In this document: one piece after another, positions 1 through 64,000 of the stretch
Layout of the letters: every line of letters begins with the position of its first letter
Position numbering within the stretch: the stretch's first letter is position 1
Assembly: GCA_963971285.1 (NCBI GenBank)
Contig: OZ020254.1
Location: 3,906,001 to 3,970,000 of the forward strand
DNA length: 64,000 bases
Direction: 5' to 3'
Origin: Astropecten irregularis
Lineage: Eukaryota > Echinodermata > Asteroidea > Paxillosida > Astropectinidae
Made by a program: the position numbers and the translations under genes
Notes under the pieces: model-generated
Seen by the model: the letters and a program-made list of their open reading frames with translations, nothing else
The model's database searches: none
What the model was told of the DNA's origin: nothing

Positions 1-3000
1 CCCAACTGCAACATGAAAGGACGATTCCATAATCAGAACGTGACCCAGACAAGCACTGAAGCAGTGGCTTCCCTAATGAGCTGATGAAACCACCCGAAGT
101 AGTTCGCTTTGTTTTTTTCTCGTTCATCATGAAAAAAAAAACAGAAGAAGAAGAAGACGGAGGACGGATGAGAGGAAGAGGGAAGGGCGGATAAAACATA
201 AAAGAAGAAATATAAAGAGGAGCGACCTTAAGTTGATGGCCGGTGTTGGAGGCGAGGTGGTTAACCAGTGGCGGCGGGGTCCTCTCGTCCAGACTATTAT
301 TAATTATACATGCATCAGGCTGAGGAATCATCGCATCAATCCAAGACCCGAGACCCTCAGCAGGGGGATAGCAAGCTATATCATGTCTCCTTTGCTCCAT
401 GCATTTGATGATTACGCCTGAAAACGCCCACACAAAAATGACGGACATCGGCTGTTGTTCCGACAGACGTGCAAAACGTGGAGGAAGTCAAATGTGACGT
501 ACGCGAACCCGCACAAACAAAAACGCATTCATAGTTCATTGAATGCGAAGTATTTTTATATCATCGCGATAATACTTTAGGGTGTGGAGGAAAAACGAAC
601 AAACAAACATAAAAAAAAAAACAGATTGGGGAAAAGAGACAAAGCCAAAATCTGAAGTGTGACCATATGAAATCCGATGGTAACAAAACACAAGGAAATA
701 ACATTTGTTATGATTTGTTTCCCAGCCACAAAAAAACCCAACCCAGAGTATTTGAGTTTGCGTCTCTGACAAATTTTGACAATGAAATCCGACTGGCAAA
801 AGGTTTATTTTTAGCAAATCTTCCTGGGATTATATGTCACTCGGACGAAAAACAAGATAGAAGCCAGCCACATACATGAACAATGAAAACAAAAACGTTT
901 TCCTCTCCTAAAAATAGGGCAGGCAAGGTCAGAAGGTGTATGTGCATGGGTAAGTGGCCCAAACACAATCAATCTTGTGGGGGATCGACTCAAATCTACA
1001 AGTCAAACTTGTAGGCTTATTCGCTCAGGAAATTTGACATCAAAAGGTGTTCTATGCTTTTCGCGGCTGGAAACTAGGCCTCGCAGAGCCAATGATCAAA
1101 TACAGAATCTATATGTACGCAGCTCTTCGTTAATAAATGATTGATTAACAAAAGCTGCTTTTTTTTTTGGCTTTTTTTTTCACCCAGCAGAAATTGTAAT
1201 TACCCTATACATACTGTCTGTTGAGTGACGTCGATCCCTCAAAACTATGCTCAAAATAACTCGCTTCTGAAAAAAAAAACTGAACAATGCTCAGAGCTCA
1301 GCCAACCAGAAGTGGTGGCACAATACATGGACTTTATCCTCTACCATAATGCCACCAACCCAGGTGTTGAATATGACTACCCCCCCCCCCCCCTCAAACC
1401 CATTAAAAAACTAACAATGCCACATGTCACAAAAGGGGGTTTGGTTCGGTAATTCCACAATTTCCCCCAAATGATTTAAGTAGGATACTCTTATTTCCAG
1501 TTTTTTTTTATTTGTAACAAAAAATAGGCCTACATGTACATGTGTATTTTATCACACTGCAAGACAGAATCTTAAAATAAATCACAACCGGATTCATACA
1601 CACAAATTAAATTTGTGGTTTTTTTTTTTTTTTACATTCTGGTGCAATTCCTACACTTGGCTGTTCAATATTTGTTTTTTTGTTATAAATACATGTCCCT
1701 ATGCGACAGTAAAACCATTTCAGCTTTTCCTTAAACTATTGTGGCATGGCTATATATTCGGTATACCTTGCCAAGTTGGGTTACCAAGTACAGGTACTGT
1801 CGGCGTAAGGTGCAACCATATAAATAGAATCAGATGGATCGTGGAAAGTTGGTAGGTAACAAGGTACGTTCTCCGATTCTCAATTTCTCATTGTCTTCGT
1901 CATGACAGCATCAAGAGAGATGACAACTGACCTTTTCCCTCAGACCGGGAAAGCAGAGAGCATAATTGACCAATTAATAGAGCAAGCCACTGGTCATCAA
2001 CAATTGGCTTCAGGGAAAGTATGAAGAATTTGTGGCCCATCGGTACCAAGCTAGTAAAGTAAGGCCTCTACAGACTCCTTTTGAGGAAAGATCCCAGAAT
2101 CTGCATCTGCTGTTTGTGTCAGAGGGACTAAAATGGAAGGCAGAATTGAAACAATCAATAGTGACTGTTTCTCTGTTGACGACACATCCATGATAACAGA
2201 TCAATAAATCAAGATTCCAAGATTCATTTTTCAGACAGGGATCAATCATATGTCATAAACATTCTTCCCTCCGCCCACAAATTGCGCTACGTGCATGTGT
2301 CAAAACCTAGTCTCACCATAGTGCTAATCCCAAAGGCCCTCCTCAACAGTCTCAATTTTAATGCATCAGGGAGCTGAGCTCTCCCCCTCTCCTCAAGTGT
2401 TAGGGAGAGAAAGAAGAAGCATCTCCCGGACTAGTCAGCCTTTAATAATGGCAGCCATCAATGTCACTGAGTGGACTGCCAAGGCCTATAATCCAATCCT
2501 GACAAGGTTCACAGAACCTCCTCGGCCCTTGGACGTCCTTAAGAAGTTTACAAGTGCAAGGTCGTGTCATTCCATTCGGTTCGGAAGCGTTACAAGGTTT
2601 GAAACGCAGAGGGGACTGCAGTTGGCGAACACATGTGTGATGGCAGGGGGGAGGGCTGCTTGGGTTAAGAACCCCTTTAATGATATCTCTACTTCTCCCT
2701 ACACACTACACTACACTACACACCCTGTTTGACTGTGAGCTGAGTGAGCCATGAGAGCCAGTCAGGTAGGATTAAAACCCTCCCAAGGGAGCCAGTTCAG
2801 AGAAGTGTTTCTGAAAGTCGTCTCACGTTACAAGTACAAGGTCAGCCAGAGCACCACACACAGTGAAAAGGGATACTCTCCAGAGGCCCCTGGTTAAAGG
2901 GGCGCTCCATAATGACACCCAAGTCCCTACCGCAAGGTCAGATGACAACAAACCACAAACGAACTAAATAAATACCCACAATGATAATTACACCACAAAA

Positions 3001-3941
3001 TAATGTGGTTAGCTCATAGAAAAAAAAGCAGAATGGGGGGGGGGGGGGGACCCACCCAAGGTTGGGAAAAACAGTCCATGGACAATACCCCTAAATTCCT
3101 TTGTCCCTGATCTTATGGCCTAGTGGTAATTGTGATCAGTTCCAACAGCTGTTCCCATGTCACACTACAAGTTGTCCTTACTGAACAAAAAAAAAGGAAA
3201 ATGTGCATGCTCTGGCATCACCAGACAGTTCGGCTTACAATCCTTCCAAAGCAAAATGTCCAAATTCGAAGATTCTTCAACTTTTTCCAGGGTTGGAATC
3301 ATCAGCCAACATGCCACTTCTCCACAAACATCTCTAATGACACAGACAAGGTGATAACTCTTCAAAATGTCCAAAGTGATATGTTTTTTTTTATCACAGT
3401 GCAACTGAAACTGACTCCCGACTTCCTGGAGAGGAGACTAGCGACTGAATTTTTCAACCAGCCAGGCAAACAAAGGAACACCACATGTGGCCTCCCGTCC
3501 ACACAATCTGTTCAACTTGGGGGTTAGTGTGCCATGGGTTCACCCATAAATAAATAAACAGGGGGGACAAAAATGACAAGCTTAATAAAAAAATTGGAAT
3601 CACAATGAAGCCTCCTCGTCAAATACATGATAGTGCCCGACTAGATAATTGTGGATGGAAGTAGGCCTAGAACCGTAGTTTTAAGTACACCATTATTGTG
3701 ATGTACGTGCAATAATGTTAATGGAAGAATTGAATCCATTGATTCGTCAAATTAAGATTAAGTGAAAGTGGATCCATTAACCATCATTAATATTGCAAGC
3801 TTTCCCAATCAACGCCTCATTTGTAATTAACACAATTAGTCAAATATAGTCTTTAACAGATTACAGAACGTCTACATACATGTGTGATTTTTCCATGTTA
3901 CAACTCCCAGACAAAACTATGGTACTATAACTTGTTTTGAT

Positions 3942-4015
3942 CGTGCTTAGAGTTAGGAGGGCCTGACGCGTTCCGATCCTAGCAGGATCTATATCGAAGG
4001 CTATGTGAGTTTATT
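3942..4015 (-). mobile_element. Hammerhead-like short insertion, 74 bp, single antisense arm
   Basis: On the minus strand it reads AGCC, TTCGATA, stem GATCC-TGCTA-GGATC, GGAAC, GC, GTC, AGGC. It is flanked by a perfect 12-bp direct repeat ACTTGTTTTGAT (3930-3941 and 4016-4027). The last few bases before the right repeat resemble the family tail AGTTTATTACTTG, so part of the right repeat may belong to the element. It looks like an internally deleted copy. Confidence 0.6.
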
Positions 4016-5099
4016 ACTTGTTTTGATTGTATTAACAGCCATCTAATATGTAGAAAAGAGAATGAGACCCCTACCTGTCCTCGTTACAAAGCCGCCGTGC
4101 TCAGTGCTGTCTGCGATACATCCCAATATGCTGAAATTTGCTGGTAGTACATCCATGTATTTTTTCCCAGCCTAGGAGTAGGAAGAGAGCCTGGCACACA
4201 CTAGTAGTATAATTAAAAATCCCTTCACAATGCAGTGGAGACTCGGCAGGCAGGTACATGTAGGTATGGCACCCACTGAGTGTTAATAATAATCAGGACT
4301 AGTATGGGTAATCCTCTGTGCATTACATAACTCCGGCTCAGAGTTAAATCCAGGAGTTAAGGGGGCTCAGACTGCTAGGAGTAGTACAAGAAAGCTCCCC
4401 TTGCTTGATTACTGTTGACCTTGTAGGGTACCATGGTTGAGGCCCTTAGCGGCTGACAATGTGCTGAAGTGAAGGAACAGCCTGTAATTGACTTCTCTTT
4501 GTGGTTACTGATCAACACTTGTGGCTTGTTGTCCAGCTTGCTTACTGACTAAATGAGTCAGTCATTCAACTTCACAAAAAACCAAATTCATATGGTAATC
4601 ACATTCCATGGGAGAGAGTGTAGGTCAGAGTCAGTGTGGTCTGCCAATATAACAATGCAGTTGGCTAGCTCAGTAGAAGCTGGTCTCATCCTGTCCAGTC
4701 ATAACTCCACAGCCTCTCCAAAAAAATGCCCAAGAATGTGCGGTAGAGACAAGGCTGGCAGAGGGTCATCACCTCTACTACAGCTCGTGATGTTGTACTG
4801 GTGTTGAACTGATGAGAGGGCACTGCTGGCAGCCGTAATAAGCAGGAAACAGCATGCCAAATGCAACGGGGGTTTAGTTAGAGAGGAAACTGTGAAACAG
4901 GGGGGGAGATCAAGCCGGGGCCAAACCTCTTCCTACCGCTGTGAGCATGTGGCGGTGTTGGCTGGCGACGACGACTTCGACGATGCATGTGCACTCCAAT
5001 CCATTCCGTCCATATTACACACACAACACAACACAACACGACCCGGGACAACCAACCAACGTGATGTGATTGTTAATATTATACTGTATAATATAACAC

Positions 5100-5200
5100 G
5101 CACACATGTACATGTGTGTGTGTGCGCAAAGTGAGCTGACTCCCAACTGTGTGCCGTGGCAGTGTGTGCACATACACACACCACACACACACAGTCCAGA
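5100..5200. repeat. GT/CA microsatellite pair
   Basis: Alternating TGTGTGTG (5112-5125) and CACACACA (5164-5190) tracts in opposite strand sense are about 50 bp apart. Confidence 0.7.
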
Positions 5201-6586
5201 CCAATACTATAATATCATTATATCCGCCAGTCAGGTGACCTCGACCAACCACAGACTTAGACACTCAATCAATAGGCCATTCACAAGCCAGCCAATGAGT
5301 CATTCTGTTACATTGTGCTATGCAGGTGTACACATATTCAGGGATGGTCTTCTATACTCCAATATAAACACGCCGCTGTGATAATGATTGAGGCATAAGC
5401 TGAGATTGAGAATGAGAGAGGATGGAGTTTGGAGACTAAGATTTGTCAGTGGTGGTGGGGATGGTAGACGGGAATTGCTCCCCGAGGTAGTTATTTATGC
5501 AAAAATAACCCAGTGAATCATACATTCAATACGTGCCAGTTTAATACCAGCCACTGTAGGCTGCTACTGCCATGCCTGCATTTCAACATCCCCATCACAT
5601 ACCCATGACATCATCAAGTTTCCAAACAGTCCCTCCCAAAAATACACTCTCTTTCAATACACACAATCTGACATTGCCTTCCTAAAAAAACACCCTAGGT
5701 GTCCTCAGAATGTATGCAACAATTACAACGAGCAGAGGGATCCTTGAATGCTCTGGGATTTCTAGGACTCCATGCTGCTTGCTGCTTTTTGAATAGGAAC
5801 AAAGGACCAGTCAATCCTCCTTACGCCACCTTAAATCCGGATTCCACACAAGCCTCTTTCAAATTGATTTGCTCTTAGAATCAGAAATAGCTGTGCATCG
5901 GAGCATTACTAGGAAGTTAGGAACTAGGGGGTGTTTGTGCACATTTCTCCTGTTTTTTTTTTTTTGGTTCCCCAAAACCTTCCCCTCCGACCTTTCACCT
6001 CTGCTGACCCCACATTTGATTCTGCTTATCCTGTCAGGGAAGGTAGACGACCTCATGTGAAGTCAGCGGGGCCTTTAGTTTAATACCGAGCCGTTTACAA
6101 CCTATCCCCCTTCCGCTCAACACGGCCTGCCATTCAAGCAGTCATTTGTGAAAGTCTTTCCCCTTTCAATTAGCACTTCCTGGAAGGGGAATCTAGGCCA
6201 AATTTTTTCCCACTAAGGCGTTCCATTGTTGCCAAAAATACCCAGCGTGTTTAAATGGGACAAAAAAGGGGAGGAAAGAAAAAGAAAGACTAGCCATAAT
6301 TTTCTTCCCTGTTAGAACAAGGGCACTATTATTAACCGAACTGAGAACAGGAGTCGTCAAGTTGAACAGCAAATCCTGTATTTTAAGTTGCTGAAAATAT
6401 TTATCAAATAACATGAATAAAACCTTTCACATAATGTTTTCAATTACGGACGTACAATATGACGGTTTTTCCTCTTGCATTCCTGTGACAAAAAAAAAAC
6501 TCACTGACAATATACAACATGTCCACCATTCAATGCCGTTAACTTAACAACAGTCCCTGCAAAAGTGAACAAGATTTTTTCTTTTC

Positions 6587-6713
6587 AGCCTTTGAAAAAG
6601 ATACTGCTAGGATCGAAAAGTCAGGCCCTTCTATAAACTCCAAGCATTCTACATATAAAATTTCAGGTCATTATTTTGGTTGATGAGCAGTTTGCAGCAG
6701 TTTATTATTTTTA
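6587..6713 (+). mobile_element. Hammerhead-like short element with family tail
   Basis: The plus strand reads AGCC, TTTGAAA, stem GATAC-TGCTA-GGATC, GAAAA, GTC, AGGCCC. A tail follows with TTTCAGGTCATTATTTTGG and GCAGTTTGCAGCAGTTTATT, shared with the copies at 8991, 20378 and 38944. No clear flanking duplication is visible. Confidence 0.55.
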
Positions 6714-7291
6714 AAGTGTTTTTTTTTTTACACAGGGTAAAACAATTTCATAGAAGAATAATTTATGATAATTCAGAAGAAAAAAAAATATATGCAAAAA
6801 TATTCCCAAATTATGTTTGTGAGATACTTAACCAGCTACTTTATGCATTACAATATTTATGTGAATACACATTCATACTGTATATTCATGGGCATATGTA
6901 GGACTCTCACTTTAATATCCCGTCCTAAAGTAGGTTAATGATCAGTGTACCAACCATCCTTCACTACAATTCCAGATCAACACAGTGCTAAACATGTACC
7001 AGTATCTTCTTAAACCGCCGTCCAGAGAGCCACCATTGACGATTTCAGTCTTATTCAAAGACAAAACACTAATACACACACATGATACATGTAAATGGTT
7101 CATGGTTATAATTGTGTGCACTAGTATAGGTTAAAGGGGACTGTAACATGTTTATCAAGCTTCACTCCATCCAACCTGTTAGGAATTACCCCAGATTGAA
7201 TAACATTGTGGTGCAATGTAGCCCTACATGTACGTTATTGAAATTTGAATTCACGACATGCCTAACAGAACCATATTTTAACTCTCAAATG

Positions 7292-7339
7292 AGAAAGATC
7301 CTGCTAGGATCGCAAACGTCAGGCCCTCCTAACTCCAAG
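7292..7339 (+). mobile_element. Hammerhead-like minimal insertion, 48 bp
   Basis: Only the stem II to CTCCTAACTCCAAG part of the family is present: GATCC-TGCTA-GGATC, GCAAAC, GTC, AGGCCC. It is bounded by a 13-bp direct repeat with one mismatch, TAACTCTCAAATG (7279-7291) and TAACTCTCAGATG (7340-7352). This is the smallest copy that still appears to have a target duplication. Confidence 0.55.
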
Positions 7340-8990
7340 TAACTCTCAGATGTGTTTGTTCTTGTTTTGTTTTTTTTGCCGGGGAAAGATCATTAATAAA
7401 TCAGTGTTGCCCACACATGGCTTCTGGATGTCCTCAATTCTTCTGAACCGATTCACCGCTACTGCCGTGCTTACTGGTTAATCATTTCAAACTAGCAAAC
7501 AAATTTCAACAGAGAGAGGACCAGGCACCAGCCGCTAGGAGAAAAAAGCAATACAGGCTGCTTTTAAAGACGTGATCCCGTTGAAGTGTCCTGGCTCCAA
7601 GCGGGCTAGTCTCCTCCGTTCATATTATTCACCAGTGACCTAGTTTCATAAATATGACAGGGGATGAAAGCCCCTCGGCAGGCCAGCCAGGCCCAGCTTT
7701 TACTGCTAGACAATCAACAGTACTGCTTTGACATTTCTCACTGTCCGAGCCGAGCCTGTGCAGCTCAAAAATAAGGCTCAGTGGTGTTTTTTTTTTTTTT
7801 TTTTTTCTCCATCTCCGAACTTCTTCTTCCGCTGAAACATTTTTCATTTCTGCGTCCAACTGATATCAGCAGGGCAGAGGGCAAACATGGATGGGGTAAA
7901 AAAAAAAAAAAAGTGCCCCCATCATTGATTTGTCTTTAGAACGACCCAGTATCACCAGGTCAATATTACTAGTGGCCATTTTTGTTCAATGTCCACAGAC
8001 CGTTTGGACACATGCAGAATGGTATTAAGAAAAATCATAGCACAAAAAAAAAAAATTTGCTGACGGAATACAGTGAGATTTCAACAAAAGGGAAAGGAAT
8101 GATTTTCCTGAAGCAATTTCATTGAAAAAATAAATAAAAATACTATGGTTAATTAACAAATAGTATTACGGGCAGTGTTACATTTATGGTTAATGAAATG
8201 CATGTAACTTAAGTTCTTAACACACTTTTTTTTTACATGTTCTTCTCCATGTTTTTTTGTTTTGTTTGTTTAAATTTACATTTATATGACAGTGAAGTGC
8301 AAACATGAGGGCTGCCGGCACTTAATTGAGGAACATGCGTACATGTTCCTATTATATACACATGTTATTCACACATGATTTGACTGGATATTGTTGCTAT
8401 ATTTAAAGGCAGTAACAAGTTATTGTTCTTGTAAACTGCCAGCAACAAATAGCGGTAAATACCGGCAAATCCATTTCTTTCATTACAAAGGCATCCAGTC
8501 GTAAAAGTACTATTGAGAAGGCCTACACACTCGTAATCTTTTACTTGTCCTTTTTTTTTCTAAATGTCAATCATGTGAATACAGCAACACTTTGGCTGTC
8601 TGTAGTTAAGACATGAAACAAACAAATGAGACGGCCAACAAACAGCCTTGCGAATTTCTTGGAGCGTGTGAACTTAAAACTGACATTTGTTCTTGACGGC
8701 TTTTTCCTTGGCGCAACAGAATCGGTCGGCAAGGTGAACTGCACGTAGGCAGTCGGCGTGCTTACATAGCATGCTTGCGTCAGCTCATCCGTGAGTGCCG
8801 TGTAGGCGAGCATAGGATGGATGGACGGACGGCGTACCTGACCTGAGGTCCTCCTGGGAGGACTGTGGGCGGGTTACACAACAACGAACGCTCAGCAGCA
8901 ACAAAATATCATGATCTTGCAAAATATCCAGTAAATTCCGCACACGAGAGACTGCCACCTGTCAAACAGATATTCCACTCCTGAATTTTG

Positions 8991-9154
8991 CTTGGGAGTT
9001 AGGAGGGCCTGACGCGTTTCGATCCTAGCAGGATCTTTATCGAAGGCTAAGATCGAAACGCGCCAGGCCCTCCTAAGTCCAAGCATTTGATATAATATTT
9101 CAGTTCATTATTTTGGCAGATGGGCAGTCTGCAGCAGTTTATCACTTGTATGAT
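8991..9154 (+). mobile_element. Hammerhead-like inverted-pair element, 164 bp, with 12-bp target duplication
   Basis: It consists of an antisense motif arm (8991-9053, from CTTGGGAGTTAGG to GAAGGCTAA), then a sense arm (9050-9086) from GATCGAAACGCG to CTAAGTCCAAGC, then the family tail ending GCAGCAGTTTATCACTTG. The sense arm lacks part of stem II, as if lost by deletion between two GATC words. The perfect 12-bp repeat TCCTGAATTTTG flanks it at 8979-8990 and 9155-9166. Confidence 0.7.
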
Positions 9155-9829
9155 TCCTGAATTTTGTTTGACCTCTGAATGTCATTATCACAAGGTGGAA
9201 AATACACTGCATAATTATTGTATGTATAACTATGTACATATAATAGGCCTGCATAATAGGGGCCTACATGATACGCCAATCGCATTATTACATGTAATCC
9301 GCTTTTCTGCTGGTCTTCTCCAACCATATTAGGAATGCTTTTAGACCTCTTGACTTTTCAATCAAATACATTATTTATTTCAATTGCTTTGCATTAACTA
9401 GCTGAAGAAGTTGCTCATAATTCATGGAATCATATCTTCAAAGCAAAATATATTTCTGGGCTGTGAATTTGTAAATGACAGGGTCACATATATTTTCAAG
9501 CCACAAGGACACTATCGGATGACAGTTCTGGAAAAAATGAAGCTCAAGTTTTGCTCAAAGAGCAGGGGGGGAGTAACAAATGCATGCATGCACAAAGTGT
9601 CTGGTAAAGTTTAGAATGTAATCTGGCAGATGAAGGTCAAAGAAAAAGAGTAATAAGTGCAATTTTGCCAGAAGTCAAGATGCTCTCTAAAAGGTACAAG
9701 TGGAATTCTACCCAACTCTTGACACTGGGGGAAAAAGCTTTTCCTCAAACATGCTTACAATTTCATGGTAACTCAGATATATGCTAAGCCAATATTCACC
9801 AAATGTTTAGCTAACATGTTAACATGCTT

Positions 9830-10071
9830 TATTGAATAGGCAGCTCTATGAAACAAAAAATCGCTAAGCATGACATTTCTGCCTTAATAAAAACAGGATT
9901 AACAACCACATTTCCATGTGTTGTGTATCACTTGTGATTGTTCTTTGGCTGTTGTTCGCTGACCATGAATATCAAATCGAATTTTCAATGGTGGTTTGTT
10001 TTATTGGGCAAGCCATTTTTGTGCTAAGCAATTTTTTTTGTGCTAAGCATCTCTATGAAATTTGACCCTGG
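9830..10071 (+). mobile_element. CAATTTCATAGAGC-family element, copy 1
   Basis: The ends are GGCAGCTCTATGAA on the left and CATCTCTATGAAATTTGACC on the right. The body shares TCACTTGTGATTGTTCTTTG and TGCTGACCATGAA-type words with the copy at 46190. Confidence 0.5.
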
Positions 10072-10495
10072 TTTGCTAGCCAAGTGTAACAGTCAGAGTA
10101 ACAGCATTTAATATCCACTGAAGTTGTAATATCTTCACACATATCATACAGTCACACGAACGTATGCCAATTAATAAAGCATGGATCACTGTCTTTGCAA
10201 TTTAATACTGGAATATAATGATACTAACAGAAGGTATCACAGGTGTGCATATGCACGTGTGATACTAGTACTAGACTGGGAGGGAGTAACTCTGGTCATT
10301 GACCTTTATAAATATGTGGAGAGAAGTAATTTTAAGCGTAATGGACAGGATGGAAGGGTAGATGGATGCCACGTGCTGCTCAATTAACTTTGCCTCATGC
10401 CACCACCCAAGCCTGGAAACAGGGAGCCAAACAGCCAGCCTGCCAGCTAGCCACCTGACGTAGACAAAGTTAGAGCAGTGTGTCTATTAAGGAGA

Positions 10496-10772
10496 GGGCC
10501 TTTTCCAAACCTCAGCTCTGGATCAGGGCTCAGGCTCAGGCTCAGGCTCCGGCTCTAGCTCCATTTCGTGAATCCATTCTAAAGTAACGGGTATCAAAAT
10601 AAAGGCTTTTGCATACGGTTTGGAAGTAGATACTCTATTTTGAACAAGAAAACAGAGATTCGGGCTTCAATAAAAAGCAACAACATACACTGTACATATT
10701 TTCAGCATATGGAAGACAGCGCCTGAGCCGGAGATGGAGCCTGAGCATGAGCCGAGGTTTGGAAAAGAGCCC
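10496..10772. mobile_element. Non-autonomous element with CTTTTCCAAACCTC ends and (CTCAGG)n
   Basis: The left end is GGGCCTTTTCCAAACCTCAG and the right end is its inverse from GAGGTTTGGAAAAGAGCCC. Next to each end lies CTCAGG/CTCCGG repeat DNA in inverse orientation. A partial copy lies at 29750-29925, sharing ATTTCGTGAATCCATTCTAA in inverse. Confidence 0.6.
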
Positions 10773-12650
10773 AAGGTTCATTCATCAGCAATGGAGTGTA
10801 GAGTGTGATGCGGTGTGACAACATCCTATCAGATCTGTAGGCCAAAGTAAAACACACCCCTCTCCCCCTGTCCATATGGAGAGTTTTGATCCCACAAGCT
10901 GACACTGCTTAATGTATTAATGCACTATACACACCAGCATCTTGCATTCTGACTGCCTGATATTAATAACCATACACTGCTAGTGCTCCATCATAGCTAC
11001 TACAGGTCATGTCAACCGCAACTTGTCCCAACCTCTCAATGCATCACATTGTATTTGCTAACACTTCAATGAACAGAGGCAACAGAAAAGAGCCACCTTT
11101 TAGATGGACGCAATTAACTTAACAACTACCGCAGAAATTAGTGTTAAATTAGTAAATCTGTATGAAGATGACGCAAAAACGTTTGAGATTGGTAATTCTG
11201 TTGTGTTTTGTATTTTGATTTTCTTCATTCATAGTGTTTGTTTTGTTTGGTTTAATTGTTCATACCTTAACCCGTAAGACTAGTTAGCATATCTTAAGAA
11301 GCTCAGTGTTTGATGGTTCACAATGTTGGCTGAAAGATAGTGACGTTTCCGGATGCGGACTGCTGGCCTTTGTCAAGCTTATATGTTACACATGTATGAG
11401 TAATGCCATTCTGCAATCTGACAATTGTGTGACATCTGGTTTTGTTTTTCGAAGTACAGTGTGGTACAGATTACTTGGAATTGTGTTCACATTCAAAGAA
11501 AAAACACGTCATTTGGTCAAACCAAGATAAGTATCTACATCTCAGCAAACAGGGATGCAAAGACAGTATCAATTATAAGTTGAATCGTGAGGTAAAAGGC
11601 ATCGTCGTCACCGCGCCTAGAAATTTACAAGACAGAACAGCAAATGACAGCCCCTGACTTCCTCCTCGTGATTAATGTCAAGGTATAGCCCAATTGCTTT
11701 GCATCAATCCTACACAGAATCAAATCCAACTCAGTCTTCAAGTGAGAAATACATAATTCGGTCAATGCTGGCAAAAACACAAGACTTCCGGCTCCTGGAC
11801 CTCTTTGCCTCCCCCCCCCCCCCAAAAAAAAAAAATCGGGAGGAGAACGACCAACCGCTCACACATCAAACGGAAAAGCCCCCCATCAAAAATAGATTGC
11901 TCCGGCGTGTTATTACATAAAATTACAAGTCCGGCTTACAAGGGTCCGGGTTTTCTTGCAGCATCTTGGCAGCTTCTTAGCAGCTTCAAGACCGAGTGTA
12001 CGGGAAGGGGGGTGGGGGTGGGGGATGGGGGAAGGTATCGCACACGGGAAGACAAACAATTAGCGAGTGACGGAGAGAGATGGTTTCTGTTAAAAGGACA
12101 CCACCACCGGCCTGATGAACGCCTGAAGAAGATTGGGTTTTGGGAGCAGCTAGGAGGGGGAGGGTTGGAGAGTATTACTCTTCTCCCTGATTGAATTGGA
12201 CACTCTTCGTCTGCCGTTCAGCTGAATACAACCCGACCGGCCATTTTTAGCTTGGGATTGATGGCTAACCTGACCTCCATATGATAAAGTCATTAGACGT
12301 ACTCAGCCAGCCACACACAGACTCCAGGTAGTAACCTTCCTTTCGAGCCGCATCAATTTCATTATTAAAGGGTGCATCCCATCTGGGATGGAAATACCGA
12401 CCCCAAAAAATTTAACCAAACAAAATAGTAATAGCATACAAGCCGTAGTGCTTTGGCCACAAGGGCAGTTAACCACTGACTCACAGCTATCAGGATCTAA
12501 AAAGCAATTAATTAAAACCATGCTTGTCCGGCAACATAATCCCCAGTGAATCTATTCAACTCCGATCAGTCAGGTCATCACTAACAACATGGACAGCGAA
12601 AATGATTATCGTTGAGAGATACATGTTTAAATATCATTATTGCCTCATGC

Positions 12651-13015
12651 TTTAAAAGGTACAGTACAAGATTGGTAGGTAACATAACCAAGCAGAAATG
12701 TTCACAGATTTACGTATAACTTTAGGGGTATAAAGATGGTGCTGATAGAAACATACCATTAAAATGTTTTCGCCTGAAATTGTGTATTTATCCAGAAATG
12801 AGTATTTAAAGCAAACACCGAAAACAGTTTTGATAAAAAAACATTCTTTATGTTTTATAAGAAAAACTGAGTTGGGTTTTTGCTATTTTCTTGTGACTCA
12901 GATGTCCGATTGAGCTCAAATTTGCATAGGTTTATTATTTTATATACATGTTTGATCAGACAAAGTGTGGGTGCTGTTCTATGCCATTTACATATCATGT
13001 ATTATACCTTTAAAA
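12651..13015 (+). mobile_element. TTTAAAGGTA-end MITE-like element, copy 1
   Basis: The ends are TTTAAAAGGTACAGTACAAG and its imperfect inverse ATCATGTATTATACCTTTAA. The body carries family words such as ATTTATCCAGAAAT, CGAAAACAGTTTTGAT, GACTCAGATGTCC and CAGACAAAGTGTG. No coding capacity is visible. Confidence 0.65.
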
Positions 13016-13119
13016 CCTGCATGGCCGCTTACAGCTAAAGGTGGCTCTCTCGTGAATCAGCTTAAATATCAATATTTTCATATTTAATGCATTCATAAAA
13101 ATTTATAACAAACTCTTAC

Positions 13120-13288
13120 CTTTGTCCTTGTCCTTTTCCTTGTCTTCCTTCTCCTTGTCTTTGTCCTTGTTTACTTCGGGGACATCGGCGAGTTTGGAGC
13201 GGGAAGTCTTCTTCTTGGCAGGCTGGGGTTGCTGATTGGAGGGCTGGCTCGGGCTGTGACTCCTCGGAGCAGTCCTTGAAAATGTACC
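13120..13288 (-). CDS. JMJD1C: JMJD1C-like exon: Ser/Pro/Gln then Lys/Asp/Glu-rich linker
   Basis: This 169-nt exon is flanked by ctgtttttag (13289-13298) and gtaagagt from 13119. Three frames are open across it. The plausible one is phase 0 at the start and phase 1 at the end: GTFSRTAPRSHSPSQPSN, then QPAKKKTSRSKLADVPEV and KDKDKEKEDKEKDKDK. This fits the charged, low-complexity linker that follows the conserved N-terminal domain in JMJD1C. Joining the previous exon (phase 1 end) directly would force the frame GYIFKDCSEESQPEPAL, which gives an unconvincing Gln/Gly/Arg tail. An unseen exon of length 3n+2 between 13289 and 18531 would resolve this. The AAG/GAC repeat could also be prone to length change. 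Confidence 0.72.
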
Positions 13289-16200
13289 CTAAAAACAGGA
13301 ACACGGACAACCACGGAACAAACAAATTCGCATAAGAACTTTGGTAGCATCAGCGAGTCTTCCATGTAATGCATCAGGACTGTCTGGAGCTGAAGGAACG
13401 ATTGCCAAAAAAAAAATGCGGACTTCTCGAGCTGCCGTTCCCCGTTAAACGGACACGCACACCGTCGGTAATTGGCAAGTGCTATTGATTCTAAGCGTCC
13501 AGTTTTCAATCAATCTGACATTCAACTATCACACGTGAGAGAGTATCAAGTCCGTCAGTAGTGTTTTTGCCGTGCTGAAGACAAGACAAACAGAGGGCCG
13601 ACAAACAAATTTTCAGGTGTTTTCGTCGGAAAAATGCAGGGGGCAGCAAGGGTGCTGTCAGATTCGTGTGTTTTTAACACACTTCAGCACCACGCATGAC
13701 ATAAGTGTTAACAACATCATGACGGACCGATTTATACAAGCTGGCATCGACGCTTGCCTTCATGCAGCCAACAGAGGGCGCTATTGGATAGTAGATTATT
13801 GGATTTGTGGAATATCTTTCTTTTTTTTCACCACAAAATTGATCTGCCTCATGCCAGAAAGAATAACCTTCCAGGATATTTAAAATATTCAACCATCACC
13901 CAATCGAATTCCAACAGTAAATTGCTGAATATGGAATTCTGGTTCACATGTATCCATGAAGTAGGCCTACCGTACCCCATATATTTTTAATTTTGTTATA
14001 AAATATTTAGTCCTATTCATAGAACAAATTTATTTTAGCAAATAATTCAGAGAAGTGCAGATGGTGTCTCATATTCATAGCATTTGTGCCACTCAATGAC
14101 TTCATTATGGCAACAAAATTCCAATAAAACAGCTTTTTTTTTATTACCGTATGTTAATTATGGTTTTGTAGTCTGGAAATTCGCAGTCGCAACTTTAGGC
14201 ACAGCATGAAAAGGCACACTCAACATCAGACAAATGGGTTGGTATCAAATGGATACGGACATAAAATTCATAATGCTTTGGGCCTATTGATGTAAAACAT
14301 GGACCAACCTCCCAAAAAAGGCAATTGAGAGAATTAAACGCAAAACCTATCAACAAAGTTTAATTTTTTTTGTATCCGATTTTAATAGGACAGCATTCAT
14401 GGACAAAACCAGCCATCAAAATGCGCAATAAGAGCAAAAATCGCTCATGTGTTTGGTGTGGGTTGTATGGTTTCTGGATGATGCATTAGGTAAGGTAATT
14501 ATAAGTACACAATGGCTGCTATGCAGGCACATCAATCACACATTGGACATTTCAAGGACACATTGACTGCTGAACTAAGCAGTACTCATTTGGTTACTAG
14601 CCTGCTGATGACAGGAACACGTAGGCCAGGTGATTTTATTTTAACTAAATTGAATAAATCTGTTACTGCAAACAGGGCAAACAATAGGTTTCCACGCAAG
14701 GCAAGGCACCGATCAACAAGCTATTTATTATTCAGGAGTGTAAATTGAAAAATTTGTTGGGAGGATTTTTAATGGTCTACGGCAATTTCATGCATGATGG
14801 CGTTGTAGTTAGACACTGGATAGTCTACTTCAACGAATGTGAATTTATATTATAATTTCCGATGATTCTTTTGGAAGGTAGCACCAAAAATGTAAATTCC
14901 TGGGAGGTTTAACATAGCATTATGCAAGGGATTATGTCCGCAGTACGTAGTGACTCATGTTGATCGAGCTACTTGTTCGCACTCAGGGGGACTAAAAAAC
15001 GCACATCTCTCAATCCCGGACAACCTCTAACACAGCCTGAGCCAACCCAATCAAACGTGCGAGACACGATACAACGCTATAGTTATTTGCAATGAACCCA
15101 CATCGCACAAAACACACGCTGCACGTGAGTTTCACTCCTACGCGCAAGTGGCAATCATACATGTACGTAAGCAACGATTCGCGCGCGTGAGCTGCGCTAA
15201 ATATTGCTGTGACTGGCTACACACGTAAAGCCTTGCTCGCTAGATCTGAACAAAGGTTGTGATTATAATGTCAGTGACTTTCATTATTAATGGCCTCCTG
15301 ATTTATGTGCAGGGAGACTGTTAACGTGGCTGGTCAGCATTTTTGTTATGCTTACAAGATCAATAATATGGGCTTCTCGGAAAGATTCATCCATGCTCTA
15401 TAAATAAAACGACTACAACTACATTACGCATTACGTTGGCTAAATGAATACTGCATCTAACTTCACCGCGTTGAATAAAATAAATAAATATGTACAATTG
15501 AACTTTAAAATAGCCGGCGCCCATGCATTACAGTCGAGAATTATGAGCTCTCTCGGGTGATTTTTATGAATGATATTTCCTCCTTCCTAAATCATTGTTT
15601 GTTTGTTTGTTAGATTTTTTCCGGTGTGGGGGAGGGGATGAATTTGTATTTGTTTTGTTTTTGCTTTCTTTCTTGCATCATCAATTCATGAATGTAAAGT
15701 CGATTCAAATCCTGAAAAAAAAACAATTACTAAAAGTACAAAACAAATTTCCGCATATTTCTTTTTATAATCAAACTGGCTTTCTCCAGGAATATGTCTA
15801 ACAAATTCATTTCTGGGTTTGTTTCGTCAAAACATAGAACATGGAGACAAACATGAGGGGCCTAATAGAGAAGGACGTGATATTATTTCCCTCTGGGGCC
15901 TTAGTTTCCAAGAGACCAGGCAGTAGTTCTCCTCGGCAGGGCCTACCATCCATATTTTAACCCCTGACACCACCCTCCCAGACTGCCCACAAAGCTGTCT
16001 AGTTTTGATATCGTATCAACTCTCCACTACTGGGCAGCCCAAGGGGGTGGGATGATATTTTGGCAGATTGCCATTTTCGAAGACAGTTCACACACAGTTG
16101 CTACTGGGCAGTTCCTGCATGCCAACAATTAGGTCAACGTCTCCCTTTTTTGTTTTTTAAGCATCTGTAGAGGCGGGAAGCTTTATTGTAAATCTCCGTG

Positions 16201-16498
16201 TCAATATTTCCTCCTTACAAAAAAAAATATATATACAGTGAATTGCCTTCAACTCCCATTACATCCTTCCTTAATAGTCCATACTGAACAACTTGGATTG
16301 GTCACCTTTAATCTCGGAGCTAGAAAATTAGCGTGAGCACCAGAACTCTAGACCAGCCACATTGAAATGTGTACTAACATCGCTGTTAACAGAAAGAACA
16401 ATACGCATCAGCAAAGGGATCAGCAATGGATCCCATAGCCACAACCATGTATGGAAAAATTGTTAACAATCCTGTAAAAATACAAAGGCCTACATGTA

Positions 16499-16925
16499 CA
16501 GGGTGCCCCCCAAAAACGCAACACTTGTGTCGAGAACTATTATATGAACATTAAACTGTTCATCACTTCCAGATTCAGATATCTGATACAGCAATGTCTT
16601 GGCTATCACCATGTAGAATTTGAGCAAAATTACTAAGAAAAAAACTAAGACTGAATCACCCAACCTCAAAACCCGATTTTCATCTTTCTTTCATACACAT
16701 TATGTGCATATTGACCACTATGCGTGTTATCCTTGCAATTGTTTTTTAAGGAGTACTCTTTCAATTGGTCATATTATCATCAATTTCAGCCCCAATATGC
16801 TTAAATTCTACATGGTGATAGCCAAGACATGGTTGTATCACATATCTGAATCTTGAAGTGATAAACAGTTTAATTTTAACATAATGAGTCCCGACACAGT
16901 GTTGCGTTTTTTCTGGGACACCCTG
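16499..16925. mobile_element. TA-flanked non-autonomous element with about 128-bp inverted ends
   Basis: The ends are CAGGGTGCCCC and the inverse of CAGGGTGTCCC, followed in both by AAAAACGCAACACT. Each is bounded by TA (16497-16498 and 16926-16927), as in Tc1/mariner-type insertion. The inverted similarity continues to 16626 on the left and 16798 on the right, through GTCTTGGCTATCACCATGTA. No transposase frame is seen. Confidence 0.75.
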
Positions 16926-18061
16926 TATGCAGGACCCAATGTCTATAGATAGCGTTTAAGAACATCTAACCGTGTTTGTTGTCTGTGCTGAACTGGCTGG
17001 ATTGACTCGTCGCCGTGGAGTTATACCAACATTCTCTCCTTTTAACAAGGAATAAACAACTAAAGACAAAGACAAGGGGAGACAAAATAAGTACATGGAA
17101 TATTAAAAATAATTCAGGACTAATTTGAGTATGTATGATCAAAACAATAAATTAATACATAATATTATTACTGACCTCAGTTCATAATAAACAGGGATGA
17201 AATGAATTTATCATATTTGTTTCCAAAATTCAATGGCTATGTTCAAAAGAAACGATGGAGAGATATAATGCATGTGAATGGTGAGATAAAGACTGTGGGT
17301 ACAGTAGCTGTGTCTGTGGGTAGATTGAAGCTATTGGGACTGACACATGCCAATTCAATTTGTCCATATGTGCATGGTTGTGTATTCTTCGTTTCTCTCT
17401 CAATTCGTCAGCGTGCCACATAATGGCCCTTGAGTTTGCCAACGCAGCCAGCCAAACACACTGCATCATGCAGACTCTGAGGCAATCGATAATAATACAC
17501 AGCCAGGGTTTCAGGGTCAAATACACAATCTCCCCTCAGATTTATTTACTATTGTGCAGCAGCTCTGCTTTGCAGACTCTCCAACCATACACAACCGCAC
17601 ACATATGAAAACCTCAAGCGAAGCCCACAACAAAGTATTAGGTAACAGACTCCACAATGAAGTCTAAAAGTCTTTGTTCCTCTGAGTGGAATGATATACT
17701 GTATTACTGGTTACCATCAAGTCATCTCATCAAATAAAACTCGGTCAGTAAGGGAACTTCTTCAAAATAAATCGGAAAAGTGGAACCTTCATTTAAAAGT
17801 GATGCATTTACTTTAGAGCATAAAGGATTGAGTATAAAATACTCAAATGCAGCTAGGAATGTCAGTTTGAACTTGTTTTTGCACAGCCCGAAGGCAGTGT
17901 TTTTTTCAAGTGCACGTTCATGACTGACTTGAATTTGTCGTCAAACTCAGACGGTATGAAGTTGGATGAATACAGATCTGGCAGCATCCCAGCTGGAGGA
18001 TATGGAGACACCAGGAGGGGGATGTCATGGGCTGGATGAGGGTGCCATGGAGGAGGAGAAG

Positions 18062-18360
18062 GAGGCAGGGACATAGACTTGGATGTGGGGAGATGGTTTG
18101 GTGTTGCTCTGGGGGTGAAAGGGGTGGATGGTTGAGGAGATGGGGGTTTGGGGATGGGTGGAGGTTAGGGGAAGGTGGTTAAAGGGGCAGGGGTGTACTA
18201 GGGGTCAAATAGTTAAGGGAAGGAGGTTGGAGAAGGTTTTGGTAAATGGGAGGGGATGAGGGTTTAGTGACTGGAATTAGGATATGGGTGGTTGAGCTGG
18301 AGGAAGGTGTTGGAAGATAGATGGTTGACAAGTAAGGGACAAGAGGTATGAGCCAGCTCC
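18062..18360 (+). other. G-rich stretch just downstream of the VMDD exon
   Basis: The plus (template) strand has many GGG/GGGG runs separated by one to seven bases. The sense strand is correspondingly C- and pyrimidine-rich. It starts about 170 bp into the intron after the donor at 18531. It could form a G-quadruplex on the template strand; this is inferred only. Confidence 0.5.
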
Positions 18361-18531
18361 AAAGTTTGGAGAACAGTTACAGAGAAGAGCCAGCTGGGTT
18401 TGGGATTGATGGCTAGGGTAAATAAGGCTCATGAGGTGAGCTTTGAATCAAGAATTGGACAAAGAAGACGAAGAAACAGGAATGAGGTAAGGATGGACAG
18501 CAAATGGCAGGAGGAATGGTGAGCATCTTAC

Positions 18532-18613
18532 CGTCATCAAGAAAGACCATTTGGACAAGGGCTGGATTCTCTGTATGACTCTCCAGAACAGTGTCATCCA
18601 TCACAATCAGCTC
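18532..18613 (-). CDS. JMJD1C: JMJD1C-like exon: VMDDTVLE-PALVQMVFLDD segment
   Basis: This 82-nt exon (27 codons plus one base) is phase 0 at its start and phase 1 at its end. The acceptor is tttgtag (18614-18620) after a T-rich tract, and the donor gtaagatg starts at 18531. The translation is ELIVMDDTVLESHTE, then NPALVQMVFLDD. Vertebrate JMJD1C continues from its HDLFTR strand into a MIVMNDQVLEP...VQMTFLDD segment, so this is the direct continuation of the previous exon. In vertebrates the next residues form a VVHSLLKGEN-type stretch, which I could not find here. The intron side of the donor runs into a G-rich stretch on the plus strand (18062-18360). Confidence 0.93.
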
Positions 18614-21600
18614 CTACAAACAAAAACCAAAAAAAAACAATCAAGTAAAATTCAACTGACGACGACTCCTACATCTTCACAATCATATAAATAGTCCATA
18701 CTTTCCAAATATTTCTTTATACAAGCAACAATCAAGACTGCCGGATTGCCTGTATGATAGCGTGGGTGGTTAAGATTATTACGGGATTACGCACGCTTTG
18801 GTGTGGGCGTAGGAGTCAGAGCTCTCTTACCCGTATCAATCACCCGGTGGCTGTGACAAATTAACTGGACAGAGTGTGACGAGGGGAGGGGAAAAAAGCA
18901 GCAAAAAAAACAATAGACCGGTTTGTACGAGAGGCAGACCACCTGCATTTATACAGCAATGAACACTGAACAGTTGAATGAACTACAAGGATACCTTTCA
19001 AAATATTGAACTTGTGGACAGCGGGGAGTTATGTGACTCGGGGTCACTCAGCCAGGGAACCTTACATACGTCCCCTGCCTTCAATTCATTATAACATTAT
19101 AGCATTATAACATTATTGCACTGTCACATTAATATTGCATTATCACAGTTAAAGCCCTTGAACAGCATTAGTAAGGAATCATCAAACATTGACCTTCATT
19201 TATTTATAGGCCTCCAGCAAAAAGATGATTATGGTTAGAAACCTGTCATTGAAATAATGTGAGTTTATTTCAAGTGCTTTCAGCTTGAAAATGGGGTTTC
19301 TGAAGGGGAACCTGATTTGAATCACAGTCTTGTAGTGGGAAAAAGAAGTCAGAATTTTCACACACATATGGGAAAATGTACATTTAACAGAAAAATCAGC
19401 GGCCTTTAAAAATGGAGTTTTGATCCTAGCAGTACTTGTATGCACTTCTTGCAAAGATAAGATTTATGATATTGTCTAGATTTTTTCCTCTGTCTGGCTT
19501 TTTTTTTAGGAGGGGGGAATTATTACATCACAGCAATCATAATGCTGAAGTCCATGGTGAGAGATACCAGGACCAGCCAAATTCCCAGACAGCGTCAGAC
19601 TTGAGCAATATGCGATTTTGGAGTGTTACAGGGGTCATGAACAATGCATGGTGGGGTCAGAGGTCGACTGTGTGAGAACCACTTCACAACATCATGCATG
19701 CCTAGCCGCTGGGGTGAGGCTTTTTTATAACAAGGAGGTGGGTATACGTGACAATGACATCCTTTGTTCTAGGCTTGGCTGGCTGGGTCTGGGCAGCCTT
19801 GCTCATAATTTGCTGGGGACCCATTATTTTATTGGTTCCCGAAACTGAGGTCCATATTTCATACTTGCCTTGATTCCCTGCCATAAATTACACTTCACTG
19901 CTTATTTGGGTTTTATACCAGCAAAAAAAACCAGTAACCCCTCCAAAAATAGAATAGAGTAGAACGCTGCTATGACAAACACTGTATCCACAACATTTGC
20001 TTGGTTGAGCGACTGTTTGGTAAAGCTATTTTAAGCTACAAGGTGTTTCAGTGCCATATTGGGCATGCACACTCTTTGGATATTATGTCTATGTTCACAT
20101 ATATTGAATCTCCCCAAAATGCTGCCACACTTGACAGGGCAATCTCACAAACAGTACAAGTAGCATGAGATATTTAATTGTTATATATTTCCTGTTAAAG
20201 TAAAATCTTTCAATTTTTGTTTATTCAAGAGCAGAGTTCGATAGGTTTTGCATAAAAAATTGGAGCCAAGTATCATGGTATTGTTATGGCCACATGACCG
20301 TTTATATGGCAGTGTTCTACTGTTAATTAAAAAAATTAGTAACTTTTCTTTGCTTCAATTCAAAGCAAGAAAAAGACATGTAATAAACTGCTGCAAACTG
20401 CTCATTGGCCAAAATTATCACCTGAAATTTATAAACTGCTTGGAATTAGGAGGGCCTGACACGTTTCAATCCTAGCAGGATCTTTATTTTTAGCCTTCGA
20501 TAAACATCCTGCTAAGATCGAAATGCATCAGCCCTCCTAACTCCAAGCAAGAAAAAGACCAATTGAATTAAAACAAACAATGACAATGTCCGTTTCGATA
20601 CCTCTTCACCAAAACAGAGTCAGAAACATACGTGAAATCACGCTGTTTATCTCCCTCAATTATCCTTCAAAATAACCCCTAAACCAATCGTAATGATAAA
20701 CCATTTTTATACCCATTACTTCAAACATGTACATGACTTCTATCATGCGACACCATCACATGTAAACCGATTCTAAACCAATCAATCAGCCTTATCAGGG
20801 TCAATCTATTTTTATTACCCTCAGAAATAATATTGACCGGGTGCTAATACAACACCCAGAGATCGGGTATGTGACAAATGTCCTTGGCATGATCCTTTTC
20901 TCACTTTCTTTCACATTGATTTGAATTTTTTTTTGGAGGATGGAGACCTTCGCATCTATCTGCTGGTTCCAGGAGATGCGAGAGAGATAGAGAGATGTGT
21001 GGTGAATTGAACGGCAAGCCTAAGAGTAGGAGGAGGATGATGGGGCATTCCATAGGCCAAATACAGTCAGGCAGATGGGCCTCTCACAGACATTCCTGGG
21101 ATTCTCAGCCTGGCAAGATACCCAGTAACATGGCATTCTTGGAGAGGACATGGGAAGGTAAGAAGGGGGGAGGAGGGATATAGGGAGATGACCCAACACA
21201 GTTTACGTCAGTGCAAGCGACATGAAGACTAAACGGCCAAGGATTCTGATTGCCTAGCATGATAATATTAACCCTCCTCAACGACCGATCATTGAGTCGC
21301 ATTAAGTGCCTCCTTTTTATATGAAATCATATCCATTGGTGATGACTGACAGGACGACGTCTTAGCGTGCATCCTGCGCAGTGCACCACCACCGGGACAG
21401 CACTGGTACCGCATCTGGTTGTAATGCAGCTATTCTGTCCAGGTCATGGATTGAGAGAATGCATCCTGACAGCGAGGTGGGACATTTACATACAAATACC
21501 TCAACATGTACACCACATGTATTAAGGATAATAATACGACAATCAATCCTATACAACAGTCACCCAAACAAAATCTCAACCAACATACGTTATCTCCTAA

Positions 21601-24600
21601 AAGAATGTATCCTTTTCTTTCAACTGAGACAAGCATGGGGGAATTTGAAGTATGAGGTCAAACCATGAATCAGACAGCTTAAAAAAAAAACACAGAAAAA
21701 AACCCCACATTCACGAACATCTGATAAAATATAACACTGACGGAGTAAACGCCCTCTTGAAGATGAAACATGATGAAAGGAGATGGACATGTATCTTGAT
21801 GTTTAAGAGAATCCTACAAGGAGACTAACCAGTCACTCTGACGGTGCCTTCCTTATTCGCCTGTAAATATAGGCTAATTTATGTAACCTACTTGGATGCA
21901 AGTATTGAGTAAACTCTGCCAAAGGGAAGAGGGGGGACTAGTGAAGCTGACGAGAGAGCCTCTACGAGACTTCCGTCAGTTTGTCTCAGCGTTTGTTTGT
22001 CTCTCTTCCTCAATCTCACTCTCTCTTGACGATCAGGTTCACAGACCTCTTGGCTCAGCGCTTGGCTTGCTAGCTACGAGGGAGGGAGGAAGGGAGTCCG
22101 GCATAGTGCATGTACAGGTAGACGTGCTCTTCTTTTTTTAACCAGTCACTGGGACAAGATGCGCGCACATGCAGCAGGTGCTGCGAGCCAATCCATGGCC
22201 CAATCATTGATAGCTGAGCTATCTCAGCCTTGTAAACAATCCTTCTCCGCCTACCTACCTACCTACCCCCCTTTGCCCCTGCCTTGCCTACGTAGCCAAC
22301 CAATATCCACTTAGGAATTAGCTTTATCACAATAATATCGAAAGAAAGAGCGAGAGAAAGAGGAGGGGGGTGGTCTCTCTCAGCTTGTCATAACACCTAG
22401 GTCAATCTGTCTGTTTCCCCGGTACAGAAACCGTTGGAATTGGGGACCGTATTAAATATTAATCTGCCGGAGCAGGTAGCAATTTGAGAACAAACAACTG
22501 GCGTGCTGTACTTAGCTGTGCAGGATACAAGTACTTTCATCCCGTTTGACGAGGCAGCTCTGATTGCGGCTGACAGGTAATAACACCTTTTTGGGGGCCC
22601 GATAGTCAAAAACAGCTCGGGCCTTCGCCACTAATGGCTTCCTTTAATTCGCGCCAGGTACTCAGTCCCAAATAAAGGCGTTTTTGGGGAGAATAAAGGA
22701 AAACCTTTTTTTCTTTTTCTCTTTCGCATTCACGGACTGAAATTACAATTTAATACTCCCACTTATTGACTGCATACAATTTATTTTATAAGAGTTTATA
22801 ACAAATTTTGCCCCGAGCACTGTAAAAAAAAAAAATATAAAAAAAACAGGAACGCAAATCTAAATTCACCTTTTCAGATAGACTTCATGATTATGATTGA
22901 AAATTATCCTGGGCCACACATTTTTTTTTCGTCCAATTTTTTTCTCCCATTTTTTTTTTAAAGGCTATTTCATCATTTCATTTATTTACCGTATTTATTT
23001 ATTTATTCAATTTACTTTTCTGTATTTTTTTTTTTTTTCAGGGGAGTGTTTCATACCTTCAGTGTCATTCATGATCACATAACAACATGCAACGACCTTG
23101 AGGGTTTCTTTCTCAACAAATTCTTTTCAACTCAACTTTAATCTTATCAAAAAACCCAGACCAAAGGAACGAGAGGAAAAAAATACCCAGCATTGTACTC
23201 TGGAAAAGGTCACAAAGTACTCCGATCCTTGCAGCATTTTTCTCCCCCCACCTTAATTCAGACACACACACAAAGCCGATTTGGACAACTTGAAGCAGTT
23301 TTCCTCTTGCTTGTTTATTTCAATTCCGCAAAGCCGATACTTGGCCAAAAGATTTGTACTTTTCCATCAGCCACTATTTTTCCCCCCAAACCAAACCCAC
23401 CACCCCCCCTCCCCTCCTATCCCAACAGACTATATCGCTGCCTGTTATCTTTGAAAATGATGAACTCTGATATTTATGAAGGACTTGGCGGTACTACTGG
23501 AGCCCCGGCCGGCCGGCCGGCCGCATGCACAAATCTCATCCCTCAGGTTTTGCATATCCTATCAGAATTTCCAATCAGCACGATTTCTATCCATCGCACT
23601 TTCCCTTTCCTCCCCACTAACCTCCCATTTTTCTTTTTTTTTTCCTTTTTTTTCCTTCATGTCGTTTCCTAATCTGTTATTTTTTATTCATTTCATATTT
23701 TCATCTATTTTTGTAGGGGGTGGGGGTGGATGGGGGGGGGGGAGGTGGTTGCCTCATGCACCCACTCAAACTCATCATCAGAGAAAAATATTGCATTCTC
23801 GACTCAATATTATAGTAGAGGCCCCAGGGTGCATTATGCATACAGTTTAGACTGTAAACTAAGCTCTTTCCATGCATAATATTTCTGGGAGGATAACAAG
23901 GCGTGCTTGTCCGACAGGAAGGGGAGGGGAAGAGGGAAGCGAGGTGAGGCAGAGAGAAAAAAAAAACGGGAGGAAAAAAAAAAACGCTTGGGATATATAT
24001 ATGCCTGGGAGCAAAGTCCCCTGTGTTGCACCCCCCCCCCTGCAATCCAGTCAGGACCAAGACTGCCACGGTGAACATTGCTAAGACAACAACATCCATG
24101 GCTTCATTTACCTCCGTGTGTCAACAAAGCCCAGGGTGCACTACACTTTTTCCCCCCTTTCCATCCTGGACGACTCGTCCGTCCCCGCGACTTGCAGCAC
24201 AGCGCGCCACAGAAATTCCTGGAATGATTTTTTTTTTTCTTTTTAACTCTGCAACACCAGCCCCCTCCCCCCTCCCCCCTAATTCCTTGTGAAATTTGCC
24301 ACTCATTTGAACCAAGCAGAAATAATTGGATCAAGAAATTTTTTGTCCTGTGAATGAGTCAAGATGTATGAAAGAGTGTTGTATTATCAGATGCTCATAA
24401 TACAACCACAAAAAAAAAAAACTTCATTACACCTCGAACGACGCAGTCTGCCAGCAACTGTACGTTACGAGACGTCTTTTTTTTATTTTGGTAACACGTT
24501 TTAAGGAGACCATAATACTCTTGATGTATCTTATTATATTTGACGAGGGCACACGTACTGTTCACAGTGCAAAGGGATTTCACATTTGCCTTTTTTACAC

Positions 24601-25702
24601 AATTTCATGGTGCCACAATTTTGTTCTTTGTGCTTTTTCTGGCAGTATTATTGCATTTCATTTGGTTTATTTCATTTTATTTTTTTGGAGGCGGGGGATA
24701 TTTGTCCAGTTGTTGGATTATCAGTTTTTATACAGACTCAGCTTTATATAGTACGTATAGATATTTGCTTGAGAAAAATTTACTTTTTTCGTAATAATAC
24801 GACTTTTCACATATTTTATAAACAAAGACAATTCCCATGCATTTTGCAATATTATGCCTCACAAGGCCGTTAACATCACTGGTGAAACCATCTCAACTAA
24901 CTGGGACGAATACAGCCCATCCACCGGGTGAAGCACATTAAATTCAAACACCTAGCCATCTACATAATTACAGTAGGTACTTTAACCCTTGGTGGAGGTG
25001 AGCACTTTGTGAGAAAAGTGTCTTGCCTAAGGACATGAGCACACAGGTTGCCATTTGTTTGACCTTTAATAACCCACAATGTATCATATTAGTGGCAGGA
25101 TTCCTGCCATGTGACATTTTTCTTTAATGTTCAACAATTGTTACATGTTGATTGTTTTACATTACTTAAAAGGTTTACGAAGACAAACACATTATGAGTG
25201 TAACCAGTTTGCATGCTGCCACCACCAAGCATGAAACCATCCAACATCTTGCCCTGATGCCAAAACTATACATGTAGTCTAGATGTGTCCAAACTTGTTG
25301 GCTATGGCTTAAAATCACACATGTCACTATGGTAGTGGCTGCAGCCGCTTCCATTTCCAACAGACTTGTGTGTAATCTCAAGCCGTAGCCATGATGTATT
25401 AAGTCAGACGCAGCCTTAGTGAATGGCTAGAGCCCCCTGGATTCTCTCAGCATTTTGAATTTGTCCACAATCCCTCTTAAGGTTTTGAAGGATCTTCAGA
25501 GGACCGATGCAGCGGAGGGTGATTTACCATGCTAACGTCTAGAAATGCTGCACTTGATTCTTAAGAGACAGCGGGTATAGTACTTGTGCATCCTATCAAA
25601 CAGGGCTTAGGACCCCCCCCTTAGGTAAATCTAAATCAGTAGGCAGCAAGCAAGCTAGCTGGGAGGGTATAACAGGGATGGGTTGATCTCAGAACATCTT
25701 AC
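18614..25702 (-). other. JMJD1C intron, 7.1 kb
   Basis: The ends are GT/AG on the minus strand. It holds one complete hammerhead-like inverted-pair insertion (20378-20544), AT-rich simple sequence (19080-19150), a (CTAC)n run (22250-22266), a tandem GGCC palindrome (23507-23521), and several A, T and G runs at 22820-24420. Open frames over 23190-24100 are low-complexity. No exon is seen. Confidence 0.7.
20378..20544 (-). mobile_element. Hammerhead-like inverted-pair element, 167 bp, with 11-15 bp target duplication
   Basis: It is oriented opposite to the copy at 8991 and has the same plan: antisense arm, sense arm, then tail, here read on the minus strand. Both arms keep a TGCTA-type loop with paired sides. 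The 15-bp word AAGCAAGAAAAAGAC occurs at 20363-20377 and 20545-20559; the first few bases may belong to the element end, leaving at least 11 bp of duplication. Confidence 0.7.
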
Positions 25703-25915
25703 CCTTGTGTAGAGATCATGTCCAGTAATGACAGCCGAGAACCACTGAGTCGTTGAGCCGAGGCGGTAGACCTGAACGCGATAGCCAGTCAGGGAGTAAG
25801 GTGCTTTCATCAATATGTGCTGCACTTTCTGCTCATGCAGCCACTGGTCCACCTGGGCTTTGACCTCTGTGTAGCGCTGGAATACGGGATGCTGGGCAGT
25901 CTTAGGGTTGTCCTC
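25703..25915 (-). CDS. JMJD1C: JMJD1C-like exon: QKVQHILM-APYSLTGYRVQVYR segment
   Basis: This 213-nt exon has 71 codons and is phase 0 at both ends. It is preceded by a pyrimidine-rich tttctcag and followed by gtaagatg from 25702. It starts EDNPKTAQHPVFQRY, contains WLHEQKVQHILMKAPYSL and GYRVQVYR, and ends TQWFSAVITGHDLYTR. Vertebrate JMJD1C has the matching order: a QKVQEIFM-type helix, a GPYSLNGYRVRVYR strand and a TQWFTGIITTHDLFTR strand. The spacing is the same as in the family and no stop interrupts it. KDM3B differs clearly in the last part, so this exon favours JMJD1C. It joins the exon at 18613 in phase 0. Confidence 0.95.
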
Positions 25916-25980
25916 CTGAGAAAGCGAAAAATACAAGACGATGACACGTTAGCATCCTACAGTTAAAATTATGTTAGTCT

Positions 25981-26228
25981 GGGGCCAATTTCATAGAGCT
26001 GCTTAATTAAGCTCACAAAAATTGCTAAGCATTAAAAGTCTTCCTTTATCAAAACAGGACTACCAACCAAATTTTCATGTGATGTTTACTGCTTTTGACT
26101 TGTATTCGGCCATTGTTTGCTGAGCATAACATTCACAAGGAGTTTTGGCTGGCATACTGATTTTATTTACCAAGATTTAAAGTGCTTGAACAAAATTTGG
26201 TGCTTAAGCAGCTCTTTGAAATTGGCCC
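25981..26228 (+). mobile_element. CAATTTCATAGAGC-family element, copy 2
   Basis: It has clear inverted ends: GGGGCCAATTTCATAGAGCT at left, and AGCAGCTCTTTGAAATTGGC followed by CC at right. The body contains TTGACTTGTATTCGGCCATT and ATTCACAAGGAGTTTTGGCT, shared with the copy at 42579. Confidence 0.65.
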
Positions 26229-27139
26229 TTGATCTTTGTAGTACTTTGGCTAATCTGCTTGAAGACGTCATTTCTTTACTTAAGACAAAATCAGGGCTGA
26301 TGATGTTTCTGTTTATTCATTTATTTATTCATCTCTACTTTGTGTATGTTATTCTTATTAACTCTTGTCTAAATTAATACTTAATGGTGTTATCTTACAA
26401 ATTAATGTGAGAACAATTAAAAGAAATATTTGATGATATCTAATCCAACTGCAAGGTGACGAGTCAGATAGACCCAATCCTTGGTGTGCTGATCTGAGGT
26501 CGATGGCAGTTGATTACATTATTCAACCGTGGGATTCTTAATCCTCCCAAGGATCGAACGGTGTCAGGCAGAGGGGAAAGAAGGGTCAAGAAGAGTTACA
26601 AGAGGATGAAAGCGGCGTATCAGATCAATCTCATTAGCAGATGAAATGAGGTGACTACATCTGGCTTCAAGATCCTGACAAGTAGCTCTCTCTCATCTCA
26701 GAGGGAGAGGGTCATCGACCAAGGTGTCCTCCTCTGTGTGTGTACCGGCCCAGCATCAGCGTCCATCCACGAAGGATGAGGATGGCAAGGTCCTAAGACA
26801 CATCCTGCATTATTGATGATATTGGCCAGAGGTGATGTCCATGGCTTTCCGAGGGAGAAGAATCTCGCCATTAATTGGCACTATCAGTCATGGTGTTAAC
26901 CACCTCCCATGACAGCATTATCATAGACAAGGAGAGGCAAGGTTTGTAGTTCGGTGCAGGGGGATGGACCTCTTTCTTCATGTTTGACAGTGAGCTTCCT
27001 CGGGGGATGTAGCCATTGACCAAAAAATCAAAGCAGTCCAGGTAATATGGGCCAGCCTCCAGCATCCACTGATGACTGATTCCGTAAAACCCAAACCTCA
27101 CTTTCTCTGTGTAATTACATGTATTTGTTCTGCAGTCCA

Positions 27140-27557
27140 TCAAAGGTATAATTACATTATATGTAAAGGGCAAAAAATGTTGAATTAGTATTATAATACA
27201 TGACTGGTTAAGTTCACATACATGTAACACCACTCACATTTTGTCTGATCCAACATGTATTATTTATATAACACACCTGTGAAAATCTGAGCTCAATCGG
27301 ACATCCGAGTCACTAGAAAATAGCGACTCAACTTTTCTTATAAAACATATAGAATGGTTTTGATCTTACCAACGAGATCAAAACTGTTTTTGGTCTTTGT
27401 TTGATTAATTTCTGGATAAAAATACCATTTCAGACAGAAATATTTTAACGGCGTATTTCTACCAGCACCATCTGTATCCTCTGAACATTATAATGTATTA
27501 AAATCTGTGAACATTTCTGTTTGGGCATGTTTACAATCCTGTACTTAACCTTTAAAG
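27140..27557 (-). mobile_element. TTTAAAGGTA-end MITE-like element, copy 2, rearranged left end
   Basis: It is inverted relative to copy 1. It has the inner hairpin GGTTTTGATCTTACC / GAGATCAAAACTG and the right end CCTGTACTTAACCTTTAAAG. The left end holds a second ATAATACATG-type end after about 40 bp. About 60 bp beyond the right end is shared with copy 3. Confidence 0.6.
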
Positions 27558-28975
27558 AAAACAGTCGACAAAAATTACAATCAACTGATTACAGTTTTGC
27601 TTTCATGAAACAAAATCTGTATGGACACAGTGACTGACCCTTTGTATTTTGTCTTATAGTGACAGAAAATCCTGATCAGAAAGAATCTTGAAAAAATGAC
27701 ATTTTGGCACAACACCAACTTTCATACTGAGTACATTTTACCTACAAGTCGAGAACAATGCAACACTGTTAAAGAAATAATATTTTGAAATACTGTATGT
27801 GCATGTTTCAAAACTAAATAACACAATATAATGTGTCCATAACATTTACATTGTTTCATATTCAACTCAATGTTTTCTACACAAGCGAAACAAAGAAATT
27901 ATTTCTAAGCGAGCTGCACCTCATGAAGAAAGCAGAGCAGGCTTCCGTGGTGCGAAACATAAATTGTATTATTCCACTTCCTGGTCAGACTAATAGCTTA
28001 AACGGCAATCTGTGAAAAGCGCAGCCATCCCTCACACCTCCGCACAGTGTCAAGCTCTCACAGCGTCAATAACCCGAGGATGATCATGTCGGCGGGTTGT
28101 ACATGTACATGTACAAAGACACTCCGCCCACACATAACACAAAATGCCAATGACACCATCTCCTCAACCACCAATCCAACTTCCCATGCATTCTTCCACC
28201 TAACCATGTTCCTAAATGAGGTAACCATATCCATCCTCAAATCCTAAAGCCCGATTTCCTCATTGCCGCGACAAAAAAAAAAAAAAAAAACGAGCGAGGA
28301 AAAACAAATATGACTTTGCAAAAGCATGGACCATAACATGAAGGGAAAGACTCAATCAGGAAAAAAGAGAAACTGCACATACACAATAATTCAAGGCTGC
28401 GTGGGAAAAAAACCGAGGCGAAAAAAAAAAAAAATAAAGGTCAGCGGTTTCCCGTACTATAGCACCAGGTTTTTTGTCCAACACAATAGAAAAGAAAAAT
28501 GTCACTTGTAACAAAAAAAAAGTGCAGTGCTTTCTACCCTTTTCCTGTAGTGTAGGACGCAGATCGTTGTTTCTCTTTCCATTAGGAAGTACATATGGTT
28601 CATAGCAGGGCAAGCAACAGCCATGGGGACAAATAGTGCATGTCCTTATTTTTCTCTAACTTCCGATGCTACCTTCTGCTATAGGGTGAAAATGACACAT
28701 CGGTCAATCTCGGCCACATTTTTTTTTTCCCCACAGTTGCTTGGAGTAATGACCGTTTCAATTGAGATAATCAATGTAAACAAATTACAAGGTTTCTGCA
28801 CAATTAAATTGGAATCGTGTCTGGTGCGGTTTTGGAAGTGTCACTGATGCCATTTTTGGTTTGCGGGCAGACTGATTACAACAAAGCATTCTCATACAGT
28901 GACCTCTTAGGTGTTGGATGATCTGATGTTGTCTTAATGCAATTGTCACCTATTGTAATGTACAAAACTACAACA

Positions 28976-29423
28976 TAGGCTTGGGCGATTCCAGCATTTT
29001 CATAATCGATTCCGATTCCAGGCTGGAATCGCGATTCCACTCGGAATCGTTTCCAATTTTTGCCGGCAAATATAACATTGAAATACATGTAAATGGCAAA
29101 CTTTGGGAGGTGACGTGTCGAGCTCATATCGAAACAGCACTATTTGTGGTTTTGCAGACAAAACACTGACAGTGCTTCACGCAGTTTCATTCTTCAATGC
29201 GTTAAAATCAGCCAGACTTTATTATTTCGTTGAAGAATGTCGGAATTGTTTTAGTTCAACAATCCAACAACCCAAGAACGGCTCAGCGCATTTGAGAATC
29301 GAAACTCAAAACTCAAAATTGATCAATTCACAGAATCGATTCCTCAACAAAGTGGAATCGCTATTCCGATTCCAAATTTGGAATCGATTCTCATTGATTC
29401 CAACATGGAATCGCCCAAGCCTA
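28976..29423. mobile_element. hAT-like non-autonomous element, 448 bp
   Basis: The inverted ends are TAGGCTTGGGCGATTCCA and TGGAATCGCCCAAGCCTA. The flanks CTACAACA (28968-28975) and GTACAACA (29424-29431) agree in seven of eight positions, as expected for an 8-bp target duplication. The body is filled with GGAATCG and its inverse. A minus-strand frame across part of it is chance. Confidence 0.72.
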
Positions 29424-29749
29424 GTACAACAAGGTATTAGAGCTAGCGGTCTATTTTACGTAATTCAGCAACAGCTTGATATTGATCGTGTAAGTAAGAG
29501 TGTTAATTAATACAGGGAATCAATTATGATGATGGATGCATAGGTCTGCAATTAGCACAGACTGTCTGTCTGTGTATGCATCACTCCAACTCAATTGGCT
29601 CATTTCAGAGGCATTAATAATTTCCTAATTACTAGAAAGCTAATTAGTTGGTGATCCACTGATAATATTCAGATAACTCAATATTATACACACAAACCAA
29701 AAAGACTAATGGAATCCATTTTTTATTCTATGGGGGATTACGAAATTCA

Positions 29750-29925
29750 GGCTTCGGCTCTGTCATCCTTATGATGAAAATATAGGTTGTGGTTTGGTTT
29801 TTCATTGAAGCTGAAGCTCTGTTTTCCTTTTCAAACCAGAGAATCTACTTCTCAACCGCAGCCAAAAGCCTCTTTTTTGATACCCGTTATTTTAGAATGG
29901 ATTCACGAAATGGAGCAGGAGCCTA
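29750..29925. mobile_element. Partial relative of the 10496-10772 element
   Basis: It shares in inverse orientation the words GATACCCGTTATTTTAGAAT, GGATTCACGAAATGGAGC and related CTTCGGCTC/GGAGCC end material. The outer CCAAACC ends are not complete. Confidence 0.45.
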
Positions 29926-30714
29926 ATAGCCTGTTTTGTAAATGCCCTATATTTTGTTCTCAATTCATCTGGAACATCTTCAATGTAATAAATTCTTTAT
30001 TCAGATATTTGGAATAAAAAAATAACAATAATATAGAATAAAAAATGGCTTCCATTAGTCTTTTTGGAGTGTGTATATAATATTGAGCTATTCATACTAC
30101 AGCAATCAAGTTTGGTACGCTGATGGCTATTCCTCGATGAAATACAATTTTATATGTCAAGTCAATACCTCATATACATCACGCCATAGAGATTCCATGC
30201 GAACCAGGTGCATTATTGAAATGAATTTTTCAACCTAACATTTAAAAAAAAAAAAATTAATTAATACAAAATTTAAAATACATGTGCATGTACAATCTGA
30301 CTCTACAGCAATAAATGTGTGGAACAACATCTGCATCAATAACCACAAAAAAAAACCCAAAAATCGAATCAGATCCCAAAATGTCAAAATTCTTCTGAAT
30401 AGCCTGGACAAAAAAAAAATCTGGATGATTAAACACGACAGTTGGCACATCCTCCGATATTGATCGCATTTCCCAACGAGGCTCTGTAATTTCATGTATT
30501 GAGGTCAGCCAGATTCTACAGTGCTCGAGGCAATAGGTAGCCTTCATGAGAACAAAAGCCAAGCAATATAATGGAATAGAATGGAACGCGCTTCAGATGC
30601 ACTGAGGATGCTCAACAAGCCACACATGCATATTTTGGACATTTAGGGTTATCACAAAATGTTTCATGAAAGCAAAGCTGTAGTCAGTTGATTGTAATTT
30701 TTGTTGACTGTTTT

Positions 30715-31086
30715 CTTTAAAGGTTAAGTACAGAACAGTACCCAAACAGAACTGTTCAAAGATTTACATATAACTTTCAGGAAATGAAGATGGTGCTGGT
30801 AGAAACATACCATAAAAATATTTCCACCTGAAATGCTGTATTTATCCAGAAATTAGTCAAATAAAAGACCGAAAACAGTTTTGATCTCGAGGTAAGATCA
30901 AAACCATTCTTTATGTTTTATAAGAAAAATTTAGTCGGGTTTTCGCTATTTTTTCGTGACTCAGATGTCCAATTGAGCTCAAATCTTCACAGGGTTATTA
31001 TTTCATAATGTACCGGTAAATGCTGGATCAGACAAAGTGTGAGTGCTGTTCTGTGACCATTACCGATCATGAATTAAACTTTTAAA
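30715..31086 (+). mobile_element. TTTAAAGGTA-end MITE-like element, copy 3
   Basis: It carries all family words, including GATGGTGCTGGTAGAAACAT, TATTTATCCAGAAATTAG and GACTCAGATGTCC. The inner hairpin is TTTTGATCTCGAGGTAAGATC-like. The 60 bp to its left, ending TTGACTGTTTTC, matches the right flank of copy 2 in inverse. Confidence 0.62.
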
Positions 31087-31839
31087 TAATAACGAAAGAA
31101 GACTGATGAAAATTTTGCTGGACTGGTATGACTTCTTGATTATGACAGACGCACGAATCAAACTTATCAGGGGAAAAAAAGGAGAACAAGGTTGCGTTTG
31201 ACATACAATTTCAGTCCAGCCAAAAATTTGTAAGCCAGGGACGCCGCTATTTGGATAAACATGGGGGAAGGAGAAGGGCCAGAAACCCAGTTGAGCAAAT
31301 GAAATAACAGGGGCACCTCCTGCACAAGCAAGACTGGCAAATTTGTTTGAACAATCCTTGTACTCATACAGGTGGATTGGGTCCCTATCTACCCTGGCCC
31401 AGATAAAACAAGCTAGGTAGAGACATCTGAAAAGGTGTAGACCCAAAAAAAAACAAGAAAAAACTAGACCTGTGTTTGTTGACAAACACTGAGCTGTTTC
31501 GCGTATGTTTTATAAATAAAATGAAAAACAAACATGAACGCAATTGGCCCAGTACAGAGAAATAGCGGTGTTTTAATTGTTGTAAACAACTATCAGGAGC
31601 GTCGTCACTCGTCCATAAATACACGTATACAGATTCGTGTACATACACATGCCCATGAGAAACACAGAAATGGCCGAGTCTATTACAGACCAGCATGCGT
31701 AGTATGTATGGTTGTGCATGGGCGGTGGAAACAGCAAAATGATTGATTTTCTAGCGATGTCGTGCTCCGTTCACGTGTACAAAATTGGCCCACTACTATA
31801 GATAGCCATATCAGCGGTCCAAAAAGTTCCAAAGACCGT

Positions 31840-32560
31840 GTTTTGTGTTATTTTTGACTCTAAATGGCAAAATTAATTATTTAAAAAAATCAGTCGATGA
31901 CGTCATCGTGACGTCACTTCACATTTGGGATAGTAATAGCGTTTCCTACCTACCCACCAAGTTTCATCAAGATCGGATATTCGCTTATATGTGTTTCTGT
32001 GAAAAAATGGCAACATTAATTATTCAAAAATCAATAAAAAATAAACCGATGACGTCATTGTGACGTCACTTCACATTTCGGATACTAGTACCATTCCCTA
32101 CCTACCCACCAAGTTTCATCACCATCGGATATTCCCTTATATGTGAATCAGAAAATCAGCTTTTTGATGACGTCATCATGACGTCACACCTTTTTGATAT
32201 TTTGTGACATGTGCCTATAGCCTAACAAACATATTGCCGAAAGAATTTCGAAAATACAATTTGTCGTTCATGAGATATAAAGAAAAGGTCCAAAAATTGA
32301 ATAATTCGTATAAAATCACATGATGACGTCATCAACACGTGACTGCAATTTTTGTCTATAACACGTCCCCATATACTTACATACCAAGTTTGAGCTGCAT
32401 CGGACTTGCCATTCCGGAGATAAAGAGCCCTAAAATTTGCACTTTTATGATGACGTAATTGTGCACGTGATGACGTCACGATGACGTACATACGCGGGAC
32501 ACTATTCGGGGTGTTGGTCTAACTGTGTGCCAAGTATGAAGTTGATCGGAATTTGCATAA
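31840..32560 (+). repeat. Degenerate tandem repeat with eight TGACGTCA octamers
   Basis: Units of about 118-156 bp each contain GATGACGTCAT, usually a second TGACGTCA three bases on, and then CCAAGTTTCATCA-type plus ATCGGATAT words. Perfect TGACGTCA sites start at 31898, 31909, 32050, 32061, 32168, 32179, 32324 and 32471. The octamer is the CRE consensus bound by CREB/ATF proteins, but regulatory use here is only a possibility. Confidence 0.7.
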
Positions 32561-32975
32561 TGGTAGAAGTGGCTCTTAGAAAACCCCTGTGTTATGTCTA
32601 TGGGAAAAAAGTGGAAAAAGAAGAAAAAAAAAAAGAAAGAAAAAAAAAATAAGAAAAACAAAAGCTGTTCCGCTGCATGCGAAACAACTAAAAACGCATT
32701 GATTTCTTCAGTGGCATGCATTGTCTAAGTAGAATTTGATAGAAAAATATTTCAATATTTTTGAAACACTATAGGTACAAACATGCATGAGGGTTTCACC
32801 AAAATATTCAATATTGAATGCAGAAGATAGCAGGATTTTAAGTGCAACTAAAAGGTTATTTTTTGTCATGTTTTGGTATTCTGTTTAGTTTGGAATGTAT
32901 AAACATAATAAAATGTTACAATATTAGGTATCTTTATAACATTTTTTATCATTTATTATTTTGTATGTGTATATG

Positions 32976-33148
32976 CAGGCCTGGAATTACATGTAAGTTC
33001 TGAAAGGGGCAAGGCCACTTTTGCATTGCAAGGGGCACTTCCATTGGAAAATCATATTGTCTATGGAAATATGTAAAGGGGCACCAAGGCTAAGAACCAG
33101 GGCAACGAATGCCATGGCCTCCGTGGCCTCCGTTCACTTCCAGGCTTG
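32976..33148 (+). mobile_element. CAGGCCTGGAATT-end element, copy 1
   Basis: The ends are CAGGCCTGGAATT and CTTCCAGGCTTG, with TATATG adjoining both sides. The body has GGGGCAAGGCCACTTTTGCA and CCATGGCCTCCGTGGCCTCC. It is related to 36446-36612 in inverse. Confidence 0.6.
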
Positions 33149-33207
33149 TATATGTATCCACATATATAAACAAATTAGAATAAATTGTTAATACTGAAAA
33201 GATGCAA

Positions 33208-33405
33208 CTTAAAGGTAGTATCATACTTTGGTATCATACCGAAACAGAAATCGTCACAGATTTACCTATAACTTACAGGGTATAAAGATGGTGATGTTAG
33301 AAACATACCAGTAAAATTTGTTCTGCCTGAAATGCTGTATTTATCCAGAAAAGAGAATCTGCATTTCTTGGACAAAAACCAAAAGTATGATATTACCTTT
33401 AAAAA
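33208..33405 (+). mobile_element. Short 198-bp derivative of the TTTAAAGGTA family
   Basis: The ends TTAAAGGTAGTATCATACTT and AAGTATGATATTACCTTTAA are almost perfect inverted repeats. The middle keeps GATTTACCTATAACTTACAG and TGTATTTATCCAGAAA from the family, but the inner hairpin and the right half are missing. Confidence 0.6.
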
Positions 33406-33951
33406 GATTTAATAATGCTAATAATAATATTAATACTGAAAATCTAAAAATGGGCATTCATGTTTTTTCAGGTGACATTTGAAGTTCCCTGTGCAAACAT
33501 AATCTTTGTTCCGGCATTCCAAAGTCTCCCCATAATCAATATAGCCTACGTGTTTTCTTCTGAGGCAGGTGATCTTTGCCACGGCGACGGAGCGAGATTT
33601 ACAGTGCCACAAAGGTTTCATTGTTGGTAAAGTCGTTTTTGCTTTCAATTTTGGTAACAGTGCGTGTCGGTTGGCAGTTCACGTATACCTGTGTGCACTA
33701 TTTTACTGCTTTGCAAATGATGCCTTTTTACAACATTAATCCACACACACTATTTATGGTATCATATCACATTAGCGCAGTATTGTTTGCTATTAACATT
33801 TTAAGAGGTTCAGACTGATGTGAAAGTACAGATGTATGGTGATATGGGCTGGTCTGCCACACACACCACCAAAATGATAAATTTGATGTAAGATTATACC
33901 AGCCCTGCAAAGAGAGCTTACATTCACTACCCCCCCCCCCTTCCCTCCTCC

Positions 33952-34324
33952 TTAAAGGTATAATACATGATTGGTAAAGGTTACAGAACAGCACTTTGTC
34001 TAATCCAACATCAACATGGAGGCCCCACATAAAAAAAAATGCAGACATCTGAGTCACGAGGCAATAGCTAAAAACCTACTCAATTTTTCTAATATTAAAA
34101 CAGAAAGAATGGTTTTGATCTCACCCCGAGATTGAGAAATCAAAACTGTTTTCGGTTTTTTTTTTTTTGTTTTTTTTTTAATTTCTGGATAAATACACCA
34201 TAACAGGCAGAAATATTTCAACGGTATGTTTTTTACCAGCACCATCTTCATACCCTAAAAGTTATATATAAATCTGTGAACATTTCTGTTTGGGTATGTT
34301 ACCAATCCTGTACTGTAGCTTTAT
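33952..34324 (-). mobile_element. TTTAAAGGTA-end MITE-like element, copy 5
   Basis: It starts CTTAAAGGTATAATACATGA and ends ACCAATCCTGTACTGTAGC. The inner hairpin is GGTTTTGATCTCACCCCGAG followed by ATCAAAACTG. The plus-strand neighbour is a C10 run at 33931-33940. Confidence 0.62.
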
Positions 34325-36445
34325 TATTTATGAAGCAGAAACGATATATCAAATTTGAGTAACCCAGGGCCCCTATTGCCTGTCTAGCAAGGCCATCTGT
34401 TATTAACTGTATGTTTGCTGTTCTCTTTTTCCATGTCTTTCAATCTTTTTTTCCCCCTTTTTGTCAATGAGGACAAGACTACAGGCCTAGACATTAATGC
34501 CATCAATTGCCATGCATATGTAAATAGTTGCGCTGGTGACTCGGTAAAGCATGGCTACCATGCTATTAAGCCGTTGCTGTTGTTGGTTGTTTTGAGGCCG
34601 AGACTGACTGCATGGTGTCAGAGCACAATGTGCCAGCGTGTAGCGGGGTTCAATCCGGGTTCAATTCCATCCCTCACTTCATTCCAACAAAACACACCCC
34701 CCAAAAAGGTCAAAGAGATTTAGTCTATCGCTTTGTTCCTCTTGATTTTCAAATGAGGGTTCAGCACAAGGCTTCGGCATACGCATATTTCGAAGAGGAA
34801 TATCGGCAAAAAGTGAAAGAGATCTGTACCCCCCACCCCCTCTCCCACTGCAAAAAAAACCCCCAAAACACCATATTATCACCCATTATTGATAAGAATA
34901 AAAGGTGAAAACCCTGCCTTGAACAGCTTCGCATGACTGAGCATAACAACAGTGAACAGTTCATCATAAATTTTCATTTCCGTGACTGAGACGGGTGAGG
35001 GTATTTTTTTGTTAACACACCAGACAACAGTTGCTAAAACATTTGGTAGAAGAATTCAAGACATAAATATACACACATATGTACAAAAGGTTGGATGCAG
35101 ACGTAAACTAATAAATGCAAAAATTAAGACAAAAGTTTTTTCCGCTTGATGAAGTTTGAGAACCAAAAAAATTAACAAAATGCAAGGAATTGCAATTACC
35201 AATCCAGATCTGGATACTGGGGTAGATTAAAGGCCAACTTAGTGTTTGACAAGGTGCAATCTGTACAGTCATCTAAATGTGTTCAAAAGTTTGATAACCC
35301 TGAATGATACAATTATAAACCAGCAATGGTGTCCTAGTCTACACATGTAGGCCCTACATACTAGTGCATATGGCTAGTTGAGCCTACCAGTACCATAACG
35401 AATAATAACAGTGAGTATTATGGCTACTTTCAACAAATGTCTACACATCAACCCAAAACCATGTAGGCCTATCTTTAGCATATGGTCCCTAGTGAGTACA
35501 ATAACACAACCAAAAACAAAGCAACGGAGAGGTATCATGTGAAATTAAACACACAAATCCTCTTGTTCACTACTCAAGTAGTACTCAAGTAAATAGGATC
35601 CAGCTAGATTACCCCTGCTGCTAGTTGGATCTAAAAATTGATCATTGTTAGGGTTCAAGAACTGAAAGGTCAGACGGGTTCCAATTGAAGTCCCGACCCC
35701 TCTACCAGACACTTATTGTTTCCAATTCCCTTCACTGGTTACCCCCCTTACCCCCTTGGCACACCACATCGGTTGCTCTGACAACACAGTTTACCAGCCA
35801 AGTTACTGACTGACCTTTGGCAAGTCAGACACAAAAAAACCTCAAGAACACCAACTGACTGCCATGACCTCGTATTTATCAATCATAAGTATGCATTGGG
35901 CAGAAACTGATTGCTCCATCCAGCCAGTCATTCATTCACTGATGCACTAGGCAGCTGCGGCTGTTAGTCTCTCTCAGCTAGCTAGCTGAAGGACAAAGGT
36001 TAGTGTCTCAAGTGTTGACATAGCCGCTTATTAATACATTACATTCATAATCAGCAGGAGCTAACAGGGCATATTGTAATTGTCTGCCCGCACTGTATGG
36101 TACACAGTATGCATGGCAAACAGTATGGTACACGTACTAGCTCGAGAGCAAGGTCTGTTTCTTGCCTGTTTGTTAATATTATACGGCCCAGATTTAAGGC
36201 TTAACATTCTGGACTTTGATCAAGCTTCTTTTTTTATATACCCAAAGGCTGTCTCATTTTGATTGCCAAAGGCTGAAGTTGGGACTGAGACTGATGAGAC
36301 AGGGTTTGTTTGTTTGTTAAGGTGGGATGATGGGGGAGTCATATCCACTTGGAAATGTAGGAGATAGGTCTACTTGGTAAATTCCGCTGTTGTTGATCAA
36401 ACTTGGCGAATGGAAATGTTGTCTTAAAAGTTAAAATGTACAATT

Positions 36446-36612
36446 CAAGCCTGGAATTAAATGGAGGCTACGGAGGTCATGGCCTTTGTTGCCCTGGTTC
36501 TTGGCCTTGGTGCCCCTTCAAATGTTTCCAAGGACATTATGATTTTCCAATGGAAGTGCCCCTTGCAATGAAAAAGTGGCCTTGCCTTTTTCAGAACTTA
36601 ATTCCAGACCTG
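36446..36612 (-). mobile_element. CAGGCCTGGAATT-end element, copy 2
   Basis: It is the inverse-oriented relative of 32976-33148. The ends are CAAGCCTGGAATTAAATGGA and AACTTAATTCCAGACCTG. The shared body includes CCTTGGTGCCCCTT and AAGTGCCCCTTGCAATG. Confidence 0.6.
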
Positions 36613-36944
36613 CAACTCCTGTAACAGTATGTCACTCCATCTCCTAATAAATACCGGTACTGCTAAAATATACAGAAAGCTTGTGTCTTTACAAGGCTTG
36701 ATATTAAAGTTTCTGTATGCTGTAAGACAAGAGCAAGTTGTATCATCACAAAGAAACATGGGGACAAAATAAAAAACACTGTAAGGCAATATTCTTTTGG
36801 AAGACAGTCATTTACGCGCCAGAATAATCTAGGCAAGCCATAAAAGATCAAAACAATGAACCCGCTGTGCAACTTCAGACACACAACAATTTTTGAAATG
36901 CTAATATCGGTTTAATGCTCAAAAAGAAAATAAATAAATAAACG

Positions 36945-37110
36945 AATGACAAGAAGTATGTGGATTGGTTTGCGGAAACGCCATGTAATATTTGTTCGTA
37001 CTTTCGCACTTCTATTTCGTCACACTTCTCTTAAGGTCTGACCGTTTCGACAAGCCTGCTCTAGTCCTCATCAGGAGACAAGAAGTCAAAATTAATCTGG
37101 GCAATATATG
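36945..37110 (-). mobile_element. Repeat with hammerhead-like motif, canonical core
   Basis: The minus strand from 37080 reads TGTCTC, CTGATGA (37074-37068), G, GACTAG-AGCAGG-CTTGTC, GAAAC (37048-37044), G, GTC (37042-37040), AGACC. All three conserved hammerhead boxes are present in the right order. Stem III is almost absent, as in the hammerheads known from Penelope-like retroelements. The flank with GGTTTGCGGAAACGCCATG resembles the flank near 62220. Confidence 0.55.
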
Positions 37111-38943
37111 AGAGTAAGTAGCTGACAGGTATCAAACGTTGATACTTAGTCATACAGCTATTTGGATCAAGACACACGGGGGCGGGCTAGAAACACACCA
37201 TGCTGATGAGAAACACTTCACCCAGAGTGCCCGACTTCTCCCCTCCCCTCCACCTACATAATAGTACATGCCCTCGTAGATGCCCCCTGTTCGATTGACC
37301 TACAAACAGGACTCAAGAGATAAACAGATTTCATACGCACCCCTTGTGCCGCCAACCAACCATCTCCAAGTCTTCCCACACTTCAAGTCCAACTGGCAGC
37401 TATGAATCCCTAGTACTAATACTTCCACGGGTATCGCTTGCTCCACTTATGTCAGTAATTCAAAGGCTAAACAGATCCAGTGATCCTCCACTCCATTAGG
37501 GAACCGGTGTAACCCTAAACACTTGATGCGCCACAGTTCCACAATTTAAAGCTTGGATCCTGCTGACCTGCTGTGGCTTTATAACAAGCTTAGGCATCAA
37601 TGGCCGATCACTCCCCCAACCACTTTATGAAAAAAACAAAAATAGTCTGGCAGGAACGATTCAACCGCAATCAAATGGAGGGATGTGTGCGCGGGCCAGG
37701 GCAATAAAATAGCAAGCCAGCAGTGTGTGTGTGTGTACAGCCTGTATCTATGAAGGGGAACAATGAACGAAGCCAGACAGTAAAAGCACATTGGTGCTGC
37801 ATTAGAATGAGTGTGGCTAAGTAAACACACCAGGACCATAAGGCAACAATCCCCTCTTGAACTTTGGGCTTTATACTGCTGTGGCTGGATGACTTCAGTG
37901 TACACATATTACACACCTCACAGTGCATGCATTGCACACCATGGCAAGATTTTGCAAGCATTTCAAGGTATCCAACTGGAGTTAATAACACAACACACAC
38001 ACATACAGCATCTTGTCCTATGACAGATTGTACACATGTAGGCCTACATTGTACATACACTAAGTCATGATAACAGTGCTAAACCATTAATCCCAACACA
38101 AGGTCTGAACTGTAACCCACAATGTTTAACCAGAAACCCACAGGTCTTGATTTGCATGTAACTGGGCACAGGCAACAGATAAGGCCACTTCTAGTACCAA
38201 TTGTGTACACAATGCTGGGCAACAGGACAGTAAAGCACATCCGGCCATTAAAAAAATCCCTCCAGTGTGCATCTACTAGCTTGTAAAACTGGCCTTGAAA
38301 CAGCCAAGTAACAAAACTGATGAAAGGGCAGTTTAGTTTTTGATTGATGGATCGCTTTTATGATATTGATGGGAAGTGAAGGCGGCCCCCTTATCCACTG
38401 GTTGAGTCATGAATGCACTAAAAGCTCACAACAGATCAACCAGATGATTGACTATGATAAGTATTTTTCTGTCTGAAAGGGGAGGAGAGAGAGAGAAGGG
38501 GGGGGGGGGTTGCAGCAAATTTCAAGGAAATGGAATCGAGAGTATGTTGTGTGTTACTGCTGAGGTCTAGTACTTAGTAGTTTAGAGTGATACTATACAG
38601 CCTTGACCCCACATTGCACTGAGCCTTAAGACGGGCTGGGAAACCTGGAGGAGGAACCTGAATGGTTTCCGTGGCAATGGTGGATGAGGTCACTTGCCAG
38701 GCTGGGATCATAAAATGGCTCCACAGAAACAATTACAGTCAAGGAAATTCACTATGGCAGTGAAGTATCTTGTGAACGAAAATGTGTATCTTTGTGTTGG
38801 TTACTGTCACGTCGGTGTGGCCTGCCCCACACAGGGGCAAAATGGAACAGTAAATGGTTTCAATTGACAAAACCGAGGTTTATGTAGGCCTATCTATAAT
38901 CATGAAATAATCACAAGGGAAATTGACTGGATTATTTTTTACA

Positions 38944-39193
38944 ATCCAAGTAATAAACTGCTGCAAACTGCTCATCAGCCAAAATAAGTTAGGAGTGAGG
39001 AGGGCCAGATGCATTTCAAATCCTGGAGGATCTTTATCAAAGGCTAAATGAATTAATTTGAAGTCTTTGAAAAGTGAACAAAGACAAATTGACTGGAGTG
39101 ACTACCAGAATACATTACCGGCGGCGCTCTACCAACTGACCTATCCAGCCCTATGTTGCCAGTGTCCCTAATAGTCAATTATCTTTGTGCATT
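38944..39193 (-). mobile_element. Composite repeat: tRNA-like segment, hammerhead-like arm, family tail
   Basis: Read on the minus strand, a tRNA-like segment (39150-39091) starts GGCTGGATAGGTCAGTTGG and ends with TCCAGTC, which pairs with GGCTGGA. It has lost its T arm. CAATTTGTCTTTGTTCAC follows, then a hammerhead-like arm (AGCC, TTTGATA, GATCC-TCCA-GGATT, GAAAT, GC, ATC) and the tail GCAGTTTGCAGCAGTTTATT. The tRNA-like part and its flanks match the repeat at 51941-52080. Confidence 0.55.
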
Positions 39194-42100
39194 TGGCAGT
39201 CCGAAGCCATGAGACCACTCACATACCGCTAAATCCCAAGGATCGTTTAAGCTTATATAAATGTGCACTTTAAATGGAGTGACCAGACTAACTGAGCAAA
39301 CCCAACATGCCAACCAATGTCAAAGACAAGTCAGACTGACCCAGACAGGAGGACAAAGGCCAAAGAGAAACTGACCTTCCCCCCACTGGACACACTGAGA
39401 CTGATCAATCTACCTATCTAGCCCCCCAGGCAGTGTGAGGTTAAACTGCTTCAGGTCTGAACTGCCTAATAATATTAGGGTTGATCTCCCATACCAGGTT
39501 TTGGCATCAAGTACTGACAAAAGCCCAAACAAAAACAACAAATAGAAGAAAAGTCCTCCCCAAATGGTGACAGCTGAGGTTACAACCTACTTGTCCAATT
39601 CACTGCTGATGCCGTGCACACTCATAATAAGTACATTCTGCCTACATTTCTAGTTTTGTCTGGGTTTTCTTTCGCCCCCTATTTGGAAAGAGATGGCCAG
39701 ACAATCATGAATGCGCACATACAAGGCTTCATCAGTGTCTACAATGAACCCCGGTATGAAAACACATCATCATTATCATCTCTCCCAGCGCCATGTCCTC
39801 ATATTGTCAATGTTTGTCTGCTCAGCCTGCAGGCTTCCCAACACCTGCTGTACCCACTGCATTGATTCCTGGATGTTAGGAGTCCCAGGAGTAATCCAGG
39901 GGAGAGCAGTCTACCTTTTCACTTCTTCTTCAGCTCTGTACTCTTTATCTTCGGGGAGCATCGGCCCAGGCCAGGCCATCCCCAGGCTCATCATGAGCAT
40001 GGTAAATGAGGATGTCTCCCCACCACCAGCTACTCTCCACTCTTCTGTCTTCTGTCTACGCTGATTGAGGCATTAATCAAACCCAAGGCATACATACATG
40101 TACATACATACTGTGTATGTTGCCCTTTTTTCATGTGCATGTACAGGCTTGGTGGAATGGGACATTATTGCATCCCGCCGCTGCCACCATCAGCCTAGAG
40201 AAATCTACATCTACTCGCAGTGCAGCAAAACAACAACGCCCGACCACGTCTCCAGCTTGGCTAGCATTTAAAGTACCCCTCATGTTTCTTTCAGTACATC
40301 CAGACAAGAGACACTTACTCATCACAGTTAAGAAAGCAAGGGTTCTAACTACTTACAATAAAAAGAACATCACATAAAGATTTGAAAGAAAAAAAGCTTT
40401 GAATTCAACAGGGATGGCAAAGGATCTGAACAATGCTGTAAGGTTATTTATACCGACTGTTGAGGAGATAAATAACGCACAATTTGAAAGGCCGTGATAT
40501 TTTTGCAGACAAGTGAACATACATCATTATCTCTGGCACCATGAAATGCATGTTAACACACTATTATGTCAAATAAATAGGCACAGTGCATACCAGCGAT
40601 GTTTAACGTATGGATTATTTATAAATCCCATTGTACTATTACAATGCGCCCCCCTTTGAATGTGAGTTTGCATGTGCGCCACAAACAGTTAAATCCTACA
40701 TGATAAATGTTTTCTTGTTGCCAAACTATGAATGAAAAAAAATTGTATTGAACTGGTTAACAAAAATAAAAAGATAAACAAATTTACGGGGGGTAATTGT
40801 TTTTTTGGTTGTTTTTTTTTGTTGTTTTTTTCAGGCCAATCGTCCCCCCCCCCCCCAAAAAAAATAAAAATTAAAATATGCCGATAACTTTGCATCCGCC
40901 ACAAACCCTCAGTAAGTATTAAGCAGAATTGTCTTTTTTTAGCACTGCCGTCATCGAATCGCTTAAGTAGAAATGAACTTGCTAAATTTAAGCATGACCT
41001 TTACGGTATCGATTTTCCCAGAACTGTTATTGACTCAGGACTGTCTGTGTAGTACAGCGTACGAAGCTGACGGCTCGTAAAATAATCAGTCTACTTCTGG
41101 TTTATAGGTAGTGGAGTTCTTCTACAGGTTCCTGTGAAATGTTTCATCTACAAGAGTTTTGTATTTCAGTGAAACAGGATATCATAGGGCAGTACGGCAT
41201 TGACATTCCAGCTTGAATACTACTACTAGTCCTGAACTCTTTTTTGTCCTTCCGGAGGAGTTCCTGTCTCTCAGTTTTCCCTCTCTTTGTTCACCTCTGC
41301 TTTCCCGGAGCAACTTGTTTGTTTCGATTTATCCGAATCAACATGATGTCGGCTTCAAGGGCGGCTTACTATGAAAGCCTTCCCAGATATTGGACCCTGA
41401 ATCTAAGCAAGTTCAAGACTTCAGAACATGAGCAAGGAGAGGCTATTTCATTCTATTATTGAGGGCCTTCGGAGGGCCTTTCTATTTTTATTTAAAGGGG
41501 AAAACCAAGGCCACAAGAAGGTCTAATGAAGGCTTATTTCACAGTGAAAATCAAGGCTTGCTATAAATTTCAATGTTCCCCAAATCTGATGCCGTTTTGT
41601 TCATAATTTGGTGTTAAATACACATTGACTAGCATCAGACACTTCCTCTTTAAAAGGCACTGTAATCACACATGTACTATGCGACCCAACTGGGCAAAAT
41701 GAGTCATAAACTCACCTATACAAGCTGATTTTGAGTTACAGTGTTTGGCACAAGAAAAAGATGTCGAATGAAGCTAATCGATTAGAATTTCTGGTGTTTG
41801 TAACGTACAGATGCCCGGTATTGTCCGCAAATACACCTGTTTGATATCACATAATACACAACTGAACAGGCTCAGATTTCTGAAGCATGAGGACAATACA
41901 AAAGAAATATAATTAACCTTAAGACTAATTTTGTAGGCCCACTCACAAAATATTCCCTACGTGTAACAAATGGATAGCAACAATACGACACCCCCGCATA
42001 TATTGTTGGCTTCAAAGGGAAACATCAACTACTTTGAGAAACGGGCAGACCTTCCAGTTCCACAGCATTGCCCAGAGGAGATGTGAGACACACAGGATAA

Positions 42101-42427
42101 AAGATCATAGGTCAGAAAAACAACCTCTTTCAGAATCCCACCTTGCATAAAGACTACGTGTATAACCCGGCCTACAATACTTATCATTTTAATGCAAAAA
42201 TGCACAAGTAAAAGGCACAAACAAATGCTGACTTTCTCTCTCCAGAATGTGTTCAAGGACAATTGTGATGTTGTCTTTGTGCTGCCGAGGTTAAATCATT
42301 TCAAAAAAAGAAAGGAAAATGCGAAACCATTGAATGGAACAGCTACACATTACACCCTATTATGCATTCTTTTGTTAATTGTAGATACATACATTGTACA
42401 GTAGGAATGCATGTAACTATTGAGATC

Positions 42428-42578
42428 AGGGGCCGATTTCACTAACGCTTTGCGATCATCGTAAAGCCCAAATCCATCGCTAAACGGAAAATCGATCGCT
42501 ACTTTGCATGGCAATTTTCCGTTAAGCGATGGATTTAGGCTTTACGATGGTCGCAAAGCGTTAGTGAAATCGGCCCCT
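42428..42578. mobile_element. Foldback element with 65-bp inverted arms
   Basis: Arms at 42428-42492 and 42514-42578 are inverted copies differing at only three positions by my count, with a 21-bp spacer. The ends are AGGGGCCGATTTCACTAACG and its inverse. It would fold into a near-perfect hairpin in DNA or RNA. No flanking duplication is obvious. Confidence 0.8.
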
Positions 42579-42815
42579 GGACCAATTTCATGGAGCTGCT
42601 GGAGCACAAAAATTGCTCTTAAAGCGTGAAAAGTCTTCCTTGATCAAACATGACCAACCAAATTTTTAAAGTGACGTTTACTGCTTTTGACTTGTATTCT
42701 GCCATTGTTTGCTGAGCATAACATTCACAAGGAGTTTTGGCTGGAATACTGATTTTATTTACCAAGGTTTTTGGTGCTTAAGCAAATTTTGGTGCTGAAA
42801 AGCAGCTCTATGAGC
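42579..42815 (+). mobile_element. CAATTTCATAGAGC-family element, copy 3
   Basis: It begins GGACCAATTTCATGGAGCTG directly after the foldback at 42428-42578 and ends AAAAGCAGCTCTATGAG. The body is the same as the copy at 25981. Confidence 0.6.
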
Positions 42816-44859
42816 TCAATGTCTCAAATTTTCCTAAAATGTTCCTTATGTTTCCCATTAATGTTCACATGCACATATGCTAACCTGTGTTCCTAGTAAT
42901 ACCCAACCCAAATTGTGGTTGTACATGTACACCATGTATTTACCCTAAAGTAATGCTTTCATGCAGTCTAGTGTACAGGGACAAGGTCTATAAAAATCTA
43001 ACCAGTGGGGTATAATACGTCAATAGCAAAATCTTCCATAGCAGCAAATCACAACAATTCCTTTCTGTAAGGGAATTGCGATGGGTTTGTTCTCAAGGCC
43101 GACAATTCTATGAGACTGGTATAGACCTGTATGTACAATCACTCAGGTATGGTCCAGGAGCAAAAAATACTCCATTGTGAAATAGTCCCAAACCAATTAC
43201 AGACTTTGTATAGCAATACATGCAAAGAGGATAGATTGTACAAACTTGGGTAGTTGTGGTGTTGTTGTGTTTCTTTTACACGGATATGGTTCACATTGTG
43301 TTACTGGAGTCTGGTTCTCCATGTAAAGCAGTCACTGGGACATGTGCAGCAAAAATTAGCTTTTTAACTGAATTGAAGCGTCACACAATGTTTGGTTCTG
43401 AGTGGTAGTTCGTTCACTCATAGCCCGGTCAATCCTCCCAACCGCCCTACCAAAAGGCCCCCTTCAGCTTGGCCGACGGCCCGCCAGGCTGCCATGGATA
43501 GGCATTACTTATCACTGACAGGGTACCGGGGAAATGATTAGACTTCAAATCAAGTCAGACAAGACTCCCGAAGCTTCGGCGCTCATATTCGCTGCTCGAC
43601 GCTGAGAAACGCGCAAGTGAACTTCAGTAACCCAGCAACAACTATAAAAGCTGAAAAACTTCACTCAGTGAAAATGTTGTCGGTTCTGCTGAGCAAACTT
43701 TCAAAAAAAAAATTTGCAGGTTGTTTTCTTTGGCCCCTGGCAATTGTTGCACGGCAACAGTATGGAAAAACAACGTTGTTGTTTGGGCGGGCACAGTCGA
43801 CAATCCTCATGATTCCCGCCAATTATTGGCCGTGATCCGTCCCAGTCATCAACCCATAGACTCGAAATGAGTCTACTACAGAGCCCGAGTTGACCATGGG
43901 GCAGATTCCACGAATTCCATTCATTTTCCAGAAGAGTGGGGAAATTAGTGACCTTGCCCTGCATGAAGTCTGCTTTGAAAAGAAAACAAAAATATGGCGC
44001 TTCAAAAGTTCACCCCTTGTGTGTGAGGGACGTGTACAATTATTTTGTAGGAATCAAAAGAAATGTTTTACAATATACATACCGACACGCAGCTTTCATT
44101 ATATCTTTTTGAAGGCACTTTGAAACATGTAGCGCATTTGCATATTGAATTCGAGAAAAAATATATTACGTACAGTACATGCACATTACATTGCATGAAA
44201 CATCGGCACATTGATTTTGAACTAGAACGGCAGAATACAATTACACGATCGAGTTACATTTATTTGTCCGTTATTGATGATAGTCCCATCACGTGCAATT
44301 CACTTATCATGAACTTGAAGCGTGCCGACTTGACAACACGTTAACAAAGAGCCGCGGATCCATCATTCATGCATCTCTAAACATAATCATCAGCGACATT
44401 TTCTTCTTTTTTTTTTTAAAAGAGTGTACTGAATGGCTCATTAAGCTTTGCTCAACTAGATATCGCCTTTAAAAAACAAAGATATCGGAGAAGAGACACA
44501 GTCACGAATGTGGGTACGCGCAGCTGAGAATGAGACTTAGAAATAGGTCACGGCATTAAATATTAACAATCCTGTAGCGTCGACTGGGAAGGTTACTGGT
44601 TTACATTGCAAGCAAGCCCTTGCCAATCCTCTGTGCTCTTTTTTTTGCATACAATCGCATGTTTTGCCACTGACCGGGTTTTCTTTTTTTATGAGCCATC
44701 CCAGAACCAAGGCATAAAACACTTGAGTGGCTCCAATAACATTTGCCGGTAGGCCTTACCTGTACACCCAGCTACGGTATGCAAATATTTCTGATGATGG
44801 CACGGTGTGATTATAATAACAGACAGGTCGTGTTGACGAGACGAGACCTTCGGGTAAAT

Positions 44860-45600
44860 TTGTCCATTTTATTGCTCTCTGTCTCTTCTTTTATTTCTTT
44901 TTTTTTTTTTTTCATTTTTATTTCAATTGTTGAAATTCAAAAATCTATAAAAAAAAATCCAGTTTTTATTTCTCTCAATTTTTCTTTCTTAAATTTTTTT
45001 TCCTAATTTTTTTCTTAATTGTTGAAATTTAAAATTCTAATCAGCTTGCCAAAAGGTTCACAGGGTCTGGGAAAAAATCCAGTTTTTATTTCTCTCTGTT
45101 TCTCAATATTTCTTTCTTAAATCTTTTTTTGTTCAAAAATTTAAAAAGCTAATCAGCTTTCCAAAAAGTTCATAAGGCCGAACAAAAAATCCAGTTCTTA
45201 TTTCTCTCTGTCTCTCAATTTTTCTTTCTTTCATTTTTTTTCTCCAATTATTTTTTTAATTGTTGAAATTTAAAAATCTAATCAGCTTGCCAAAAGGTTC
45301 ACAAGGTCGAAAACAAATTCCAGTTTTTATTTCTCTCTGTCTCTCAATTTTAATTTCTTAAAATATTTTCCCCCCATTTTCTTTTAATTGTTGACATTTA
45401 AAATTCTAATCAGCTTGCCAAAAGCTTCACAGGGTCAGAAAAAAATTCCACTTTTTATTTCTCTCTGTCTCTCAATTTTGTCTTTCTTTCATTTTGTTTC
45501 TCCAATTGTTTTTTTTAATTGTTGAAACTTAAAAATCTAATCAGCTTGCCAAAAGGTTCACAAGGTTGAAAAAAAAAACAATTCAGTTTTCTTTCTCCCT
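44860..45600 (+). repeat. Tandem satellite, period about 112-131 bp, five to six units
   Basis: The marker CAGCTTGCCAAAAGGTTCAC recurs with CTTKCC starting at 45045, 45157, 45286, 45414 and 45545. Each unit also has CCAGTTTTTATTTCTCTCTG and AATTGTTGAAATTTAAAA. The plus strand is T-rich throughout. Confidence 0.8.
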
Positions 45601-46187
45601 ATATCATATTTATAATGTTGTCCCTCAAAGATAAACATTTTCATGACATTTAAAATGGGACTACTCAAGGATATAACCTCTAGGCATATTACACTAATGC
45701 AATGCTTAATGCATATCTGCTATCAAGGGTATACATAATGGGAGGGGGGATGCATAAACGAGAGCAAGTACTCAGTGAAGAATTAAAGTAAGATTTGAGA
45801 ATGGGAAATGTCAGGAGATGTGTGTGTACGTGCAATGCTTTTGCTTTTGTTGTTTTTTATTCATCAGAAGTCATCAGAAACTAAACTTTCAAAACATTTT
45901 ATGTAGGCCTTACCAGTGTCTACCCATCACACTCGCATTGCATGTGCCAGCTTTGAGAATGGAATTTGTTCGATGCAAAGACCAACAAAATAATAATGAT
46001 ATTTGAAATTGGTCCGAAAAGTACTGACAAAATTTCTCCACATTCTGCATATGACAAAGAGACACCCGTTCCTTTCCAAACGCTGATTAATAAACATGTA
46101 ACAAGTCTGAAGTTTGAAAGGTAAACATAGAATTGCAATTGTCTTGCATATAATTTGAGAGTTTTTCCCGAAGGATCCTTCAAGGGG

Positions 46188-46442
46188 TAATTTGACCAAT
46201 TTCACGGCCCTGCTTGGCACAAACATTTGCTAGCCATGAAATTTCTGTCTTAACAAAAACAGTAATTAACAGCCAAATGTGTTGTGTCTCACTTGTGATT
46301 GTTCTTTGGCTGTTGTTTGCTGACCATGAACATAAAAGTAGGCCTAAAAATGGATTTTTTGATGGTACATGTAGCTTGTTTCCATTTTGTACTAAGCATT
46401 TTATTTCTTTGTGTTTAACAGCTCCATAAAATTGGCCTCTGG
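46188..46442 (+). mobile_element. CAATTTCATAGAGC-family element, copy 4
   Basis: The left end is TTTGACCAATTTCACGG and the right end CAGCTCCATAAAATTGGCC. The body words TCACTTGTGATTGTTCTTTG and TTTGCTGACCATGAAC match copy 1. Confidence 0.55.
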
Positions 46443-46557
46443 TACATCCAACAGTAATGAATTATGAAGTATCAGTTCTGCGATGAGTTGACCAGGCCAA
46501 GGTTCAATCTGGGGGACTGAGCTGGGACGGAAGAGGAGAGACAAGACTCAAACTTAC

Positions 46558-46674
46558 CTCAAACGGACGAATGTCCTCCTTCTTCAGGAACAACAAGTGC
46601 TTGTCCAGAAAGAACTCCAGGGGATGGGAGTTGCAGTTGGTCAGGCCCACACGGTCAACCAAGATCTCAAAATT
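46558..46674 (-). CDS. JMJD1C: JMJD1C-like exon: NFEILVDRVG segment
   Basis: This 117-nt exon has 39 codons and is phase 0 at both ends. A strong polypyrimidine tract and ctgcag (46675-46680) precede it and gtaagttt follows from 46557. It encodes NFEILVDRVGLTNC, then HPLEFFLDKHLLFL, and ends KKEDIRPFE. In KDM3 proteins the WPAL motif of the previous exon is followed by a short segment with a VEFLxDxxLxFL pattern; here HPLEFFLDKHLLFL occupies that place. The frame joins directly to the exon at 56896 and to the exon at 25915. The 20.6-kb intron after it is the largest visible. The 10.2-kb intron before it holds tRNA-like repeats. Confidence 0.9.
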
Positions 46675-46794
46675 CTGCAGAAAAAAAAACAGGAAACAAA
46701 AACACTCAGTCTCCTTGCAGTCAAGATAAATTGTAACTCCTACGTGACCTACTTCGTTCTTGACAAGATTCAGACAAGGAGGAATAACCATATA

Positions 46795-46974
46795 CAGTGA
46801 AGCGCCGCTATAACAAACTTGCCGGGATGCACAGAAATTGTTTGTTATAGTGCACAATGTTCAACAGGCCTATACATTGTCACTTCATGAAGATTGGGAG
46901 CCAAGGATGATGTTCGGTATAGCCAATTGCCAAATGTGCGGTATAGCGGTGTTCGTTATAGTGACGTTCCACTG
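46795..46974. mobile_element. TA-flanked CAGTGRAACG-end element, 180 bp
   Basis: The inverted ends are CAGTGAAGCGCCGCTATAAC and GTTATAGTGACGTTCCACTG, with TA on both sides. Internal words such as GGGAGCCAAGGATGATGTT recur in the element at 52947-53319. Confidence 0.62.
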
Positions 46975-48183
46975 TACTGAAAAGCAGGATTACTTACATG
47001 TGTAAAGCAATAATTTAACGGCAATTAAGGTCGGATCTGATTGACCGGCTATGGCTGTGTGAAGATACCCACCTACATATATATGAAGCAGCAAGCCATA
47101 GCTTCTAGCCTTTTAACCAGGCCAATGTTTGCCCTAAGAAGGAGGCCTTCTGATCACGAACACTGCATATCAATATCTCAGATCTGGGCCTATGTACAAT
47201 CACAGGCCCAAAGGCTTGCGTGCATGTCTGCATACAAAATTCTCGCCACCAACTGCACGTCAATAATACCAGCCAATATGTATCTTCTAATAATGCATTT
47301 CCCAAAAGCTGAGCAAATCTGAAATGCACTTTTTCTTACATAATCTTCTGGTAAAAATTTACCAATCCCACATCACGTCCGAATTCCCCAAGGAGTATAT
47401 AGCCCTTGTATTGGAGGCTGGTTGCTCCTAAACGCACTACTATACATACATGTAGCAGGGCATTTTCTGTTGTTTGGAGCCTATTTTGTAATGTTTAACA
47501 TTTTTGTGCATATTTGCATGCATTTTAAGGAATCTCAAGTGGTATACTTGCTGATTCCAATAACACATTTCTTAATTGGAGTCCTTCAACCTTCAACAAG
47601 AATGATTGATCAAGGAATGGGTCAAAGTAAGCATGGACGTTCTAAGTTATCGGCAACTATCGCCAAAAACCTACTCAGAGTAGGTTACCGATACCGATGA
47701 AAAGGCGATGGAGTTGATTTCTACAGAAATGAAATGCCCTGTTTTAGCGTTATTCAGCGGTAACGTGGCTCTGTGGAAATCCAGGAATTGCCCAGCTACA
47801 AGTATCTCTACTCTAGCATCATGGCTAGGCTCTCCAGATAGGGGACTACTGGACTGATGAAGTTAACAACTTGCTCAAGGAAAGTACCAGGATCACTACA
47901 AGCCCATAAATTTAATCAGTCAGTGCCTGATGATTTCCACAAGATCTCTACTTAAATGCCCCAGAAAGCTCATGGCCAGGGCACTTACTGCACCAAGTTG
48001 AACAGGCAGGTACTGTATCTTTACAAAAATAGGCCTACTAGCATGAATGGGTCTGTACAGCATCACATACATGCATAGTGCCATTCACAGTCTGGTTTCC
48101 ATCACTACAAATGGCTGGGCTAGCCAAGACTGTAAGATAAACCCAGGGTTCAAGGTTGGCCACAGTTAAAGGAAACATACACC

Positions 48184-48258
48184 GCAACCCATCAAACATA
48201 ATAATGTGGCAACCCATCAAACATAATAACGTGGCAACCCATAAAACGTAATAACGTG
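48184..48258 (+). repeat. 25-bp tandem repeat, three copies
   Basis: The unit is GCAACCCATCAAACATAATA plus AYGTG, repeated head to tail three times with four base changes in all. Confidence 0.85.
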
Positions 48259-51200
48259 GCTGGCAGGACTCATAATACAGACATTTTCCCATTGTTTGAT
48301 CACTTTGATGAATGAAAAGGATACCGAAATGGTCTTTTGCATTTATGTGATTCACAATGTACAAAAGCCAGAAAAATAAAGACAGGAAAAGAGGTCAGAC
48401 AGATTGTGAGGTAATTTCAAACGTCTGCTGTACGTTATTTCTCCGACCACAACATGTCTGGTTTACATGTAGAGGCCTACAGTACATAAGATGAAAATAA
48501 GCTATAAAAAGTATGTATTGTATGCCCCTACATGTAATTACTGTATGTCTAAAAATACAAGTAATATGGACAGAGCCTCCATAATTAGAACATTGTGGTC
48601 CAATATAAACTACCCACACAAAAGACAAAGCATTTAAGGCTATGTACAGTACATGTAGGCCTATATGTACATGTACATGTAGCTTTGAAACATGCTACAG
48701 ACCTAGCGATATCCAAACAATCCACTATGTCATCATTAGTGATGATTAATGATGTAATAAGTGGCACGCACCACCAGCCTAATAATATCTGTGTAAGTAG
48801 GCCAAGCTAGGCCAGCATTGTAATTCAGATTGTTCTCACATTGTCAGTATTCATATATTCAAGTACCATTCATGTAGCATTCCATCAAACCCTCCTATTC
48901 AAACTGCAACAATCTAGTGTCATTGTTTTGGAGTGTTGGGGGGGGGGGGTATGTAGGAGGGGGGGGGGGGGTTGACAAATATGAGTCACTGATATGGAGA
49001 CTGAGAGAGTGGTATAAATGTGAGTGTGGGCGGGACTTGAAAAACAAAACAAAAAACCATCCAGAAATTATCCGCTAACCGAAAAGTCGTGCTTACGGAT
49101 ACCATGAAATAGATTTTAGGCATAGCAGTGCCCATAAGCACAAAAATAGGCCGTAACGGATTCCATGAAATTGGGTCCATGTTGGTTTCAAAACCTCGAC
49201 ATCCAGTGTATATAGAAGCTGGTGTGGATAACGAACTAGCGCATGATTCCTAAGGTACATTGGAATTCTGCGCCAACAGAGTTGCAATGTGGATGGGCGG
49301 TCATCATTGTAAAGGATCTAAGAGGCACAAACTCCTCCACGGTGAAACTCTGTAATAGTAAGTCTTTCACATAGCTGAGAGTTGTCATTTTAAGCCAGTC
49401 CAGGCCTGGGCCTTCCCCCTCCTCCCTTCCACAGAGGGGATGTCAGTTGCCTGATGAGTCAGCTACAGGGGGCAGGTAGTTCACTTCCCAGCCCAAGTGG
49501 TCTGCACATCACCACCTCCTGTATATTATTAAACCAGGTATCCACCTAGTAAGAGGGGCCCAGCCAGTCAAGGTCACAGCTCCACCACTGCATCAATCAT
49601 CACATTAATCCAAAAGGAAAAAGCTCTTTCCAAGTTCGGAATTTTCAAATAAACTCCAAGCTCTCTCTCTCTGGCTGGGGCCCTTCTACTCCCTCTTTAA
49701 AACAGGGGAAAAGGTATGTCTGGGACTGACACTAAGCAAAATATTTGTCTGAGCCACTGACATTGAGAACATTCATCAAAGGGGTGGGAACGAGAAGAGC
49801 GTGTGACCTTCATTTGCTTGGGCAACAGAGGACGGCCTTTACAAGGTGCCTTCTGTCACTGGTGAGCTGGACTGATTTTGAGGATGCGCTGTTTTCAAGC
49901 ATGGACAATTTATGTTTCTGACCATCCTTCCCCATCTGTCAAACGAATGTGTTCATCTGAGCTGGTTGGCCTGGACCCTCTGAGCTGAAACCAGCCAATC
50001 GTTTTCGGGTTTTGCTTAGCCGAAATGAAGAGAACTCCCTACAAGTCACAACAAACCCTTCATGCCCTGCTGACCTAAAAAATGACATAAACTTCTGAAT
50101 AAGATTGTTACAAATCATCTTCTCAATTTCCTAAAACAATTTGTTTTATCAGGACTTACAAAGTCTTGTCCATTCGGTCATCACAGTTCAGGGGAATTTT
50201 TTCTTTCTTTTATTTGAAACAACAGATTAGCGTATGCAGTAGACAAAAAAGGCCCTAACCCCTCTCTCAGCATAACTCCATAGCTGGAACTCCCCTGACA
50301 GAAAATAATGACCCTCAACTGTGCTTTCGTCTTCCCCTCCTTCATATTAATGCAACTCCAACAAAACCACATGTGACAAAATCAGCAATTTCCCGTACAA
50401 AAAAAGAAAAGAAAACGGTAGACGCCTCCCCCCCCCCCCCCCTCCTCCCTCGGTCCTAATCAGAAAAAAAAAATTGCTTACTCAAGCTGCAGGGTGGCGG
50501 TGCACTTTCTTCCCCTCAAATGCTAGCCAGGGAGGGAGTGAGTGTGGTGGGGGTATGTTCCCCATGGGAACATGACACAGACTGCGTGCTCCGCGTGCAA
50601 GAACATAACTCATGTTGAACTTGAGGGGAGGGGGGGGGGGGTACAACTTGGACATTTTTTTTTTGGTTTGGCATGGTTGAGAGAGATAAAACAGGTATGT
50701 TTAATCAAAAATGACAAGCTGGATTCGGGGAGCTGGAGAGAGGGAAAGGGGTTTTAAAAAAAAAAACTGGTGCCCAAAGTTGCTGGTTATTTTCATTTGC
50801 AAGCTTTTTCAGGAGGAGCTGTGCGGGTGTTTGGTTTCACAGAAAGCCATACCCCCTGCGCCTGCCTCGGAAAAAGAGGTCAAAGCCACCACATTTTTGG
50901 TAAACCTTCAAGCTGGCTCGGATTGCCGATGAAATAGTGCTTCCAATTGCCAAAATGGAAAAAGAAAATGTGGTCATGTAAAGGAAGAGAGCAAGAGTTT
51001 CTATGTTGAGGTCCCCTCAGAAGAGAGGGAAGGGGGTGGGGGTGCAATGGACTATTTGAAACTTCCTGACCAAACAAGTCACAATAGCCAAATGCATGAG
51101 TGCCATTATTACCCAGGTCAAGTAACTATCAAACACACACACACACACTGGGTGGCTCTTCTGAGCGTAGCTCGTGAAAACTGTAGACACACATCGTTGG

Positions 51201-51539
51201 GAATTGCCCCGGACAATGTCTGAACCCATCCACTGATACCACCCTTTATTGTTTGCATTTGTACAGTGCAGCAGTATATCTAGCATCAATTGGCATTCAT
51301 ATGTCCTGATGGACAGATGGCGTACACTCTCCCGTATAATAGGAGGCCTTATGTATGTGTACCAATTCAATTTCATGAGTGCACAGGACACCCTTCGCTT
51401 AGCCGTGCGTACTTACATACAATGTGTTCTGGGTGCTCAAACATTCACTGATCCTGGGCAGCAGCTTGCTAGCCCCTCTAAAGGACATGAACCTTTATAG
51501 TGCTACATGCAGCCAAGGTAATACTCACTATGTAACATT

Positions 51540-51840
51540 TGGGTATGTGCATACATGTGCATACATGTATATCTGAGTACATGTATGTTGGCCTACATGT
51601 ACGAGCAGGTGCATTTCAGGGTAGGCCTACACGTATCTCTAATTATTTGTCTTGCAGTATTTTATTTTTGAGTACATGTAGGCATATACATGTACACTAT
51701 ACAAGTAGGCCTACATCAATCTCTGCTTGCATTATCATATTGTGCCTTCGAGTGGACAGTGATTACAGAATCTGAGATCAAACAAAGTGTATCTCTGTAC
51801 ATGTAGGCCTACATTTGAGTCCAGTATGTAGGCCTATTCA
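51540..51840. repeat. Cluster of ACATGT and TAGGCCTA palindromes
   Basis: Words such as TACATGTA, GTAGGCCTACA and ACATGTACA recur at least ten times in 300 bp. The same words are dispersed singly across the window. Confidence 0.6.
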
Positions 51841-51940
51841 GAATACATTCAATCCTTCAAGTACTGTAATGGTACCAGTATCTCTGAGTATTATGGTTTG
51901 AATGTATGAATGGCTCAATGGCTTCTGACTGCTAAAAAAA

Positions 51941-52090
51941 CAAAGATAATTGACTATAATGTGGGACATCGCCAACATAGGGCTGGATAGCTTAGCCGGT
52001 AAGAGCACCTGTACGGTATTCCGGAGGTCGCTGGTTCCAATCCAGCTCCAGTCAATTTTCCTTTGTTCACTTTCAATTCATGGCTAAAAG
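51941..52090 (+). repeat. Dispersed repeat containing a tRNA-like fold (51981-52053)
   Basis: A 73-nt segment folds like a tRNA. The acceptor GGCTGGA pairs with TCCAGTC, the D stem GCTT pairs with GAGC-type bases, and the T stem GCTGG pairs with CCAGC around TTCCAAT. The anticodon stem has two mismatches and position 33 is C, so it is unlikely to be a working tRNA. Boxes A and B for RNA polymerase III are recognisable. The same repeat, inverted, is at 39193-39068, and similarity continues upstream of the tRNA-like part in both. Confidence 0.6.
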
Positions 52091-52946
52091 AAAAGTATAA
52101 CATTTTGGTACCCTTGCCTTACATTTAAATTTTAACAAGTTCAACAGATAAAAGGGGCATCCTTCTTCAGTCTGGCATCCAGCTCGCTCCAATGCTTCAT
52201 TAATCAGTCAAAGCACAGGGTACCTTGCTATTGATTATAATAGCGTAGCCAAAAAAAAAAAAAAAACCTCATGCATCAGCAAGAGAAATGCAAATCAACC
52301 GTCAGCGCCCATGCATGCATGCATGTGATATGGAACATGGAGCACAAAGCCCCTAGCATCAGATGAACCCATTATCATGATGATGGATGTGTATGTGTAG
52401 CCTACAGACAGTGTATTCACTTGCTCACATTCAGAGTGTCACAACATCCCAGTCCCCTCCCCCACCCACAGTCAACTATTATAACTGCCTTATTTTGGTC
52501 AGGGACATCTGTGCTTTCCCTTTCACAGACACACACAGTCAGTCACAAAGGGGAGCGAAAGAATGAGAGAAACAAAATCGTGTCACAGATTGATAAGTGA
52601 AAACGCAGCTTTTTAATATAATGTGGTGCTGGTACTACCAGTAGAATAAAAAAAAGAAGACATAGACTGACATGGACTATTTATAGCACTGGCTGGGTTT
52701 GATCGTCATTGATTATTGCACTGGAACGCTTGATGCCATGACGTGACGTAGGAATAGTAAGTATTATTAACAAAGGAAGGTGCCCAGGCATAAAATGTGC
52801 TTTGGTGATTGCATAGCAATTAATATCAGGTGTATAAAACACACAACGACTTGCTCAGCGTGATATAGGGCCTACATTTTTACCATAAGGGAATTAAATT
52901 CTGTAACACTGTCCAGTATCAACATTATAAATTTGTTTTAGTATTA

Positions 52947-53319
52947 CAGAGGAATGTCGCAATAACGAAAATTGACGGGATGTACAGATATTGTCCGTTA
53001 TAGTGGTCGTTCGTTATAGTGAATTAAAGAACCATATTGGGTATGTATTATACAGGAATGAAATTGATCAATGATTAGACTACATGTACATGTATCTGAA
53101 AACAACTAACAGAGGGCATAACAAATCTGAAAATCTTTTGAAAAAAAAAGATCTTCTGAAAAAAGACTTTTGTACACAGCCAGTGAAGAAAAAATCTGAA
53201 ATCAGATACAAATCTGAGAAATCTCATCCCTGATTGTAAACAAAACTTGGGAGCCAAAGATGATGTTGAGTATAGCCAACCAACGGTACAGCGGTGATCG
53301 TTATAGTGGCATTCCATTG
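52947..53319. mobile_element. TA-flanked CAGTGRAACG-family element, longer relative
   Basis: The left end is CAGAGGAATGTCGCAATAAC and the right end GTTATAGTGGCATTCCATTG, with TA on both sides. It shares GGGAGCCAAAGATGATGTT with 46795-46974. It holds about 190 bp of extra sequence in the middle, possibly a nested insertion. Confidence 0.5.
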
Positions 53320-55350
53320 TAGGCCTATTTAACAGCCGAAAAAAGGTCAAATATTGTGTGTCTTGTTCTGTTCTCAGCAATAGAGAAAAAAAAACAAATC
53401 CGTAAAATTTTGCCATGCTTGGGCAAAGTGCCTACCTGCAAAAAAAAAAAAAAATGTGTGTGGGCATTCAATATTTAACCAGAGAATTGGCCATGGAAAC
53501 AAACAAGCTGTGCACACAGGAACCATAAATATTTCATCTGTTGTGGAATTGGTGCTGTGTGGCATTGAGGCAGGCAGGGCACTGGCAATAAGCCCAGTTT
53601 AGTTTGTGGTGATGTAGAGTGTAGGTCTATCCACAACAACCACTCACCAGCCAGCCTGAAGGATGACACTTGACCCCCAACCACTGAGCATTTTGGGAGT
53701 AGGAGGGTTATAATTACCTGCACTACACCTTGCACCAGACTCTCTTGCCAATGCCAAGCCTTGGATGGCCAGGGGGATATTTTACACCACCGGGGCTTAG
53801 TCAGAGAAGCCAATTCAAAACCAGGCCAAATATTGCATCAATCACTGGGTTGAAATCAGAGTCTCTGGGTTCAAACGAGCTCTGCTGGTGTGAGGTGGAG
53901 TGAGATGAAAAAAAGAGGGCAGTCTGGATGCTGGATGCAGTTGATATCAGGCCACAGGGAAGAGAGAGAGAGAGAGAGGGGGGAGAGGCCTGGCCATCAC
54001 CTCCAGCCTGGCTAGGGAATTCAGGCTATTGGCACTGCTGGGTCATAACGATGATTATGGCGGGCGATGACAAGCCGGAATGACTCTCAGTGGCCAGCCT
54101 GCAAACTCCCCCAGCGGATTTTTTTATTGTTGTTGGCAGGAAAAATATGGTCAGAGGTTACAAGTCACTTGGTTGAAAAAAAAAAGGGTTGCTAAAAGGT
54201 AAAGGTGTGGACAGACTACACTGAGTGAAACTCTCTGTGCTCTACATTTTCAACTTGAACCATCACTCCAACCTTTGTACAATGGGCGATGGTCAAAGAT
54301 TAAAACATACAATATTACAATTCAAAAGGTGGTCTTTTGTTCTTGTATTTTTTGTAACAATTCAGCCTATTTCATTCAAACAAGAATGAATTCTTGACTT
54401 GATTTTGCCGGACATTTGAGCCCAGTGACCAGATATACATGTAAGGGCAATAATTTGTTTGCATTGTCCAGTGCAAGTCTGCCCAGGTTGAATACACACT
54501 GAATTCATCTTTAGATTTTTTTAATTTTCTTTCAAGGACAAACTGGGCCATTCATACTCCTTACTTCAGAAATAAGACCCTGCTTCTTGCCTTTTCCAAT
54601 CACCAGCTTATTGAATCCAAGGTCGGAACATGATGCAAAGGATCTGATCAATGGCTTGCCCCTACACTACAGTACAAAACTACATGAAAGCATGCCTTGT
54701 GAGGACCGATCACAATAGATTGAATATGTCTCCACAGGGAAATTCTTAAGGTGTTGGCCTATTTATAGGTCTCCACAAGGTTTTCAATTTTCTTTTTCAC
54801 TTGGAATTTCTGAGGTATACTTATCTCGCAATGAGAAGATTTTCAGGGACATTCACCAGAAATGTCAAGTCAACCCAGGAAAGTGATTCTGGTTCAATTG
54901 GAAGTGATTTCAATTCTGCTCTTTCGGAAGTGTTCATATTAGTACACAAAAACAAAGCCATGTCTCCACAAGGATACGTATTCCGGTATGTCGTGTCCAT
55001 GTATGGCACTGGCCAATCACATGGTACACCCTAATCTTATTCATTTACTGTATTTACCCAGTTAATAATCCCAGTTTAATCTGTGCTTTATCAGCAATTG
55101 TACATATACGTGTACATAGTTGCATGAAGGTCATCCACTGTACATGTACAGCATGCAAACTACACACTGGTACATGTAAATTTACATACAGAAAAGGCTT
55201 GATTTCAACATCTGTACTTTGCGTATTAGTTACGCAACATTTCGTGAAATCGGCTCAGCATTCTGATGGCCAGTTGGGCATTCACGCAACCAGTAGAGAA
55301 CATAAACCGATGTATACCGATCTCGGAAACAGTAAGAGCCAAGAAGGCAA

Positions 55351-55500
55351 CGACTGCATTGCACACTCCTCATGACCTCATTCAAGAGAGAGAGTAGTCC
55401 CTTTAAATATCAGCTCAAACGCTGGCTCTTCTCCCTCGCCAAGTCCAACCACTAAAGATTGATTTAAATAGACCACAGCGCCATGAATTGAAAATGCATG
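55351..55500 (+). mobile_element. Possible LINE (CR1/L2-type) 3' end fragment
   Basis: A plus-strand frame ends SPFKYQLKRWLFSLAKSNH then stop at 55453-55455. Reverse transcriptase frames of CR1/L2-like LINEs often end in a similar SFKxxLKxxLF motif. About 30 bp further on is ACAGCGCCATGAAT, like the CGCCTTGA-type motif near the 3' end of those elements. Only this short piece is visible. Confidence 0.35.
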
Positions 55501-56076
55501 CAAGTCAGGGTATAGGCCTACATATGCAGAATCCATGAGGGGCCTTGGGCTGGACTTGCCCGCAATCAGCTCTTTACTAGGTCAATTCCCCCCTCTCTCT
55601 CTCTTATCCTTGTTATCAAGGTAATATTTCATTGCCATTGGGACAGATCTAGGGTGGCTGATTAGCCGGGCAAATGTGGATGCCAAAGGAGATTCATGTA
55701 CAGATCCATACGACCAGGGCTGCTGTGGTGGGGTGTGGGGGTCAGCATTAAATGATTTGCGAGGTCGGTCAAAAGCTAGTTTCTCTTCCCCCATCGCCTT
55801 ACTCTGGATTTACAAACTAGTTCAGGAGTTCGCTAATGAGGTTCATGAATCTGACCAGGCTTCCTTATAGTTCAAGGCTATATCGTCCAAATGGCTTGAA
55901 ATATGTTCGTAGTTGCGTTTAAAGCAAAGCGGGCAAAATGTAAGCTACTGCTTGAATAAATGTGAATAACACTTTAGTAAAAGGTGTATTCTTATGCAAA
56001 CAATTAATTACCCTTCACCGGTGTAGATAAGCATGTCACTAAATGCTTTTTGCGAGCATATGAAAAAATCATGCAC

Positions 56077-56149
56077 TGGCTCAGGTGGGATTCGAACCAT
56101 GACCTCCTGCTTACTAGTGCAGATGCTATTCCCGCTTGGCCACCAAGCT
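56077..56149 (-). repeat. tRNA-like sequence, degenerate
   Basis: The minus strand has box A TGGCCAAGCGGG and box B GGTTCGAATCC. AGCTTGG at the 5' end can pair with CTGAGCC in six of seven positions, counting two G-U pairs. The T stem is broken and the anticodon loop has eight bases, so it is more likely a tRNA relic or a SINE head than a functional tRNA. Confidence 0.45.
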
Positions 56150-56895
56150 AGCTGGGGTCAGCGGAGTGAATCAAATCAAGAGGTATATTCTTTTAGGCCA
56201 GGGCAAAATCGGGTTTTTCGGTAACTGGGAACCCAAATGTTCAGATTATCAGGTACCCAGACACCAGCAATTCAACGTAAAACATGAGGAAATAAGAACC
56301 TGGAAGTACGAAATGAATCTATTTATAGTTCCACTCCTGCTTTACATATAGGATAAACAGTTCAGACCCAGTTAAGCCTGACAACTACGGTAAGTGCTAA
56401 GGCAGCTTGATTCTGACCAGATTACAACTGGCTGAGCTAGAGACACTAACCAAAACCTGAACTCCTCCATCTCACTACACCTGGGTCCCCGCCAAGACCT
56501 CTGGACAACTCCTGAAACACAACAGGTGCACCGGCTGTAAGGGGACAGACCCCGGTGCTGCATTTACACAACAGGAAAAAAGTTGTCAGAAGTTGTTTGT
56601 GACTCACGGAGCAAAAAGGGACCAGTCCCTCCAGCAAGAACTGAACGGCTGGCTTGTGGTTGGAACGGAGTCAGCACGAGAGGAAGGGAGGTCGAGAGGA
56701 CAAGGGCTTCCTCTACTCATTTGGACGTTATTTCTTGGAGGGGGAAGAAGAGGGGTGCATCTGTATAATATCATCATCATCCACTAGCTTGTGAGATGCT
56801 TTCCATCAATTTGTCCCACGGATGCTTCTTCTCAAAGCCCCTAAATCAGAAAATGAAGAAGACTTCATTCGGTCCCCCTCAGGATTGAGACTTAC

Positions 56896-57054
56896 CAAAG
56901 CCGGCCAGAGGATGTTGCTCGGGCGTGAGCTGTATGGATCCACTCGGTGTCCCCACACGATGGTCTTCTCTACCAGGAAGACCTGATGGGCTTCATCCTG
57001 GACTCGTACCCACTCGCGCTTCTCCCAGTCTAGACCATCAAACTCCACGTACAC
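56896..57054 (-). CDS. JMJD1C: JMJD1C-like exon: N-terminal VYVEFD-EWEKREWV segment
   Basis: This is a 159-nt exon (53 codons, phase 0 at both ends). The acceptor is tgcacag at 57055-57061 and the donor gtaag starts at 56895. The translation begins VYVEFDGLDWEKREWV and ends SNILWPAL. Vertebrate JMJD1C has the near-identical stretch VYVEFDDLEWEKREWV close to its N-terminus, followed by a segment ending in WPAL. This is the conserved N-terminal domain of KDM3 proteins, upstream of the zinc finger and JmjC domain. The exon has no initiator methionine of its own: the first codon is GTG, read as valine after splicing. An upstream exon must supply the start and the basic GKR/WRAG-type leader. No frameshift or in-frame stop is seen. 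Confidence 0.93.
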
Positions 57055-59276
57055 CTGTGCAGGAGATGAGAGAGAAAGAGAGACTAAGTTTTAAACATGG
57101 CTGATATTAGAAACAGTCCAACCAAGAAATACTTGGGCAAGGCCGCTGAGGGTAACTGAAGTCTAGCCTGTGACCCTCATTCAGCTGTTGATGGATAGGA
57201 GAAGGGATACAAAATAATAAATTGACATAGTTCCAGCTTCACCTCTTAAAGCAGGCACCATGCATTCAACTTTGTACCAGTGGAAAGCACAAGCAAAAGG
57301 TACAGCTTCTATAAGATTCAAATTATCAGGACCACCATACAGAATGGCCTTGACCGTCGAGGTTCATAAATATAATATCCATCATACCAACAGGTGTGCA
57401 CCAAGACCAAGTACATGTACCTATAAAAGTCTGTACAAATCCAATGTCTCCAGCAGAAGGTGCAAGTTTCTGTTCACTGTATTCCCTAGACATCTCCGTA
57501 TGTGGTAACCTGTAATCCCACACTAAGCCAAACCCCTGATCACACTCTTTTTCCCTTTCTCTGAGACTGCTGCTAGTGCCAGGGGTACATACAGGTCACA
57601 CAAGAAAATATAGCCTACGATGACAATGTACAGTACAAGGCAGGCATACAGCGCTAGTATGACTGAGTCAGGCTGGGTGGGTTCATGGCTTGCAAAACAG
57701 CCCAAAGGGCTTGGGTCCCAGTACATTACAAGTATTATATACTCCTACATCAGCCAGTGCGAAGTTCAAGGATTGTGTTTTTCTTCTAGTGCAGGCTGGT
57801 TTGGGGGGGGGGGGGGGGGGGTGTTGCATGAGACTGCACACAATGGTGGTCTTTGTGTTGGCGGGGTCACACAGATGTGTCAAACGCTGCCTATTGGTTA
57901 GGTGATTGGCTGAGCAAATGGTGGCTGGGATCTGCTTTCATGTTATGACTTAGGGGATCACCTCCAAATATTCTCATTTATAAATAAACTGTTCTTTTCT
58001 TCCTTTCTTTCCACCTCAAACAAGTTATTTTCTCTTCAAATCATGAACAAATGTCCAGTGCCGGGACAAGCATTCAGACAATATTGTACAAATCATTACC
58101 AGCAATATGATTTTCAATTGCATGAAAACACGACATTGTAAAAATCGTAAACAGCATTGTGATTTAACACACCTGTCTGAAAACAGACTTGTCTCAAAGA
58201 TCTCTCAAAATCTGTACTGTAGTCCATTTGCCGGTCTACAATTTTGGATTTTGGAAATATGCTGCCAGTACTAGTAAAATAAAAACCAAGAATACATGTA
58301 CGGGTATCTCCTTACATAGGCCTACTACGTTTATCAGTGAATTTACTGTACACAGGAAGAAGCTGCCTAGTGATCAAGCCGTGTTGAAAGAGTTATCGCC
58401 ACGAATAGCAGAGCAGGGGAATGTGTGGAGAATGCAGTTAAGAGATTGCTTCAGATTGTGAATACCATACGCCAGGGCCTTCCACGGCCAACGATCTAAG
58501 AACCATGCTGTGTGCCTCTACCCCTCTCTCTCAAAAGATGAAAAAAGCGAGGATTCCAATCGCCGCCGCCTCTTTTCACATGGCGCATAACAAGGAGCGG
58601 TAGTACAAAAACCCACAAGGCCTGCTCGCTAAGCGCCGCTTAAAAGTTAACCCAATCCCGTTCCTTTATCAACTCCCCACAGAGCATCTCTCAACTCTCC
58701 CTCCCCTTCTTATGGTATTTTTTTTTTCCTCCCCAGTCTTCTGTAAAGCACGGCAGGGCCATTGAATCTGGATCAATTATGCCCAGCGCATTTAGTGTCT
58801 GAATAGGGGGTGCCATTTACGGCCCAATGCACGGCTGGACTGCGTTGCATGCAGCAGCAGCAAAGCGGGTTGGGTTGAATTGAATTGAATCGGCTAGACT
58901 CCCATGTTTGTCTATCTGCGGCTAATCCTGAACAACAACCCAAGAGTAGAGGGGGGAGGTGGGGGTGAGTGAGTGAGGGGAAATGAAACTGGTAGGCAAC
59001 ATGCCTTCTAGTGCAAAAACACCCACTTCAATACGGAGCCTGTTTTGATTAGCAATGGTAGAGACTAGAGAGGCAAGAAGACCATGTGAGGGACTGGGTG
59101 AGAGGAATACAGCAATTAAGTTACCCCTAAAGATCATTCGTCCTGGCACAAACATTTAAATGTTTGGTTTGGTTTTCTCCACACAAAATCACAACAATCA
59201 CAAAGAAAAACAGAAATAATGCCCTAAATAAATATAATTTATGACAGACAAGCAAATAAATAGGCCCTCTATTGAC

Positions 59277-59279
<3 letters not shown>

Positions 59280-59309
<30 letters not shown>
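59280..59309 (+). repeat. T30 homopolymer
   Basis: This is an uninterrupted T run of about 30 bases. It could be the tail of an old minus-strand retroposon, but no body is recognisable to its right. Confidence 0.8.
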
Positions 59310-59312
<3 letters not shown>

Positions 59313-62209
59313 ATTAGGGTCAAGGCCTATTTGTGCCATTGGAACCACTTTTATGAAATCAATTTCTTCTTTGGGTTTTTCCATTCATTCATAAAATTGA
59401 AAAATTAGCAAAACCTTAATAAAAATTTAAAACACTGATGTGAATGTAAAATAAATAAACTGAAAAATTATTGACGAGACATGGTGCAGTAAAAAAACAA
59501 CAACTAACTTCATTCTTTAATACTAGAATGCTTTGTGAATCTGCGCATGTCCCTTTGTAATTATGAAAAGGGCATCCGTGTTATCATTATGAAATAAGCA
59601 TTGATTCACGTACAAAATAAAACCTTTGGTTTCAAGTATTTGTAAAGGTCTACTAATTAGCCTAATATAAAAATGTACACCCTCGATCTGGGGGCATAGG
59701 GGGCGTATGTGGCCGACTTCCTCATAAGCACTCCGTGGTGAAATTAAGACATGTACAGAACAGCCTAAACATGTGGTTAGACGGTCTACTCAGTGTGAAA
59801 TAATGTACAACTGCATGTATTTATGTTGATCAAGTCCACTTCCCAAGACCCTATTTCATCAATTAGGTCACTAGTACATAACCGCACTGAAAATGCATTG
59901 ATGCTCTGCTTCGCCTGGCCTGGCCTAAGCAGCGCAGGCATGCAGGCATGGCATTCCACTAATTACTTCCCCAGACCTGAAAGGTCCTCCTGATATTTGA
60001 TTGAAAATCAGACCCTCCCTCCTCCAGTCTCTGTTTAGCAAGTCATCCCTGTGTCCCCTCCCCTTGAATCTTCAAGGTTTCATGTTGTAGAAGGCCATTG
60101 ATGCAGGAGATATAATTCTTTATCACAGGGCTGGCTGGATGACTGACTCGGCTGGCTGGCTCGGCATTTGAGTGGAATGAACAAGATTATACGGGCTACA
60201 AGGTTATTTTACCCAGCACAATACGCAGTCTGGAATGACTCAATAGAGTGTTCATGTTCATGTGCAAGCTCCTCGAACGTCAGCCTGATGCTTGATCAAG
60301 AATGCCACTGATCCGACCGATGTACGGTTCACTAAAAATCCTCCGACCTAAGTTCTCTCAGTCAGTCATAGATTCTTAAAATGAGGTCACTTTTACCACA
60401 AGGAATGATATCAAACTAGCGTACTATTCAGATGCTTGCATCATTGACCTTGTAGCCCTACACCTGTAATTTAAAGTTGGATTCAAAATTGAAAAAAAAA
60501 CACAAAGCAGGCAAACACGCTGAATAACCATGGCTCCACAGAGGCTAGTACTGGTACAAATTTAGTCCATAAACAAACAGTACTTTTTAATCATTCTCCA
60601 GTGGTTAGGCCCCCAAATGCCCTCCGGTGGCGATGGCTGGTAATGTTTACCAGTAAAATACCATCAGTCGTACCTTCTACTACCACGACCCAGCAAATTA
60701 TTAATAATGTCAACCACCTCCCCAAATCAATGAAAATTCCTAGAATTTTAATGGTGGGTCGGTGGCAACCCGCAATTTTTGTGAGCTTGTTTAATCCGGA
60801 GTCCAGCATGATCTCACCTCTTACCGCTCGGAACCGGAACCGCAAAGCCTGAACAATTGCAAAGCCTGGAGTTCATGAACTTACAAACTCCACCCAATCC
60901 AAACAGATCAAGGAAACAAGCAAAACACACACACAGTACACACAAAAACATCATTCATTACTTCTCCATAACACTGTGCATCATAGCATGAAGTTTATAA
61001 GTACTATGAAAGAACTGGTCATGTTGTTTTGTTGGTGAGTTTTTTTTTAAAGCAAGCAATCCTTCCTAATATCATCTGGTTTATAAAAAAAGGGGCCAGT
61101 AGAAATTTATCAAGATCAGTGTACACATTTTTGAGATAAATGAGATACATGTACTAACAAATACTGTTATAGTTTAAGTTTTTATTGAATGAAGTTATGC
61201 ACAATACAATCAGGTTTAATTTAGTTGCAATTGAAATCCGCTCACGTAGGCCTACATGTAACTTACATGTAGTTATTTAATACAGTATAGTAATGCCCGG
61301 AAGGGCTGTGATCGTACTTGCATAAAAAACTTGAAAACATTTCACGTTTCCTATACTTTTGTACAGACAAAGTGAGACCAAAAAACCTGAAATCTGTTTT
61401 TTTTTTCCTGAGAAAAATCACACCCCTGCAATGGTGAATTCACTCACAGGGAGTCTAAATCGCGACGGAAGATTTGCATGAAATCCAGTTAAAATTCATT
61501 CATTTTTACGAGTCCAGACATTTAAATTCTATTTCCAAAGGGCTTGCACAACCCTGGTACATGTATAATGGACAATGCTTTTATTTTTCCTCAACTCTTT
61601 TTTTCTTTCTTCTTTAACAGGTTATACATCCGGACTTCCTGTGTGCCGAGGAATAAGACATTAACCTTTTGACCCTGGTTGCTCCAGGAACAAACTTGCA
61701 CAATGGCAGCCCAGCGGAAGCCCTTTGACTGCGTACAAGACCAGTCTTGATCAGTAACATGTGTTTTTCAGACAATAAAATTCTTAATTCGCTTCGGGCA
61801 CATTATGTACGCTACTGACCGAAGTGGTTCAGTGGCAAAAAGCGCCACAGACATAGAAAATCAAAAGAAGTCGAGGTGGAGTCGAGGTACAGTAGGTCAT
61901 TGGTAATCTAATGACCGCTGACTGAAAATACAATACAGTACTTCGAGTGCAAACAAAAACCCAGTAGCTATGGGGGTAGGCCCTACAGGATGAAGGATTC
62001 TGGGCATTTGAAAGAAACGGAGAAATCCACTAAACAGCTCCAATAAGCAAAAGTCGGCCAGGTTGCTTTTTTAATCTTCAAACATAGAATTCATCTTAAA
62101 CTTCCAATTAAAATAATAAATCAATGTAAAAAACAACAGAACTTCCGTCTAATAGCTGATGAGAGTGTGCTGATTTTGTCTTTGTTTGTTTTGTTGTCAT
62201 TGTTGTGTT

Positions 62210-62331
62210 AAAGTAAGGTTGGTTTGCGATGACACCATGCAATCTCTTTTTTGAGAATGTGTGGTTCTGAGAAAAACCGGTGGTATTAACTAGACGTTCC
62301 GAACAGTGTGTTCTGTTCGTCCTCAGGAGAG
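62210..62331 (-). mobile_element. Repeat with degenerate hammerhead-like motif
   Basis: The minus strand reads TCTC, CTGAGGA (62326-62320), CGAACAG-AACA-type loop-CTGTTCG, GAACGTC, TAG. Stem II is a perfect 7-bp helix but the core box is CTGAGGA instead of CTGATGA. The left flank GGTTTGCGATGACACCATG is related to the flank of the copy at 36945-37110. Confidence 0.45.
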
Positions 62332-63308
62332 TGACTGGACTGGAGTTGTTGTGTTGTTGTTGTTGTTGTGTTTCGTTGTTGCGTTATGAGAGGCTTTAGA
62401 GATGACATGCTGCCGTAAGATCTTAACATGAAAGACACGACTCTGCCAGTCTGCCAAGAGTGCAAAATCTATTACCTAAGCAAGGAACGGCCGGCCGGCC
62501 ATATGCTATTGCAATCATCACACATGGAAAACATTCTCCGAATGTTAAGATTCCTCCCCTGACAAAATGCCAAGCATTAATGACAGAGAGGGAGGGAGGG
62601 AGGGCCCTTTTGTTGGCCATCTGCCAAGAGTAGTGAATCACTGGCTAGTAGTAACTAACTAAACAAGGCAGACAGAGCCATCATACAAGCTCATGAATGT
62701 GACACAGGGATCTCATGTGCAAATTGCTGCGGAAGAAAAAAAGCCCGGCTGATCAAATATAATGCCAAATGTAATTGTAAACGGCAAGTCAATCATCGGC
62801 TTCCATCATTTCCACAACATATCCTCCAGTACATAAAATTACAAGGTCACAGACACTACCAGCAACAATATACCAGCTCTAGGTATTAGATAGACCTCTT
62901 CCCCAGACAGGGTATGGCAGACCTTGGGCGAGAGAATATCCACTAACTGCCATTTTCCTTTCTTTTTCTGGGAATTCAAATTGCATGTACCCTTGAAGTC
63001 ATTCAGAATAATGGTTCTGGGGTTGATGTCTGATCACTTATTAGGTTTAACTGGCACAAAAGTAATTAACAGTTAATATTTTATAGGCACAGACAATTGA
63101 TCTGTTGATGACATGATCACTGTGGGCTATTATTACATGTAGGCCTATATGTAGCAATAAGATCAATTTGTGTGTATATTCATGATATCCTCTTTTGTAT
63201 CCAAGAAGATAAAACGTTCAGTACAGTTCGAAATCCAAAGTTGTAGGCCTTTGTGCATAATTTACAAACAAACAAAATATTCTACAAAAAGAAACAATGC
63301 ATTTTAAG

Positions 63309-63665
63309 TTAAAGGTATAATATATGATTGATAAAGGTCACAGAACAGTATTCACACTTTGTCTGATTCAACATGTATAAAACAACTCACCTGTGAAAAT
63401 TTGAGCTAAAATTATTGGACATCTGAGTCCAACTCAATTTTTCTTATAAAATATAAAGAATGGTTTTGATCTCACCCCAAGATCAAAACTGTTTTCAGTC
63501 TTTGTTTTACTAATTTCTGGATAAATACACCATTTTGGGTGGAAATATTTCAACGGTATGTTTCTACCACCACCATCCTCATACATGTGTACCCTAAAAG
63601 TTATACATAAATCTGTGAACATTTCTATTTGGGGATGTTACCAATCCTGTATTGAACCTTTTAAA
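63309..63665 (-). mobile_element. TTTAAAGGTA-end MITE-like element, copy 6
   Basis: The left end is TTAAAGGTATAATATATGA and the right end CCAATCCTGTATTGAACC followed by TTTTAAAA. The inner hairpin GGTTTTGATCTCACC / AAGATCAAAACTG is well kept. Confidence 0.65.
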
Positions 63666-64000
63666 AAATTGAACTCTTATAACTTCAGGCCTAAACCTTG
63701 TACTTTAACCTGTTTTTCAGACAGAAACACCCACTCAATCATGGTGAAAATAAACCAGTTGAACAACGAAGTTCCAACTCCATACAACAAACATCAAGAT
63801 TGGCAAGAAGTGACTGTGTACAGCAATTAATCAATAGGCCTATGTGGAAACTCTCTATGATTGGGTCATACACAATGTGACCTCTCCTGATGAAAGCAAC
63901 TAAAGAAACAGGGCAGCTGATGATTAGAATGTAAGCCATTGTAGCCGGAATCTATGGTCCAGACCTTCCTCTATGGTATTACTGAGCATTTGACAGTCAT

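Follow-up and report, generated by a model that had tools for sequence, protein, structure and literature searches.

A family of 60-bp repeats in Astropecten irregularis, probably derived from a minimal hammerhead ribozyme

Six dispersed loci of one repeat family, comprising eight core units, are found in the window, i.e. the whole 64-kb stretch of DNA analysed, at the places given in the initial annotation. A profile search with the eight units recovers all of them, with E-values from 7e-36 to 5e-14, the next match having an E-value of 0.49. If at most 3 mismatches are allowed, the stem/GAAA string has 6 matches, at five of the six loci, and none in each of 100 shuffles; the locus at 38944 is not matched because it is too diverged. 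Sizes range from about 47 to 167 bp, in agreement with the 48 to 167 bp originally proposed. The AGCC motif with a TTYGATA-type box, taken at first to be common to all copies, is present in five units (3942, 6587, 38944 and the left arms of 8991 and 20378), but missing from 7292 and from the right arms of 8991 and 20378.

Two loci consist of one unit followed by the family tail: 6587..6709 (forward strand, box UUGAAAA), where the 3' tail is full, and 38944..39049 (reverse strand, box UUGAUAA), an old copy with an internal deletion in the tail. The latter unit shows 9 mismatches to the reference, 4 of them CpG transitions; the absence of mismatches in the left unit of 8991 is no evidence, because that unit is identical to the reference used for the count. 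The loci at 8991 and 20378 contain two units arranged head-to-head and a tail of about 60 nt, with folding energies of -61.9 and -75.2 kcal/mol, respectively. In the former, the left, inverted arm (8990..9048, reverse strand) holds the full series AGCC, box, stem II, GAAAC, GC, GUC and AGGC in antisense, and is followed by the right arm and 3' tail (9046..9150, forward strand); in the latter, the 3' tail and right arm (20378..20485, reverse strand) precede the left arm (20490..20549, forward strand). Rfam microRNA matches at 8980-9160 were discarded, as they lie below the gathering scores and reflect the hairpin. At 3942, a unit on the reverse strand (3945..4002), composed of AGCC, box UCGAUAU, stem II, GGAAC, GC, GUC and AGGC, represents an inverted 5' arm on the forward strand; AGTTTATTACTTG, which by eye matches the final 13 nt of the tail typical of the family, lies near it (4008..4020, forward strand). 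The unit without AGCC and box is located at 7293..7339 (forward strand). In the window, copy ends and the GUC cleavage point do not coincide.

Target duplications, also part of the initial annotation, are supported at four of the six loci, with p-values of about 0.01 or better. Flanking repeats match at 15/15 positions for 20378 (20363-20377 and 20545-20559), 15/16 for 8991 (8979-8994 and 9155-9170), 12/13 for 7292 (7279-7291 and 7340-7352) and 10/10 for 3942 (TTGTTTTGAT, 3932-3941 and 4018-4027, the right copy being overlapped by AGTTTATTACTTG). The fraction of random places scoring as high is 0.002, 0.003, 0.0105 and 0.0105, respectively, but rises to 0.046 for 6587, where only a T-run is seen, and to 0.75 for 38944, where no direct repeat was found. 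On a larger set, 23 of 79 elements reached a flanking repeat score of at least 9, compared with 2.1% of random places; among tandem arrays, only 1 out of 16 did so.

Genome-wide comparison, through the variability at position 7 of the box, the sister families with CUGANGA boxes and the direct repeats that flank some of the copies, supports both the hammerhead layout and the idea of a small, non-autonomous, retro-inserted family. In the 475.7-Mb genome a 60-bp unit is present thousands of times, either single, or paired head-to-head, or in tandem runs of up to about 20 units in the loci examined, and many copies end with a fixed 3' tail (..GGTCATTATTTTGGCYGATGAGCAGTTTGCAGCAGTTTATTACTTG). The family is not limited to pieces of 48-167 bp; the unit is often in tandem, and many copies are inverted dimers. 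In 58 loci, the tandem spacing was 60 bp in 182 cases and 39 bp in 24 cases, overlapping loci being counted more than once; the 39-bp unit belongs to one array. The window holds short derivatives of this family, some of them head-to-head.

The unit has a stem I of GCCU/AGGC, a box U3-Y4-G5-A6-N7-A8-A9 with one extra A, and a stem II of GAUCC(U)/(A)GGAUC, followed by GAAAC, 0 or 2 nt, and GUC. This is the layout of a minimal type I hammerhead, as previously suggested, with G12, A13, A14, A15.1 and an NUH cleavage triplet all present, but the box usually reads UUGANAA rather than CUGANGA, the C3-G8 pair being replaced by U3-A8. When 52 tailed copies are compared over 122 columns, variability is highest at position 7 (1.84 bits, the next being 1.28; T19 G18 A10 C5), the only unconstrained position of the hammerhead core, whereas T is found 50 times at position 3, and A6, A8 and A9 are kept in 48, 48 and 51 copies, G12, A13, A14 and A15.1 in 43, 51, 52 and 52, and U16.1 and C17 in 49 and 51. 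Two tailed single copies (L092 and L094) show CTGATGAAGATCCTGCTAGGATCGAAAC followed by GCGTC or GTC; CTGANGAAGATCCTGCTAGGAT is found exactly at five places, corresponding to two tailed single copies, one head-to-head tailed copy, one array and one copy without a visible tail. According to PMC3088659, the U3-A8 swap is a natural variant with activity in vitro, and a viroid with U4C, a change seen in three window units besides U3/A8, stays infectious, with considerably lower activity in vitro. The extra A that follows A9 has a precedent in a viroid ribozyme, where it lowers activity in vitro moderately (PMC3705267).

Within the family, stems I and II are complementary but nearly invariant, and covariation between positions 3 and 8 is absent among living copies (U3A8 6,671, C3A8 244, U3G8 154 and C3G8 5, about 5.6 being expected). 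In 102 of 130 array units, an A at 16.2 (GAAACATC) breaks the outer pair of helix III. By a strict core descriptor the unit scores 14.2, a value reached or beaten by all 400 random strands; by a relaxed one, the rules of which were set after the unit had been seen, the score of the left unit of 8991 was reached in none of 400 random 64-kb strands. Folding of head-to-head copies is dominated by the long hairpin, which would compete with a ribozyme fold. No Rfam hammerhead match was obtained, and RF00163 matches nothing in this genome, nor in 14 control genomes. The initial annotation had regarded a fragment of a long, known DNA transposon, lacking any hammerhead-model score, as the outcome adverse to a ribozyme; of these two features the missing score is what we found, but the Rfam models equally fail on five loci with CUGANGA motifs.

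These CUGANGA motifs belong to two sister families, both present in the window. A copy of the second (62210..62345, reverse strand; tail CATGGTGTCATCGCAAACC) includes a hammerhead motif at 62286-62332 (CUGAGGA, GGAAC), and a motif of the third lies at 37035..37079 (reverse strand), with box CUGAUGA, GAAAC and GGUC on the cleavage side. GGAAC replaces GAAAC in 25 of 29 copies of the second family, where N7 (1.04 bits) is the fifth most variable of 123 columns, no other position of the motif varying as much. Stems I and II are again complementary, with other sequences (UCUC/GAGA and GAACAG/CUGUUC; GUCUC/GAGAC and GACUAG/CUAGUC), and both the extra nucleotide after A9 and the helix-III tip are shared with the first family. 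Within nine sister sequences, the covariation score exceeds that of 500/500 shuffles; double changes occur in 2 of 10 pairs, a result reached by 275 of 500 shuffles. When a covariance model was trained only on the sister families, 33 of its 43 matches (E up to 10) fell on units of the first family, which make up 3.9% of the bases searched; scores are weak, the best (15.8 bits, E 0.059) being that of L092, a CUGAUGA copy. One sister family carries a histone 3' stem-loop; in the copy at 62210..62345 a stem-loop of this type follows the hammerhead motif, with a score below the Rfam gathering value.

Judging from sequence, we consider it likely that the six window copies belong to a hammerhead-derived, non-autonomous retroposon family, built on a 60-bp module whose ancestor was a type I hammerhead ribozyme of minimal form, with helix III almost absent; the window copies themselves are probably decayed derivatives. 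Read-through transcripts of arrays would once have been, or may still be, cleaved at GUC to give RNAs one unit long; two adjacent motifs may act together in this step, with the self-complementary ACGU/ACGCGU of helix III in common. A foreign reverse transcriptase, of LINE or Penelope type, could then have copied and inserted the unit RNA, and template switching or twin priming may have produced head-to-head copies. More tentatively, this lineage, with U3-A8 fixed as its standard core, might be the smallest retrozyme known, with thousands of copies and units of 60, or even 39, nt cut pairwise from tandem transcripts, a sister in the same genome having joined the hammerhead to a histone 3'-end stem-loop; the RNA of such a sister might then acquire its end through the histone mRNA processing pathway.

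A stronger form of this reading, i.e. a fully active system in which RNAs of about 60 nt are cut, circularised and copied back today, would suit the architecture and copy number, and metazoan retrozymes are described as working in this way (PMC7229834); the departure of the core from the consensus, the loss of the outer helix-III pair in most array units and the size of published retrozyme RNAs (about 170-400 nt, same source) make it unlikely. That the units are pieces of Penelope-like pseudo-LTRs, rather than an independent family, is equally improbable, although compatible with hammerhead descent: these pseudo-LTRs carry minimal hammerheads that lack helix III, of the same type I design (PMC6155905, PMC7761336), while none of ten window ORFs scanned reached a Pfam family cut-off, which counts only weakly against this reading. 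A foldback, MITE-like or satellite repeat without ribozyme ancestry, its palindromic hairpin resembling a hammerhead by coincidence, agrees with the failure of the strict core and of Rfam, with the near-perfect hairpins of head-to-head copies and with minisatellite-like arrays rarely flanked by direct repeats; we think it quite unlikely, since it predicts neither the N7 pattern, nor the enrichment of units among sister-model matches, nor the shared extra nucleotide, helix-III tip and CTGATGA copies. An ordinary MITE, with terminal inverted repeats at both ends and a short duplication of fixed length, fits poorly with head-to-head arms at one end, a 3' tail at the other and direct repeats varying from about 9 to 16 bp.

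If the family cleaves, it would offer a natural set of thousands of members with a swapped 3-8 core pair, and a large mutational record for an otherwise almost invariant core; the lower size limit of retrozymes would move from about 150-170 to 60 nt. Hammerhead-like motifs without helix III, among them those with CUGANGA boxes, escaped the public covariance models in this case, so that counts of these elements in animal genomes may be too low.

Among the papers listed by literature searches, none was seen to report this family. Scans of IMG/VR with pieces of the repeat gave 24 loci for a 15-mer, and none or one for other pieces, and a prokaryote genome scan gave 8 places; no unit was present around these 8 or around the single IMG/VR place. 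The amphioxus 'mirage' minisatellites were set aside, being described as duplications in tandem where introns meet exons in particular genes. Schistosoma Sm-alpha, newt satellite 2 and Dolichopoda pDo500 are, like the present family, repeats with a type I hammerhead, but have much longer monomers and a canonical core. The (+) hammerhead of CChMVd, a viroid, has a C3/G8 core. It shares with our family the extra A between A9 and 10.1 (PMC3705267). The 3-8 swap is common to the U3-A8 hammerheads of PMC3088659, where it is a rare variant known from several examples, whereas here it is the family standard. Penelope-like minimal hammerheads, as presented in PMC11167929, PMC6155905 and PMC7761336, are similar in having helix III all but absent (GAAAC-GUC) and in their short stems, which favour action as a dimer; the family differs in its unit size, in its tail and in the lack of a Penelope ORF among the ten scanned. 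Similarities extend to the metazoan non-LTR retrozymes, as described in PMC7229834: they are non-coding, tandem or single repeats with a type I layout, present in thousands of copies and flanked, where duplications are present, by direct repeats longer than 4 bp, a trait matched by our best repeats of 13-15 bp. Their repeats measure about 150-450 bp, compared with 60 bp here (39 bp in one array), and the family is set apart by its UUGANAA box, its head-to-head copies and the fixed 3' tail that follows many of its arrays.

The initial annotation had placed six dispersed copies of the window, at 3942, 6587, 7292, 8991, 20378 and 38944, in one family (family 1), and the searches bear this out: a profile of their own units recovers from the 64 kb exactly the eight core units, with E-values from 7e-36 to 5e-14 (next match 0.49), and the stem/GAAA string is found six times, at five of the six loci, and never in 100 shuffles. 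The copies at 6587 and 38944 consist of one unit and a tail of about 60 nt each, and those at 8991 and 20378 of two head-to-head units followed by the tail; at 3942 an inverted unit precedes the final 13 nt of the tail, and the unit at 7292 lacks both box and tail. Upon folding, head-to-head copies give a long duplex in place of a hammerhead. The boxes of the window units read UCGAUAA (two), UCGAUAU, UUGAAAA and UUGAUAA. Target duplications, also claimed at first, hold in part: four loci, 20378 (15/15), 8991 (15/16), 7292 (12/13) and 3942 (10/10), have clear direct repeats at their flanks, 6587 has a weak one, and a search at 38944 found none. Tandem repeats, with units of 152 bp and 112/129 bp, are also seen at 31862-32145 and 45025-45576 of the window.

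In the assembly containing the window (475.7 Mb, 168 contigs), GCCNNNGANNNAGATCCTGCTAGGATCG is matched exactly at 3231 places, against 0 for the reversed control, and TTGANAAAGATCCTGCTAGGAT at 6671. Among the first 30 loci matching GCCNNNGANNNAGATCCTGCTAGGATCG, which all lie in a single stretch of contig C1 and include overlapping ones, 25 carry tandem units, up to about 20, with several arrays ending in the fixed 3' tail, and 5 are single or head-to-head forms. Unit spacings in 58 loci, where overlapping loci are counted repeatedly, are 60 bp in 182 cases and 39 bp in 24; the tail is present in 7 of 16 distinct arrays longer than 200 bp. The window copies are therefore short derivatives. A leader, ..CTTGTCATT before AGCC, is common to five copies (L068, L092, L104, L105, L110; inverted too in L068), which suggests that the family may have a longer full-length form. 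At L073, a 39-bp-period array whose neighbouring units overlap in stem I (AGGCCT) lies beside a tailed inverted arm. By eye, a tRNA-like SINE-type sequence (CGCTCTACCAACTGACC...) adjoins a family-1 unit at window 39060-39160 and at L092:1716-1788, apparently in opposite orientation to the unit at both; its tRNA match at L092 scores 23.6 bits, under the gathering score of 29.

The proposed hammerhead layout stands for the order of stems, GAAAC and GUC: GCCU (stem I 3' strand), box, GAUCC(U)/(A)GGAUC (stem II), GAAAC, 0-2 nt, GUC and AGGC (stem I 5' strand). The box departs from CUGANGA by C3U, G8A, sometimes U4C, and one additional A. Among 130 ungapped array units, 103 have the box TTGAGAAA, 123 have U3-A8, and 102 have A at 16.2, as would follow from G-to-A at CpG, which counts against the hammerhead reading. 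According to PMC3088659, the 3-8 swap is known from several natural hammerheads, ribozymes of this kind being active in vitro, and U4C considerably lowers activity in vitro, yet leaves a viroid infectious; in PMC3705267, a viroid hammerhead with an extra A shows a moderately lower trans-cleaving rate. Strict-core scoring rejects the unit, 400 of 400 random strands equalling or beating its score. As to the covariance models, neither the window nor the units matched an Rfam hammerhead, but five loci carrying CUGANGA motifs gave no such match either, and the negative is therefore not decisive.

Column variability was evaluated on 52 tailed copies, those with AGCC and box among 91 tails in the loci examined (24 without AGCC and box and 15 without core were left out); about three rows appear misaligned. 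Of the 122 columns, the free core position N7 varies most (1.84 bits, against 1.28 for the runner-up; T19 G18 A10 C5), in a set where part of the loci were chosen with the CUGANGA box fixed beforehand. Because N7 states partly mark subfamilies, these figures overstate the number of independent events. Counted on a tree, which is poorly resolved, N7 takes 26 steps compared with 2.9 on average. Core counts out of 52 are T50 at position 3, A6 48, A8 48, A9 51, A13 51, A14 52 and A15.1 52, the less fixed positions being G5 (45), G12 (43) and 4 (T37 C13); G5, A6 and the extra A were preset, with N7 free, in loci from GCCNNNGANNNAGATCCTGCTAGGATCG, part of the others being without such presetting. 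Positions 3 and 8 (2x2 count 6671, 244, 154, 5; expected 5.6) fit independence, with no covariation in living copies, which thus seem to change neutrally there.

Within family 1, CTGANGAAGATCCTGCTAGGAT, with the canonical box, occurs 5 times in the genome, which is not enough to distinguish an ancestral subfamily from change by chance. L092 and L094 are tailed single copies, with one or two additional bases ahead of the box compared with standard copies, in which CTGANGAAGATCCTGCTAGGAT is followed by GATCGAAAC-GCGTC and GATCGAAAC-GTC, respectively; the others are a unit inside an array (L093), a head-to-head tailed copy (L115) and a copy with no tail seen (L117).

A descriptor scan of the window singled out two minus-strand sites, 62327 and 37076. 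They have two collinear stretches in common, both with E 7e-4, and represent two further families, 2 and 3. Both have the CUGANGA box, an additional nucleotide after A9, and stems different from those of family 1 yet complementary. For family 2, a first look gave 2207 candidates, of which 40 were scored, and CACTCTCCTGAGGACGAACAGAGCACACTGTTCGGAACGTCGAGA is the predominant reading; GGAAC replaces GAAAC in 25 of 29 units, and in these 29 N7 ranks fifth of 123 columns, first inside the motif. One family-3 copy reads GTCTCCTGATGATGACTAGAAAAGACTAGTCGAAACATTGAGACC. In nine hand-chosen family-2/3 sequences, 94.4% of paired cells are complementary and the covariation score exceeds that of 500/500 shuffles; double changes occur in 2/10 pairs, as reached by 275/500 shuffles. 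When 15 hand-chosen family-1 loci were searched with a covariance model of these nine, 43 matches had E-values of 10 or less, 33 of them on family-1 units, which cover 3.9% of bases (both strands); the top one is the CUGAUGA copy of L092 (15.8 bits, E 0.059). On the window, it scores highly only the two sister copies, both in the training set, and 6587 alone appears from family 1 (9.3 bits, E 4.3).

In family 2 (window 62210-62345, minus strand; L140-L159), a histone mRNA 3' stem-loop lies about 10 nt after the hammerhead; RF00032 reaches at least its gathering score in 15/20 loci (up to 38.8 bits), the window copy being below. The stem-loop is followed by CACAGAAGAGATT, which resembles a histone downstream element. 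By its sequence, family 2 is a putative retroposon uniting a hammerhead motif with a histone 3'-end signal. Family 3 (window 37035-37079, minus strand; L150:2361-2405) has a CUGAUGA box, with a 6-bp stem II and a 5-bp stem I in the L150 copy; the window copy has, by eye, ACTTCTTGTC at both flanks and shares with family 2 the tail CATGGYGT..CGCAAACC.

The early view of family 1 as non-autonomous and retro-inserted is upheld by flanking repeats, which score at least 9 in 23/79 elements, as against 2.1% of random places; at this score they flank 15/37 head-to-head tailed copies but 1/16 arrays. Together with the unvarying tail and the ragged 5' ends, they suggest that at least the short forms were inserted by target-primed reverse transcription with a borrowed enzyme. 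The arrays may have grown in place. By resemblance, head-to-head copies might arise by twin priming or snap-back synthesis; the inverted arm begins, four times in the window, within a few bases of one point, which makes descent from an inverted master copy equally likely. Oppositely oriented units lie within 200 bp in 8/20 family-2 loci, so the head-to-head habit is not confined to family 1.

Family 1 thus probably consists of hammerhead-derived non-autonomous retroposons. It is kept apart from canonical hammerheads because its box differs, and from published retrozymes because its unit size does; in its build, it resembles a minimal type I hammerhead retrozyme.
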